Position numbers and translations under genes: made by a program. Below, one piece after another: positions 1 through 64,000 of a stretch of 64,000 nt of DNA. The DNA comes from Achromobacter seleniivolatilans (GTDB lineage: Bacteria > Pseudomonadota > Gammaproteobacteria > Burkholderiales > Burkholderiaceae_B). Numbering within the stretch: position 1 is the first letter of the stretch; each line of letters opens with the position of its first letter. The stretch spans positions 5,890,001 through 5,954,000 of the forward strand of contig NZ_CP132976.1 in the NCBI RefSeq assembly GCF_030864005.1, in the 5' to 3' direction. The notes under the pieces are model-generated. The model made no database searches, was not told the DNA's origin, and saw nothing but the letters and a program-made list of their open reading frames with translations.

Positions 1-905
1 CGCAGACCAAACTGAAATGGGCGCATGTGTACGAGACTTCCGAACCCTTTCATACCTCGTCGGTATGGGCGGCGCAAGAAATCGAAAAGCGCACAAACGG
101 CCGCTATCACATTGATGTCTATCCCGCCTCTCAGCTGGGTAAGGAAAACGATATCAACCAGGGGCTGACCCTGGGTACGGTGGACATGATCATTTCCGGT
201 TCCAGCTTCGCCGCAAAGAGTTTTCCTCGCATCGGCGTCACGTACTACCCCTATATTTTCCGCAGTCCCGAGCACTTGATCGCCTACACCAAGAGCGATA
301 TCTATAAAGAGCTGACGCGCGGCTATGACGAAAAAAGCGGCAACCACATCGTTGCCACAACGTACTACGGCACGCGCCAGACCACGTCCAACCGCGCCTT
401 TACCAAGTGCTCTGAAATGAAAGGCATGAAGATCCGCGTGCCGGACGTGGCCGCGTACCTGGCCATGCCGCGTGCCTGTGGCGCCAACACGGCTCCCATC
501 GCGTTCGCGGAGGTCTATCTGGCCTTGCAGAATGGCACGGTGGAGGCGCAGGAAAATCCGCTGACGACAATCGAAGCCAAGAAGTTCTACGAGGTGCAAA
601 AGAACATCATCCTGACCGGCCACATCGTTGACCATCTGAATACGGTGATCTCAGGCAAGTTGTGGAAGAGCCTGTCGGATGAAGACAAAAAGATCTTCGC
701 CGAGGTCGCGCAGCAGGCTTCCGAGAAGGCGTCCAAGGAAGTCGCCGACAGCGAAAAGAAGATGGTCGAAGTGTTCAAGAAACGCGGACTGTCGGTGGCC
801 GAGGTCAATGTGGACGACTTCCGCAATACCGTGTTGGAAAAAGTGCCGTTTGAACAGTATGGCTACCAGAAGTCGGATTGGGAAAAGATCCAGGCGGTGA
901 AATAA
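1..905 (+). CDS. TRAP transporter substrate-binding protein (DctP family), 5' truncated by window edge
   Basis: Periplasmic solute receptor that hands a carboxylate substrate to the DctQM membrane pair. The reading frame is open from base 3 with no start in the window; a GTG at 27 is internal, because coding sequence continues upstream of it (QTKLKWAH just before). Family features are the early AHVYETSEPFHTS segment, the SQLGKENDINQGLTLGTVDMI block and the substrate-binding helix region with MKIRVPD. The signal peptide is outside the window. DctQ and DctM follow directly, and then sugar-acid catabolic enzymes, so the ligand is probably a hexuronate or aldonate; this is inference from context. 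Confidence 0.93.
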   Translation, partial: QTKLKWAHVYETSEPFHTSSVWAAQEIEKRTNGRYHIDVYPASQLGKENDINQGLTLGTVDMIISGSSFAAKSFPRIGVTYYPYIFRSPEHLIAYTKSDIYKELTRGYDEKSGNHIVATTYYGTRQTTSNRAFTKCSEMKGMKIRVPDVAAYLAMPRACGANTAPIAFAEVYLALQNGTVEAQENPLTTIEAKKFYEVQKNIILTGHIVDHLNTVISGKLWKSLSDEDKKIFAEVAQQASEKASKEVADSEKKMVEVFKKRGLSVAEVNVDDFRNTVLEKVPFEQYGYQKSDWEKIQAVK

Positions 906-981
906 GCCGCAGGCGGGCCGCCGCTTGCGGCCCGCCATGAGTCACGCGGTCTGTCACCCGATCCACGACGAGGGGAAATCC

Positions 982-1617
982 ATGCATTCCAACGCGAAGG
1001 CCGGCCCGATAGCGGCGGCCAGTTCTGCGCCCAGCCAGCATCTGGCGCCGCCGGGTCCGCATCAGGCGGCCTCGGTCGAAGACATTGTTCATACCTTTGA
1101 AGAAGCCGATCAGCACGAAGTCAGTCTGGCGGGGTATCAGCCGGAGGATTGGGTTTGCCTGGCCATGTTCTGGACGATGGCGTTGCTGGTGTTTCTGCAA
1201 TTCTTCTCCCGCTACGTGCTGAATGACTCCTATGCGTGGACCGAAGAGCTGGCGGTGTATTGCCTGATCGGCGTGGTGTTCCTGGGCGCTGCAATGTGCG
1301 TGCGCGCCTGTCGCCATATTCAGGTGGACTTTCTGTACCGTTACTTGCCCAAACGCGTGGGCCGAGTGCTGTCCACGGTGATCGACATCTTGCGCACGGC
1401 CTTCTTCGGCTATGCGGTGTGGCTGACCTATCGGTACATCGTGCTGGTGGGTGACGAACCGATGACCACGTTGTTCTGGAATAAGTCCTATGTTTACTGG
1501 GTGGCGCTAGCGGGCTTCTTTATGATGTTCGCGCGGTCAGTGCAAGTGTCAGTGCAGAACTGGCGGCAGGGCTATTCGATCCTGGAAAATCCGGCGGCCT
1601 ACGACGCGCTGGATTAG
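982..1617 (+). CDS. TRAP transporter small permease subunit (DctQ family)
   Basis: Small integral-membrane subunit of the TRAP transporter, normally four helices. Hydrophobic stretches are visible around VCLAMFWTMALLVFLQFF, AVYCLIGVVFLGAAM, the STVIDILRTAFFGYAVWL region and YWVALAGFFMMFARS. The frame is open from 925, but the ATG at 982 is preceded by GAGGGG at about 970-975 and gives a protein of about 211 aa, so it is preferred. The N-terminus is longer than usual (about 50 residues before the first helix). It lies between the substrate-binding protein and the large permease, in the order typical of dctPQM operons. Confidence 0.9.
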   Translation: MHSNAKAGPIAAASSAPSQHLAPPGPHQAASVEDIVHTFEEADQHEVSLAGYQPEDWVCLAMFWTMALLVFLQFFSRYVLNDSYAWTEELAVYCLIGVVFLGAAMCVRACRHIQVDFLYRYLPKRVGRVLSTVIDILRTAFFGYAVWLTYRYIVLVGDEPMTTLFWNKSYVYWVALAGFFMMFARSVQVSVQNWRQGYSILENPAAYDALD

Positions 1618-1690
1618 ACCGGCCGGCGTCGCGGTCAAGATCCGCAGACCCGAACACCATGAATCCGCAGTGCCTTTCCAGGAGCAAGAC

Positions 1691-3860
<2,170 letters not shown>

Positions 3861-3890
3861 TTTCCCCTTATTTCAAGCAAGGAAGCTGAT

Positions 3891-4757
3891 ATGAAACTGA
3901 TGCGCTATGGCGCCCGAGGCGCTGAAAAACCTGGCCTGATCGACACCCAGGGCAATGTGCGCGACCTGTCTTCGGTGCTGCCCGACATCACTGCCCAAAC
4001 GCTGGATTCGGCGGCGCTGGCGAAGCTGCGCGCAGTGGACCCGGCCAGCCTGCCTTTGGTGCAGAATCCTGGCCGCGTGGCGCCGCCATGGAGCGGCATG
4101 GGCAAGTTCGTCTGCATCGGTTTGAACTATGCGGACCACGCTGCGGAATCGGGATTGCCGGTGCCTGCGGAACCCGTCATTTTCATGAAACCCACGTCTG
4201 CCGTGGTGGGCGCCAATGATCCTGTTGTGCTGCCGCAGGATTCGGTCAAGACCGATTGGGAAGTGGAGTTGGGCGTGGTGATTGGCGAAAAGGCGCGCTA
4301 TGTCAGCGAGGCCGACGCCATGAAACACGTGGCGGGATATTGCGTGGTCAATGACGTATCCGAACGTGAATATCAGATTGAACGCGGCGGCACCTGGGAC
4401 AAGGGCAAGGGCTGCGACACCTTCGGACCGGTCGGCCCGTGGCTGGCGACGGCGGACGAAATCCCCAATCCCCAGGCGTTGGAGATGTGGCTGGAAGTGA
4501 ACGGCAAGCGCTATCAGAACGGCAGCACCCGCACGATGGTGTTCGGCGTGGCGCAACTGGTAGCGTACGTCAGCCGTTTCATGACGCTGTATCCGGGCGA
4601 CCTGATCAGCACCGGTACGCCGCCGGGCGTGGGCATGGGGCAAAAGCCCGCGCCCGTATACCTGAAGGCCGGAGACGACATCAAGCTGGGCATCGCCGGC
4701 CTGGGTGAACAGCGCCAGCGCGTCCATGCCTGGAACCCGGCGTTGATCGACGGCTAG
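3891..4757 (+). CDS. Fumarylacetoacetate hydrolase-family protein (diketo-deoxy acid hydrolase-like)
   Basis: FAH-family enzyme of 288 aa. Recognisable elements: KFVCIGLNYADHAAE, PVIFMKPTSAVVG, DWEVELGVVIG (metal-binding E-x-E), VVNDVSEREYQ, the WDKGKGCDTFGPVGPWL block and LISTGTPPGVGMG. This subgroup includes 2,4-diketo-3-deoxy-L-fuconate hydrolase, which cleaves the diketo acid to pyruvate plus a hydroxy acid, and ureidoglycolate lyase. Next to a KDF-dehydrogenase-like SDR and a sugar-acid dehydratase the former is the better guess. The Asp/Glu metal ligands are present. Confidence 0.85.
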   Translation: MKLMRYGARGAEKPGLIDTQGNVRDLSSVLPDITAQTLDSAALAKLRAVDPASLPLVQNPGRVAPPWSGMGKFVCIGLNYADHAAESGLPVPAEPVIFMKPTSAVVGANDPVVLPQDSVKTDWEVELGVVIGEKARYVSEADAMKHVAGYCVVNDVSEREYQIERGGTWDKGKGCDTFGPVGPWLATADEIPNPQALEMWLEVNGKRYQNGSTRTMVFGVAQLVAYVSRFMTLYPGDLISTGTPPGVGMGQKPAPVYLKAGDDIKLGIAGLGEQRQRVHAWNPALIDG

Positions 4758-4787
4758 GTTTCGCGCCCCTTCCTTTCCGGAGCCAAC

Positions 4788-6323
4788 ATGTCCCAAACCG
4801 ATACGGCAGTGATACGCATCCATCCGGCAGACAACGTCGTGATTGCCCGGCGGCAGCTGGTCAGCGGGACGCGGCTGGACGGTGAAGGGGTGACCATAAC
4901 GGGCCTGGTGCCGCCCGGCCACAAGGTGGCCGTGCGCGCCATTGCGGCCGGGCAGCCTGTGCGCCGTTATAACCAGATCATCGGCGTGGCGCGCCAGGAT
5001 ATAGCGCCAGGTCAGCATGTTCATACGCAGAATCTGGAGTTCTCGGACTTCGAGCGCGATTACGCGGTGGGACAAGGCGCGCACGCCACGGAGTATGTGG
5101 AGCATCCCGCCACCTTCGATGGCATTGTGCGCGCCGACGGCCGGGTAGCCACGCGCAATTACATTGGCATCCTGACCAGCGTGAACTGCTCCGCCACCGT
5201 GGCGCGCGCCATAGCCGATCACTTCCGGCGCGATATACACCCCGATGCCCTGGCGTCCTGTCCGAACGTGGACGGCGTGGTGGCGCTTACCCACGGCGCA
5301 GGCTGTGCCACGGGCAGCGAAGGCGAGCCGCTGCGGGTGCTGCGGCGCACCTTGGGCGGCTACGCCAGGCACGCCAATTTTGGCGGTCTGATGGTGGTCG
5401 GGCTGGGGTGCGAGACCAACCAGATCGGCGGGTTGATGGAGCAAGAGGGCTTACGCGAAAGCGGTCTGTTGCACACCTTCAATATTCAGGACACCGGCGG
5501 TACCCGCAAGACCGTGGCGCGGGGCATCGAATTGGTGGAGCGGATGCTGGACCAGGCCAATCAGGTGCGGCGCGAACCGGTATCCGCCAGCCATTTGATG
5601 GTGGGCTTGCAGTGCGGCGGGTCCGACGGCTATTCGGGCATCAGCGCCAACCCCGCGCTGGGCGCGGCGGTAGACCTGCTGGTGCGCAACGGGGGCACCG
5701 CCATTCTTTCCGAAACACCCGAAATCTATGGCGGCGAGCATCTGCTGACGCGTCGTGCCGAAACCCCGGCCGTGGCCGCCAAGCTGCTGGCGCGGGTGCG
5801 CTGGTGGGAAGACTATTGCGCCCGCAACGATGCCGAAATGGACAACAACCCGTCGGCCGGCAACAAGGCGGGCGGGTTGACGACCATTCTGGAAAAGTCG
5901 CTAGGCGCGATCGCCAAGAGCGGCACCACCAATCTGACCGATGTGTTTGAGTATGCCGAGCCGGTGGCCGCGCGCGGGCTGGTGTTCATGGATACCCCGG
6001 GCTACGACCCAGTCTCCGCTACCGGGCAAGTCGCAGGCGGCGCCAACCTGATTTGCTTTACAACGGGGCGCGGGTCGGCCTACGGCTGTGCACCCGCGCC
6101 GTCGTTGAAACTGTCGACGAACACGGCGCTGTGGCAGCGCCAATCGGACGATATCGACATCAATTGCGGGGAAGTGGTTGATGGCGAACAAAGCGTCGCG
6201 CAGATGGGCGAGCGCATCTTTCAGTTGATGCTGCAAACCGCTTCGGGCCGGCGCACGCGCAGCGAAGAGCATGGTTACGGACAAAACGAATTCGTGCCTT
6301 GGCAGTTGGGCGCCGTGATGTAG
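4788..6323 (+). CDS. UxaA-family altronate/galactarate-type dehydratase
   Basis: Full-length (511 aa) iron-dependent hydro-lyase. The N-terminal SAF domain (residues about 10-85) is fused to the large UxaA/GarD catalytic domain (about 110-500). Signature segments: RADGRVATRNYIG, CPNVDGVVALTHGAGC, VVGLGCETNQIGGL, LQCGGSDGYSGISANPALG, ETPEIYGGEHLL and the glycine-rich NKAGGLTTILEKSLG. Cysteines in HGAGC, GLGCE and LQCGG are candidate Fe ligands. It would dehydrate altronate or galactarate to a 2-keto-3-deoxy acid. It is positioned between the FAH hydrolase and the reductase within one operon. Confidence 0.9.
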   Translation: MSQTDTAVIRIHPADNVVIARRQLVSGTRLDGEGVTITGLVPPGHKVAVRAIAAGQPVRRYNQIIGVARQDIAPGQHVHTQNLEFSDFERDYAVGQGAHATEYVEHPATFDGIVRADGRVATRNYIGILTSVNCSATVARAIADHFRRDIHPDALASCPNVDGVVALTHGAGCATGSEGEPLRVLRRTLGGYARHANFGGLMVVGLGCETNQIGGLMEQEGLRESGLLHTFNIQDTGGTRKTVARGIELVERMLDQANQVRREPVSASHLMVGLQCGGSDGYSGISANPALGAAVDLLVRNGGTAILSETPEIYGGEHLLTRRAETPAVAAKLLARVRWWEDYCARNDAEMDNNPSAGNKAGGLTTILEKSLGAIAKSGTTNLTDVFEYAEPVAARGLVFMDTPGYDPVSATGQVAGGANLICFTTGRGSAYGCAPAPSLKLSTNTALWQRQSDDIDINCGEVVDGEQSVAQMGERIFQLMLQTASGRRTRSEEHGYGQNEFVPWQLGAVM

Positions 6324-6470
6324 CGCATGATTTCCTGTTTTGCGGGCACCGGCGTTGCAACAGGTCACGGCTTGGATATCGACGAAATCTCCATCACCGG
6401 ATATCCTCACGCACGCGCCGACTGGCCGGTCATCCGACAGGTGCATGGCGCCTTAAGCCATTGGTCAACC

Positions 6471-7991
6471 ATGCTTGAACGTTTGAATACGGAGTCGTTG
6501 CCGCGTCTACCCGCAGACGTGGAAAAACCTGTCTATGACCGGAGCCGGCTGACACCCGGCATCGTCCATTTGGGGCTGGGCGCATTTCACCGGGCGCATC
6601 AAGCGGTAATGACGGATCTGGCCATGCAGGCCAGCGGTGATCTCAGTTGGGGCATCCTGGGCGTGTCACTGCGCAGCCCCGCCACCCGAGACGCATTGAC
6701 CCCGCAAGATGGTCTGTACACGCTGGCCTTGCGCGACCGGGGACCCGATGGCCAGGCCCGTGAGCAATTGCGTGTGGTGGGTTCGGTGTTGCGGGTGATG
6801 GTCGCCGAAGAAGACCCCAACGCTGTTTTAGAGCGCATCGCCTATCCCCAGACCCGCATTGTCAGTCTGACAGTGACGGAAAAGGGCTACAGCCACGAGC
6901 CAGCCACCGGTTATTTGCGTTGGGACGACCCAGACATCCTGCATGACCTGGAAAACCCGCATCGGCCGCGCAGCACCATCGGAATTCTGGTTTACGGATT
7001 GGCATTGCGCCGTGAGCGCGGTCTGCCGCCCGTTACGCTGCTGTCCTGCGATAACGTGCGGGGCAACGGCGATTTGCTGCGTAGTCTGGTGCTGGCTTTT
7101 GCGTTGCGCGTCGATGTGTCGCTGGCCAGTTGGATCGACACGCATTGCACGTTTCCGAACTCGATGGTGGACCGCATCGTGCCCGGCACCGACGACCAGG
7201 ACCGCCAGCGGATCACGCAGCGTTTGGGGGTTGAGGACGCCTGGCCCGTCGTTGGCGAACCCTATATGAATTGGGTGATCGAAGACAAGTTCGCCGCAGG
7301 CCGTCCCGCTTGGGAAACGCATGGCGGCGCGACCTTTGTCCGCAACGCCGCGCCCTATGAACGGCTGAAGCTGCGCATGGTGAACGGGCCGCACTCAACC
7401 TTGGCGTATCTGGGCGCGTTATTGGGTCTTCCGACCATCAGCGATGCGGTGCAAACCCCAGTGCTGCGTGACTTTGTTGACGCCATGATGCGGCTGGAGA
7501 TCGCGCCCACCTTGAAAGGCATTCCAGATAGCGGGTTGGAGGAATACCGGCAGCGCTTCTTGGCCCGCGTCGCCAACCCTGCGCTGCCCCACCCGGTGGC
7601 GCAAGTTGCCATGGACGGTTCGCAAAAGGTTCCGCAACGCTTGTTGGACACGATACGCGACCGGCTGCGCACGGGAGACGACATCAACCGGCTATCGCTG
7701 GCGGTTGCGGCCTGGCTGCATTATTTGCGCGGCCAGGACGAGCAGGGCGGACGCTACACGATTCAGGACCCCCTGTCGGCGCGTCTGGCGAAACTGTTGT
7801 CGCGTGCCGACGTGGCGGTGCGTTCGTCCGCACCGTCGCAAGCTGCGCATCGGCGGGCCATGGTGCTGTCAGGATTCAAGCCGGTGTTTGGCGACTTGGG
7901 CAAGGCGCCCGAGTTTGTCGCGGCGCTGGCCCAGCATCTGGAAGCCTTTCGTGAGCATGGTGTGATGCACGCCGTGGAGGCTGCTACCTGA
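6471..7991 (+). CDS. Mannitol dehydrogenase-family oxidoreductase (fructuronate/tagaturonate reductase-like)
   Basis: Polyol/hexuronate dehydrogenase of about 506 aa. Visible landmarks: GIVHLGLGAFHRAHQA nucleotide-binding region, VSLTVTEKGYSH, LLSCDNVRGNG, CTFPNSMVDRIVPGTDD, NWVIEDKFAAGRP, KLRMVNGPHSTLAYLG (catalytic K-x3-N-x2-H arrangement). UxuB/UxaB-type members interconvert fructuronate/mannonate or tagaturonate/altronate. Beside a UxaA-type dehydratase that fits the step producing the dehydratase substrate. The frame is open back to 6327, which would add 48 residues with no family resemblance; ATG 6471 is chosen on homology although no strong Shine-Dalgarno is visible before it. Confidence 0.87.
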   Translation: MLERLNTESLPRLPADVEKPVYDRSRLTPGIVHLGLGAFHRAHQAVMTDLAMQASGDLSWGILGVSLRSPATRDALTPQDGLYTLALRDRGPDGQAREQLRVVGSVLRVMVAEEDPNAVLERIAYPQTRIVSLTVTEKGYSHEPATGYLRWDDPDILHDLENPHRPRSTIGILVYGLALRRERGLPPVTLLSCDNVRGNGDLLRSLVLAFALRVDVSLASWIDTHCTFPNSMVDRIVPGTDDQDRQRITQRLGVEDAWPVVGEPYMNWVIEDKFAAGRPAWETHGGATFVRNAAPYERLKLRMVNGPHSTLAYLGALLGLPTISDAVQTPVLRDFVDAMMRLEIAPTLKGIPDSGLEEYRQRFLARVANPALPHPVAQVAMDGSQKVPQRLLDTIRDRLRTGDDINRLSLAVAAWLHYLRGQDEQGGRYTIQDPLSARLAKLLSRADVAVRSSAPSQAAHRRAMVLSGFKPVFGDLGKAPEFVAALAQHLEAFREHGVMHAVEAAT

Positions 7992-8001
7992 GGAGTGCCG
8001 C

Positions 8002-9054
8002 ATGACGCTTGACCACCGAGTGGACGCCGTTGAATGGGAGCGCTGGGGCACGGACTGCCTGGGTGCTCAGAACTTCGATCCGGAGGATGCGCGCTGCCTG
8101 GCGTCCAGCCTGGCCCAGACCAGTCTGTGGGGCATAGACTCCCATGGCATCGCGCGTTTGCCGCACTACTTGAACCGCGTCGCGCACGGGTCCATTCTGG
8201 CCAGGCCCGTGATCGAGATTCAACGCACGGGGCCGGGTACAGCACAACTGCATGGCGGGCGGGGGCAGGGCATTGTGGTGGCGCATCGGGCCAATGCACT
8301 GGCCATCGATCTGGCCCGCGAGGCGGGCGTGGCGGCCGTGGGCGTCAGTAACTCTTCGCACTGTGGCGCGATAGGTCTGTACAGCCGGGCAGCGGCCAAG
8401 CGTGGCTTGATCGGCATTGCGTTTACGCATTCTGATTCGATCGCCGCGCCCCATGGCGGCTATCAGCCGTTCTTTGGCACGAATCCGATTTCATTGGCGT
8501 TCCCGCGCGCGGGAGCAGAACCGCTCTGTCTGGACATGGCCACCACGGCTATCCCGTGGAATCGCGTCATGAACGCCCGGCGTGATGGCGTGGCGCTGCC
8601 TGACGGTGTTGCGCTGGATGCCGAAGGGCAGAACAGCACCGATGCGTATCAGGTACGGGCGTTGCGTCCTTTGGGTGGCGAAGACTATGGCTACAAAGGT
8701 TATGGCCTGGCGACGATGATTGAACTGCTGTGCGGGCCGCTCAACGGCAATCCGTTCGGGCCGCATATTTCCCCGATGTATGAAGCGCTGGAACGCCCGC
8801 GCGAACTTGGGGCATTTTTCATCGTCATTGATCCGGCGAGGTTCGCAGGTGGCGCGGCGCTGGCCGGGGTGGTTGCAGGCATGGCGATGGAATTGTCGCA
8901 AGCGCCCGGAGCGCCGCGTATGCCTGGTGACCCCGAGGCGGCGGCACTGGCCGAACGCCAGCGTGACGGCATTCCCGTACCTGCGGCCTTATGGGACGAG
9001 ATCATCGCGTGGAGCACGCGTCTGGGCGTGGCGCCACCGGTGTGTCGGCCTTAG
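8002..9054 (+). CDS. Ldh-family (malate/L-lactate dehydrogenase-like) oxidoreductase
   Basis: 350-aa member of the Ldh/YlbC/YiaK fold, unrelated to the classical Rossmann lactate dehydrogenase. Family hallmarks: SLWGIDSHGIARLPHYL, DLAREAGVAAVGVSNSSHCGAIG, FTHSDSIAAPHGG, FFGTNPISLAFPR, LDMATTAIPWNRV, GYKGYGLATMIELLCG. Substrates in this family include 2,3-diketo-L-gulonate, malate, sulfolactate and imino acids; here a sugar-acid-derived keto or hydroxy acid is likely from context. GAGGAG lies seven bases before the ATG. The stop codon overlaps that of the convergent livF-like gene. Last gene of the + strand operon. Confidence 0.85.
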   Translation: MTLDHRVDAVEWERWGTDCLGAQNFDPEDARCLASSLAQTSLWGIDSHGIARLPHYLNRVAHGSILARPVIEIQRTGPGTAQLHGGRGQGIVVAHRANALAIDLAREAGVAAVGVSNSSHCGAIGLYSRAAAKRGLIGIAFTHSDSIAAPHGGYQPFFGTNPISLAFPRAGAEPLCLDMATTAIPWNRVMNARRDGVALPDGVALDAEGQNSTDAYQVRALRPLGGEDYGYKGYGLATMIELLCGPLNGNPFGPHISPMYEALERPRELGAFFIVIDPARFAGGAALAGVVAGMAMELSQAPGAPRMPGDPEAAALAERQRDGIPVPAALWDEIIAWSTRLGVAPPVCRP

Positions 9055-9761
9055 ACCCCCAGATACTGCAACAAGCGAGGTTCGTCATCCAGGAATGCCT
9101 GCGACGAACCCGTCCACGCCACCCGTCCTTTTTCCACGATGGCGTGGTGATCCGCCGTGGCCAGCAGCGGCTCCAGATTCTTGTCTATACACAGCACAGC
9201 CAGTCCGGTTTGCTTTAGCGTTTCAAGCGCGGACCAGATTTCTTCCCGCACGACAGGCGCCAGCCCTTCAGTGGCCTCATCCAGAATCAGCAGTCGGGGA
9301 TTGGTCAGCAGGGCTCGCCCAATCGCCAGCATTTGTTGCTCGCCGCCCGACAGATGGCTGCCCAGATGCCGCGCGCGTTCAGACAAGCGCGGGAACAAGG
9401 CGTACACGCGTTCCAGTGTCCAGGGTTGAGATGCGCCTTGGCGGTTGTGCGCGGTGGCAACCAGGTTTTCACGCACGGACAGGTTCGGAAAAATGTGCCG
9501 GCCTTCAGGCACAAGTCCGATGCCGCATTGCGCCACTTTATAGGCGGGCAGCCGGCTGATGTCGCGTCCGTCGAACGTGATGCTGCCCTGTGTGGCACGG
9601 TTCAATCCCATCACCGCTTTCACGGTGGTGGATTTGCCCATGCCGTTGCGGCCCAGCAGGGTCACGAATTCGCCTGGGCCTATATCCAGGTCTATGCCGA
9701 ACAGCGCCTGACTGGCGCCGTAGTGCGCCGTTACGCCGCGCAAAGACAATAGCGCGCTCAT
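9051..9761 (-). CDS. Branched-chain amino acid-type ABC transporter ATP-binding protein (LivF family)
   Basis: ATPase of about 236 aa with Walker A GRNGMGKST, signature LSGGEQQMLAIGRAL, Walker B LLILDEATEGLAP and the switch segment that follows. The MSALLSLRGVTAHYG start at 9761 overlaps the livG stop by four bases (ATGA), so the 37-residue upstream extension of the frame is not used. Last gene of the Liv set. In this cluster it most likely energises uptake of an aromatic or carboxylate substrate rather than leucine, since the operon begins with aromatic-degradation genes (inference). Confidence 0.92.
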   Translation of the reverse strand: MSALLSLRGVTAHYGASQALFGIDLDIGPGEFVTLLGRNGMGKSTTVKAVMGLNRATQGSITFDGRDISRLPAYKVAQCGIGLVPEGRHIFPNLSVRENLVATAHNRQGASQPWTLERVYALFPRLSERARHLGSHLSGGEQQMLAIGRALLTNPRLLILDEATEGLAPVVREEIWSALETLKQTGLAVLCIDKNLEPLLATADHHAIVEKGRVAWTGSSQAFLDDEPRLLQYLGV

Positions 9762-10546
9762 GCCTGTACCTCGGAATGGCCAGCCATTTTGCGGCGGGCG
9801 CTTGCGCGTTCGCTGCCCAGGTAGCATTCGCGCACCTGCGGATTGTTGCGGATGTCGTCTGCCGTGCCGCAAGCAAGCGCGCTGCCGTACACCAGCACCG
9901 TGATGCGGTCGGACAGAGCGAAGACGGCTTGCATATCGTGTTCGACCAGCAAGATGGTGTATTGCCCGCGCAATTTCAGAAGCAGGCGTGTCATGGCTTC
10001 GGACTCGTGCTGGCTCATGCCAGCCATGGGTTCGTCCAGCAACAACAGCTTGGGCTGGCAGGCCAATACCATTGCCAGTTCCAGTTGCCGTAGTTCGCCA
10101 TGCGCGAGATCGCTGGCAGGCGTATCAGCGCGGGCCGACAGGCCGGTCAATTCCAGGGCGTCTTGCGCGGGAGCCGTCAGCGCCGCGTTGGACAGAACGG
10201 GTTGCCAGAACCGGAAGCTATGGCCGCGGCGCGCCTGCACCGCCATCATCACGTTCTCAAGCGCTGTGAACGGCTTGAAGACGGAAGTGATCTGATAGGA
10301 GCGCGCTAGTCCGTGGCGCACGCGCTTTTCCACGGGCATCCGTGTGATATCCCGCTCGTCCAGCAACACGCGTCCGCCATCGGGGCGAAGTTCACCGCTG
10401 AGTTGTCCAATCAGCGTGGTTTTGCCCGCGCCGTTGGGTCCGATTACCGCATGCAGTTCGCCCGATTGAATTTCGAGCGACAGGTTGTCGGTGACTGTCA
10501 GTCCGCCATACCGCTTTTGCAGGTTTTCGATACGCAGCGCGCTCAT
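9758..10546 (-). CDS. Branched-chain amino acid-type ABC transporter ATP-binding protein (LivG family)
   Basis: Second ATPase of the Liv importer, about 262 aa. Walker A GPNGAGKTTL, an LAHGELRQLELAMVLA signature, where H replaces the usual S of LSGGE/LSYGE, and Walker B LLLLDEPMAGM, with the extended C-terminus typical of LivG. The start at 10546 (MSALRIENLQKRYGG) overlaps the livM stop by four bases. The frame remains open far upstream inside livM, but that stretch is antisense-like noise and not part of the protein. Confidence 0.92.
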   Translation of the reverse strand: MSALRIENLQKRYGGLTVTDNLSLEIQSGELHAVIGPNGAGKTTLIGQLSGELRPDGGRVLLDERDITRMPVEKRVRHGLARSYQITSVFKPFTALENVMMAVQARRGHSFRFWQPVLSNAALTAPAQDALELTGLSARADTPASDLAHGELRQLELAMVLACQPKLLLLDEPMAGMSQHESEAMTRLLLKLRGQYTILLVEHDMQAVFALSDRITVLVYGSALACGTADDIRNNPQVRECYLGSERASARRKMAGHSEVQA

Positions 10547-11541
10547 AGCGGCTCTCCGGATGCGCGAGCGGCAGGCGGCGGACTGGTCTGCCGCGCCTTT
10601 CTGCGCCAAGGGGTATCGGGCAGGTTGCCGTACACGCCGCGCCGCGACACCAGCACCACGCCCACAATCAACAGACCCATGATCAGCATCCAGTGGTCCG
10701 TCAGCAGCTTCAACCCTTCTTCCAGCAGCAGAAATGCCAGGGCACCCACCACGGGGCCAAACAATGTGCCGATACCGCCCAACACCACCATCACGATCAA
10801 TTCGCCGGATGTCGTCCACGCCAGGTAGGACGGCGATACATACATGGTGAGGTTGGCCAACAGCACGCCCGCCACGCCGCAGATCATTGCCGAGATCACG
10901 TAAGCGGCCAGGCGATAGCGCAAGGTTGGAAAGCCCAGCGCGCGCATGCGGCGTTCGTTGGCCTGGCAGCCCCGAAGTGCCATGCCGAAAGGCGCGTGGA
11001 TCAGGCGGTGCATCAACCACAGTACAAGCAGCAATACGCCAAACGCTGCGTAATACAACGCCAGTGGCGTATCCAGCCGGAATGCGCCAAAATCGCTGCC
11101 GGCAAACAAGGACATGCCGTCGTCGCCGCCAAATCCATCCAGACCTGTCGCCAAGAAATAGAACATCTGCGCGAAGGCCAGCGTAATCATGATGAACGCG
11201 ATGCCAGAGGTTCTCATCACGACATAGCCGCTGATCAGCCCGACCACAGCACACGCGCCAAGCGCGCCAGCCAGATGCAGCCAGCCGTTCTCGATGCCGT
11301 AGTGCGACATCACGCCAACTGCATAGGCGCCCAGCCCGAGATAGAGCGCATGGCCAAAGCTGACCATGCCGCCGAAACCCAGCAGCAGATTCAGCGCCAG
11401 CGCAGCAACGCCGTAGACCAGCACTCGGCCGAACAAGGCCAGCAAAAAGGGTTCACCCTGCCAGTGCGCGTAGGCAGGCAGCAGGGCCAACAGCGCGAGC
11501 AGCAGGGCGGCAACCAGAAAGCGCGGAGAAAGTCTGACCAT
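10543..11541 (-). CDS. Branched-chain amino acid-type ABC transporter permease (LivM family)
   Basis: 332-aa polytopic permease. Segments typical of LivM include GFGGMVSFGHALYLGLGAYAVG, RTSGIAFIMITLAFAQMFYFL, and VVLGGIGTLFGPVVGA near the C-terminus (the EAA-like coupling loop region). It pairs with LivH to form the membrane channel. It overlaps livG by four bases and is separated from livH by ten, indicating tight co-translation. Confidence 0.92.
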   Translation of the reverse strand: MVRLSPRFLVAALLLALLALLPAYAHWQGEPFLLALFGRVLVYGVAALALNLLLGFGGMVSFGHALYLGLGAYAVGVMSHYGIENGWLHLAGALGACAVVGLISGYVVMRTSGIAFIMITLAFAQMFYFLATGLDGFGGDDGMSLFAGSDFGAFRLDTPLALYYAAFGVLLLVLWLMHRLIHAPFGMALRGCQANERRMRALGFPTLRYRLAAYVISAMICGVAGVLLANLTMYVSPSYLAWTTSGELIVMVVLGGIGTLFGPVVGALAFLLLEEGLKLLTDHWMLIMGLLIVGVVLVSRRGVYGNLPDTPWRRKARQTSPPPAARASGEPL

Positions 11542-11551
11542 ATTGCGCCTC

Positions 11552-12481
11552 TTATCCGTGCTTGACGGGAAACAGGCCCTGGGGCCGCAAAGCCAGTACC
11601 AGCGCCATCACGACATAAATCAGCATTGACGCGATGGCAGGGCCTGCCGCGTTGGCGGCGGCGGGCGGCAACGCCGCGCGCAGCAGCGTCGGCAACAACG
11701 CGCGGCCTAACGTATCGATCAAACCCACCATCAAGGCGGCCAGGAATGCGCCGCGCACCGAGCCGATGCCGCCGATCACGATCACCACCAAGGTCAGGAT
11801 CAGAATGGGTTCGCCCATGCCGGTTTGGGCGGACAAGATAGGCCCCGCCATCAGCCCCGCCAATCCGGCCAGCACTGACCCCAACACAAACAGCAAGGTA
11901 TTCAGACGCGCAATATTCACCCCCAACGCGCCGACCATCATGCGGTCGGTGGAACCCGCGCGGATCAGCATGCCCAAGCGCGTGCGGTGAATCAGCACAT
12001 AACAGCCCGCCGCCACCAGCAAGCCCACCACAATAATCAGGAAGCGGTAGAGCGGGTAGGTAACGCCCAGTATGTCGATCGTGCCCGACAGCCATGATGG
12101 CAGCCCCATGCTGATAGGCGCGGGCCCCCAGATGATGCGCGTGAGTTCATTGAAGAACAGGATGAAGCCGAACGTCGCCAGCACCTGGTCCAGGTGTTCG
12201 CGCGGGTACAGCCTGGCCAGCGCAATACGGTCCAGCAGCAGCCCCAAGGCGGCCATGCCGGCGATCACCGCAGCGCCAGCCAGCAGGAACGAGCCGGTGT
12301 GGCGGAACACGGTGGCCGCGATGAAGGCGCCCATCATGTAGAGCGATCCGTGCGCCAGGTTGATGAAGTTCATGATGCCGAACACCAGCGTCAGCCCGGC
12401 GGCCAACAGGAACAGCAGGATTCCAAGTTGCAGGCCGTTCAAGGCCTGCACCAGCAGCAACGTCGTGGACATCAGGTTCAC
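11552..12481 (-). CDS. Branched-chain amino acid-type ABC transporter permease (LivH family)
   Basis: 309-aa permease with the LivH signatures GLTLVFGIMNFINLAHGS in the first third and VIVIGGIGSVRGAFLAALMVG near the C-terminus. Predominantly hydrophobic helices throughout. An in-frame ATG at 12472 (MSTTLLLVQ) is an alternative start. It is downstream of the substrate-binding protein by 31 bp. Confidence 0.92.
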   Translation of the reverse strand: MNLMSTTLLLVQALNGLQLGILLFLLAAGLTLVFGIMNFINLAHGSLYMMGAFIAATVFRHTGSFLLAGAAVIAGMAALGLLLDRIALARLYPREHLDQVLATFGFILFFNELTRIIWGPAPISMGLPSWLSGTIDILGVTYPLYRFLIIVVGLLVAAGCYVLIHRTRLGMLIRAGSTDRMMVGALGVNIARLNTLLFVLGSVLAGLAGLMAGPILSAQTGMGEPILILTLVVIVIGGIGSVRGAFLAALMVGLIDTLGRALLPTLLRAALPPAAANAAGPAIASMLIYVVMALVLALRPQGLFPVKHG

Positions 12482-12512
12482 CTCTTGCCTGCGGCCGCGT
12501 CGGCCGCAAGCG

Positions 12513-13688
12513 TTACTTCATGACGCACTGGGCGGCGTACTGGTCCGATACCTTGGACAGGTCGGGGAAGATCGGGCCCTTGTTCACAAAGCCCACCTTG
12601 CCGTCTGCCCCGGCCTCGACGTCGGCGCGGAAAAAACCGGCCACGGGAAAGTGATTCGGCTGATAGCGGAATTCGCCACGCACGGACGGGAAGTCCGCGG
12701 CTTCCAGCGCTTTGCGCAATGCGTCTTTGTCGTCCACATTTCCGCCCGTTTTCTTCAGGGCCGATGCGATCAGCTGCGCGGCATCAAATGATTGGGCGGC
12801 ATAGCTGGACGGCTCACGCCCGTACTTCTGGCGGAAGGCCGCGGCAAATGCCTTGTTGGCAGCGTTGTCCAGATCGGGCGAATAGGGCACGTTGGTCACT
12901 GCGCCCAGCGCATCTTTTTGCAGCGCGGGCAGCGTAGCGCCGTCGATGGTGTCCACCGACAGCAGCGGTATTTTTCCGAACAAACCTGCCTGACGGTATT
13001 GCTTGATGAAGTTCACGCCCATGCCGCCAGGAAAGAACACGTAAGCGGCTTCGGGCTTGGCATCGGCCAGCGCCGCCAGTTCAACCGAGTAGTCGGGCTG
13101 GTTCACCTGGGTGAACACTTCGTTCATGACCTCGCCCTTGTAGAAGCGCTTGAAGCCGGCCATGGCGTCCTTGCCCGCCTGGTAATTGGGCGCCAGCAGA
13201 TAGACCTTCTTCAAGCCCATCTGATTGGCCATTTCACCGCTGCCTTCATGGCGCTGCGTGTTGTTCCAGGACGTGGAGAAGAAATAAGGGGAACAGTCTT
13301 TGCCGGCCAGGTTCGTGGGGCCTGCGTTGGAGCCCACCAGGAACACGCCCGCGCTGGTGACGGGACGCACGACAGCCAGCATCACATTGGAATACACCAC
13401 GCCAGTGATGATCGGCACTTTGTCGCTTTGCACCAGCTTGCGCGCCGCTTGCACGCCCACTTCCGGCTTGAACTGGTCATCTTCCTTGATGATCTGCACA
13501 GCAACACCGCCGAGTTTTCCGCCGCCCTGTTCCACGGCCAGCATGAAGCCGTCCAGTTGATCCTGGCCCAGCACGGAGCCCGGGCCGGTCAAGGTGGTAA
13601 GCAGGCCGATCTTCACATCGGCCAGCGCGGTGGCTGATAGCGCCAGGCCCATGACCGCAGCGGCGGTCAGCGTGATGGTGCGTTTCAT
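12513..13688 (-). CDS. ABC transporter substrate-binding protein (LivJ/K, periplasmic binding protein type I)
   Basis: Periplasmic receptor of about 391 aa. The start at 13688 gives a standard Sec signal peptide (MKRTITLTAAAVMGLALSATALA, cleavage after ALA, hydrophobic core about residues 6-20); the 12 extra residues to 13724 are rejected. The mature part follows the Leu/Ile/Val-binding fold: VKIGLLTTLTGPGSVLGQDQ, a central VFFPGGMGVNFIKQ segment and QSFDAAQLIASAL. Gene order SBP-H-M-G-F is a complete importer. It begins 58 bp after the ACMS decarboxylase stop, so it is probably in the same transcript and may import an anthranilate-like or picolinate-like compound (inference). Confidence 0.9.
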   Translation of the reverse strand: MKRTITLTAAAVMGLALSATALADVKIGLLTTLTGPGSVLGQDQLDGFMLAVEQGGGKLGGVAVQIIKEDDQFKPEVGVQAARKLVQSDKVPIITGVVYSNVMLAVVRPVTSAGVFLVGSNAGPTNLAGKDCSPYFFSTSWNNTQRHEGSGEMANQMGLKKVYLLAPNYQAGKDAMAGFKRFYKGEVMNEVFTQVNQPDYSVELAALADAKPEAAYVFFPGGMGVNFIKQYRQAGLFGKIPLLSVDTIDGATLPALQKDALGAVTNVPYSPDLDNAANKAFAAAFRQKYGREPSSYAAQSFDAAQLIASALKKTGGNVDDKDALRKALEAADFPSVRGEFRYQPNHFPVAGFFRADVEAGADGKVGFVNKGPIFPDLSKVSDQYAAQCVMK

Positions 13689-13746
13689 GGTGTTTTCCCT
13701 TGAGTTGCCGTGTGTCACGGTCATGTATGGTGAAGCGCGGTGGGTG

Positions 13747-14748
13747 CTACGGGTTCAAGCCAAAGAACGTCATGGTGTTGCGAAACAGAATCTTGTGCTG
13801 CACTTCAGGCAGCAGATCGGCGTGCGTCACCAGCTTGCCCACTTCCTGTTCACCGAGCGGATAGGGGTAGTCCGAGCCGAGCAGCACGCGGTCTTCGCCC
13901 ATCACATCGATCAGCAGGCGCAACGAACGCGGGTCGAATACCGCGCTGTCCGTGTAGAAGCGATCCGTGTAGGAAGAGGGCAGTTGCGGGCAGTCCTGGC
14001 GGATGATGTCGCGGTGGCGCCACGCATTATCCACGCGGCCCAACAAAAATGCGAAGCTGCCGCCGCCATGCGCAAAACACAGTTTCAGGCTGCGGGGAAT
14101 GCGTTCAAAGGCGCCGGACAAGATCAGGGAAAGGATGCCCAGCTGCGTTTCAGCTGGCATCGCGACCAGCCAGGGCAGCATCCATTTTTTCATGCGGCCA
14201 TCGGTCATCATGTCCCAAGGATGCACCAGCACCGGGATGTTGCTGTTGGCGCAATGAATCAGGAACTGCACGAGCGTTTCATCATCCAGGTCGCGCGGGC
14301 CGACGTGGTTGCCGATCTGAACGCCCAGGTGGCCCGCTGCGAATGCGCGCGTAGCTTCTTTACAGGCCAGGTCCAGATCTTGCAGAGGCACCTGCGCCAG
14401 CGCCTTCAGACGCGACGGCGCATGGGCGCAGTGTTCCAGCGCCAGATCATTCATGCGCGCCGCCCAATCAGCTGCTGTCTTGGCGGGATAGGTGTAGCCA
14501 AACATGATGGGGGTGGCGCACAGGATCTGTATATCGACACCGTGGCGGTCCATCTGCTGCACGCGCAGCGCGGGGTCCCACAACGTGGAGTCAACAGGCC
14601 GGAAGGGCTGGTCGCCCGCCATGATCTGGCCGGTTTTGCCGTTGGCATCCGGGCGCAGCCAGGGCGCGTTGACGGGGTCCAGCGCGGCCGCTTCCTGCCG
14701 CGTTATCGGCGGAAAGAAGTGGGCGTGCATATCAATTTTCTGAATCAT
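13747..14748 (-). CDS. 2-amino-3-carboxymuconate-6-semialdehyde decarboxylase (ACMSD)-like amidohydrolase
   Basis: 333-aa amidohydrolase-superfamily protein. The N-terminal [11 protein letters not shown] supplies the H-x-H zinc ligands (His8, His10), followed by a histidine in [10 protein letters not shown] and the aspartate in [13 protein letters not shown]. Length and motifs match ACMSD/NbaD, which decarboxylates the ring-cleavage product of 3-hydroxyanthranilate to 2-aminomuconate semialdehyde. It lies 27 bp after the 3-hydroxyanthranilate dioxygenase, the preceding enzyme of the pathway, which strengthens the call. Confidence 0.9.
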
Positions 14749-14775
14749 GGCGGCTGGGGCTCGCAGGGTAATAGG

Positions 14776-15378
<603 letters not shown>

Positions 15379-15400
15379 CTAGGGGCGTGACAGGGGATGT

Positions 15401-15418
15401 GCACAATAGAAATTGTGC
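15401..15418. promoter_or_regulatory. Candidate LysR-type operator upstream of the 3-hydroxyanthranilate dioxygenase operon
   Basis: Perfect inverted repeat GCACAAT-N4-ATTGTGC. It sits in the 110-bp gap between the end of the LysR gene and the start of the dioxygenase gene. The dyad has the size and A/T-cored layout of LysR-type regulator sites. The neighbouring LysR protein is the obvious candidate ligand. Direct observation of the repeat; its function is inference. Confidence 0.5.
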
Positions 15419-15437
15419 GGGTGGGTATGCGGGTTAT

Positions 15438-16415
15438 CTATCGCGGGATTTCCCGGATGGCAGTCCGCTGCGCCGTAATTTGCTTCAGATATTCCACCAG
15501 CCTCTGGCACGCCGGCGTCAGCGGCCGGTCAGCGCGGATGGAATATCCGACGTCGCCAAAATCGCCAAACACATTCGTCGGCAGACGGGCCAGTACCCCC
15601 ATCGCCAGGAACTGCGCTGCCGCATCGTAGGGAATCAGCGCCAGCGCGTCGCTGTGCATCAGCACGCCGATATTGGTCAGCAGCGATAGCGATTCCACAT
15701 GGCGGGCAGGCAGGCGCAGGCCGGCGTCGAAGAAGGTGCGTTCGACTGACGCGCGTAGCGGCGAGGTCGGCGCGGGCAGAATCCAGATGTGATCGATCAG
15801 ATCCGCCAGATCAATAACTTTCGCATCGGCCATGGGATGCTGCTTGCCCACCACCAGGCATAGTTGCTCGCGGTATAGCTTGTGATGGTCTACGGCCACG
15901 CCAGAGATCGACGCCATGTCCGCGCCGGGCAGGCGGCCCACCACGATGTCCACGTCACCGGTGGCCAGGGCGGGCAGCAATTGGGCGGAGGGGCCTTCGC
16001 GCACTGTGACCTGGATGCCGGGGTGTTCGGTCATTAGGCGGGCGATGGCTTCGGGCAGTAGTTTGGCCGACGCCGCAATCAAGGTGCCCACCACGACATG
16101 CCCGCTGGCGCCGCCCAACACGGCATCAATGTCGTCAGCCATGTAGCGGACTTCGGCCATCATGGCGTGTACGCGGCGGCCCAGCACCATGGCCAGTTCG
16201 GTTGGGGTGACGCCGCGGTTGGAGCGCTCAAACAGCGTTGCGCCGAAGAAGGCTTCCAGATCGTGGATGGCCTTGGTGACGGTGGGTTGAGTCAGGTGCA
16301 GTTCGCTGGCCGCGCGGGACAATGATCGCCGCGCCAGCACGCGTTCGAAAATCTGCAATTGGTGCAGCTTCAGTTTGTGGCTGAGCGCGTTAGGCGTAAT
16401 GCGGAAGTTCGACAT
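15438..16415 (-). CDS. LysR-family transcriptional regulator
   Basis: About 325 aa. An N-terminal winged helix-turn-helix (HQLQIFERVLARRSLSRAAS, then LHLTQPTVTKAIHDLE) is followed by a type-2 periplasmic-binding effector domain. The start at 16415 (MSNFRITPN) is chosen over 16493 because the added 26 residues are low-complexity. The effector domain resembles the GbpR/CbhR branch. Its position between the RidA and dioxygenase genes, on the same strand, suggests it controls the 3-hydroxyanthranilate genes, possibly through the dyad at 15401. Confidence 0.88.
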   Translation of the reverse strand: MSNFRITPNALSHKLKLHQLQIFERVLARRSLSRAASELHLTQPTVTKAIHDLEAFFGATLFERSNRGVTPTELAMVLGRRVHAMMAEVRYMADDIDAVLGGASGHVVVGTLIAASAKLLPEAIARLMTEHPGIQVTVREGPSAQLLPALATGDVDIVVGRLPGADMASISGVAVDHHKLYREQLCLVVGKQHPMADAKVIDLADLIDHIWILPAPTSPLRASVERTFFDAGLRLPARHVESLSLLTNIGVLMHSDALALIPYDAAAQFLAMGVLARLPTNVFGDFGDVGYSIRADRPLTPACQRLVEYLKQITAQRTAIREIPR

Positions 16416-16508
16416 GCGTGCGGCGCCCGCGGCACGGGGCTGCGGGCTATTGTCCTGTTCCCTGGGTGAACCTGAAATGCCGCCGCCTGTCATGCGTTTG
16501 CCGTGCCG

Positions 16509-16940
16509 TCAGCGTGCAAGCGGCTTGTAGGCGACCGCCTTGATCTCAATCAGCAATTGCGGGTGCGGCAACTGATGCACCGCGACGGTGGTGCGCGCCG
16601 GGCCATCGGTGTCGAAGAACTCGCCATAGACTTGATTGTATCCACCGAAATCGTTCATGTTGACCAGGAAAGTACTGATCTCCACGACATCCGCCAGCGT
16701 TGCGCCGGCCGTGGCCAGGATGTCGCTGATGTTCTCGATGACGGCGCGGGTTTGCACGCGAATATCCAGGGTGGTGGTGCCCATGGCGTCCACTTCCGCG
16801 CCGGCGATGCGGTTGTCGGGCAGACGCGAGCTGGTGCCGGAGACGAACAGGAAATCGCCTGCGCGCTTGATGTGCGGATACTTGCCGCGCGGCGTGGCTT
16901 TTCCGGCGACGACGGTGGCGCTGATATTGGGCTGGGTCAT
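16509..16940 (-). CDS. RidA-family protein, probable 2-aminomuconate deaminase
   Basis: 143-aa YjgF/YER057c/UK114-fold protein. Segments: [55 protein letters not shown] and [25 protein letters not shown], including the conserved Arg and Glu of the trimer-interface pocket. In 3-hydroxyanthranilate and 2-aminophenol pathways a protein of this family (AmnD/NbaF) deaminates 2-aminomuconate to 4-oxalocrotonate. It sits directly after the semialdehyde dehydrogenase that makes 2-aminomuconate. Start taken at 16940 ([11 protein letters not shown]). Confidence 0.85.
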
Positions 16941-16965
16941 CGTGCGTTCCTTTAAGTTGGAAGGG

Positions 16966-18423
16966 TCAGAGCTTGATGCAAACGTTGGTGGGTTCGGTAT
17001 AGAAATGCAGCGAATGGCGGCCGCCTTCACGGCCGATACCCGACAGGCCGCTGCCGCCGAACGGGGTGCGCAGGTCGCGCAGGAACCAGCAGTTCACCCA
17101 GGCCAGGCCAACCTTCATGGCTTGCGCCACGCGGTGCCCGCGGGTCAGGTTCTGCGTCCAGACGGCGGCGGCCAAGCCATAGCGCGTGTCGTTGGCCAAC
17201 CGGATGGCTTCCTCTTCGGTGTCAAAGGGCGCGATGTGGCACACCGGGCCAAAGACTTCCTCCTTGATGCACCGCGCGTCTTCTTTCAACCCTGTCCAGA
17301 TGGTGGGCTGCACATACGCGCCGGCGTCGCGGGCATCGCCAAATTCGGGAATGCCGCCGCCCGCCACGACGGTTGCGCCTTCTTCCCGGGCCAGCGCAAA
17401 GTAAGACAGCACCTTTTCGCGATGTTCCCGCGACACCAGCGGGCCCATCTCGGTGTCGGGGTCCATCGGCCAGCCGATGCGCATATCGCGCGCCCGCGCA
17501 GCCAGTGCGGCGACAAAGCGGTCGTAGATGGGGCGTTCCACGTAGACGCGCTCGGTGCACAGGCAGACCTGGCCGCAATTGGCAAAGACCGACCGCGTGA
17601 CCCCGTCCACCGCTGCATCGAAGTCCGCATCGGCAAACACCAGTGCTGCGTTTTTGCCGCCCAATTCAAACGACACGGGTTTTACGCCAGGCGCCACGGC
17701 CCGCATGATGGCCGAACCCGTGGCGGACTCCCCGGTGAACGTGATGCCATCGATGTCCGGGTGGGTGGTCATGAATTCGCCTGCGGAATTCGGGCCAAAA
17801 CCATGCGTCAGATTCAGCACGCCAGCCGGCAGCCCCGTTGCATCGGCCACCTCGGCAAGCAGCGTGGCTGTGCTGGGCGTGACTTCGGATGGCTTCATGA
17901 TCACCGTGTTGCCAAACGCCAGCGCAGGCGCGACTTTCCAGGTCAGCAGCAATAGCGGCAGGTTCCACGGCGAGATCACCCCCACCACGCCTAACGGCTT
18001 GCGATAGGCGTAATTCAGCGCCTGCCGGCCGTCGGGCGTGTCCGTCATGTAGCTTTCCATATCCAGCGTGCGCGCCAGTTCCGCAAAGGCGCGGAAGTTG
18101 GCCGCGCCGCGCGGGATGTCGATCTTGCTGGCCCAACTGACCGGTTTGCCTGTGTCAGCGATCTCGGCTTGCAGAAAGTCATCGAAGCGGCGTGTGATGC
18201 CATCGGCAAGCGCCAGCAGATGGTCGGTGCGCGTGGCGACTGACAAGGCTGCCCAACCAGGCAGGGCCCGATGGGCGGCAGCAACGGCGCGGTTGACTTG
18301 ATCGCGCCCGGCCTCATGCACCTGCGCAATCAACTGCCCGTCCACCGGGCTGAATTTGTCGAAGGTGGAGATGCCGTCTTCAAAGCGGCCATCGATGTAA
18401 TTGCGCAGCTGGCGGATCGTCAT
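16966..18423 (-). CDS. 2-aminomuconate 6-semialdehyde (2-hydroxymuconic semialdehyde-type) dehydrogenase
   Basis: About 485-aa NAD-dependent aldehyde dehydrogenase. Features: [36 protein letters not shown] (cofactor glycine), [16 protein letters not shown] (general-base Glu), [16 protein letters not shown] (nucleophilic Cys), [20 protein letters not shown]. The [12 protein letters not shown] wording is characteristic of the muconic-semialdehyde branch. The start at 18423 lies just inside the MarR-regulated divergent region; the longer frame to 18480 would run through the operator. First gene of the minus-strand set. Confidence 0.9.
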
Positions 18424-18443
18424 GACGGGTCCTTTGATGGGTG

Positions 18444-18472
18444 CCAATAAATACGTATACGTACTATATTGG
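18444..18472. promoter_or_regulatory. Candidate MarR operator in the divergent ALDH/marR promoter region
   Basis: Nested inverted repeats lie between the divergent starts at 18423 (-) and 18563 (+). The core is a perfect 12-bp palindrome, TACGTATACGTA (18452-18463), flanked by CCAATA (18444-18449) and TATTGG (18467-18472), which are also reverse complements. MarR-family dimers typically bind such AT-containing dyads overlapping promoters. The repeats are seen directly; the assignment to the adjacent MarR protein is inference. Confidence 0.55.
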
Positions 18473-18562
18473 CGGATCATAGGCAGCGCCTGGTCTCAAG
18501 TCAATGCGCATTTTCGCGAACAGCACCGCCTACAATCGCCGGGCGTATTCCATGGATGCCCA

Positions 18563-19039
18563 ATGACCGCCCCCGTCCGACCCGCCGCGGCTCTATCCCG
18601 CGACTTGCAAGCCTTCGACCTGACCCAAGTGGCCTCGCACTTGCTGCGCCGCGCTCACTTCCGGGCGGAAGCGCTGTTCTCGCAGGCGTTTCCAGACGAG
18701 GACCTGACGCCCCGGCAGAAGGCGTTGCTGATCACTGTCTACCAACATCCCGGTGCTACGCAAAATCGCATCGCCGACCTGATTGCGTTGGACCGGAACT
18801 CCTTTGCCGAGATGATGGCCCGCATGACCGCCAAGGGTTATGTGCGGCGCACGCGATCCGCCGAAGACGGGCGCGCTTATGCCCTGGAGATCACGGACGC
18901 CGGTGTTGCGTTGCTGGCGCGCATCTTGCCCCAAGATGCCCAGGTAGAGGCCCAGGTGCTGGCGCCGATACCGGCTGAGTTACAGCCGGTGTTTTTGAAG
19001 TGCCTGCGGTTGATGGCGGGGCTGACAGAGCAGGATTGA
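18563..19039 (+). CDS. MarR-family transcriptional regulator
   Basis: About 158 aa with the MarR winged-helix core: LTPRQKALLITVYQHPGATQNRIADLIALDRNS (HTH) followed by the wing MTAKGYVRRTRSAEDGRAYALEIT. The chosen ATG (MTAPVRPAAALS) removes a spurious 54-residue extension that would run through the operator region. It is transcribed divergently from the dehydrogenase/RidA genes, resembling the MarR-type repressor linked to nitrobenzoate/3-hydroxyanthranilate clusters; the ligand is probably a pathway intermediate (inference). Confidence 0.87.
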   Translation: MTAPVRPAAALSRDLQAFDLTQVASHLLRRAHFRAEALFSQAFPDEDLTPRQKALLITVYQHPGATQNRIADLIALDRNSFAEMMARMTAKGYVRRTRSAEDGRAYALEITDAGVALLARILPQDAQVEAQVLAPIPAELQPVFLKCLRLMAGLTEQD

Positions 19040-19411
19040 TCCGCTCGCAGTGGCCCACTCTTAGGCCGCACCCCATGTAGTTCGACCGCGATACCGGTTA
19101 ATTCATCCAAACAGAGTTGACACGGCAAACTCGTATCTGGAAACTACGGCTGTTACAAAATTCAACCGCCCGAATCCACCCGGAATGGTTGCGTCCTGCA
19201 ACCTGCCAATCCACACGCTGTAGTACCGATACCTGGCAGGCAAGCGCGACACATCCATCCCTCGCACAGGCCACCGGAACCGATCCCGAAACCGTGGGTA
19301 ACACGACTATCGCCGTGCGCCCCTGTTGTTGCGGACCGTTTTGGCGCTGCCGCCATCAGCCTACGCTGTGGCGGTGATTCGGTGTTCGCCGTATGTCTAA
19401 AGGAACAGATC
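19040..19411 (+). other. Intergenic region upstream of the autotransporter
   Basis: 372 bp without a convincing gene. A TTGACA hexamer occurs at 19117-19122, but no well-spaced -10 box is obvious. A 7-bp inverted repeat (CCTGCCA...TGGCAGG) is present around 19205-19247. AAGGA at 19400-19404 is the ribosome binding site for the TTG start at 19412. Confidence 0.4.
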
Positions 19412-24820
<5,409 letters not shown>

Positions 24821-24838
24821 CTGGGTAGGGGTATGAAC

Positions 24839-24865
24839 CCGTCCGAGACATATGTGCTCGGACGG
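24839..24865. terminator. Hairpin after the autotransporter gene
   Basis: Perfect 9-bp stem CCGTCCGAG / CTCGGACGG with a 9-nt, itself nearly palindromic, loop, 18 bp after the stop at 24820. There is no following T-run, so rho-independent termination is only probable. It could serve both the autotransporter and the convergent yihY-like gene. Confidence 0.5.
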
Positions 24866-24933
24866 CAGCTATAGCAATCGGCATTTGCGGGTGGGGATAG
24901 CGCTGCTCTGATGTCATCCGCGCGTATGCCTTG

Positions 24934-25935
24934 TCAGCGGGGCAAGTCTTCTGGCTTGGGCTTGGCTGCATCCGCGGCTGCTGTATTCGCGGGTGTTGGG
25001 TCTGTGGTTGCCGCAGCCACAGCCGGTCTTTCCGCCCGTCCAAACCGCAGCGCGAACTGCCGCGTGAACACCGCGCCAAAAAAGAAAATCTGCGCGGAAT
25101 AATAAATCCACAGCAGCAGTGCAATCAGCGACCCCGCTGCGCCATACGCCGACACCGCAGCCCCGCGGCTCAAATACACGCCTATCCCCCACTTCCCGAC
25201 CAAGAACAGCGCGGCGGTCACGATCGCGCCGGGAATCACATCCGGCCAGGAAATCTTGGCGCTGGGCAGCAGCTTGAAGATCACCGCGAACAACGCGACC
25301 ACGACCGAAAAGGAAAACAGGCTGGATATCCAATCCGCCACCGTGGCGAACGTGGAAGCCATCCATAGATCACCGTACAACTTGCGCGCGGCGCCCAGGC
25401 CGGCATTGACGGTTAGCGAGATCAGCAGGAACACCGCCAGCACCAGCACCAAGCCGAACGACAGCATGCGGCTGCGCACCATGCCATGGATGCCGCCTTT
25501 CTGGTTTGGCGGCACTTCCCACAAATCGTCCAAGCTGGCTTTGAGCTCTGCAAACGCCGTCGTGGCGCTGAAGATCAGCACAAAAATAGAGATCAAGGCG
25601 GCGATCCAGCCGCCGCCTGATTCGTGCGCGCTGGCCAGCACCGTTTGAATCACTTCCGCGCCGCGCTCGCCGGTCATGTCTCGCAGGGACGAGAACAGCT
25701 CTGAACGCACAGCGTCTTCGCCAAAGAATGCGCCAGCCACGGCAATCACCAGGATCAACATGGGCGCCAGCGAAAACACCATGTACAAAGCCAGCGCGGC
25801 CCCCTTGCTGGACGCGCGATGGTTAGACCACTGGTTGGCGGAATCCATAAGCAATCCGCCGATCTCGGACGGACGCAGGGCACGCAGGCTGTGGGGAAGG
25901 CGCATGGATCTGGGCTTGGACGTTGGAGCCTTCAT
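24934..25935 (-). CDS. YihY/BrkB-family inner membrane protein
   Basis: About 333 aa with six or so hydrophobic helices and the family segments GAALALYMVFSLAPMLILVIAVAGAFFGED, ALISIFVLIFSATTAFAELKASLDDLWEV and VVALFAVIFKLLPSAKISWPDVIPGAIVTAALFLVGK. The family was once called ribonuclease BN, a name now considered wrong, and includes the Bordetella serum-resistance protein BrkB. The C-terminus is an Ala/Pro/Lys-rich tail. The start is placed at 25935 (MKAPTSKPRS); MRLPHSL a few codons later is possible. Function unknown beyond the membrane location. Confidence 0.85.
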   Translation of the reverse strand: MKAPTSKPRSMRLPHSLRALRPSEIGGLLMDSANQWSNHRASSKGAALALYMVFSLAPMLILVIAVAGAFFGEDAVRSELFSSLRDMTGERGAEVIQTVLASAHESGGGWIAALISIFVLIFSATTAFAELKASLDDLWEVPPNQKGGIHGMVRSRMLSFGLVLVLAVFLLISLTVNAGLGAARKLYGDLWMASTFATVADWISSLFSFSVVVALFAVIFKLLPSAKISWPDVIPGAIVTAALFLVGKWGIGVYLSRGAAVSAYGAAGSLIALLLWIYYSAQIFFFGAVFTRQFALRFGRAERPAVAAATTDPTPANTAAADAAKPKPEDLPR

Positions 25936-26029
25936 TGTAGGGACGCATGCTTTCACGCGAAACCCACAGTTTGTGCGCAAACGTATTTGCCCGGGACGGA
26001 CGCGGGCGGTCCAGAAACAACAGGCAAAG

Positions 26030-26062
26030 AAAAACCCTCGGGGCGAAGGTCCGAGGGTTTTT
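26030..26062. terminator. Bidirectional rho-independent terminator between groEL and the yihY-like gene
   Basis: Stem AAAAACCCTCGG / CCGAGGGTTTTT around a 9-nt loop. The A-run and T-run flank the GC stem on both strands, so it can end groEL transcription on the minus strand and any transcription from the opposite side. It is 57 bp downstream of the groEL stop. Confidence 0.85.
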
Positions 26063-26118
26063 CAGGATACTGCGTTCCCCGGCTTAAAGCCGGGGAGGCC
26101 ATGCAAGAGAAGCGGGAC

Positions 26119-27762
<1,644 letters not shown>

Positions 27763-27796
27763 TTAGCTTCCTTCGAAAATTCGTTTGAGGCGGGGT

Positions 27797-28084
27797 TTAC
27801 AGAACCACGGCGAGGATTTCGTCCTCGCGGATGACGAGCAGTTCTTCGCCATCAACCTTCACGGACTGGCCGGCATACTTGCCGAACAGAACCTTATCGC
27901 CGGCCTTCAGGTCGACGGGCAGAATCTTGCCGTCTTCGGTCTTCTTGCCGGGGCCAACGGCCACGACTTCACCTTGATCAGGCTTTTCAGCAGCGCTGTC
28001 GGGGATAACGATACCCGAGGCAGTCTTGCGCTCGTTTTCGAGGCGTTTGACGATCACGCGATCGCCCAGGGGACGCAAGGCCAT
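27797..28084 (-). CDS. groES: Co-chaperonin GroES (10 kDa)
   Basis: 95 aa. [16 protein letters not shown] start, mobile loop [20 protein letters not shown], and the [31 protein letters not shown] roof and C-terminal region are all present. The heptameric lid of GroEL. AGGAG lies a few bases before the ATG. First gene of the operon. Confidence 0.98.
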
Positions 28085-28140
28085 GAGGAACTCCTGTTAC
28101 TGAAGAAGAAATTGATGATCGGTTGGGCCCGGGAGAGCCG

Positions 28141-28167
28141 TTAGCACTCACCGGTGTCGAGTGCTAA
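28141..28167 (-). promoter_or_regulatory. CIRCE operator (HrcA-binding) upstream of groESL
   Basis: Exact consensus TTAGCACTC-N9-GAGTGCTAA, 57 bp before the groES start and immediately downstream of the -10 box. This is the operator of the heat-labile HrcA repressor; hrcA itself is not in the window. Confidence 0.97.
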
Positions 28168-28194
28168 TTATAGGGATGATGTGCTGAGGTTCAA
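28167..28194 (-). promoter_or_regulatory. Sigma-70-type promoter of groESL
   Basis: Read on the minus strand: -35 TTGAAC (28194-28189), 16-bp spacer, -10 TATAAT (28172-28167). The -10 directly abuts CIRCE, so bound HrcA would block the start site. The left end of the transposon lies 39 bp upstream of the -35 box. Confidence 0.85.
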
Positions 28195-28232
28195 GGGGGG
28201 GAGGCTGCGCTGTTACATATTTTGGGCGCGGG

Positions 28233-28277
28233 TGTCGAATTCCATCGAGTTTGGAATTTGTGTCATCCACTTTGAAA
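28233..28277 (+). repeat. Left end of the Tn7-like element with two TnsB-type boxes
   Basis: TGTCGAA terminus, box L1 CCATCGAGTTTGGAA (28242-28256) and box L2 GTCATCCACTTTGAAA (28262-28277). The boxes share the GTCATnnAnTTTGGAA pattern found in opposite orientation at the right end. Further left-end boxes were not clear. Confidence 0.8.
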
Positions 28278-28452
28278 CTTTCGGCACTGCCTTTGATGAG
28301 CGCAAACCACAGTAGCAGCGCCGTTGGCGTCTGTGATCCCCAATACAAATATGTATTAATTTAACGCAAGCTGTTGAAAAATAAGGACTTGTTGCGGAAA
28401 TTGAGCTGCTCGGGGTAGAGTTCAAATATCCCAAATCTGCACTTCTCAACCC

Positions 28453-28887
28453 ATGCGCTATGAGACCTTCGGATCGAAGCTTCGTCGGACGCGGGCCGCA
28501 CGAGGTCTGACCACAAAGCGGCTAGCTGAGCTAGCTGGCGTGACCCCGTCCTACCTAACACAGATACAGAAAGGCAATCGGGAGCCCCCGGATGACTTGG
28601 TAGCACGCTTGGCGCGGGTGCTGGCCTTGGAGAGCCAGGAGGCGTCAGAGCTGAGGCGTGTGCTCAAAAAGGAACGAATCCTCAGAGCGATTAACAAGTC
28701 TGGTACCGAGACGGCGGCGGCCACCCTCGCCGCCGAGATTCTGGAGACCGACGACGGCGTGTGCGCTGAGTCCGGGTACGAAGCACTGCGAGTAATTTGC
28801 TCGTCGTACTTAGCGTGGGCCCGCAGTTGCGCCGGTCGGCGCTCGCAGTCGCTAGCGATCTCAGATGACAGGAGAGCAGTCATGTAG
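28453..28887 (+). CDS. XRE-family helix-turn-helix regulator at the transposon left end
   Basis: 144 aa with a canonical Cro/CI-type HTH: FGSKLRRTRAARGLTTKRLAELAGVTPSYLTQIQKGNREPPDDLVARLARVL (about residues 6-57). The rest is an uncharacterised helical tail. It is the first gene inside the left end, upstream of and co-oriented with tnsA, so it may control the transposition genes (inference). No Shine-Dalgarno is obvious before the ATG. It could also be cargo. Confidence 0.75.
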   Translation: MRYETFGSKLRRTRAARGLTTKRLAELAGVTPSYLTQIQKGNREPPDDLVARLARVLALESQEASELRRVLKKERILRAINKSGTETAAATLAAEILETDDGVCAESGYEALRVICSSYLAWARSCAGRRSQSLAISDDRRAVM

Positions 28888-28894
28888 AAAAGAA

Positions 28895-28926
28895 AACGCC
28901 GATCAACTTTTACATTGACCGGCGTT
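28895..28926. promoter_or_regulatory. Inverted repeat between the HTH gene and tnsA
   Basis: AACGCCGATCAA / TTGACCGGCGTT, a 12-bp stem with one mismatch and an 8-nt loop, a few bases after the HTH stop. With no T-tract it may be an operator for the HTH protein or a weak terminator. Confidence 0.4.
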
Positions 28927-29051
28927 GTGCTTCGGTTCGGAAACCAAAGACTTCGACAATCCAAGTTTCCTTCCGCAGTGCAACCCAGTCAAGCAATTTT
29001 TCGATGAGCGACCGCTCGTCGGGGACAAGTGTTGCCTTCAGGAGGAAAAGC

Positions 29052-29711
29052 ATGCTGCTAGAACGCGGTAGGAAAGTGGTCACCCGATCACCACATCGTA
29101 GAGTGGGGTACATCTCTTGCCCATGGCTTCAAGAGGAGCAGGTGGAATATGAAAGCCTGCTGGAACTGAACTTTGCGCGTATTGCATTGCTCTGCCCTGG
29201 GTTAGTGTCGATTCGATCGCAGCCCTTTGTCATCGAATTGCCCGGTGGCGCTAAGTACACGCCCGACTTCCGCCTGGACTTCGCCAGCAAGCTTGCTGTC
29301 ATCGTCGAGGTGAAGCCGTCAAAGTTCGTTCGTCAGCATCAGGAAAAGTTGGACGCCGCGGCTGAACTGCTGCGAAGCCACGGATTCACTTACCTGATCG
29401 CGACCGAGGAGCAAATCTACAAAGACGGTCGCGATGCGAGGGCGTCCGTCTACATCCGCTACGCCAGGTCTCACTACGCCGACGATGTCGTGAGAGGTGC
29501 ATTGGTCAAACTCCAGGCGCAAGTTTCTCCTGGTTCGCTTGACAAGCTAGCCCAATGCGTCGGCTGCCCACGAGAGCTCGTCTTGCATCTGATTGGGGTT
29601 CGGCGATTGACGGTCGGTCCGTCGCTGCTGCCCGATCAGATCTCCTTTCCCTCTGATCTTGAGGAGCTTCGCAATGGCGACTTTTGCCCTGCAAGTTGGC
29701 TTAACAATTAG
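29052..29711 (+). CDS. tnsA: TnsA-like transposon endonuclease
   Basis: About 219 aa. A restriction-enzyme-like fold is read from VEYESLLELNF (Glu34), YTPDFRLDF (Asp72) and AVIVEVKPSKF (Glu86, Lys88), the acidic/EVK arrangement of TnsA. TnsA cleaves the 5' ends of the element and makes transposition cut-and-paste. AGGAGG at 29040-29045 places the start at 29052; the frame is open to ATG 29004. The C-terminal part (about 110-219) would contact TnsC by analogy with Tn7. It overlaps tnsB by 38 bp. Confidence 0.85.
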   Translation: MLLERGRKVVTRSPHRRVGYISCPWLQEEQVEYESLLELNFARIALLCPGLVSIRSQPFVIELPGGAKYTPDFRLDFASKLAVIVEVKPSKFVRQHQEKLDAAAELLRSHGFTYLIATEEQIYKDGRDARASVYIRYARSHYADDVVRGALVKLQAQVSPGSLDKLAQCVGCPRELVLHLIGVRRLTVGPSLLPDQISFPSDLEELRNGDFCPASWLNN

Positions 29712-31692
29712 GAAGGGCGGTCGGTGCTGGACGTTTGTTCGGGACTTGGGCGACAACACTATCCAGTTCGAGGACATTCATACCCGGGCTGTGACTACGT
29801 TCCAGGCGGCCGACCTCGTACGCGACATCATCGACGGCAAGTATGAGGTCTTGAGCCCCGCCCCATTTGCTCCAGCGCTCACGCACGCGCGCGCGTCAAC
29901 GGGGTCAGGTGACGCGCTGGCTTCGCTAATCGGTAGGTTGACCGGCAGGCAAGGCCGAGAGATAGAACGACGTGAAAGATACGTTCGGGCCGTCATAAAA
30001 CGCGGTATCAAGCCTGCAGCACGGTTGGAAATCTCGAGCGTAGTGGCGTCGGTGGTGCAGAGATTCCCAGACGAAAATCCACCCTCTGCTTCGACGGTGA
30101 TTCGTTGGCTGCGCTGCTTCAACAATTCCGAGGGGAACGTGCTGAGTCTTTTGTCTGGAAACGTTCGCCGAGCCAAAGCAATCCGATTGGGCGAGATTAC
30201 AAGAGAGATCGCATGGGAGGTGCTGCGTCAGAGCTATTTCGTCTTTCGCGGAAAGGGCGTGACGGCGGCGTATACGAGGTATCTGGCGAGACTCACGCAA
30301 ATTGAGCAGCAACGGGGGTGTCGCCAGATTGAGCCAATGAGTTTGTCGTCCTTTCGCCGGCTCGTTCAATCGGTGCCCCGGTACGAGGCAGACAGAGTTC
30401 GGATGGGTGCAACCGCAGCAAACAATAGGTGGCGTCACGCGGTTGGCGGAGTCTATGCCACGCGCCCGTTAGAGCGCGTGGAGATGGATCACACTCTCCT
30501 TGACCTCTACGTGATTGATGATAGGCGAGGCATTCCATTGGGACGGCCGACATTGACGCTGGTCATAGACTCATTCTCGAAGTACATCTTGTCGGTGTTC
30601 ATCAGCTTCGAGGGCGAGTCTCTTGGCAGGGTGTGCCAAAGCTTGAAGCTAGCTCTGAGACCGAAGGATGATCTTGTCCGCGCGGTAGGGGCAGAGCGCG
30701 AGTGGCTCACCCCAGGCCTGCCGGAAACTATCCTTGTGGACAATGGTCTGGCATTTCATTCACAGCAGTTTCGGCAAATTGCATGGGCATTGCGATGCGA
30801 TCTTGAATTCGCAGCAGTCAGAAAGCCGTGGTTCAAACCTAACGTCGAACGTGCGTTGGGGACGATGATGAACACGCTGCCCATCGAGGGAATGCCAGAG
30901 AAAATCCGCGGCCTCGCGAAAAGAACGGATCCAAAAATTACGGCCTGCGTCATGTTCTCCGATCTATGCCAATGTCTTGTTCGTTGGGCGGTCGACGTCT
31001 ATCCGATCGCAATACCAGAGCGTTCGTTGCTTAGGCCGTACGACACCCTGTCCGAATCGATGCAGACCATGCCACCACCGCAGTTCGCCGGCGGACTGGA
31101 GCAACTCGATCTGCTCACTGGTCTCTCTCGTAATCTCACGGTCGCACACCACGGGGTGGAAATGTTCCACATCAGCTACCGCAGTCCGGATCTCGCAGAA
31201 ATGGCGCGATCTCAGCGCACCCCAAGGTTCAAAACCGAAATCAAGTTTGATCCGAATGACCTTGGCAGCATCTGGGTAAGAAATCCCACCTCAAGAAGCT
31301 GGCTAAAGGTGCCCAGCATGATCCCCGACTATGCAGACGGCCTTACCCTCAGCCAGCACCGCCTAATTAGGCATTACGCAAAGGAAAAATTGCGGGGGGA
31401 GGGCGCATATGTCGAATGGCAAAGGGTGCAGCAGGAGTTTGAGGATATGGTGGATAACGCCGTTAAGCGTGGCAAGCGCTTGATTCGCGACATGCGCAAG
31501 TACGCGCTGCTTCAAGGCCTTTCTTCGGTGAAGCCTCTTGCGGAACAGAAGATGAATGCCTCGCCGCCGTCACAAGAGAAAGAGATTGCGCCTCAGATCT
31601 TCACCGACGAGGAAATAAGGGTACTTCCAGAGGAAATACCGATCTTCAAGGGTTTCATGCCAGATGAGTTCAACCTTGGGGGTGTCCGATGA
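29674..31692 (+). CDS. tnsB: TnsB-like DDE transposase (rve/Mu-type)
   Basis: About 672 aa. The retroviral-integrase core carries Asp272 (ERVEMDHTLLD), Asp356 (ETILVDNGLAF) and Glu392 (KPNVERALGTM), a DDE triad with the D-D/35-E type spacing. N-terminal HTH domains (about 90-240) should bind the repeated end boxes; a Mu-type C-terminal beta-barrel follows at about 500-570. GAGGAG at 29661-29666 supports ATG 29674. It joins DNA 3' ends to target, partnering TnsA and TnsC. Confidence 0.92.
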   Translation: MATFALQVGLTIRKGGRCWTFVRDLGDNTIQFEDIHTRAVTTFQAADLVRDIIDGKYEVLSPAPFAPALTHARASTGSGDALASLIGRLTGRQGREIERRERYVRAVIKRGIKPAARLEISSVVASVVQRFPDENPPSASTVIRWLRCFNNSEGNVLSLLSGNVRRAKAIRLGEITREIAWEVLRQSYFVFRGKGVTAAYTRYLARLTQIEQQRGCRQIEPMSLSSFRRLVQSVPRYEADRVRMGATAANNRWRHAVGGVYATRPLERVEMDHTLLDLYVIDDRRGIPLGRPTLTLVIDSFSKYILSVFISFEGESLGRVCQSLKLALRPKDDLVRAVGAEREWLTPGLPETILVDNGLAFHSQQFRQIAWALRCDLEFAAVRKPWFKPNVERALGTMMNTLPIEGMPEKIRGLAKRTDPKITACVMFSDLCQCLVRWAVDVYPIAIPERSLLRPYDTLSESMQTMPPPQFAGGLEQLDLLTGLSRNLTVAHHGVEMFHISYRSPDLAEMARSQRTPRFKTEIKFDPNDLGSIWVRNPTSRSWLKVPSMIPDYADGLTLSQHRLIRHYAKEKLRGEGAYVEWQRVQQEFEDMVDNAVKRGKRLIRDMRKYALLQGLSSVKPLAEQKMNASPPSQEKEIAPQIFTDEEIRVLPEEIPIFKGFMPDEFNLGGVR

Positions 31693-32576
31693 ATAGATAC
31701 GGAGCAGCCGCGATCAGTGCGAGCAAAGCATTTTCGGAAGTCATCATCCCCCATCCTGCTTTTGAGAACGTTTTGCAGTATGTGCTGAATGCGATCGAAA
31801 TTGGAAATCAGGTTGGCGTCTTCACCGGAGTGAGAGTGACCGCTCCATCAGGCGCAGGGAAAACGTTGTTGATGTCCCATCTAGCAGACATATTGCGCCA
31901 GGGGCTTAGTGACAGTAGCAACGTTCCGTTGATCAGCGCGAGCCTAAAAGAAGAGCCCTCTGTTTCCCAGCTCCAAACTGGATTGCTCAATAATTTTTCG
32001 TACGCCATGGCCAGTTCTATGCAGCGAGATAGAGGGCGCGCCAACAACAATGATGTCAACCAGATTCTTGTGAGCGCCATCAGGCACCAAGGTGTCAAGG
32101 TGATAGTGCTCGACGAGTTCCAGCATGTCTATCACACATCGGGCACAAAGGTCTTCACACCCATCATAGATTGGCTAAAGCGGCTCATCAACGCGACAGG
32201 GGTACCGGTGGTGTTGCTGGGCACCGAGATGATGGATAACTTGGGAACGATCGATCCCCAATTGACCTCAAGGATTCCGGTGGCAGTCAAGCTGGCGCAT
32301 TTTCGACTTGGGCCGGAGTGGCTCGGATTTCTGAAGGGCCTGGCAGACACCTGCAAGGCAACAGACCTTACTTCGTTGTACAAGAACAAAGAATGGGCAG
32401 GAGCAATTTTCCGGGTCACGTCGGGATCTCCTCGCCTGTTGAAATTGCTTCTTGTGCAAGCGATTCTCCTTGCTGTCGAGCGAGAAGAACTGAACTTGTC
32501 AGCGGGAATTTTGCGTCAAGCCTATTCGCTCCAGACGGGGGCTTCGGACGAGGAGAATCCTTTTGCTTCTCTTTGA
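31689..32576 (+). CDS. tnsC: TnsC/TniB-like AAA+ transposition regulator
   Basis: 295 aa. Walker A APSGAGKT (residues 52-59), Walker B VIVLDE (138-143), a sensor-like VVLLGTEMM and an arginine in QLTSRIPVAV. The protein is short like TniB and lacks the long N- and C-terminal extensions of Tn7 TnsC. Forms the ATP-dependent filament linking the target selector to the transposase. ATG overlaps the tnsB stop by four bases. Confidence 0.9.
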   Translation: MNRYGAAAISASKAFSEVIIPHPAFENVLQYVLNAIEIGNQVGVFTGVRVTAPSGAGKTLLMSHLADILRQGLSDSSNVPLISASLKEEPSVSQLQTGLLNNFSYAMASSMQRDRGRANNNDVNQILVSAIRHQGVKVIVLDEFQHVYHTSGTKVFTPIIDWLKRLINATGVPVVLLGTEMMDNLGTIDPQLTSRIPVAVKLAHFRLGPEWLGFLKGLADTCKATDLTSLYKNKEWAGAIFRVTSGSPRLLKLLLVQAILLAVEREELNLSAGILRQAYSLQTGASDEENPFASL

Positions 32577-33525
32577 CCACATACTTGGCCGGCCTTTGCC
32601 TGTCCAAGACGAAATAGGCGACAACGAGTCTGGCAACGGATATGCCCTACGAATGCTGATAGTGAACGGATTGCAGTTCTCTGATTTGGCGAGGGCTGCC
32701 GCTTCCGTTGGTCACACCTATATGCCGGCTACTGCGGCGCCTTATTTGTCCTATGCGTTCGGAGCGTCACTGAGTCGGCTTCAAAGGGCGATCCCCAGAA
32801 GCTATTCGTTGAAAGGACGGCGCAGATCGGCCTTCCTTGGGTACGACTTCAGTCGGACCTATCAATTGCGCTACACGCGGCCTCAGGTGTGCCCCTCGTG
32901 CCTGGCAAGGCCTGATGCCCGGCTACAAGCTATCTGGGAGATTTCCCTCTATACATCATGCGTTGAGCACGAGTGCCTGCTGCTCGATCTGTGTGTCTGC
33001 GGCAGGGGCATTTCGTGGAGGAGGGCAGGCCCATTTGAATGCTCATGCGGCGCGGATCTGCGAGCGCTATGTTGTGAAAGTGCAGGTTCCGGCTCTCTAG
33101 CGATTTCAACCTTGATTGCGGCGCGTGTCATGCGCGGATTGCCTGAGCAAAAGAGCGCTGGTCGGCGAGGGCTTCTGCACGCACTGAGTTTGGACACATT
33201 ACTTCGACTTGTGAGGGCACTGGGGATCTCTGAGAACGCATCAGGCGATGATCTTGTACCAGGGCGATTGACGCGCCTTTTGAGCTCTTCCGAGGCGGTT
33301 TGCGTGGTGCGAAGGGCGTGGGACCGTCTCGCCGATAACAATGCACTCGTCTTCACTCAGCTTCCACCAGCATGGCAGTTAGAAGAGCTGTTCGGAGGTG
33401 CGAATTCAAGCGATCTGCGGGTGTTGCAGGCGTTGCTTGGCGAAGAGGAGCCGACGGTTAGTCGTTGGCTCAAGCAGCATCGGTGGGTTCAATTGGAACT
33501 GCTCGAGAGAGACGTTAATGGTTGA
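32563..33525 (+). CDS. tniQ: TniQ/TnsD-family target-selection protein (first copy)
   Basis: 320 aa. An N-terminal TniQ domain (to about residue 150) with zinc-binding cysteine pairs: QVCPSCLARPD (Cys110, Cys113), SCVEHECLL, and later CVCGRG and CSCGADL. The start is a TTG at 32563 with GAGGAG about eight bases upstream, overlapping tnsC by 14 bp. The C-terminal half lacks an obvious long DNA-binding TnsD extension. TniQ proteins recruit TnsC to the insertion site. Confidence 0.85.
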   Translation: MLLFDHILGRPLPVQDEIGDNESGNGYALRMLIVNGLQFSDLARAAASVGHTYMPATAAPYLSYAFGASLSRLQRAIPRSYSLKGRRRSAFLGYDFSRTYQLRYTRPQVCPSCLARPDARLQAIWEISLYTSCVEHECLLLDLCVCGRGISWRRAGPFECSCGADLRALCCESAGSGSLAISTLIAARVMRGLPEQKSAGRRGLLHALSLDTLLRLVRALGISENASGDDLVPGRLTRLLSSSEAVCVVRRAWDRLADNNALVFTQLPPAWQLEELFGGANSSDLRVLQALLGEEEPTVSRWLKQHRWVQLELLERDVNG

Positions 33526-34408
33526 GCGAATCCCTTCACTGTTGTTCTTGCCGCAGCCACAATTGTATGAATCGACCTCTTCATGGCTGGCGAGGGTTGC
33601 GTGCATGCATGGAGCGCCAGTATCGAAAATTCTTGATAACCTTGACTTGTCGCGCAATCGAGATTGGGACATAGGCATCGGCTCAAGGGGCGCCGCGCGG
33701 TTGGCGCAAGGCACCAACTTGCCGCCGGCAACGCTTCAAGGCTTTGTCTCGCGCTTTGACGCCTTTCGGCGGAATCGCTGGCTTAGGAGATGGTTGCGTT
33801 TGAGTGAGCAGGGGACTGCCCGCAGCGGATTCTGCCCCAATTGCTTGCGCCAAGATGTGGTGCCATTCCTTCGATTTGAATGGCGAATGCGCTATTGGAT
33901 TATTTGTCCAACGCACGGAAACCGTATCCTCACTATTTGCCCGGCGTGTCAGTTCAGCGACCCTGTCGCTGTGGATGATCAACACAGTGCGGTTCCTTTT
34001 GCGGGGTGCGGAAAGTGTGGTGCTGACCTCCGCTTTGTGGGGCTCGCGGCGTTGAAATGCGATACGGCAGCGCAACTCGCGCAGCTGCAAGTGGCTGTGA
34101 CGGCCGCGATCTTGCAAGAGGGGTTTTCCTTGGTGGGGATTGAGGAGAGGATCCCACTCGCAATGCTCCCCAGCCTGTTGGCGGCAGGGATTGAACCTAG
34201 GGATCGAAATGAGAGCCAGTCCTTGAGTCGTGTTGATCCTCGACTCCTGGACGACGTTAGACGAAGCATCGGCCAGGTGAATGCGCTTGGCAGGCTTTAC
34301 GCCTCCGCAGGCTTTACGCCTCCGCAGACGTTGTGGCCTCCCGTGGCAATACGCGGGGACGGCGTGTTTGGAAGGGAGATATCGGAAGACTGTGCGAGAT
34401 TGCGTTGA
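33518..34408 (+). CDS. TniQ/TnsD-family protein (second copy), C-terminus altered by a 17-bp duplication
   Basis: About 296 aa. Begins MVERIPSLLFLPQPQLYESTSSWLARVA, typical for TniQ, and has zinc-type pairs SGFCPNCLRQD, ICPTHGNRILTICPACQF and GCGKCGADL. It overlaps the first tniQ by 8 bp. A tandem 17-bp duplication at 34291-34324 shifts the frame near residue 265. Removing one copy restores a frame running to a TAG at 34465-34467, with a plausible tail (ALKQRFRWPLAVVELDAHL). The current protein therefore ends in about 35 shifted residues and may be impaired. Confidence 0.82.
   Translation: MVERIPSLLFLPQPQLYESTSSWLARVACMHGAPVSKILDNLDLSRNRDWDIGIGSRGAARLAQGTNLPPATLQGFVSRFDAFRRNRWLRRWLRLSEQGTARSGFCPNCLRQDVVPFLRFEWRMRYWIICPTHGNRILTICPACQFSDPVAVDDQHSAVPFAGCGKCGADLRFVGLAALKCDTAAQLAQLQVAVTAAILQEGFSLVGIEERIPLAMLPSLLAAGIEPRDRNESQSLSRVDPRLLDDVRRSIGQVNALGRLYASAGFTPPQTLWPPVAIRGDGVFGREISEDCARLR
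34291..34324 (+). repeat. 17-bp tandem duplication in the second tniQ gene
   Basis: CAGGCTTTACGCCTCCG occurs twice in succession (34291-34307 and 34308-34324). A length of 17 is not a multiple of three, so it changes the downstream reading frame. See the second tniQ entry. Confidence 0.92.
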
Positions 34409-34875
34409 AGCAACGCTTTCGATGGCCATTGGCCGTGGTTGAGCTTGATGCTCATCTGCGGCAGTAGGAGTTTGGGTTCTGCTGGGGAGCGGCAGTCTGG
34501 GAGGTGCCACCTTCACCATACCTGCGAGCGTCTACGCGCGGGCATAACGCATGGATGTCGGGCGTAGCGTGGACAGGTGGAAGGGCCTACTTGTAACGGG
34601 AAAAGCGAAAGCCCCAATAATGGGGCTCCGTAGTCTGGAAGTCATTACCCGCGCCGGGCGGAACCACTCTCGTGGGGTTAACGCTATTGCCTTGTCGAAG
34701 GCGCACCAGCTATTGCGTGTGCACAATTGTCGCGTGAAAACGCATGTGCAGGCAAGTGCCAGAACGCCATCAAGCAAGTTCGCGAAAAGTTACTTCAAGA
34801 TGCTAAGCGCGACAGACTTGGCGCAAGCGACCGTCATCGGCTAAGAGCAACCGATGACTACAAGAGAGAGCGATC
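34409..34875. other. Region between tniQ and the attC site; probable decayed cassette
   Basis: No intact gene. It holds the former 3' end of tniQ (to 34467) and a hairpin AGCCCCA-N4-TGGGGCT at 34610-34627. Two short plus-strand frames look protein-like (SLEVITRAGRNHSRGVNAIA from about 34620, then NAIKQVREKLLQDAKRDRLG from about 34757), joined only by a frameshift. These may be one broken small gene; no function is assigned. Confidence 0.35.
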
Positions 34876-34935
34876 ATTCAACGGCCTAGTTGAGCCGCGC
34901 GGAGAAGCGGCGTCGGTTTGAATGAGTTGTTAGGT
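34876..34935 (-). repeat. Integron-type attC recombination site (aadA-like)
   Basis: Read on the minus strand, R'' ACCTAAC (34935-34929) and R' GTTGAAT (34882-34876) fit RYYYAAC and GTTRRRY. Between them are CATTCAAACCGACGCCGCTTC and a complementary GCGCGGCTCAAC arm. The 60-bp site closely resembles the attC of aadA cassettes as remembered. The stop codon of the adjacent minus-strand gene lies inside R'', as is usual in gene cassettes. Confidence 0.7.
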
Positions 34936-36346
34936 TGCTACGCCCATAAGCTTGGCGCACTTCTGCCACCCGGGCATGCCCGAAAGATCTAGCCTAGAGA
35001 TCTCGTCGCTATGGTACTCGGGCAGATCGACGTGCAGGAGCACCCGCAACAGAATGATTGGCTGGTTGAAGGCATAACGAAGCAAGGAATGAAGGAGCAC
35101 TTCATGTCGTTGGATCAATGCGGTAATGGCAGTGCGATCGTTGCGCGGAAACAGCGTGAACTCTACGTCTCCCATTACCGACAGGAAGTGCGATACGCTA
35201 TCTGAAGCAGGATGAGTAACTTGGCAGAGCTGCCGATATAGAGAGTGTGCTTGAACCAGTCCCAGAATCTCCAACTGGTCTATGTAAGACCTAGCCTCCT
35301 CGCTGAATGAGCCTGTGGCGCGTCATCACCTTTCACCAGTTTGCGACCGTGCGAGAAGTGAATTAATTGATCCTCTAGCTCTTGGCTAATGACGATTTTA
35401 TGAGATTTACATCTTAGTGAGTCATTTATAGAGTTGCAGTTCTCGGCAAATGTTTGGGCCGCGCCCGCGACGCCGGTCAAAGAATCCGCAGCAGACTCGA
35501 TGAGTGATCGCAAGTTAGCGCAGAAAGGCAGATACAAGTTTTCGTCGTGAGAAATTTGTACACCTTTTACCCACTGAGCAGATCGGAGTAATGAACTCGT
35601 TGCCGCGAAGTGCGCGCGGCCAACAAGCTCGTACCAGTAAATGCGTTGCGCCTGTGCGGGGTCGTTGACCAACAGCTGCGAAAACTCTTCCAGCGGTAAG
35701 TATTTGTAGCTGACCGACCGAGCGCTGAGCTCCGCTTCGATGCGGGTGGCGAGCGCAGCAAACTCCTTGGCACCTTGCCCAAATATTTCGCGAATTGACG
35801 ATGGTGGCATTTTTCCTAAGCGCCTTAGAGGTGATACGAGCGGCAGCCGAAGGCCGCCCGCTCGCTCGATGGAGGGGCAGAAGGCTCACGGCATGCTGCG
35901 ACAGGGACTCCGCGAGCGAGGCAAAGCGTTCGATATCGATAGCCGCAATTTTCTCCGGGGAGCAACAACTGACTTGGCCTTGCATGCCACATACATCGTG
36001 TCCCTCTTGATATCACTCGTTTGGTCTATCAGCCTTTCCTGTATTGCGCCAAGCTGCGCCTGCAGTTCTTCAGACAAGCGCGCGGCATAGGTTACGAGAA
36101 ATCCAATCTTCTCCTTGTGATCTCGCAGAAGCTTGGCGACATTGGAGATTTCGCTCTCGGAAGTTCCTGTCAAGTTAATGGTGCGCACCAGAATGCTCTT
36201 TGCCAATTCTTCCGAGAATATCTGGCCAAGACCGTAGGCACGCGGCAAATGTTTCGCCTCGAAGAGACTGCGCGGCTCTGTTACGAGTGGAATGGCGTTG
36301 CCTGCAACACTTTCACCCTAGCTTTGATAGGTTGAAGACCACATGC
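34930..36346 (-). pseudogene. Decayed gene-cassette ORF (originally about 470 aa), function unknown
   Basis: Protein-like sequence runs through several frames in one direction. ATG 36346 is followed by a TAG at codon 9. The frame then reads NAIPLVTEPRSLFEAKHLPR and QIFSEELAKSILVRTINLTG to about 35955. It shifts to EKIAAIDIERFASLAESLSQ, then near 35820-35900 to PPSSIREIFGQGAKEFAALA through ISQELEDQLIHFSHGRKLV. It shifts again near 35320 to SFSEEARSYIDQLEILGLVQ and ends at the TAA inside attC. The two larger pieces could instead be two genes. No family was recognised. It begins 6 bp after a GTTAGAA core, consistent with a cassette boundary. Confidence 0.55.
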
Positions 36347-36351
36347 GCCTT

Positions 36352-36404
36352 CTAACGCAAAGGTAACCGGAGCGTTGCGGCGGATGGACGCAGAGCGATT
36401 AGGT
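36352..36404 (-). repeat. Possible second attC boundary (weak)
   Basis: On the minus strand GCGTTAGAA at 36360-36352 resembles an R' core, and ACCTAAT (36404-36398) a degenerate R''. It lies between the abi-like gene and the start codon of the decayed cassette gene, where a cassette junction is expected. The internal arms do not pair well, so the call is tentative. Confidence 0.3.
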
Positions 36405-36452
36405 ACCGCAAGGCGTCCGTGTCGACCGACATGTCGGACCACAGTCCGGAAC

Positions 36453-37190
36453 TTATGGTGAGACCAGCTCATTGGCTTCAGCTTCCGGGACTTCGGGCGG
36501 ATTCTCGACCAGGTTCCCCTTGTTCAGATGCTCGAATGGCTTTGCTTCTGGGTCAGTCAGGATGGCATCCCAATTTCCCCGATTGAGTCCTTCCACGTTC
36601 AGCCACAGTAAGACAACTTCGTACTGAGATAGCTGCGATTTGATAAGGTCGTAATAGCGCTTTTGCTGTGCCGCTGTAGCCTCTATCTCGGCGCTTTGAT
36701 CCTTCACATGTTTAAACAAGTGATAGACGGTCCTGAAGTAGTGTTCGATCTCCCACCCGTCAGTTTCCAAGAAACGCTGATATGCGGTAGCCAGCGGGAC
36801 TCGGTTTTTCTGCGAAAGGGCAACGATCTTCCGATAAAAAATGCGGAAGCAATCACGGCCGTGCATGATGGTCTTGTCTTTCATCTTACGGTCGATAGAC
36901 TGCAGAACAGAGGCATGAAGCGAAAGCAGCGTGAAGAACTGGTGCTCGAATGCTTGAAGCTTTGCTGCTTGGGTTTGACTACGCAAAGTTGCTGCGACGA
37001 GTACGACAGAAATGAGACCAAATAATGGATTGAGCAGTCCGCCCATGTAGTCACCGAACTGCCCCCATTCAGCGGCAGCGCTAGAGACGTCTGCCTTCCT
37101 GAAGTTCAGGGCAAATGCCCCCAGCAGAGCTCCGATAGCGGCGACTCCGAATCGAAATGGATGGCGAACGAGCATGTCGGCGAGCTTCAT
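36453..37190 (-). CDS. Putative phage abortive infection protein (AbiC-like)
   Basis: About 245 aa. Two N-terminal membrane helices (about residues 13-31 and 48-68) flank the characteristic WGQFGDYMGGLLNPLFGLIS motif. A helical cytoplasmic part follows (FEHQFFTLLSLHASVLQSID ... RYYDLIKSQLSQYEVVLLWL). This layout fits the putative AbiC family (phage abortive infection). The frame is open to a GTG at 37262; ATG 37190 (MKLADMLVRHPF) is preferred for the membrane topology, but no ribosome site settles it. It is upstream of, and co-oriented with, the attC-bounded cassette. Defence role is inferred from family and location. Confidence 0.75.
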   Translation of the reverse strand: MKLADMLVRHPFRFGVAAIGALLGAFALNFRKADVSSAAAEWGQFGDYMGGLLNPLFGLISVVLVAATLRSQTQAAKLQAFEHQFFTLLSLHASVLQSIDRKMKDKTIMHGRDCFRIFYRKIVALSQKNRVPLATAYQRFLETDGWEIEHYFRTVYHLFKHVKDQSAEIEATAAQQKRYYDLIKSQLSQYEVVLLWLNVEGLNRGNWDAILTDPEAKPFEHLNKGNLVENPPEVPEAEANELVSP

Positions 37191-37819
37191 AAGCAGGAGG
37201 AGTGAAAATTTCCGGTAAAGAATTGTGCGGTCCAACGTAATGTAGATCGCATCAACTTGCACACCGGATCTGGTGCTTGCGGTCTAAATTCGCTGAAAAA
37301 GAGTACGAAAAAGGATTTGTAGCCTAGCTTCTCGGTAGGCATTCTGTATGAAAACACAGTGGTAAATTCACCCGTCCGAGTTGCGCACCACGGCTGCTGG
37401 CGTAGGTCCGCGAACGAATTTGTTACGAATAGTATACGGCCAATCTGCAATGAGGTGCATGTGTCTGTGAAATGGCACGGCCTGCGGCATCCGCGAGCCA
37501 TGAGGCGGGAAAGAATCGAACCGAATAGCGGTTTTGATATTTTTGACTGGAAGGCCGTTTCGGGTTGAAAGCGGAATAAGAAAAAAGGCTGGAGTTTGCT
37601 GGATTGATGGGCATCAAATGGCATTAATCAGCGCAAACAGCTAATTATCCTTATCGAAATCTGAAGGTTTTCGCTATAGACCCGGATTTCCAGCTAACGC
37701 GCTTGAGGGACTACCTTGCGAAGTCAGGCTCTATTCTGTTTGGGATGGTTACTGTCTGAAATGAGTCAAGGTATGATGGCTTTTTAGAGAGGAGTGCTGG
37801 TGCCAGCTTGCAATTCTGA
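37191..37819. other. Intergenic region between the abi-like gene and the Druantia-like operon
   Basis: About 630 bp, AT-richer than the surroundings. One minus-strand open frame (37187-37624) lacks family features or plausible composition and is not called. The region should hold the divergent promoters for the abi-like gene (-) and the helicase-system operon (+). No palindrome or strong promoter stands out. Confidence 0.4.
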
Positions 37820-40414
37820 ATGACAGAAAAAATGCATCTCGTCGACAGAGTAAACCTCCCTTCGGAAGAAGCGATTCCAGTTGATATCAACGGCTGGGAG
37901 CACATCCTAGTGCGCCACTTTCTTACCGTCGGACGAGAGGGAGACGCTAGCGACATTCATGCGATCGAGGTTAGCCCCCGGTCACTCGCATTAGCATGCG
38001 GAAGCGATCCTGGCCGAGAAGGCGAGATCGAGGAAGCGTTCCGGGACGCTCTGCTGCGTGACCAAGTATGCCTGCTGAGGGCACTAAGGGAGGGGCCGCA
38101 ACGGCGACCGTCTACGGACGTTCCCAACTGCTTTGCGATGCTAGCGATGACGTTGCTCATCGATCTGCTTCTCGAGGGAACCGCAGATACGGGCAATCAG
38201 TTCCGAGCGAAGCTCGCCGATTGGCTTCGCATTGACCGTACATTTAGCGACCTAAGCGGGGTCAAGCTGATGTGGGAAGAGCTAGCTCAATGGTTGGATA
38301 TGCGGGTAATGCATGGAGCCCCATTCCGTCGATTAGTGCTGCCCGATCCCAGAAGCTGGCACCATATTGGCTACACCCGGCGTCTGTCATTCCCGAACCG
38401 AGCTGACGTTAGAGCGGTCGCCCAAGTTTTGGCAAATGTGCCTGAACGTGACTTGGATAACCCCGTCACGGTGATCCAAGCGGCGGCGCAACTGGAGGGC
38501 AGAAGGAGCATCTCCGTTGGCCTGAAGGACGCGTACGACGACTTTGTTCAGTCGTATTACTCCCAGCGAAGGGCGATTGCCGATCATCGGTTTTGGCGCC
38601 TGGTTGCGCAGGCCCGTACGGTAGGAACCAAGCCACGACTGTTGGCCGCGCTCGATATTGGGCTTACAGCAGATGAAGAGCACGAATTTCGCGTCATGCG
38701 AGTACCAACTGATGACGTTCATGTGCACTGGGCGTTGTCAGCGGCGCTGCGTGACAAGATACTAACGGCTAGTACGAACCTGGGATCCGCAGTTGGCAGA
38801 GGCTTGCTATTTTTCAGGCAAGTGGGCCTCGGTCGTTGGACAGCCGAGCCCGACTTGGCAAAGTGTTGTGATCGTGTGTTGGTCGCATTTGACGACCGAT
38901 TTACCAACCTGATACGTGAGCGCCTGGGCACCGTGACCAGAGATGGTCAATGGAAGTTGACCGTTGATCCCGTTGACGCCATAAAGGTCGCGACCGAGTT
39001 GCGCATGTGTGGAATCATGGTGGACGGTTCCGTCCAATTGTTTCGTCCTATGGCGTCGGATGGTGTGCGCGTGCATGGTGCGTGGCTGGGGCTCCCCGGT
39101 TTTTTGCCTTCGATCGACGCGGATACCGACAAGCTTCGGGTAATCCCAGAAAGGAACGATGTTGCCGAGGTGCGGATTACGATGGCGGGCAACATCAGGC
39201 TAGTGTCCGACACCCCAGTCGCAGGTGCCTATCTCGTGGAGCCGCATCTGCTCCAGCGCGAAAGCCGCCCACCTTGGCGACTGAGGCTGCAGTTTGTCGA
39301 TCGGGCCGCGCCACATCTGAAGCTCGGCGGAGCGCGGCAAAACCTGTCGCTCCTGGAAGACTGGAGCACGATGGGTCCAGCACGAGTCGCTAGCAACTTG
39401 CCTTGCAATGTTGGCTGGGCACGCTCGCAAAACTCGATGGAATGGCTATTAGAGGCGCTCTACGCCAGTGGTGCTAATGGCTGGGACGAGTCTGACCTCG
39501 TTGACCTTGTGCGTCGCGCCGACCCAGAGACAAATCTGGCCCCTTGGCGCACGCTGCGCATGTTGCAGGAAGGTGGCGTGATTGAATCTCGGCTAAGGCA
39601 CGGGTGGAAAGGCCGTGTCTGGACGCTGGTGCCGCCGCGCATAGTCGTATCCTGGACCGATAACATTCCGATCGCCCTCGCAGAGGGCGCGCTGTGCTTC
39701 CACACGCTAGAAGCGTTTGAACTGGCGATCACAGGGATGGGCGGTATGCCATTCAGAATCCCCGGGGCTGCGCGATGGTCGGTACCGGTAACTGGAGCGG
39801 TCGGTGTTGACCCGGGCACCTTAGCCAGCCGACTTGGTTGGGCCCTTGTTGAGCAGACAGAAGCGCCCTCGAGCGCTCCATTGGCGTTAGTCAAAACTGA
39901 CCGGATCGCGGAGAACTACAAGATTGCGTTCACATGGTGCTGGCTCGAGCGACGCTTTAAGGCCTTCGGGGCGACTGAGGGTGGGGTCCGACTAGCTCAA
40001 CTTTCGCATCCTGCTGCCACGGACCATGATGTGTACCGCGTCGAGTGCGGCGGGAAACGCTGGCATTTTTTTTCGCGCCAAGCGGCGATTGTCTGTGCAC
40101 ACTCGGTTGCGCGAGTCCCATTGTTTGCATTCGTCGACGATCGAATCGAAGTGATGGCGCGAGATGGCGGGTTGCCAGATAAGTTAGCGACAGCGTTGCG
40201 CCGGCGTCGGCTGGCGAGCAGCGGGTTCACCGATGATTCCTATGAATATCCCGCAACTGTCGAGGATGCCGCCTGGCTCGCCGGTCTGCTACCAGGGTGT
40301 GTCGTTGGCACACCTACGCTTACGGAGCCAAGCACGGGTGAAGTGCTTTCGAGATCGCGTCGTTCCCGTGGCGCATTGCGGGTCCAGTGGCGCGAAGGAC
40401 GGCTGACGCTATAA
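37820..40414 (+). CDS. Large uncharacterised protein, first gene of a Druantia II-like operon (DruF-like)
   Basis: 864 aa. No enzymatic motif was recognised: no P-loop and no clear nuclease triad. The protein is soluble and mixed alpha/beta, with a Trp-rich N-terminal third (SWHHIGYTRRLSFPN) and a C-terminal region with WHFFSRQAAIVCAHSVARVP. The assignment to DruF rests on gene order: a large protein of unknown function, then a coiled-coil protein, then a giant DUF1998 helicase, with a C5 methyltransferase next. The 28-bp gap to the next gene supports one operon. The start has no good Shine-Dalgarno; ATG 37832 is an alternative. Confidence 0.6.
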   Translation: MTEKMHLVDRVNLPSEEAIPVDINGWEHILVRHFLTVGREGDASDIHAIEVSPRSLALACGSDPGREGEIEEAFRDALLRDQVCLLRALREGPQRRPSTDVPNCFAMLAMTLLIDLLLEGTADTGNQFRAKLADWLRIDRTFSDLSGVKLMWEELAQWLDMRVMHGAPFRRLVLPDPRSWHHIGYTRRLSFPNRADVRAVAQVLANVPERDLDNPVTVIQAAAQLEGRRSISVGLKDAYDDFVQSYYSQRRAIADHRFWRLVAQARTVGTKPRLLAALDIGLTADEEHEFRVMRVPTDDVHVHWALSAALRDKILTASTNLGSAVGRGLLFFRQVGLGRWTAEPDLAKCCDRVLVAFDDRFTNLIRERLGTVTRDGQWKLTVDPVDAIKVATELRMCGIMVDGSVQLFRPMASDGVRVHGAWLGLPGFLPSIDADTDKLRVIPERNDVAEVRITMAGNIRLVSDTPVAGAYLVEPHLLQRESRPPWRLRLQFVDRAAPHLKLGGARQNLSLLEDWSTMGPARVASNLPCNVGWARSQNSMEWLLEALYASGANGWDESDLVDLVRRADPETNLAPWRTLRMLQEGGVIESRLRHGWKGRVWTLVPPRIVVSWTDNIPIALAEGALCFHTLEAFELAITGMGGMPFRIPGAARWSVPVTGAVGVDPGTLASRLGWALVEQTEAPSSAPLALVKTDRIAENYKIAFTWCWLERRFKAFGATEGGVRLAQLSHPAATDHDVYRVECGGKRWHFFSRQAAIVCAHSVARVPLFAFVDDRIEVMARDGGLPDKLATALRRRRLASSGFTDDSYEYPATVEDAAWLAGLLPGCVVGTPTLTEPSTGEVLSRSRRSRGALRVQWREGRLTL

Positions 40415-40441
40415 CAATGAAAACCGTGACAGAAGGCAAAA

Positions 40442-42541
40442 ATGGCATCTAACGTGATTTGGTATGCAGGCCCCTGCATCAAGCGTGCAGAGAAAGGCAC
40501 TGCATCGCACTTGGAGGCGGTGGCGCAGTTGGTGAACAGCGAGTGGAGATTGATCGACGATCCCAAAATCCTGTTCAGGGGTATGAACGATGTAGAGCTG
40601 CGCGCTGCCGACGCGCGACAGTTGAGAGTTTCAGATTGGGCAGCGTTCACAATCGGTATTAAGGGATCTAGGACGAAGTCATGGCCTGCAACAGCGCACC
40701 GCCGCCTACATCGGTATGTAGATCTGTCGGCGTTGGAAGGTGCGGAGCAAGCGCAACGCCAACTCGTCGTCGAGGGCGTGCAGACGCGCCAACCCTCGGG
40801 CACCTGGATCGTCCGGTGCGCTGAAGATGAAGTCTTACAGGTCGAGCTGAGGCAGCACGAAGGCGTCGCACACTTAGCACTGGGTAATGGCCGGGTGTCA
40901 GCGTATCGCTTTGACCCGGAGTCGGTGACAAGAATGCCAACCCCGGACGGAGAGGTGGATTTATACGACTTGAAAGGGGCGACACCGGCGCGATACTACG
41001 ACTGGACGCCGGATGACTCCTTCGCTTTACGAGTCGTCCGGGCGGCGGTAGACGCCGGCGATGGCCATGCGCGCAGCCTCGTCGCTTGGCTTGAATCGCA
41101 TGCGAAGCAAGGTGAGGGTTTGCTGCCTGTGAAGTCTGCCGACATCTCCGCGGCCAATGAGGCGCTTCGTTCTGGCAAGCTAGCGAAGCGCCTCGCGGAA
41201 GACCAGGAACTTTTGCGGAGCTTTTTGGATGTCTTGGTCGATGATGAGCGAATCGGCGCGCTGATTAAGGAAGGTGCGGAACGAGTAGTGGAGCAAGAAC
41301 GTGCGGACGCGCGCGTTCGGGCTGAGGCAGAGGCGAAGCGCGAGATGGAAGCTAGCCGAAAACATCGCCTAGCGGCTCTGAAAGAGGAGCTAGAGAACGC
41401 AGCTCAGATTGGGCGGAAGTCCCTCAGCGAGGAACTCGACAAGTTGCGGGCCCATGGTGAGGCGGAGTTGCAGCAAAGCGTCTCAGCACGTGTCGGCGCT
41501 ATGGAAAAGCGGGCTGGCGAACTGGACGCGCACTGCAAGGCACTCGCTATCGAGGCTGGCCACGCGAAGGCCGCTGTCGGGGAAGAACGGCAAAAGGCAG
41601 CGTCAATACGCTGCGAGATTGCCGAAGCACAGGCATCCCTGAATGCGATCCAAGTCTCCACAGCTATGGCGGCGGCTGAACTTGCCGTCGAGCAGACTCG
41701 CCTGACCGCAGCCCAGACGAAATGCCCGGTAATCGTCCGCCCAGGGGCAACAAAGCTCCTTACTCTGGAGGGAGTTGGTGCTGAGATAGATGCGTCGCGG
41801 TTGCTATCGGGCAGGGGTAAGACGCTTATGGCAAATTTCCTCGCTCTAACGCTGGCCGGCGAGGTGCCCGCCCTATGTGGGCCTGGGGTAGATGATTTCC
41901 TCCTGGCTGCCGAGATTATGTTCGGTGGCGGCCGCTCGGTTCGCATGGAAGCGGATCCGACGATCCTCACATTCGAGGACTTGTGGATACGAGCCGGAAC
42001 GGATTTGCACACCGGATTCGGGCAGGCGTTAGCGATGGCCAGCGGTATTGAAGGCAAACCTCGGACGATGCTCGCGGTGCTCGAGCGCGCGGAGCGTTCA
42101 GGAGGCCGATTCTGGTACCCAACGCTGGCGGACCGCGCGCAGCGCGGGACGCTGCCGCGCAGTCTGCTCATTTGCGTGACTATCGCCGACCAAGAGTGCG
42201 AGGAGGCTTTGGAGATTCTGAGCCGCGCCGTGCGCCTTGACCTGAACGATGTGCTGGAAGCGGATAGCTCACTTCCCCTAGCGATGATCGCGGCCTCTGC
42301 CGGAACAGCCACCGAGCTGGATACGGGCCGCGAGCGCGCAAACGTTGCTCTAGGCGCGGCCGCGGTGGCTACGGATGCGCCTCAGCTCGGTGCGTGGCGC
42401 TCATTGCGCGCTATGCGCGCTGTCGCCGAGGCCACCAGCCTGTCCCCAGTGGCCCGCTTGTCGGAGCTTGTACACCTTTTCTTAGGCACTGGAGGGAAAC
42501 CCGCCAGTGCGAACAAACCTCAGAGAGCTACCCATGCTTGA
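40442..42541 (+). CDS. Coiled-coil protein, second gene of a Druantia II-like operon (DruG-like)
   Basis: 699 aa. The N-terminal domain (1-240) is globular. A long Ala/Glu/Arg-rich coiled coil runs from about 250 to 430 (RVRAEAEAKREMEASRKHRL, GEAELQQSVSARVGAMEKRA). The C-terminal domain (about 440-620) reads like an AAA-type fold, but the GRGKTLMANFLAL stretch is not a proper Walker A. LLICVTIADQECEEALEILS could match a sensor strand. It could bridge helicase and DNA. Its stop overlaps the helicase start. DruG identity is inferred from order and size. Confidence 0.6.
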   Translation: MASNVIWYAGPCIKRAEKGTASHLEAVAQLVNSEWRLIDDPKILFRGMNDVELRAADARQLRVSDWAAFTIGIKGSRTKSWPATAHRRLHRYVDLSALEGAEQAQRQLVVEGVQTRQPSGTWIVRCAEDEVLQVELRQHEGVAHLALGNGRVSAYRFDPESVTRMPTPDGEVDLYDLKGATPARYYDWTPDDSFALRVVRAAVDAGDGHARSLVAWLESHAKQGEGLLPVKSADISAANEALRSGKLAKRLAEDQELLRSFLDVLVDDERIGALIKEGAERVVEQERADARVRAEAEAKREMEASRKHRLAALKEELENAAQIGRKSLSEELDKLRAHGEAELQQSVSARVGAMEKRAGELDAHCKALAIEAGHAKAAVGEERQKAASIRCEIAEAQASLNAIQVSTAMAAAELAVEQTRLTAAQTKCPVIVRPGATKLLTLEGVGAEIDASRLLSGRGKTLMANFLALTLAGEVPALCGPGVDDFLLAAEIMFGGGRSVRMEADPTILTFEDLWIRAGTDLHTGFGQALAMASGIEGKPRTMLAVLERAERSGGRFWYPTLADRAQRGTLPRSLLICVTIADQECEEALEILSRAVRLDLNDVLEADSSLPLAMIAASAGTATELDTGRERANVALGAAAVATDAPQLGAWRSLRAMRAVAEATSLSPVARLSELVHLFLGTGGKPASANKPQRATHA

Positions 42542-45500
42542 TCCGATCGGCGGTTTTGGCCGCATCAAGGATTTCTTCATTTCCTACGTCGAGACCAGTT
42601 TCCGCATCTCCGATCCTACCGTGGCGGAAGCTCGACGCAGCTTGCTCGAAGCGCCGGGCACATTCACGACAGAGCCATTCCTTGAGCCCGTACTGCGCTA
42701 TGAGTCAAGCGACACCACAATTGAGGAATTGGCGATGCTTGAGAATGGCCCACTAGAACTACTCTCGCCTGAAGGGAGACGTGCGTTCGCTGAACTCGCA
42801 CTGTCTGGCTTGTTCGAAGGCCGCTCGGTCGACGGAAAAATCCGGCGTAGATCCGAATATCCACCGTACCGACATCAGGTGCAGATGCTCAATCGAGGAC
42901 TTCGCCCGGGAAACCCTGCGATCGTTACCTCCGGCACAGGTTCCGGCAAAACCGAGAGTTTCATGTTGCCAATGCTCGCTGCGATCTCCGACGAGGCGGT
43001 CAAATGGCCACAGCCGAATAGCAATTACTTAGATGGCCAGTGGTGGAGGAAAAATGAAACAGATTGGCGGGCGATGCGTACTGGTGAACAGCGCCCGGCC
43101 GCTGTGCGCGCGTTAGTTCTGTACCCGATGAACGCGTTGGTCGAAGATCAGATGGTTCGATTGCGCAAAACGCTGGACTCGGACGAGGCCCGCGCGGTGA
43201 TGGACGAACGGTTCTTGGGAAACCGTGTGTTCTTTGGGCAGTATACGAGCGCTGTTCCGGTCACCGGCCACCAGAAGCACCCTCGGCTGGCCGACGACCC
43301 AGACGAGAAAAAGCGCCGCAAGCGGCGGCTGGAAAAACTGCGCATCGCCCTCCGAAGATCCGACGAAAACCAAACTGCCGCCCGGGAACATGACGCGCAA
43401 AAAGATCCCCCCGAGAAAACCCGCTTCATCTTTCCGTCGATGGACGGCGGCGAGATGCTGTCAAGATGGGACATGCAGGACGCCCCGCCAGACATCCTGA
43501 TCACCAACGCGTCGATGTTGGGTGCGATGCTGTCGCGAGAGGTGGAGGACCCAATCTTCAGGCGCACGCGCGAGTGGTTGACTGACAACGACGACGCGTA
43601 CTTCTATCTGGTGTTCGATGAACTGCATTTGGTGCGCGGGTCGGCAGGCACCGAGGTAGCGTTTTTGACAAAATCCTTGATCGACAGGCTGGGGCTCGCC
43701 GACCCGAAGCATCGACACAAGCTGCGCATCCTAGCGTCGTCAGCTTCAATGCCAATGGAGGGTCAAGACGGCCAGCGCTCGAGGCAGTACTTGCGGGACA
43801 TGTTTGCGCCGTACGGCACCAGCACGGGGCCGGGCGACCTTGGGACGGACAGTGCCGAGTATTGGTCAGAATGCGTTATCAAGGGCGTGCCAAACATCCC
43901 AGCATGGGAGCACGGACCCATCGATCCTGTTCCGTTCGAATCACTGCTCAAGGCTGCGCTCGACTCGCGTGACGATTTCGTTCCTCAAGTGAAGCGCAGC
44001 GCAGCTCTAATGGCAGCAGTGGACGCGGCTGCCGCTGCGCTTGCTGTGGGCGGAGACACAGAGGAGGATCGAGTGCGCAACTTGGCAGAGGCGGCCGCGG
44101 CCGCTCTTACCGACGCGTGTCGCGATGGCGAGGGTGTGCGTGCGACTGCCGTATCTGACCTGGGCGCGCGGATTTTTCGGGAGGGGGCCACGGACGTTAT
44201 GGCTGCATTGCGTGGTCTGACGCTAGCGCGGGCGCTGCCAGAGTCTAAAGTCTGGAACGCACGAGTGGAGTCGACTACGCCGGCATTTCGCCTACACACA
44301 TTCATTCGAAACATCGAGGGGCTGTTCGGTGCGCCCAGGCCGACGCTTGGAGGTGCGACCTTTGACAATTTGACGACCGAGCGCGGCCTTTCGCACGCCC
44401 CCTCCGCTGATGGCGAGAAGCGAGGGAGAAGACTATTTGAGCTTCTTTACTGCGAGGCGTGCGGCGATCTGCTGATTGGCGGTCAGCGCGGTGAGCGAAA
44501 ACTCAACTCGAGCTCAACCGAGATGCTGCCCTCGTCCGGAAACTTGGAAAACTTGCCCGAGCGCGCCGCCAGCGAGTACTACGACCAGATGACCTTCGAG
44601 GAGTTCGCGGTGTTCTGGCCTCGAAGACGACAACCAATGCTGCCTGACAGGGACTACGACCAGTGGCAGCTAGCGCACCTGGACCCGCACTCAGGCGTTG
44701 TTGCGTGCGGCTCAGACATACCGGATGGGCACGTGGGCGGCTATCTCTACTTTCAAAACGATGAGGCAGTCAGCGGTAAGGGAACCAGGGCCAAGGACGG
44801 GCCAAAACGATCAAAAACAGCGCAGCCGTTCTGCTGCCCTAAGTGCGGTATCGACTATTCACGTCGACCAGCAAGCAATCGACTGCGCTCGCCGATCCGT
44901 GCGTTCCGCACGGGCGTGTCGAAGGCGTCTCAGCTGGTTGCAACCGAGCTCTTCGAGCTTCTACATGCGATCGGTGCCGAACCGAAAGGAATCTGCTTCT
45001 CGGACAGTCGCCAGGACGCCGCCAATCAAGCGCTGGCGATCGAAACCATGCATTTGCGAGATCTCCGGCGTGAAGTTTTAGTGGCGGCCGCACGTGCCCG
45101 CATAGAGACCCGTCAAAAGGAATGGCTCAGCGAGGATGAGTTCAATGAGATGGTTGGACGCCTTTCTCAGGATAGGAAAACAGCTGAACTGACTAATCTC
45201 GTACAGCGCTATACCGCGCAACGAGCGGGTGGTTCGGTGCAGTCTGGAGACCGCAAGGTCGCGTTGCGTGAGTTACTGCAGGACGCGGACGGTGGCGGAC
45301 GTGTCGGCGACCTCGTTTCCGAGTTCGTGAAGATGGGCATTCACCCGTTTGATCCAAGCGGACGTGCGACGTTCGAAGGGAGTCCGTGGCACGCACTATT
45401 CGAACAATCCAGCAATTCGGTTGAGTACGCGGGAACATTGAATGGAGCTGATAAAGCCAGCCTCACCGCCACAATCTTAAGGCAGCAGTATGAGCTGATC

Positions 45501-48401
45501 GACGACGTGATCTTCGCAAATACATTCTTCGCGTTGGAGGAGACCGGCCTGGGCTACCCGAGTCTGGCCGGCACTGCTCATGACGACGAGAACAAGATGG
45601 ACGCTTGGCTGCGCGTATTCGCCGGCGCATACCGCGTGCGTAATAACCGCTTCTTTAATGAAGACGAAGTGAAGGAGTGGGCAAATGGTGCCGACATCCC
45701 GCGGACGAGCCGGGTCAGGAAAATCGCCGACAAGGCGTACGCCGGAGGGGACGTCACCGCGAGACTGACCGACGTCATTGGGCGTTTCTCCGACATGGGC
45801 CATAGAGGTGGAATGTTCGACATTGCAAACTTGTACTTGAGGGTTGCCGAGAAGGACGACCGCTATTGGCGTTGCCGCAACTGCGAACGTGTTCATCTGC
45901 ACTCTGGTTTGGGGCTATGTACCCGTTGTGGAGAGATGTTGGACAAGGATTCCAGCGGCGCTGTCGAGGAGCTATGGCACGGCAACTTCCTCGGCAAGCG
46001 TATCGTGCGCGGGGCGGCCGACGGCGTCTCTCGCTTCCGTTTACGCGTCGAGGAGTTGACAGGACAGACTGACGACTTCGCCGATAGGCTTCGTAAGTTC
46101 AAAGGCATTTTTGTCAATGGCGAGAGCGAGACCGAACAACGCGCGAGCCAGATCGACATGTTGTCGGTGACGACGACGATGGAGGTTGGGATCGACATTG
46201 GGGCGCTGCAGAGCGTGTATCAGGCGAACATGCCCCCTCAGAGGTTTAACTACCAGCAGCGTGTTGGCCGTGCTGGACGCAGAGGACAAGCGTTCTCATT
46301 CGTAGCGACTTTCTGCCGCGGGCGGTCGCATGACGCGTACTACTTCGCGCACCCCGGAGCTATCACGGGAGATGCTCCGCCTCCACCATTTCTCGCGGTG
46401 GAGCACGACCCAATTCCGATGCGCCTAGTGCGCAAGTGCTGGCTACGTGCCGCCTTCCAGAGGCTGCGCGACGAGTGCTACGCGAGTGGACAGAAATACC
46501 CGGGCGATTTGCTGGTGCCGCCCGACGTGCACGGGGAGTATGTCACAACGCAGGACTATTACCACAACGATGGTGCCGGGTGGCGGGCACGACTCAAGGT
46601 TGCGCTGGAAGCAACCGTCCATGAGCGAGATCGCTTCGTAGACATGGCGGTCAAGGGAGAACAACGGGATAGGCTGCTTGCTGGCTCCACATCCGACAAG
46701 CTAATGGCCGAAATTCAGGCGCTTCACGGGCATGCACCCGATGCGCAAATTGGGATGGCAAGGTTCCTCGCTGAGTGGGGAATGTTGCCGATGTACGGAA
46801 TGCCAACTCGAGTAAGAAACCTCTACCTTGGGACACGAGAAGCAAGTGGCGAGAAGGGCGAGTACACGTGGTCAACCATGGATCGAGATCTAGACATGGC
46901 TGTGTTTGAGTTTTCGCCTGGCAATGTGCTAGTCAAGGACAAAGAGCGACATCGAGTAGTGGGTTTTACCGGTAACTTAAGCGATCCAATACGAACCACC
47001 GGTGGATGGAAGGCCCAGGTAGTGTCTGGGTGGCGGGAGACACATTCCTACGTCGCGCTTTGCGCGGCCTGCGGCTCAGCAAAGTTCCAGGAAGAGCTCC
47101 CGGCCGATGGCTCGCTTTGCGAGGATTGCAAAAAACCTATCTCCGTAGACTCGTTTAACCCTTATGTAACGCCGGTCGCGTTCCGCACAGACTTCACCCC
47201 GTCCTCAGGGGAAGAGGAAATCGCGCGGATGTCCCAGAGGACAGTGGCCACCGTGCTGGAGGTGGGGGTGCCTGTTGAGCAAGGCAACATGATAGTGCGG
47301 AGTGGCGCCGGCGCAATAATTCTGCAGCTAAACGACGGCCCCCCCGACAACGAGGGCAATGGGTCGCTATTCGTGATGGACGAAGCTATGGATGCGCGAG
47401 CTCCTCTGGGTGCAACGGGTAAATACCTGTCTCGGATTAGCGACCAAGCTATCGAAGCCAGCGTACGACAAAAAAATTCTTACCGCTGGCCTGTGGACGC
47501 CAATGGATCGAGCGGACAGAGATTCGGGTTAGTGTCCCGAAAAAAGACCGACGCAGTCTACCTAGAGTTGCAGCAATTTGACTCTCGCCTCACGCTTGAT
47601 AGAGTTGCGCGCAAGGGCGAATTTAGCGATATTGCTACCCGAGCAGCGGCGGTAAGCGCCACACAGATCTTGGTGCAACGCGCGGCGCTTGAGCTCGACG
47701 TGTCTGCCGAGGAGTTTGAGGCATTAGAACCGCGGTTGCGCGACGGCAGGCCGATGCTGCAGATTGCCGACGCGTTGATCAACGGCTCGGGACTGTGCCG
47801 AAGGCTCGGCGAACCCAACATCCCCGGCGGTCCGTCGTACATCAGCGAAATTGTTGGAGCAATCCTATCGCGCACGGACCAATGGCCTCTCGCGGATTTT
47901 CTTGCATCTTACGGCGATGGGGGATCTCACCAGGGACAATGCAAGACGTCCTGCTATCGGTGCATACAACGTTTCAGCAACCGTGCCTATCACGGTCTAC
48001 TCGACTGGCGTCTTGGGCTCTCTTATCTAAGGGCACTGACTGACCCAGAGTATGCTTGCGGGCTGAATCCCGGCGATGAAAATCTGCCTGAGTTGACAGG
48101 CTGGCTCGAGCGTGCTCGCACGCTCGCCGAGGACATCGTGTCCATGCGCCCCAGCTCGCTAAGTCACGAGCAGCTCGCGCATTCAGGGCTGCCGTGCATC
48201 ATCGAACGTTCTAGTGGAGAGGCATGGCGTTACATTGTGCTGCACCCGCTTTGGCGAAAAGATCCAGAAACATTAGGCGGAATTTTGGGGCCGGACTTTG
48301 TCCCGGGGATGCTTGCGGTCGACACCTATAATCTTGAGCGGCGACCGCTGCAAGTTCTAGCTCGCCTACGCCATGAACGTGGCTCTGGGCGCTCGAACTA
48401 G
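42534..48401 (+). CDS. druE: Giant superfamily-2 helicase with C-terminal DUF1998 region (DruE-like)
   Basis: About 1955 aa. SF2 motifs: Q-like YRHQVQML, Walker A SGTGSGKT (133-140), motif Ia LVLYPMNALVEDQ, ILITNASML, DELH box (362-365) and LASSASMP (III). Motifs V-VI lie in VTTTMEVGIDIGALQSVYQA and YQQRVGRAGRRGQAFS. Zinc-type Cys clusters occur in YCEACGD, CCPKCG, CRNC...CTRCG and CAACG. The end carries CKTSCYRCIQRFSNRAYHG, a DUF1998 signature. Size and architecture match DruE, the shared subunit of Druantia. ATG 42534 (MLDPIGGFGRIKDFF) is preferred; GTG 42507 with GGAGGG upstream is an alternative. Confidence 0.82.
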   Translation: MLDPIGGFGRIKDFFISYVETSFRISDPTVAEARRSLLEAPGTFTTEPFLEPVLRYESSDTTIEELAMLENGPLELLSPEGRRAFAELALSGLFEGRSVDGKIRRRSEYPPYRHQVQMLNRGLRPGNPAIVTSGTGSGKTESFMLPMLAAISDEAVKWPQPNSNYLDGQWWRKNETDWRAMRTGEQRPAAVRALVLYPMNALVEDQMVRLRKTLDSDEARAVMDERFLGNRVFFGQYTSAVPVTGHQKHPRLADDPDEKKRRKRRLEKLRIALRRSDENQTAAREHDAQKDPPEKTRFIFPSMDGGEMLSRWDMQDAPPDILITNASMLGAMLSREVEDPIFRRTREWLTDNDDAYFYLVFDELHLVRGSAGTEVAFLTKSLIDRLGLADPKHRHKLRILASSASMPMEGQDGQRSRQYLRDMFAPYGTSTGPGDLGTDSAEYWSECVIKGVPNIPAWEHGPIDPVPFESLLKAALDSRDDFVPQVKRSAALMAAVDAAAAALAVGGDTEEDRVRNLAEAAAAALTDACRDGEGVRATAVSDLGARIFREGATDVMAALRGLTLARALPESKVWNARVESTTPAFRLHTFIRNIEGLFGAPRPTLGGATFDNLTTERGLSHAPSADGEKRGRRLFELLYCEACGDLLIGGQRGERKLNSSSTEMLPSSGNLENLPERAASEYYDQMTFEEFAVFWPRRRQPMLPDRDYDQWQLAHLDPHSGVVACGSDIPDGHVGGYLYFQNDEAVSGKGTRAKDGPKRSKTAQPFCCPKCGIDYSRRPASNRLRSPIRAFRTGVSKASQLVATELFELLHAIGAEPKGICFSDSRQDAANQALAIETMHLRDLRREVLVAAARARIETRQKEWLSEDEFNEMVGRLSQDRKTAELTNLVQRYTAQRAGGSVQSGDRKVALRELLQDADGGGRVGDLVSEFVKMGIHPFDPSGRATFEGSPWHALFEQSSNSVEYAGTLNGADKASLTATILRQQYELIDDVIFANTFFALEETGLGYPSLAGTAHDDENKMDAWLRVFAGAYRVRNNRFFNEDEVKEWANGADIPRTSRVRKIADKAYAGGDVTARLTDVIGRFSDMGHRGGMFDIANLYLRVAEKDDRYWRCRNCERVHLHSGLGLCTRCGEMLDKDSSGAVEELWHGNFLGKRIVRGAADGVSRFRLRVEELTGQTDDFADRLRKFKGIFVNGESETEQRASQIDMLSVTTTMEVGIDIGALQSVYQANMPPQRFNYQQRVGRAGRRGQAFSFVATFCRGRSHDAYYFAHPGAITGDAPPPPFLAVEHDPIPMRLVRKCWLRAAFQRLRDECYASGQKYPGDLLVPPDVHGEYVTTQDYYHNDGAGWRARLKVALEATVHERDRFVDMAVKGEQRDRLLAGSTSDKLMAEIQALHGHAPDAQIGMARFLAEWGMLPMYGMPTRVRNLYLGTREASGEKGEYTWSTMDRDLDMAVFEFSPGNVLVKDKERHRVVGFTGNLSDPIRTTGGWKAQVVSGWRETHSYVALCAACGSAKFQEELPADGSLCEDCKKPISVDSFNPYVTPVAFRTDFTPSSGEEEIARMSQRTVATVLEVGVPVEQGNMIVRSGAGAIILQLNDGPPDNEGNGSLFVMDEAMDARAPLGATGKYLSRISDQAIEASVRQKNSYRWPVDANGSSGQRFGLVSRKKTDAVYLELQQFDSRLTLDRVARKGEFSDIATRAAAVSATQILVQRAALELDVSAEEFEALEPRLRDGRPMLQIADALINGSGLCRRLGEPNIPGGPSYISEIVGAILSRTDQWPLADFLASYGDGGSHQGQCKTSCYRCIQRFSNRAYHGLLDWRLGLSYLRALTDPEYACGLNPGDENLPELTGWLERARTLAEDIVSMRPSSLSHEQLAHSGLPCIIERSSGEAWRYIVLHPLWRKDPETLGGILGPDFVPGMLAVDTYNLERRPLQVLARLRHERGSGRSN

Positions 48402-48437
48402 CAGCATTAATCTAAATGGACGGAAGTTAAATATCTA

Positions 48438-49586
48438 ATGAGGGCCCTCTATGAGTTTTTTTCTGGTGGCGGGATGGTACGCGCTGCAATGCGCGACGAA
48501 TGGAACTGTTTGTTCGCCAACGATATAAGTGAAAAGAAAGCGGCCGCCTATACAGCCAACTGGGGGGGCGAGCACCTTAAAATCAAGAACATTACCGACA
48601 TCAAACCAATTGACCTGCCTGGGCGAGCCGATTTGGCATGGGCATCTTTTCCGTGCCAGGATTTGTCCTTGGCAGGGAATGGTGTCGGGTTAAATGGAGA
48701 GCGAAGCGGCACTTTTTGGGCATTTTGGAAGTTAATGATGGCCCTAAAAAAAGAGGGGCGAAATCCATCTTTAATTGCTTTGGAAAATGTCTATGGCACA
48801 CTTACTAGTCATGATGGTAAAGACTTTGAGTCAATCGTAAGAGCTATTGTGGCCGGGGGCTATCGACTAGGTGCGATGGTGATCGATGCGGCGCGCTTTT
48901 TACCACAATCTCGACCTCGTCTTTTTATTGTGGCCGTTAACGCCAATGTCGCTGTACCCGAGCAGTTGCTTGCCAGTGGCCCATCGAAAACTTGGCATCC
49001 GTCAGGGCTTGTTCATGCGTTTGAGAGCATGCCGAAGAGACTACAGTCACGCTGGATTTGGTGGGATCTACCTTTGCCTGTGGATAAACCCAAGGAGCTG
49101 AAAGATCTTATCGAAGACAACCCCAAGGATGTGCAATGGCATACCAAGGAGGAAACGAAACGGTTGTGCAGCATGATGACCCCAATCAACCGGCTAAAGG
49201 TGGATAGGGCGATCGAGCAGGCAAGCCAAACTGGCGAGCAAGTGGTGGGAACTATTTATCGGCGAATGCGCCAAGGACTCCAAAGAGCAGAGGCGCGCTT
49301 TGATGGTGTCTCGGGCTGTTTGCGCACTCCATCGGGCGGCTCGAGTCTGCAAACCATCATTGTGATAAACCAAAAAATTGTCCGCTCTCGCCTATTGTCT
49401 CGTAGAGAGGCGGCGCGCCTGATGGGTTTGGATGACGATTACAAGCTCCCCGAAAGGTACAGCGAAGCCTATCATCTCACGGGCGATGGCGTGGCAGTAC
49501 CAGTTGTCAATCACCTTGCGCAGCACATTTTTAATCCTATCATCGACACAATCAAGGCGATTGAATTAGCTGACGAGGCTGCTTAA
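48438..49586 (+). CDS. DNA (cytosine-5) methyltransferase (DruM-like)
   Basis: 382 aa. C5-MTase motifs in order: I FFSGGGM (7-13), IV ASFPCQDLS (catalytic Cys73), VI ALENV (115-118), VIII QSRPRLFIV, IX LSRREAARLMG, X GDGVAVPVVNHLAQ. A variable target-recognition region lies between VIII and IX. Next to the DruE-like helicase it fits DruM, which would mark self DNA. It is visibly richer in A and T than the helicase gene, suggesting a different origin. The following vsr gene is a usual companion of 5-methylcytosine systems. Confidence 0.9.
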   Translation: MRALYEFFSGGGMVRAAMRDEWNCLFANDISEKKAAAYTANWGGEHLKIKNITDIKPIDLPGRADLAWASFPCQDLSLAGNGVGLNGERSGTFWAFWKLMMALKKEGRNPSLIALENVYGTLTSHDGKDFESIVRAIVAGGYRLGAMVIDAARFLPQSRPRLFIVAVNANVAVPEQLLASGPSKTWHPSGLVHAFESMPKRLQSRWIWWDLPLPVDKPKELKDLIEDNPKDVQWHTKEETKRLCSMMTPINRLKVDRAIEQASQTGEQVVGTIYRRMRQGLQRAEARFDGVSGCLRTPSGGSSLQTIIVINQKIVRSRLLSRREAARLMGLDDDYKLPERYSEAYHLTGDGVAVPVVNHLAQHIFNPIIDTIKAIELADEAA

Positions 49587-49634
49587 CAGTAGAACTTATT
49601 TTGCATCAGCTATACGAAATCGATAGGCCCCCTT

Positions 49635-50048
49635 ATGCCGACTATCGAGCGATCTGCGATCATGCGAGCAGTAAAGAGTCGAGGCAATGCGTCGACCGAA
49701 GGGCGGATGGTGAGCATTTTGCGCGGCGCGCGTCTGACTGGATGGCGCCGGCACTTGCAGATCGTCGGCACGCCCGACTTTGTTTTTCCCGCAGCACGTG
49801 TTGCTGTGATGGTTCACGGTTGTTTTTGGCATGGCTGTCCTAGGCATTACCGTAGTCCGTGCGATAATTCAGTGTATTGGTCGGCCAAAATTGCACGCAA
49901 TATCGCGCGCGATAAGTTAACACGGGCTAGATTGAGGCGGGACGGTTGGGCTGTGTTGACATTCTGGGAGCATGATCTTAAACGAGAAGACGTCGTAGTC
50001 CGACGCCTTCGCAGGGCCTTGGGGCGTGGGGTTACCAAGACTTTATAG
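49635..50048 (+). CDS. vsr: Very short patch repair endonuclease (Vsr)
   Basis: 137 aa. Vsr signatures: RSAIMRAVKSRGNASTEGR at the N-terminus, GTPDFVFPAARVAVMVHGCFWHGCP with the catalytic Asp48 and zinc/active-site His and Cys residues, and NIARDKLTRARLRRDGWAVLTFWEHDL. Vsr nicks at T:G mismatches produced by deamination of 5-methylcytosine. Its place 48 bp after the methyltransferase indicates it protects the methylated sites of this system from mutation. Confidence 0.93.
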   Translation: MPTIERSAIMRAVKSRGNASTEGRMVSILRGARLTGWRRHLQIVGTPDFVFPAARVAVMVHGCFWHGCPRHYRSPCDNSVYWSAKIARNIARDKLTRARLRRDGWAVLTFWEHDLKREDVVVRRLRRALGRGVTKTL

Positions 50049-50486
50049 GCATCTGATTTTCGTTAGCGATGAGCAGCCTCGAACTCGTTCGGAGCGCACC
50101 ACCGAGATGACTGTGCCGCCGGGTTGAATTCTATCGGCTATCAATGTGCTCCTCCAGATCGAGCGTAACATTCTCCCAGTCAGCAGAGATGTGCTGCTTG
50201 ATGCGCTCCTTCTTTTAAGTGCTTAAGAAGGACTCTGCCAGGCCGTTGTCCCAACAGTTCCCTCCGTCCGCCCCTCATACTCGGATCTGGATGATTGGCC
50301 TTACAGAATCACCACCAGACACCGTAAAAGTGCTGCGCTTCCTGATCTAAGTTAATCAGGGTGCCTCGAGAGCGATGCCTCGCACTGCTTGGTAATTGCA
50401 TCTAACACCAACTCTTGATCAGGGTCCAGAATATTCGTTGCGGTCCAGTTTATTATGTGGTTGTCAAAAAATTACATTAGACGGCC
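50049..50486. other. Intergenic DNA with an IS3 remnant
   Basis: The first 215 bp contain the IS3-type transposase remnant listed separately. From about 50263 to 50486 no gene or clear structure is seen. The stretch just before the HNH gene is AT-rich and could be its promoter. Confidence 0.4.
50085..50262 (-). pseudogene. Remnant of an IS3-family OrfB transposase (C-terminal end)
   Basis: One minus-strand frame reads GNCWDNGLAESFLST, a stop, KKERIKQHISADWENVTLDL, EEHIDSR, a stop, then NSTRRHSHLGG. This is the conserved end of IS3-group transposases (GNCWDNA-AESF ... YN-RRHS-LG). Two in-frame stops and missing flanks show it is dead. Confidence 0.75.
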
Positions 50487-51218
50487 ATGGACCAGTTCAC
50501 GGACTTTGCTGACAGTCGCCTCATTGATGGTTGCATCTATTGTGGCGGGTTCCCTGACACCCGCGATCATGTGCCGTCGCGATCATTGCTCGACGCGCCG
50601 CTACCCGAAAACCTCCCCGTTGTAGGGGCGTGCAGAAAATGCAACAACGCCTTTTCCTCAGATGAGGAGTATTTTGTATGTCTACTTGAAACCGTTCTTC
50701 GAGGATCGACCGATTCAGTGCAGCGGCCATTGGTGGGCCGTATCTTCCGGCGAAGTCCTGCATTGCGAGCCAAAATTCAAGCCGCCCGGCAGGAGCGAGA
50801 TGGTCAAGTCATCTTTGCGATTGAAGCGGATCGAGTCAAAGTCGTCCTTCTGAAGCTTGCCCGCGGCCATGCTGCGTATGAACTCAGCTCAGTGTGCCGC
50901 GGGGAGCCAACAGTCTTTTCCTGGGGACCGCTTGCCTTGCTATCGGAGGAACAACGCGAGTTTATTGAGGATGTTCACGTGCCAGAGCTGTACCCGGAGA
51001 TTGGATCACGTGCTATGCAGCGCATGGTCGTCGCTCAATTTACGTGCGCCGGACTAGACGGGACGGAACGGCAGAATAACGCGCTCCTTATCCATGACTG
51101 GTTAGAAGTTCAGAAAGGGCGATATAGATATATAGCGTACGAAGACTATTCCGGTGTTCAGGTGAAGATCGTGATCGACGAATACCTTTATTGCTATGCA
51201 AGCTGGGGGGAAGCGTGA
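50487..51218 (+). CDS. HNH-endonuclease-like protein
   Basis: 243 aa. CIYCGG (Cys16, Cys19), DTRDHVPSRSLL (Asp-His) and GACRKCNNAFSSDEEYF (Cys49, Cys52, paired Asn) form the treble-clef HNH-type zinc site. The remainder (about 75-243) has no recognised domain. Its 3' end overlaps the truncated istA on the opposite strand by 25 bp, so an insertion may have cut or set its C-terminus. Probably cargo of the defence island; a nuclease role in defence is inference. Confidence 0.7.
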   Translation: MDQFTDFADSRLIDGCIYCGGFPDTRDHVPSRSLLDAPLPENLPVVGACRKCNNAFSSDEEYFVCLLETVLRGSTDSVQRPLVGRIFRRSPALRAKIQAARQERDGQVIFAIEADRVKVVLLKLARGHAAYELSSVCRGEPTVFSWGPLALLSEEQREFIEDVHVPELYPEIGSRAMQRMVVAQFTCAGLDGTERQNNALLIHDWLEVQKGRYRYIAYEDYSGVQVKIVIDEYLYCYASWGEA

Positions 51219-51805
51219 AGTCGTCTAGCGAAGGCTGCCCATCGAACAGCCGACAGCGGTTGGGGTACGCCGCCGAAGTAGATGAAGGCCTGACGCAGAC
51301 ATCCGAACCAAGTGTCGGCGCGCTCATCGGTGGTGAACCGCACCCAGCTCGAACGGCTGTATCCCAGCGTGGCGACAAAGGCCATCAAGGGATCACGGCC
51401 GCGCCGGATGTGGGTGAAGTCGGCCTGCATCCGCTTGCCAGGCGGGGTCTCGAAACGAGCGACCGGTTCAGGCTCCTGGTGCTTGTAGCTGCCAAGAAAC
51501 TCCTTGAGCTGCGTTACACCACCGGGGTAGCCCAGCTCTTGAATCTCCCGCAGCAGCACGGCTGCTGGAATCCAGTGCGGCCGGGCCGCCTCGATGCGCC
51601 CGTGCAGATAGTCCTTGTACGGATCCAGCTTGGTGGTCCGTGCCTCGCGGGGCTTGTACTGCTGGGCATCAGCCTCACGCAGATACCGCCTGATCGTGTT
51701 GCGTGAGTAGCCCGGCTGCTTGGCCATCTCCCGAATGCTGACGTCGCGACGCGCCATTACCTTGATCTCCACTGCTTGCCCTGAGTCAACATTGTCGGCG
51801 GCCAA
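51194..51805 (-). pseudogene. IS21-family transposase IstA, N-terminal fragment
   Basis: About 200 aa of IstA: HTH VSIREMAKQPGYSRNTIRRYL, then PYKDYLHGRIEAARPHWIPA, and the start of the integrase core (GKRMQADFTHIRRG with the first catalytic Asp). Family similarity ends after FIYFGGVPQ. About 250-300 C-terminal residues and istB are missing. Upstream of it, two GGTGGGTCAG direct repeats (about 51824 and 51851) look like the IS21 left-end repeats. Confidence 0.8.
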
Positions 51806-51886
51806 AAGGCCGCCATCATTGCCCAGGTGGGTCAGATTTACTCCGGCGCGGTGGGTCAGTATGATCCTAACCCAGTTTTTAGTACC

Positions 51887-53103
51887 TGTGGATTCAGATG
51901 GTCAGTGCAACGCCCTATTGAAAGCCTGATGGATAGAGGTGTGCAATGGTCAGCATTTACGGTGCCATGACTACGGAGAGGAAGTCTAGGATTTGGGAGC
52001 TATGGTGCAAGGGGACCCCGATGAGCTCCATTGCGCGCGACATATCTAAGCCTCCTGCGACTGTCTTTTCATATCTCCTGTACCACGGAGGCATCTCGCC
52101 TAGGACCAGGACGCGCCGTGCCAAATGCCTGTCAGCAGAAGAGCGCGAGTCGATCTCTCGAGGGTTGGCCAGTGGCGCAAGTTATCGAGCTATTGGTCGC
52201 CAGTTGGGCCGCTCAGCATCGACGATCTCGAGAGAGGTCGGCCGCAATGGCGGACCAGAGGAGTACCGAGCGTACGATGCTGAAAAGCAGTTCTTGAAGC
52301 GTGGTCTGCGACCGAAGCCTTACCTGCTGTCCAGTGAACCGGAGCTGCGCGGTATCGTGATACGCCTGTTGGAGGCTGACTGGTCGCCAGAACAGATTTC
52401 AGGATGGCTGAAGCGTCACTCTCCTGACGGAAAGATCATGTGTGTTTCGCACGAAACAATCTATCGATCGCTGTTTGTTCAAGCCTGCGGCGTACTGCGT
52501 GAAGAACTAAAAAAGCACCTACGGACTCAGCGAATGTTCCGCCATGCCAGACCCCATCGGGCGGCCATTTCAGGCGGCATTCCCGACTGCATCTCAATTC
52601 GTTCTCGTCCTGCGGAGATCGAAGACCGCGCATTGCCAGGGCATTGGGAAGGCGATCTTATTTCGGGAGCAAATCAGAGCGCCATTGCCACGATCGTCGA
52701 CAGAAGCACGCGGTTCACCGTGCTTTGCAGGATCGAAGACAAGCGGGCCGAAACCGTCACTCGAGAACTTGTTGAGCAGATGCGCCAGCTTCCTGCTCAA
52801 CTAAGGAAAAGCCTAACCTGGGACCGCGGGGTTGAGTTGTCAGCGCACAGGCACTTTAGTATTGCCACCAATATGGTCGTTTACTTCTGCGATCCGGGCA
52901 GCCCCTGGCAGCGAGGCACCAACGAAAATACGAATGGCCTGCTACGCCAGTACTTCCCAAAAAGAACAGGCTTGGCAAACTATACGCAGTGCGAGCTTGA
53001 TGCAGTTGCCGCTAAGCTAAACTCCCGGCCCAGAAAAACGTTGGGATTCAAGACCCCGGCTGAAGCGCTGGACGCAATGTTGCACTGACCGTCTGAATCC
53101 ACA
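51887..53103 (+). mobile_element. Insertion sequence of the IS30 family, 1217 bp
   Basis: Terminal inverted repeats match at 23 of 24 positions: TGTGGATTCAGATGGTCAGT at 51887 on the left, with the right copy (53080-53103) reading TGTGGATTCAGACGGTCAGT on the minus strand. It encloses one complete transposase. Flanks are CC/AC, so a target duplication is not evident. It abuts the IS21 left-end remnant. Confidence 0.88.
51946..53088 (+). CDS. IS30-family transposase
   Basis: 380 aa. Two N-terminal HTH regions (TTERKSRIWELWCKGTPMSS and ESISRGLASGASYRAIGRQLGRSASTISREVGRNG). The DDE integrase core has GHWEGDLISG (first Asp), SLTWDRGVELSAH (second Asp) and GTNENTNGLLRQYFPK (Glu), all typical for IS30. 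Intact, so probably active. The start is MVSIYGAM; the in-frame ATG at 51967 is an alternative. Confidence 0.92.
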   Translation: MVSIYGAMTTERKSRIWELWCKGTPMSSIARDISKPPATVFSYLLYHGGISPRTRTRRAKCLSAEERESISRGLASGASYRAIGRQLGRSASTISREVGRNGGPEEYRAYDAEKQFLKRGLRPKPYLLSSEPELRGIVIRLLEADWSPEQISGWLKRHSPDGKIMCVSHETIYRSLFVQACGVLREELKKHLRTQRMFRHARPHRAAISGGIPDCISIRSRPAEIEDRALPGHWEGDLISGANQSAIATIVDRSTRFTVLCRIEDKRAETVTRELVEQMRQLPAQLRKSLTWDRGVELSAHRHFSIATNMVVYFCDPGSPWQRGTNENTNGLLRQYFPKRTGLANYTQCELDAVAAKLNSRPRKTLGFKTPAEALDAMLH

Positions 53104-53123
53104 ACAACGCTTTTGCGGGGGGA

Positions 53124-53387
53124 TTACCGGTCGACTAGGGCCGAAAGGGCCGAAAGGGCCCTTTTTGCGTCTTCAAGGCTCCGTTCTGCTACGTACTCTT
53201 CGGCGCGGACACTTTCCATATGACTGTCCCACATGGCTTCTTGTCTCATACTCCCATCTCGGCGAGTGACGTTTGTTTCCGCCACAGACAAGCTTTTCTG
53301 CCTGGCGGAATCATAGGCGGCTTGTGCGGCTACCACTCGCGCCCGTGCCGTTTCAAGGGTCAGTTTCGATTCGTCTCCCACGATCAC
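53124..53387 (-). CDS. Small alpha-helical protein of unknown function
   Basis: 87 aa, highly charged and helical (ETARARVVAAQAAYDSARQK, SLEDAKRALSALSALVDR), probably a coiled coil. The 3' end contains the tandem GGGCCGAAA units that read SALSAL. It lies between the IS30 copy and the right end of the transposon; no partner gene is adjacent. Could be cargo or a remnant of a larger helical protein. Confidence 0.5.
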   Translation of the reverse strand: MIVGDESKLTLETARARVVAAQAAYDSARQKSLSVAETNVTRRDGSMRQEAMWDSHMESVRAEEYVAERSLEDAKRALSALSALVDR

Positions 53388-53664
53388 TCCTAGTATTGAG
53401 AAAACCTCATGTTAACGGACAAACATTTTTGCCATCGCGATTTCCGTTGAACGGCGCGCTTTTAGGGGGAAAATTTATTAGATGCGCGAGCTCAGTCTCA
53501 CCAACTGGCAGCGAATGGCTGTCGAATTTCATCTAACTTTAAATCTCTCTACCAGTTGGTCTGTCCATCCCGGACACTGCGCTAAGTTTTTCTTCCGCTA
53601 CCGCACCAGATAAGAGTTATCGCATGGCCCAACAGTCCGGCGCCAGCGACGGTGAATAGTGGAG
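53388..53664. other. Non-coding DNA before the right-end boxes
   Basis: 277 bp without a supported gene, moderately AT-rich. It leads into the array of end boxes beginning at 53665. Confidence 0.4.
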
Positions 53665-53796
53665 TTCCAAACTGAATGACGTTTTCTCGGAAGAATTCCA
53701 AACTCAATGACACTTTGGTTCCAAATTAAATGGCTGAGATCGGGTAAGTTGTTGATTAGTAAAAGATCTGAATTCCATGCTCGCTGAACTTCGACA
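53665..53796 (-). repeat. Right end of the Tn7-like element with four TnsB-type boxes
   Basis: Inverted relative to the left end: boxes TTCCAAACTGAATGAC (53665-53680), TTCCAAACTCAATGAC (53696-53711), TTCCAAATTAAATGG (53719-53733) and a terminal box within 53770-53788, closing with TTCGACA (53790-53796). More boxes than at the left end, and closer together, as in Tn7. Confidence 0.8.
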
Positions 53797-53834
53797 AGGG
53801 GGGTAAAACGGGGGTGGAACATAAGGATGCCAGC

Positions 53835-53880
53835 TGTCGAAAGTCATCCAACTTGGGATTTACGTCATCGAGTTTGGGAA
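53835..53880 (+). repeat. Third transposon-type terminus, in left-end orientation
   Basis: TGTCGAA (53835-53841), then GTCATCCAACTTGGGA (53843-53858) and GTCATCGAGTTTGGGAA (53864-53880). Box spacing is identical to the left end at 28233. It starts 38 bp outside the right terminus of the intact element and points away from it. Likely the left end of a second, related element. Confidence 0.75.
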
Positions 53881-55328
53881 TCGAGGAGTTTCGATATACA
53901 AAGGCTGGCGCGGCCTCCAGCCGGATTTCGCCTCTGGAGGGTTCGATTTCCTGTGTCAAGTTCCGGGTGACGCGCCGTTCTCCCCGGAATGGAGCCTTTG
54001 CCTGCGTCTGGCGACGCGAGGCGCCTGACGGGCACACGACGCCCGCCTGGTTCGGTATTGGCCATGCATGCCGGATACAGCTGCCCAACGATGGGCGCTC
54101 TCGACTCACTCCGTTATTGGCAACGGGACGCTTCCGACCCGAAGCGGAAGTTGGTCCTTCTATACCTCGTTGCCAACGGTGCGTACGCCCGTGACACCCT
54201 TGATGGGACGAGAACGATTGCGATCGCTGCGTCGGCGCGTGGCCTCCCGCAGTTCGCTAGCGATCTGAGCGTGACGCTCCAAGTGCTTGGGATGTGGCTG
54301 CAATGCGGTATCTGTCGGCAAACACATCATCTTCCCCTGAAGCTTTCCGTACTCCGTATGCTGCAAAGCACTCGCGATTTCGACCTTCATTTCGCGATTG
54401 ATCCACAGCAGACACAGATCGAAGAGCGTGTAAATATCCAAACGGGCACACCCCTGGCGCGGATCCTTGACGAGAAGATCTCGGTACGACGGGATGGTGT
54501 CTAAAGCTAGATTGCGACGCTCGCTCACGGCTCGCCGGAAGTCAATGATCTGGCCGACGGTCGACTCGATTTCACGTTCTCTACCGCTGCGGGCTTTGGC
54601 AAATGGAAGTAGGAAAGCTCAGGCCTTTGGCTGTGGCGTCGCAGAAGCGACTCAGCGCATTTTCGGATGTCCCGACTATCTCGGAATCGGGATATCCCGA
54701 CTTTGATGCAAGTGCTTGGTACGGGGTTATCGGAGCATGCCAGCATGGTCCTTAACGACATCGCCCTAGTCGAGATAGTAGTGCGGTCGCTAAGCAACGA
54801 TTCTCGAGCGTTACGCGGATGCTTTAGAGCGAGGCTCTTTTAACGGATTTCAAGAACTACTCCCAAATGAGTTGTTATATGCGGGAAAAGTTCGGGACTA
54901 AGAAGCTGCTCATTGATAGATCTGAAGTACCGAAGAAATAGATGGTCAAGCCGATTCTTCTCATCTGGGTACTTAACGAAATAGGGAGGAAGAATTCTGA
55001 ATGTAATGCACTATTGTCAGACCGCCCCGATCGTCGAAATTTTATCCTTTAGAGATAGTTGCTCGGCAGTCGAGTGGAGCACGCGTGGATTCCTTCCGTA
55101 GAGTGGGGCGGAGGGGGAAGCAGGCAGTGTTTGATGACTTTCGACCGAAGTCCGTCTTCAGAAGTGGATTCGAAAATTTCGCCTCGGTGAGTCGATATCG
55201 TCGACCTGAGGTCCCGTTGAAAGCGGGGCTGTGCGGACAGTGCGGTGATGTCCGTTCCAATAGCGCCCCACCGGCGTCAATCAGTATCATTAAGACCATC
55301 CAGAACAAGACGAGAAGCAGGTAGGCCG
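53881..55328. other. Decayed DNA beyond the third terminus
   Basis: About 1.45 kb with no confidently recognised gene apart from one weak minus-strand frame (54160-54528). A TCCCGA motif recurs three times within 54669-54701. No inverted partner (TTCGACA) for the terminus at 53835 was found by eye here. Probably a degraded relative of the transposon cargo. Confidence 0.4.
54160..54528 (-). CDS. Hypothetical protein
   Basis: 122 aa, starting MSERRNLALDTIPSYRDLL; the middle (YTLFDLCLLWINREMKVEIA) has natural-looking composition but no family was recognised. It lies inside the decayed region next to the third transposon terminus. It may be a fragment or a chance frame. Confidence 0.35.
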   Translation of the reverse strand: MSERRNLALDTIPSYRDLLVKDPRQGCARLDIYTLFDLCLLWINREMKVEIASALQHTEYGKLQGKMMCLPTDTALQPHPKHLERHAQIASELREATRRRSDRNRSRPIKGVTGVRTVGNEV

Positions 55329-56462
55329 ATGAAAGATGATTTTTCCAAGGACAATTCTCCGGTTCATCGGCAGGCAGTGGGGGCGCTCGCGCGTGCCTCT
55401 ACGCGTCCCGACATAAGCAGATTTAAAGAGATGCTCCGGCCAGCGGGCGTGTTGGCCAGCGAACGTATGGCAGCGGCCCTAAAACTGGGTAGATATGGAG
55501 ATTTCGCTGGGCTGGCCGGGACCATCGAGGCTGCCAGGGCAGTGGCGAACAACCCGATGGTCGAGTACATCGAGAAGTTGAATCGTAGTTTCCTTCCCAA
55601 ACTCCCCCACATGGAGCTATGGCAGCACGATTCGCTGGGAAAAATCCGAGATATTGTCGGTAGATGGGGAGGTCCCAGCCTTGCTCCCTGGCTCCAGTTG
55701 GACGCCTTGCATGGCCTTCGACGGCTGAACGACATCCTGCCAGCTGAGCAGCTGCAACGGTTTGAGTCCCTTGCCGCGAATGCAGTGTTTAACGGGATGG
55801 ACGCAGCTTTCAGGGCTCGTATGCACAGCATGGCGAACTCCGCTCTGGAGATTCTCCGAAATTCCGATCACAACCATGCTTCGCAGCCGCTGCAGGAAGC
55901 GATACGCGAAATTGCGAAGGAGGCTGTTGCAGCGGAGTTGGCGGCGGCGAAGGCAGCTTCTACGTCAAGGGCAGCCGCTCCGTATCTGCCTCACCAGAAG
56001 GTCAGGCCGACAGTAATGGAGGTACTCAGCGTTATCTTCATGTTCCTGAGGATCCTGAATGAGTTGTGCCTTCTCGCTGGCAGTATTGCGCAACTGCCCT
56101 CTCCGGACGAAGTAGCGGAGGTCGCTCAGGAGTGGATGGAAAAGTTCGAAGAGCTTGTCGAGTCCCCGGAATTCTCTGCATCGGTAGCTCAAACATCCGC
56201 GTGCTGGACAGTGGGCGAGCGACATGTCGTTTTGCGGGAGCGGAACGGCCCGCGACGGTCGCGCGCGATCAGCGTCCTGCAGCCTGGCCAAGAAGTAATT
56301 GTGACCGAAACAAAAAAGGATTGGGCGAGAGTAGTGGTTGTGGCAGTCGATGCGGAGGCGGGCGCCGTAATCGAGGGGTGGGCGCTGAAAAAGTACTTTG
56401 AGACTACGTGCGGAAAGCGGGTGCTGCCAAAGTCCCCCGCTTTTTCGCTATTCAATACCTGA
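55329..56462 (+). CDS. SH3-domain-containing protein of unknown function
   Basis: About 377 aa. The N-terminal 300 residues are helical with no recognised family; a short hydrophobic stretch (EVLSVIFMFLRILNELCLLAG, about 235-255) could be a membrane or amphipathic helix. The C-terminal 75 residues form a bacterial SH3-type domain (TVGERHVVLRERNGPRRSRA ... VLQPGQEVIVTETKKDWARV ... IEGWALKKYF). The start at 55329 (MKDDFSKDN) is preferred to ATG 55245. Isolated gene between transposon debris and the YD-repeat locus, so possibly accessory. Confidence 0.65.
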   Translation: MKDDFSKDNSPVHRQAVGALARASTRPDISRFKEMLRPAGVLASERMAAALKLGRYGDFAGLAGTIEAARAVANNPMVEYIEKLNRSFLPKLPHMELWQHDSLGKIRDIVGRWGGPSLAPWLQLDALHGLRRLNDILPAEQLQRFESLAANAVFNGMDAAFRARMHSMANSALEILRNSDHNHASQPLQEAIREIAKEAVAAELAAAKAASTSRAAAPYLPHQKVRPTVMEVLSVIFMFLRILNELCLLAGSIAQLPSPDEVAEVAQEWMEKFEELVESPEFSASVAQTSACWTVGERHVVLRERNGPRRSRAISVLQPGQEVIVTETKKDWARVVVVAVDAEAGAVIEGWALKKYFETTCGKRVLPKSPAFSLFNT

Positions 56463-57080
56463 AGATCTCAGGGCCGTGGCCGAAATCTCGGCCGGCAGTG
56501 CAACTTAAAGCCACTTGCGGCCAGGGCGAAAGTGGCGGGACATGCCACCCAGCACGCAATGAACAGCGGCTGTCCGCCTGATCTGGACATGGCACCAAAG
56601 AAGCCTAGCGTACAAGCGTCTAAAAAGAACCAGATAACGGACCGCCGGGCGATAACCCCGCGCAGGTCGGCCAGTTAGCGGAACAGCAACGTAGCGATGT
56701 CACAGGAAATTTCCTAGAGAAGGCCAACAGATTGAGTTTGTGGTGCCTAGCAGGGAGCAGACCATAAAGAGCCTCAGGGTCAGCCAGGTGTCCAGATCTC
56801 CCAGCCAGGTTGAACGGCCCTGAAGTTCTGGGCTCGACGTGCCGTTATGGTATCTGAACGGCGGCGCTGGCATTCAGCAGCGCCGCCGAATCCACAACCC
56901 CGCACTGAGCCGCCGGCGCGTGGCATCGTTGCTTCCTCCCGGACCAGTGCGTTGAGAGCGTAAGCAACTCGGACGCATGCCGCCTGTCACACGATAAAAA
57001 ATCAGCGTGATGCAGCTGTGATGTTGGTGCATATCTATTTTGGGCGGGCCACCCGACCCACACGGAATTTCTGACTGCTC
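56463..57080. other. Intergenic region, no gene seen
   Basis: About 620 bp. No frame with protein-like composition on either strand. A GC-rich inverted repeat (GGCGGCGCTGG near 56862 with CAGCGCCGCC near 56878) is present. It separates the SH3-protein gene from the convergent immunity-like gene. Confidence 0.4.
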
Positions 57081-57109
57081 GGTGGGCTACCGAACATCGG
57101 TAGCCCACC
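57081..57109 (-). terminator. Hairpin downstream of the DUF4279-like gene
   Basis: Perfect 13-bp stem GGTGGGCTACCGA / TCGGTAGCCCACC with a 3-nt loop, 35 bp after the stop of the DUF4279-like gene. There is no T-run, so its role as terminator is likely but not certain. Confidence 0.55.
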
Positions 57110-57144
57110 AAGTCGCAAGATATTCTAGGGCGTCGGGGTGCTTC

Positions 57145-57555
57145 TTAGCCGTCCGGGAAGCACTCTACCTCGAAGGGTATGCCAAGTTTGCTGAGGTCTG
57201 CCATGATCTCGGTCGAGAGGCCCAAATGGCAATGAAACTGGCCGTTTAAATGAATCTTCAAACGGAATTTACCTCCTGACTCGATCAGGTCCTTCACGTA
57301 GGGTTGCTTAGTGAGTAAGTGCTTTACCTTGTCCTCAGCAGTGGACGTGCCATCCTCTTCGTTGAGGCAGAAGGAAAAGGAACACTTCGTATCTTCGCGG
57401 ATGCCTCCTAGTTTAAGGCCCGTTGGCGTGATGCGCTCATCCCCGGCAGACCACGAATTTCCAGGCGTCCAACCTAACGCTGAAATGATCTCCTCTGCCC
57501 GTCGAGACGGGTGACTGACGAAAACAATGACATTGATGGTGTAGTCGGTACTCAA
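57145..57555 (-). CDS. DUF4279-like protein, candidate immunity protein for the YD-repeat toxin
   Basis: About 136 aa. TINVIVFVSHPSRRAEEIIS, LGWTPGNSWSAGDER, KCSFSFCLNEED and the final KFRLKIHLNGQFHCHLGLST-type strand resemble DUF4279 domains. The TTG at 57555 overlaps the upstream YD-repeat stop as TTGA with AGAGG six bases before it, which implies translational coupling; TTG 57561 is an alternative start. Small genes placed directly after an Rhs-type toxin usually neutralise its C-terminal tip. The immunity role is inferred from position. Confidence 0.6.
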   Translation of the reverse strand: MSTDYTINVIVFVSHPSRRAEEIISALGWTPGNSWSAGDERITPTGLKLGGIREDTKCSFSFCLNEEDGTSTAEDKVKHLLTKQPYVKDLIESGGKFRLKIHLNGQFHCHLGLSTEIMADLSKLGIPFEVECFPDG

Positions 57556-60260
57556 TCGCAACCTCTCTTATCTCGATCTTTGCCGCGGCGACCACTCGGC
57601 TTGCCGCTACCTGTGTAGCTCGAGGCCGGTCCTTCATTCGACCAAGAACCATCGGGGTGCTGGGGCCAGACATTACCATCTGGGTCAATGTAGACTTTGT
57701 CGGTTCCGCCTAAGTGGAGATCATTCTTAATTCTTCCGTGATCACCTGACCAAGGGGATTCATTGATAGGGATGGAGCCTGTCGGCGGATTCTTCGCATT
57801 GTTGTAAATGACATTGGCGCCGTATGCACCGGTGCCGATCGAGCCGCCGATCAACAGATCGGTTGCGGTGATCCTGATCGTAGCAGCAAATAATGGAATT
57901 AAGAATGCATACCGGCCGTCGGGATCAACGTACTTAAGTGGGTTGCCATAGGCATACCCGTATGTGTTTATGCCTCCAACGAGCCCAACGGGATCACTTT
58001 GAATATAGCGTCCGGTATCTGGATCGTAATCGCGGAAGTAGTTGTAATGAAGAGCGGTTTGCTGATCTGCGATTTGTCCGGGAAAGCGTAGTGGGACATC
58101 GGTCACGATGTTGCCGGCGGAGTCTATGCCGATGGCGTTGTCCGGATCACCGATACCGAAGGCATCACTCGTCCATCTCCACATGGCAGACCCATTGTCC
58201 CCCAGCGCTCGCCTCGGCGTGTCCAGGTGGTCATTTTGTAGGTACAGGATGTGGGTCTTGGCTGTGCCGCTGGCGTCATATTTAAAGTTAATCTGCGCCA
58301 ATGGCCGTCCGTCAAACCATACCCAGGTTGAATGGCCGAGTTTTTTTCCCGTGGTGTCGACCTTCCTGAGTGTTGTTAGTTGGCCTTGTTGTCCGTACTC
58401 GTAGTATGTGATTTCCGGGATGCTATTGGTCAGGACTCGTTTCTCAATCCGCTGGCCCAAATGGTTGTATTTGAATTCAGCAATTTTTACATTCGCTGCG
58501 CTGTAGACTGCGTTCAGCCTGCCTGCACTGTCATAGGTGTAACGCTGCCCTTTTCCTTGGAGCAGGTTCCCGGCCGTATCGCTTGCAACGGGAGCGCCGT
58601 TAATCGAGGTGAGTAAATTACTGTTAGGAGAGTATCCGAGCGTCTGGGTGTCGATCAGGTTGCCCGTGGACGCGTTTTTGGTCAGCCGCTGTGTCCGGTT
58701 TCCAACAGAGTCCCAGGCGTAGGACTTAAGAATGTTCCCGGTGCGTTCTTCAATCAACCTATCCAAGGCATCGTATTTGTAGGAGGTGTTGCCGATTCCG
58801 AGGGACGATCCTGTAATGGAAACGACGTTTCCATTGGCATCAACGCTGCTGGCGACCGTTGCGGTTCCTGTTCGTTGTCCCTCGAGGCGCAGATTTTTGT
58901 CGTAGTAATTCTGAGTCGACGTGCCGTTGCCAAGCTGCATCGAATCAACTCGACCAGCACCTCGGTAGGTTATCCCTTGGGCGATGTATTGGGATGTGCC
59001 GTTGATATCGACTTTAATAGCAGTAACGTCACCAGCGGCATTCCTTTCATACGAAATTTTGAGATCGGACGTCTGCTCAGACAAAAGCTGGTTGTTGCCG
59101 TTGTAGGTGTACTGTTTGGAGTACGTGGTGGCTTGGTTTTCGGGTTTGTACCATTCCACTCGTAGATCGCTGTAATGGTCATATTCATAGCCTGTAGTAC
59201 CATAATTTCCTGAAGTTACCGCCAGTTGACCTATATTCGATCCGGATTGAGTGTAGTATCCGAACATCATGTTTTCAGAAGGCGATGCTGGGTACTTTTT
59301 CTGAAAAAGTCGATTCAGCTCGTCGTACACAAATTCGGTGGTAACCCCGCGGGCATCTACCGATTTGATCAGATTAGCTGCCTCGTCGAAGGTGCGCGTC
59401 GTCGTGCCAGTATCGGCACTTACCAGCTTTGTGAGGTTGGCGTTGTAATCGTAAACGTAAGTGGTTTGGGAGCCTTTGGCATCTACCACTTTAGTGATTT
59501 GATCTGCCGCATTGTATTCATAGCGCGTCAGTCCGCCGAGGGCGTCTGTTGACGTAATTCGTCGATTGAGGGCGTCGTAGGTAAATTGAGTTTTATGGCC
59601 CTTTGGCGACGTGGTGCTAACTAAGTTGCCTACCACGTCGTACTCGAACTTTGTCACTCGGCCATTGCGATCCATTTCAGAGATAGCTCGACCCAGTTCG
59701 TCGAATTTGGTGGTCGTGGACGCTTCAGCAGCGGTGCCGGCAACGTTGAGGATAGTGGATTGGACGCGGTTCCCCATGCTGTCCAACGCAAAGCGTATTC
59801 GCTTGCCGCTGCTGTCGTCTTGGCCCACCAATCGCCGAGCAGGATCATAAAGATACTGGACCCAACTGCCGCCAGGATATGTGGTTTTGGTGAGGTCGCC
59901 CGATGCGTTGTACTCGTGGCGTCTGATCTTGCCTGCCCAATTGACAGTGGCCAGCCATCCTTCCTCGGTGTAGCTGAGAGTTGCTGTTCGGCCGTGGGGC
60001 TCTGTGACCAGTTCGGGTAATCCAAATTTGTTGTAATTGGAGTACTGCGTACGTTGTCCAATGGCGTCGGTGACGCTCGAAATATTGCCGGACGCGTCGT
60101 ATTCGAAGGTTGTTACGTCGGTGACGTCCAACCTGGGACCATCAACACTCGCGAGCAAGCCGCCTGCGGTGTAGTTGTACTTCGTCGTCGAAGCGGCGCT
60201 TGCAGGGCTAGAGAAGGCAGATAAGACGGACAACGCGAGAGCGCTGATTGTTGCTTTCAT
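57552..60260 (-). CDS. Secreted YD-repeat (Rhs-like) protein with variable C-terminal tip
   Basis: About 902 aa. A Sec signal peptide (MKATISALALSVLSAFSSPASA) precedes roughly 20 YD repeats (TKFEYDVVGNLVSTTSPKGH, LTRYEYNAADQITKVVDAKG). The Rhs core end is visible as YNYFRDYDPDTGRYIQSDPVGLVGGINTYGYAYGNPL. After it a distinct tip of about 110 residues (DHGRIKNDLHLGGTDKVYID, SGKPSGRRGKDRDKR) is the likely toxin domain; no nuclease family is assigned. Start at 60260; MDVS at 60272 is possible. Coupled to the DUF4279-like gene. Unlike T6SS-linked Rhs proteins it has its own signal peptide. Confidence 0.82.
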   Translation of the reverse strand: MKATISALALSVLSAFSSPASAASTTKYNYTAGGLLASVDGPRLDVTDVTTFEYDASGNISSVTDAIGQRTQYSNYNKFGLPELVTEPHGRTATLSYTEEGWLATVNWAGKIRRHEYNASGDLTKTTYPGGSWVQYLYDPARRLVGQDDSSGKRIRFALDSMGNRVQSTILNVAGTAAEASTTTKFDELGRAISEMDRNGRVTKFEYDVVGNLVSTTSPKGHKTQFTYDALNRRITSTDALGGLTRYEYNAADQITKVVDAKGSQTTYVYDYNANLTKLVSADTGTTTRTFDEAANLIKSVDARGVTTEFVYDELNRLFQKKYPASPSENMMFGYYTQSGSNIGQLAVTSGNYGTTGYEYDHYSDLRVEWYKPENQATTYSKQYTYNGNNQLLSEQTSDLKISYERNAAGDVTAIKVDINGTSQYIAQGITYRGAGRVDSMQLGNGTSTQNYYDKNLRLEGQRTGTATVASSVDANGNVVSITGSSLGIGNTSYKYDALDRLIEERTGNILKSYAWDSVGNRTQRLTKNASTGNLIDTQTLGYSPNSNLLTSINGAPVASDTAGNLLQGKGQRYTYDSAGRLNAVYSAANVKIAEFKYNHLGQRIEKRVLTNSIPEITYYEYGQQGQLTTLRKVDTTGKKLGHSTWVWFDGRPLAQINFKYDASGTAKTHILYLQNDHLDTPRRALGDNGSAMWRWTSDAFGIGDPDNAIGIDSAGNIVTDVPLRFPGQIADQQTALHYNYFRDYDPDTGRYIQSDPVGLVGGINTYGYAYGNPLKYVDPDGRYAFLIPLFAATIRITATDLLIGGSIGTGAYGANVIYNNAKNPPTGSIPINESPWSGDHGRIKNDLHLGGTDKVYIDPDGNVWPQHPDGSWSNEGPASSYTGSGKPSGRRGKDRDKRGCD

Positions 60261-60364
60261 AGAAACATCCATATGGATCTTATTTTTTTCTGAAGAAAGG
60301 GCAGATTCAAGGGAGGGGCGTACGCTGGTTGGGTCTGTGCTCAGCGCTTAATGTGCCCGCACAC

Positions 60365-61774
60365 TTACTGCACCGAGACTTCCGTCACCTGTCCTTTTGC
60401 GTTGTAGCGATATTCCGTTTTCTTGCCCGGCTGCGTAATCGTGATGGGCTTCACTCCATCGGTGTCACGCTGAGTCGTGGTGGTGCGAGCGAGTGGCGTG
60501 CCCGCAGCTTCTGTGCGAGAGATTTCGAATCCCTGAGCGTTGTAGGAATATGTGGTCTTTGCTCCGTTGTCAGCGATCTTTTCCGTGAGCCTTCCTTGCG
60601 TGTCGTACTTGAACTGAGCGTTGCTCATGCCGCAATTGAGAGAGGGATGTCCGTCAACGCGAACGACGCGTTTCACGTTGTTTATGGTTTGGAAGACGTG
60701 AGTCGACTGTTTGCCCAGAGGATTGGTGACGACGGTCGTACCTAAGTCGTCATAGGCGAGGGTGGTCTTGTCGGCGCCATTTGCATGAGTGCTTGAAATG
60801 GCCCGCCCCCTAGCGTCATAGGTCCATGTGGACGACACTATCCCGCGTTCGTCGGTGATAGATGTGAGATGGAACGGCAGCCTGGAATCCTCGTAGCCAT
60901 ACGAGCGGCCTTTTATTTTTCCGCTGTAGTTGTACGTGACGCCAATCAGTCGCCCCCCCTTGTCGTATCGATAAGTGGCATTAATCCAAGCATTGCTTGC
61001 GCCGCTTAGTCGGCCAAACGCATCGTGATTCAGATGGAGGGTCTTCTGATAAATGTCGGTTACGGTGGTCGAGTTTCCGGAGTACGCGATGCTGTACCCA
61101 TATCCGGTGTGTCCCATCCACTGAATCAAACGGCCTTTGTCGTCGAATCGTGAGATATCCTGATCGACATTCTTGTGCTCCCATCCAGTGCCGATTTTTC
61201 GCAGAGTGCCACTTTGAAAATTATTGAGCGGGGTATAGCTCCCGCCTTGATCGATGAACTTCAGCGTCGACCCCTCTGCCGTTTTCAGGCCGGCGTACGC
61301 ACCTTCCTTCTTGATGTAGACCGAGTACGTGTGGCTCCAGTGAACAGCGCGTTGGCTGTTGTAGTAGCGCACTAACTCCAGCGTATTTCTATTGCCAATT
61401 GCGATATCCGTCTCTTCTTGGAATTTGTTGCCCGTGGCTATATTGATCGGATTTCCCGCGCAACTTTGGCTGTCGGGCTCGCCCAAGTTTTGCTCGGGGT
61501 CTTCGACGTCTTCTGGATACAGTCCCGTCGTTGGATGGATGGCTTGCCAATCTTCAAGGCTTATCATCTCCTCGGTTAACGGAATAGGCTCTTCAGGGCT
61601 GGGTAAGTCGTTGACGGGCTCCGTTGCCACAAACGGTCCGGAACTGTCCATGACGGTGCCGGCAGGCGGCGAAGTGGGCGGTGGTGTAGTGGGGGGAGGA
61701 GGAGCGTCGTCTGCGACGCTTTGAAGAGACGCCAAGCACAGAGAGGCGGTCAGTAAAAATGTGCGAGCCTTCAT
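60365..61774 (-). CDS. Secreted YD-repeat protein with DUF6531-like N-terminus
   Basis: 469 aa. Signal peptide MKARTFLLTASLCLASLQSVA; a Pro-rich linker (PPPPTTPPPTSPPAG); a DUF6531-type segment (CAGNPINIATGNKFQEETDI); and YD repeats (ISRFDDKGRLIQWMGHTGYG, AQFKYDTQGRLTEKIADNGA) to the very end (YRYNAKGQVTEVSVQ). It lacks the Rhs core end and toxin tip. It ends 105 bp before the 902-aa protein, which starts with similar repeats. The pair may be a natural two-part shell or a once-single gene now split; each has its own signal peptide. Confidence 0.78.
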   Translation of the reverse strand: MKARTFLLTASLCLASLQSVADDAPPPPTTPPPTSPPAGTVMDSSGPFVATEPVNDLPSPEEPIPLTEEMISLEDWQAIHPTTGLYPEDVEDPEQNLGEPDSQSCAGNPINIATGNKFQEETDIAIGNRNTLELVRYYNSQRAVHWSHTYSVYIKKEGAYAGLKTAEGSTLKFIDQGGSYTPLNNFQSGTLRKIGTGWEHKNVDQDISRFDDKGRLIQWMGHTGYGYSIAYSGNSTTVTDIYQKTLHLNHDAFGRLSGASNAWINATYRYDKGGRLIGVTYNYSGKIKGRSYGYEDSRLPFHLTSITDERGIVSSTWTYDARGRAISSTHANGADKTTLAYDDLGTTVVTNPLGKQSTHVFQTINNVKRVVRVDGHPSLNCGMSNAQFKYDTQGRLTEKIADNGAKTTYSYNAQGFEISRTEAAGTPLARTTTTQRDTDGVKPITITQPGKKTEYRYNAKGQVTEVSVQ

Positions 61775-62045
61775 TCAAGTCCTTGCTGCTGCTGTGGAAC
61801 ATAAGCATGTAACGAATGCGGATAATAATAATTCTCGAAACGATTAGCAATAAAAACGTGGTTTGAAACCTTGATCGTTTCATCGCCGATTGAGTGAAGA
61901 CGCCTCGCGTAAGCACTTGGTCCTTTAGGGCGGCATCTGCGGCGGGGTACGCAAGAGTCGCGAAACTGCGTTGATTTCTCGTGCCGGGTCTCGGTTGTTG
62001 GGCGTGAACACAACTCCGATGATGACAAAGCAGTAGTTGACTAGA

Positions 62046-62843
62046 ATGTCCATCCTTCAAATGGAGTCCGACGTGGCCCAGTTCGTGTCGTCAAGCAATG
62101 CCGGGCCTCGTAAGCGGGATAAACCGAGGTATCACCAGCGTGGAATGGCATTGATCGTTGTGCTTTGGTTGTTGGTGGCGCTGAGTCTTGTCGCTACGCG
62201 TCTGGTGGCGACGCAACGTGCTGTCGTTCGGCAAACCTACGTTGAGTTGCAGCGTAGTCAAGCGTTGATTGCTGCCGAGGGGGGCATCGCGTTTGCAGTG
62301 CACCAGTTGCTGTTAGCTCCGGAGCGATTCGGCGCTAATGTCCAGCGGCACTCGACCGTTATTGGCGATGTCAAATTGGCGATGGTGATACGTAGCGAGC
62401 GCGGAAAACTCGATCTTAATACCGGGAGTCTGGATTACTTTGCCCGCTTTTTTCGAATGATGGGCGCGAGCGCTGATGAAGCGAACAAGTTGAGTCAGCA
62501 GATGCGCGAGGGGCGAGAGCGAGGAATCCCTTTGCAGCACCTTGAGGACGTACTCGCCCGCACATCCATGGATGCCCTTTTTTATCAACGCATTCTGCCG
62601 TACATCACAATATGGGGAGGAGGGAGTGTGCCCGACGCGGCATATGCGGACACAGTGCTTGTGCAGGCGCTTGATCTGCCGAAGCCGCACACGTCGGGAG
62701 ACAATCCTGGCTCGGTTGTGGCTGTTGAGATCGTGGCAACACTCGCCAACGGTTTCAGCGCTGGGCTACTGGCGACAGTCTTGATAATCCCCGTGGAAAG
62801 CGAGGCTGGTGTCTTTCGTGTCTTGCGTTGGCAGGAGAATTAA
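62046..62843 (+). CDS. Type II secretion system minor pseudopilin GspK-like protein
   Basis: About 265 aa. A prepilin-type leader ends in YHQRGMALIVVLWLLVALSL, where cleavage by prepilin peptidase after Gly leaves a hydrophobic N-terminal helix. The GspK-type domain follows (KLDLNTGSLDYFARFFRMMG, RGIPLQHLEDVLA, with the DLNT-like motif). The leader is about 35 residues, long for the family; starts at 62037 (TTG) or 62061 (ATG) are also open. GspK caps the pseudopilus. It is followed by gspE 95 bp downstream. Confidence 0.78.
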   Translation: MSILQMESDVAQFVSSSNAGPRKRDKPRYHQRGMALIVVLWLLVALSLVATRLVATQRAVVRQTYVELQRSQALIAAEGGIAFAVHQLLLAPERFGANVQRHSTVIGDVKLAMVIRSERGKLDLNTGSLDYFARFFRMMGASADEANKLSQQMREGRERGIPLQHLEDVLARTSMDALFYQRILPYITIWGGGSVPDAAYADTVLVQALDLPKPHTSGDNPGSVVAVEIVATLANGFSAGLLATVLIIPVESEAGVFRVLRWQEN

Positions 62844-62938
62844 ACGAGGTCAAAAGTATCCAAACGTATTAATATTTGTTATCATTTGCCCCTTTGTTTC
62901 TATTTGCGTTCTGTGGAACGCTCCTTGAAGCTGGCGTC

Positions 62939-64000
62939 ATGGACATCTCTGACACTCTTGTGGAGCATCTGCTCGAGAGTGGCAGCCTTACACGAGATGC
63001 CCTCTCGCAGATTGCGACCTTACGCGCTGAACAACCGCAGCACAGCGTATCTGATTGGCTGGTGCGTTTGGGCCTGGTTTCCGAAAGCCACCTGGCACTT
63101 TCTTGGGCGGCAGCGCTTGGCTGGCAGCGCTTTGACTTCACTAGTTTTTCCCCGCCAGAAACCCCTTTGCCGCCGCTCCCTCTGCGGTTTCTAAACCATC
63201 ACTGCATTGTTCCAGTAGGGACATCGTTGGATGGCCGCCTGCAGGTCGTAGTGGCTCGTCCGGAAGCGGGCTACCCTTTGCAGGCGGTGGAATATGCCAC
63301 CGGTCGGAAACTTGTTTCGTTAATCGGCACCCGCAGTGAGGTGGAGCGAGCGATCGAGACCCTTTACGGTCAAGGCCGTTCGGCGATGGGCGCGCTGGTG
63401 GAGCAGTTCGAAAGCCTCGACGGGCCGGAGAGTGTCGATCACTTGAAAGACCTTGCGTCCGAGGCGCCGGTCATTCGGCTGGTCAATCTGATCCTGCAGC
63501 GCGCTATGGAGTTGCGGGCGTCAGATGTCCATATCGAGCCATTCGAGAACCGGCTCAATGTCCGTTACCGAGTCGACGGACTTTTGCGAGAGGCAGAGTC
63601 GCCACCGGTTCGCTCTGCGGCGGCGGTGGTCTCTCGGATCAAAATCATGGCAAGGCTAGATATTGCCGAACGCCGTCTTCCTCAGGATGGGCGCATTGCG
63701 TTGCGCCTGGTCGGCCGCCAGGTCGATTTGCGGGTTTCAACATTGCCGACGAGTTTTGGTGAGTCAGTGGTACTTCGGATTCTCGATCGCGAAAGCGTAA
63801 ACCTGGACTTCGTGCAGCTGGGGTTTTCAGGAGCCTACCTGGAAAGACTACTGTCCGCACTCGAACAGCCAGATGGAATTTTTCTTGTGACCGGCCCGAC
63901 GGGTTCGGGAAAAACCACCACACTCTACACAGCGTTGGCCAGGCTCAATATTCCCCAGCGCAAGATCATTACGGTGGAGGATCCGGTCGAATACCAGCTC
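62939..64000 (+). CDS. gspE: Type II secretion ATPase GspE, 3' truncated by window edge
   Basis: About 354 residues are visible. N-terminal N1E-type domain (about 1-135), then the N2 region APVIRLVNLILQRAMELRASDVHIEPFE, RLPQDGRIALRL, TLPTSFGESVVLRILDR, Walker A GPTGSGKTTT (about 320-329) and the start of the Asp box (IITVEDPVEYQL) where the window ends. Cytoplasmic hexameric motor of type II secretion. The start MDISDTLVEHLLESG is at 62939 with a weak GAAG upstream. Confidence 0.93.
   Translation, partial: MDISDTLVEHLLESGSLTRDALSQIATLRAEQPQHSVSDWLVRLGLVSESHLALSWAAALGWQRFDFTSFSPPETPLPPLPLRFLNHHCIVPVGTSLDGRLQVVVARPEAGYPLQAVEYATGRKLVSLIGTRSEVERAIETLYGQGRSAMGALVEQFESLDGPESVDHLKDLASEAPVIRLVNLILQRAMELRASDVHIEPFENRLNVRYRVDGLLREAESPPVRSAAAVVSRIKIMARLDIAERRLPQDGRIALRLVGRQVDLRVSTLPTSFGESVVLRILDRESVNLDFVQLGFSGAYLERLLSALEQPDGIFLVTGPTGSGKTTTLYTALARLNIPQRKIITVEDPVEYQL

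Follow-up and report, generated by a model that had tools for sequence, protein, structure and literature searches.

The locus raises two questions: what kind of element occupies positions 28233-53796 of the window (the whole 64,000-nucleotide stretch of Achromobacter seleniivolatilans DNA that was analyzed), and what draws such elements to this place. As read from its genes and ends, this element, designated E1, is a Tn7-like transposon with defense cargo. Its left neighbor, which had escaped the original prediction, is groESL, and the new point is the apparent target, which lies on the far side of a CIRCE-type repeat, at the outer margin of the groESL regulatory region.

Transposition genes and ends of E1

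The core gene order of E1 is tnsA-tnsB-tnsC-tniQ-tniQ, all on the + strand. These five proteins had been called complete from their motifs, and profile matches and the acidic residues of TnsB bore this out. TnsA (29004..29711) matched the endonuclease family PF08722 (33.2 bits; cutoff, 26.5) and was 77% identical to its counterpart in a related element of the same genus (genome G009), with no credible match among solved structures. TnsB (29674..31692, in an open reading frame that opens at 29659) was about 82 to 83% identical to that of G009, scored above the Pfam cutoff for Mu-transpos_C and below that for rve, and had Tn6677 TnsB as its best solved match (1e-49). Residues D272, D356, and E392 were invariant in a six-sequence alignment, and we take them, also from their motif context, to be the catalytic triad of a DDE transposase. 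The AAA+ ATPase TnsC/TniB (31689..32576) matched PF05621 (9.6e-17) and Tn6677 TnsC (4.4e-13). Two PF06527 matches represent the TniQ/TnsD-family selector: TniQ 1 (32563..33525; 1.1e-12; 60% identical to G009) and TniQ 2 (33518..34408, in a frame that opens at 33398; 6.2e-18; 48% over 212 residues to G009). TniQ 1 extends past the ATG of TniQ 2 (33518), and the match of TniQ 2 to the solved TniQ 7u5d was weak (0.00089). An HTH regulator (28453..28887, + strand; HTH_31) lies 5' of tnsA; an HTH-like frame, read by eye, is likewise found ahead of tnsA in Trinickia and B. stagnalis.

The left end (28233..28278, + strand) consists of TGTCGAA (28233-28239) and two boxes 21 bp apart (28241 and 28262), and G009 has the same layout, with a target-site duplication. 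The right end (53664..53796, - strand) has three good boxes (53664, 53695, and 53718), a weak one at 53772, and the terminal TTCGACA (53790-53796). Inverted arrays of putative TnsB sites are present inward of both termini, in the end grammar that had been proposed. With up to 3 mismatches allowed, the box pattern GTCATCNANTTTGGAA, which was derived from the same boxes that it then counted, had 10 matches in the window, 7 of them at the ends described here, compared to 3.95 ± 1.83 matches in shuffled sequence, with 0 of 100 shuffles reaching 10.

The original prediction had recommended that the termini be used to find sister elements. The same TGTCGAA/TTCGACA ends bound the G009 element, which is 40,390 bp long and has a perfect duplication (ATTGT/ATTGT). 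Related elements do carry these termini, and together with the proteins they bear out the assignment of E1 as Tn7-like with defense cargo. A TnsB like that of E1 (E ≤ 1e-30) was found in 2 of 43 genus genomes. Relatives of TnsB in the protein database, at 57% and 41 to 42%, were named Achromobacter, and three scans of viral contigs found no relative.

Cargo of E1

The cargo had been described as a multi-system defense island, which is only partly borne out: the Druantia system has its four genes, the AbiC-like gene amounts to a domain match, and the HNH-looking gene is without a family. Druantia type II is defined by druM, druF, druG, and druE together. All four were matched by PADLOC models on the + strand, so that what had been called Druantia-like follows the type II rule: DruF2 (37820..40414; 2.4e-289), DruG2 (40442..42541; 1.7e-224), the helicase DruE2 (42507..48401; E = 0, 2432.9 bits), and the cytosine-5 methyltransferase DruM2 (48438..49586; 6.8e-168; also PF00145). 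The putAbiC-domain protein (36453..37262, - strand; PF16872, 37.7 bits; cutoff, 22), a candidate abortive-infection gene product, gave only a weak AbiP match in PADLOC. The anticipated Vsr-type endonuclease (49635..50048, + strand) matched PF03852 (2.3e-14). The HNH-looking protein (50487..51218, + strand), recognized by eye from CxxC...DHxP...CxxCN, had no match in PADLOC, Pfam, or NCBIfam.

The cassette DNA that had been reported corresponds to a single attC-like foldback (34876..34935, + strand), a putative integron cassette remnant with RYYYAAC/GTTRRRY cores and a hairpin of -20.7 kcal/mol, computed for a 70-nt piece without a shuffle control. E1 also contains an IS30-family transposase (51946..53088, + strand; NF033563, 7.7e-83). 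No Cas effectors were found among the main E1 open reading frames scanned, and E1 is not classed as a CRISPR-associated transposon; DruE2 gave only weak Cas3d helicase matches in PADLOC. Rfam returned nothing in the window at gathering level.

A recurrent site beside groESL

The groESL upstream region (28085..28232), the proposed attachment site, contains the inverted repeat TTAGCACTC-N9-GAGTGCTAA, which we take to be CIRCE-type, a - strand promoter that is presumably sigma32-like, and a block that ends in TTACAT (28216-28221) and is followed by a variable spacer. This region was matched (E ≤ 0.001) by 200 of the 268 family genomes, in many cases over the repeat and promoter part alone.

Left-type ends in one orientation lay within 150 bp of the E1 insertion point in 22 of 39 other Achromobacter genomes and on the opposite strand in none of the 39, compared to 25 of 20,400 control windows with left-type ends. 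The point thus behaves as a recurrent, orientation-specific attachment site. The set comprised 34 genomes (20/34, including G061 and G066) and five that were added; omission of G061 and G066, which entered the set through the end search itself, gave 20/37. By the criterion used, 17 of the 39 genomes had no end near groESL.

Elements with tns genes also adjoin groESL in three genera and two families. In G358, from another family, an element with a TnsB at 35 to 37% lies beside groES and has a perfect duplication (CTAAT); to locate its right end, the terminus and the expected duplication were searched for jointly, and the adjoining inverted box is a separate match. In G073, which shares the family of the window genome but not its genus, tnsA of a 35%-identical system, whose TnsB reads in two pieces, is 2.2 kb from groES. 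No groES was found within 60 kb in G479 (TnsB, 34%) or in the 5 to 22 kb of 13 named TnsB-relative loci, including B. stagnalis and Trinickia (37 to 38%), and in G069 the tns genes sit at the end of a contig other than the one with groES.

Elements without detectable transposition genes

E1 is the first element of an array that had gone unnoticed. The left end of E2 (type B; 53835..53998, + strand) starts 38 bp beyond the E1 right end and runs past the window, further ends lie outside the window, and E1 is followed by two more segments that are bounded by ends but contain neither TnsB nor TniQ. Of 43 genus genomes, 18 matched the type B left end, several of them over a short and partial stretch, and groES is not the only place where ends of types B and C are found. 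In a plasmid collection, the type B end was absent and the best TnsB was at 38.6%. A search for a transposase driving type B and C ends found TniQ in 5 of 43 genus genomes, and when boxes were scanned for at the three loci away from groES, G029 had a single match above 14, whereas G020 and G014 had none. When target-site duplications were paired across the 63-kb stretch around the array (27,001-89,999), no left end agreed with a right end at ≥4 of 5 bases.

A GGDEF gene (at ~79.7 kb) that matches G017 11 kb from groES was considered as the core right flank of the array and rejected on strong matches in G036, G022, G005, G016, and G029. No core right border could be fixed, because these matches are distant from groES or on contigs other than its own. 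A common gene to the right of groES was also sought; the most widespread cluster, present in 12 genomes and judged from one member to be a TctC-type receptor, lay at varying distances.

The clearest element of this kind, in G030, is 11,317 bp long, has no tns matches, carries two defense systems, and is flanked by a perfect duplication (TCTGT), which makes it one of three related elements in which target-site duplications were read. It sits inside the left end of another element: when its flanks were joined without the second duplication copy, 74 of 81 bases agreed with the uninterrupted end in G017 and 70 of 81 with that in G009. Such residents were probably moved in trans. The alternative that they arose by decay of autonomous elements, with loss of the tns genes, draws on the truncated stubs among the ends and on how common deletion is in islands. 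It seems rather improbable, given that the G030 element retains both ends, a perfect duplication, and defense genes of full-looking length, and that type B left ends share ~150 bp, yet even the most widely shared protein cluster is confined to 6 of 16 compared stretches and overlaps the end itself.

Position of the apparent target

Junctions at groESL were read in 36 genus genomes, one of them over only 65 nt. Among the 21 of 36 that gave a distance between left end and repeat, it ranged from 63 to 118 bp, with no single fixed value. The groES flank of G358 lacks the TTACAT block, which is therefore no general requirement. Targeting might instead read the groES coding sequence, with the promoter lying between by chance; groES is strongly conserved, and Tn7 TnsD binds the terminal part of the glmS coding sequence (PMC2918618). 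We regard this as unlikely, since the left end is 65 bp from the CIRCE-type repeat in both the window and G358, but 149 bp and 178 bp, respectively, from the groES start, a comparison of two elements.

Right border of E1

Both ends of E1 had been considered resolved. The left junction holds: among 18 fetched relatives, the similarity breaks off at 28220-28226 in 13, and in the other 5 it reaches 28238-28279, having continued into an end or end remnant that belongs to the relative. E1 is flanked by GCGGG and AGGGG, without an exact 5-bp duplication, a feature overlooked in the original prediction. Because of this, the right border rests on homology to G009, whose right end has a perfect duplication and to which the E1 right-end region is 72% identical from 53665. 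A simple empty site cannot test the right junction, because another end starts 38 bp beyond it. Lack of the duplication in one copy does not undo Tn7-like membership. That the ends at 28233 and 53796 stem from separate insertions joined by recombination between similar ends would fit the missing duplication, the stacked, repetitive ends at the locus, and the G017 outer stub, whose flank (GTAGG) matches a right end past a nested left end, but is doubtful because E1 and the G009 element match by 85% over 47 bp at the left end, by 74% over 93 bp in the right-end region, and by 77% over 4.6 kb in the tns operon.

Proposed mechanism

We consider it likely that E1 is an autonomous transposon, that insertion at a groESL attachment site is guided by TniQ, and that this site also gathers transposase-less elements. 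Modeled on the known Tn7 pathway, TnsB would bind the boxes and termini of E1, TnsA and TnsB would excise it, and TnsC would bridge the transpososome and a TniQ protein acting as target selector; one of the two TniQ proteins may read the site by recognizing promoter and CIRCE DNA. Insertion would fall beyond the CIRCE-type repeat by ~63 bp or more, leaving the groESL promoter and genes intact, and would yield a 5-bp duplication with the left end facing groES. With recurrent landing, elements would insert beside earlier residents or within their ends, so that remnants become stacked, and many residents with ends of the same kind but without detectable tns genes may have been mobilized in trans.

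Comparison with known systems

E1 resembles Tn7/Tn6677-type elements in having TnsABC and TniQ, inverted box arrays, one orientation beside a conserved gene, and, in its sisters, a 5-bp duplication; it differs in having no Cas genes among the open reading frames tested and two short TniQ proteins. Its TnsC matches the TniB family of Tn5053/Tn402 (TniABQ), but Tn5053, unlike E1, is not known to have a TnsA gene.

In the literature compared, as far as its available text goes, Tn7-like sites are at a gene end, a tRNA, or others, whereas the E1 site is upstream of a promoter. CMGI-E of the related betaproteobacterium Cupriavidus metallidurans CH34 has tnsABC and two tnsD genes away from attTn7; compared by description rather than sequence, it carries other cargo, and groE had no matches in the text available (PMC3384475). 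BCEGI-1 of Bacillus cereus ATCC 10987 likewise holds more than one Tn7-like element per island at one site, but in the text available both of its elements have tnsABCD and the island follows glmS (PMC2359905). Two adjacent tniQ-family genes, as in E1, are found in dual tniQ-tnsD Tn7 loci; Faure 2023 counts 1,048 tandem loci, and its main text had no matches to groE, groL, chaperon, or heat shock (PMC10293859). Benler 2021 delimited Tn7-like transposons with defense cargo by arrays of TnsB sites, as was done for E1; the available text had no matches to groE or Druantia, and because the survey it describes scans around tnsB, it would miss transposase-less elements (PMC8649781). In the available text of the open-license literature searched, no groESL attachment site for Tn7-like elements was described; PMC11915867 holds Tn7-like, groES, and TniQ together, with groESL named for another reason.

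Implications

The proposed attachment site, the upstream edge of the promoter of an essential chaperone operon, is of a kind not met in the available text of the literature compared, and diverged systems in three genera and two families adjoin it. A more far-reaching reading, offered tentatively, is that a Tn7-like lineage homes to the groESL heat-shock promoter through protein reading of sigma32/CIRCE DNA, and that the site may hold a genus-wide pool of transposase-less, trans-mobilized, mutually replacing defense and resistance cassettes that leaves a readable record of insertion. Because ends occur at the site in 22 of 39 genomes but an E1-type TnsB in 2 of 43, these results suggest that surveys starting from tnsB can miss many Tn7-type islands. 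The groESL site is a marked place to look for defense systems.

A Tn7-like element beside groES

The genome consists of 6.86 Mb in two contigs, and the window corresponds to bases 5890001-5954000 of contig C1. The genus is probably Achromobacter, judging by TnsB relatives with assigned names and by a plasmid collection in which a stretch of the second contig had three matches, every one of them Achromobacter. The genes groEL (26119-27759, minus strand; Pfam Cpn60_TCP1) and groES (27797-28084, minus strand; Pfam Cpn10) precede E1, a Tn7-like transposon whose left terminus, TGTCGAA, starts at 28233 (149 bp away from the start of groES) and whose right terminus, TTCGACA, ends at 53796. The E1 boxes (TnsB-type repeats inside the termini) are oppositely oriented at the two ends, and in the operon an HTH regulator is followed by tnsA-tnsB-tnsC-tniQ-tniQ. 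Among solved structures, Tn6677 TnsB was closest to E1 TnsB (1e-49), with a weaker match to Tn7 TnsB (4.3e-11). The E1 flanks match at three of five bases, which is no evidence for a target-site duplication (TSD).

E1 carries Druantia type II genes (DruF2-DruG2-DruE2-DruM2 by PADLOC) adjoined by Vsr, a putAbiC-domain protein, an IS30 transposase, an attC-like foldback, and an HNH-looking protein without a family match in PADLOC, Pfam, or NCBIfam. A sister element in genome G009 has the same tns operon but different cargo: the ten open reading frames (ORFs) scanned included NicO-type and MFS transporters, an RND efflux set, a chromate transporter, a histidine kinase, and an IS66 transposase.

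Recurrence upstream of groESL

Homology on the groES side ended at 28220-28226 in 13 of the 18 relatives compared and extended right of groES to 28238-28279 in the other five (G005, G036, G022, G009, and G017). In the 36 genus genomes read, the conserved groESL upstream block runs up to TTACAT and is followed by a short variable spacer and then, in many, by ends or remnants. Of 268 family genomes, 200 had a match to the upstream region, in many cases over the repeat/promoter part alone.

Ends were scanned with a box matrix built solely from the ten boxes of the E1 genome. After exclusion of G012 (contig ends) and of G033 and G035 (no locus available) from the 42 other genus genomes, 22 of the 39 scanned carried a left-type end no more than 150 bp from TTACAT (20/37 without G061 and G066, which had entered via an end search). 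On the other strand, none of the 39 had such an end. As a control, random 150-bp windows were drawn from 17 of the islands, whose own ends were left in, and 25 of 20,400 scored. Across the genus, left ends lay 63 to 118 bp from the CIRCE-type inverted repeat in the block, as measured in the 21 of 36 genomes for which a distance was obtained.

Two elements have perfect TSDs: that of G009 (ATTGT; 40,390 bp), which carries tns genes, and that of G030 (TCTGT; 11,317 bp), which has no tns match. By hand count these are the two exact 5-bp flank pairs among 28 left/right combinations, for a chance expectation of 0.03. The G030 element is inserted inside the left end of another element, and its joined flanks agree with uninterrupted sequence at 74/81 positions in G017 and 70/81 in G009. 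In G017 (L066:527-2908), two left ends lie 14 bp apart, and the flank of the outer one, GTAGG, is also that of the right end at 2908.

The groESL site beyond the genus

In G358, from another family (TnsB, 35-37%), a 19,648-bp element adjoins groES; it spans 32354 (left end) to 52001 (right end) of the joined stretch and has CTAAT at both flanks. The left end is 65 bp from the repeat in both the window and G358, and the distance to the groES start is 149 bp in the window versus 178 bp in G358. In G073, a member of the E1 genome's family whose TnsB (35%) reads in two pieces, tnsA is 2.2 kb from groES, and in G112 and G104, from one further genus, left-type ends adjoin groES. Counting against the groESL site, however, no groES turned up in the 60 kb examined in G479 or in any of 13 named TnsB-relative loci (5-22 kb each), and the tns genes of G069 could not be placed relative to groES. 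Left of the tns operon in a Trinickia relative (L090:254-3915), a UvrD-like helicase lies next to an OLD-TOPRIM ATPase, forming a Gabija-like pair.

An array and elements without transposase

E1 is the first element of an array. Further end-like sites occur at 53520 (weak) and 53835 (plus) inside the window and at 72625 (minus), 72864 (minus), 72874 (plus), and 78331 (minus) beyond it, and these suggest two further segments, E2 (53835-72864) and E3 (72874-78331). No pair of ends in the stretch around the array shares four of five flanking bases, and the borders of E2 and E3 are therefore provisional. The site at 72625 is an inverted left-type end inside the right edge of E2, near an IstB-like piece (L010:2130-2705). 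Since the one TnsB match in the genome (E ≤ 0.001) and both TniQ proteins lie within E1, E2 and E3 are without TnsB and TniQ.

E2 contains, at 57552-61774 and from 62037 into adjoining stretches L009 and L010, RHS-repeat ORFs and a type II secretion/pilus-like set (GspK-like, below cut-off; T2SSE; T2SSF; PilN; T2SSM; secretin), unusual cargo for a transposon. In E3 (L010:4209-6775, ∼74.2-76.8 kb), an ORF with BlaR1-like M56 and D-Ala-D-Ala carboxypeptidase matches overlaps a transpeptidase-domain ORF, possibly a cell-wall or beta-lactam-related pair.

TnsB of the E1 family was found in 2 of 43 genus genomes and TniQ in 5, adjoining groES only in G009 and the E1 genome. When the window's Tns proteins and those from 13 loci served as tblastn queries, 17 relatives had no match in the 20 kb immediately right of groES; in G009, for which the stretch covered was 60 kb, tns genes occur at 33-38 kb. 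Type B left ends, as at the E2 start, had matches in 18 of 43 genus genomes, several short and partial, and type C ends, another class, in 16 of 43, against 0 for a control with the pattern reversed. The G030 element has HerA, DUF4297, OloA, and OloB matches, two defence systems by PADLOC names.

Some ends of both types lie away from groES. Those of type B in G014, G016, and G035 do so with near-identical flanks, which suggests that they are carried on a shared mobile element. The second, plasmid-like contig of the E1 genome has a partial type B left end (C2:132512-132602; 76% over 90 bp). Type C ends of G020 and G021 (L206 and L218) are preceded by almost identical sequence, at distances of 19 and 25 kb from groES, and may mark a second site.

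Relation to known elements and proposed mechanism

The Tn7-like class is already known, and earlier papers describe tandem Tn7-like elements at one site (PMC2359905), two-tnsD elements off attTn7 in Burkholderiales (PMC3384475), and, as sites of such elements, glmS, tRNA genes, parE, guaC, yciA, ffs, rsmJ, and comM (PMC10293859, PMC11406308). The term groE does not occur in the main text of any of these four papers or of PMC8649781; the literature covered is mostly open-licence, and absence from print is not claimed.

The end grammar, the operon, and the TSDs and orientation in relatives are established at the level of sequence. A targeting system homing repeatedly on the region upstream of groESL is strongly suggested. 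The promoter/CIRCE DNA would be the feature recognised, presumably by one or the other TniQ, and elements without transposase may be moved in trans by TnsABC.
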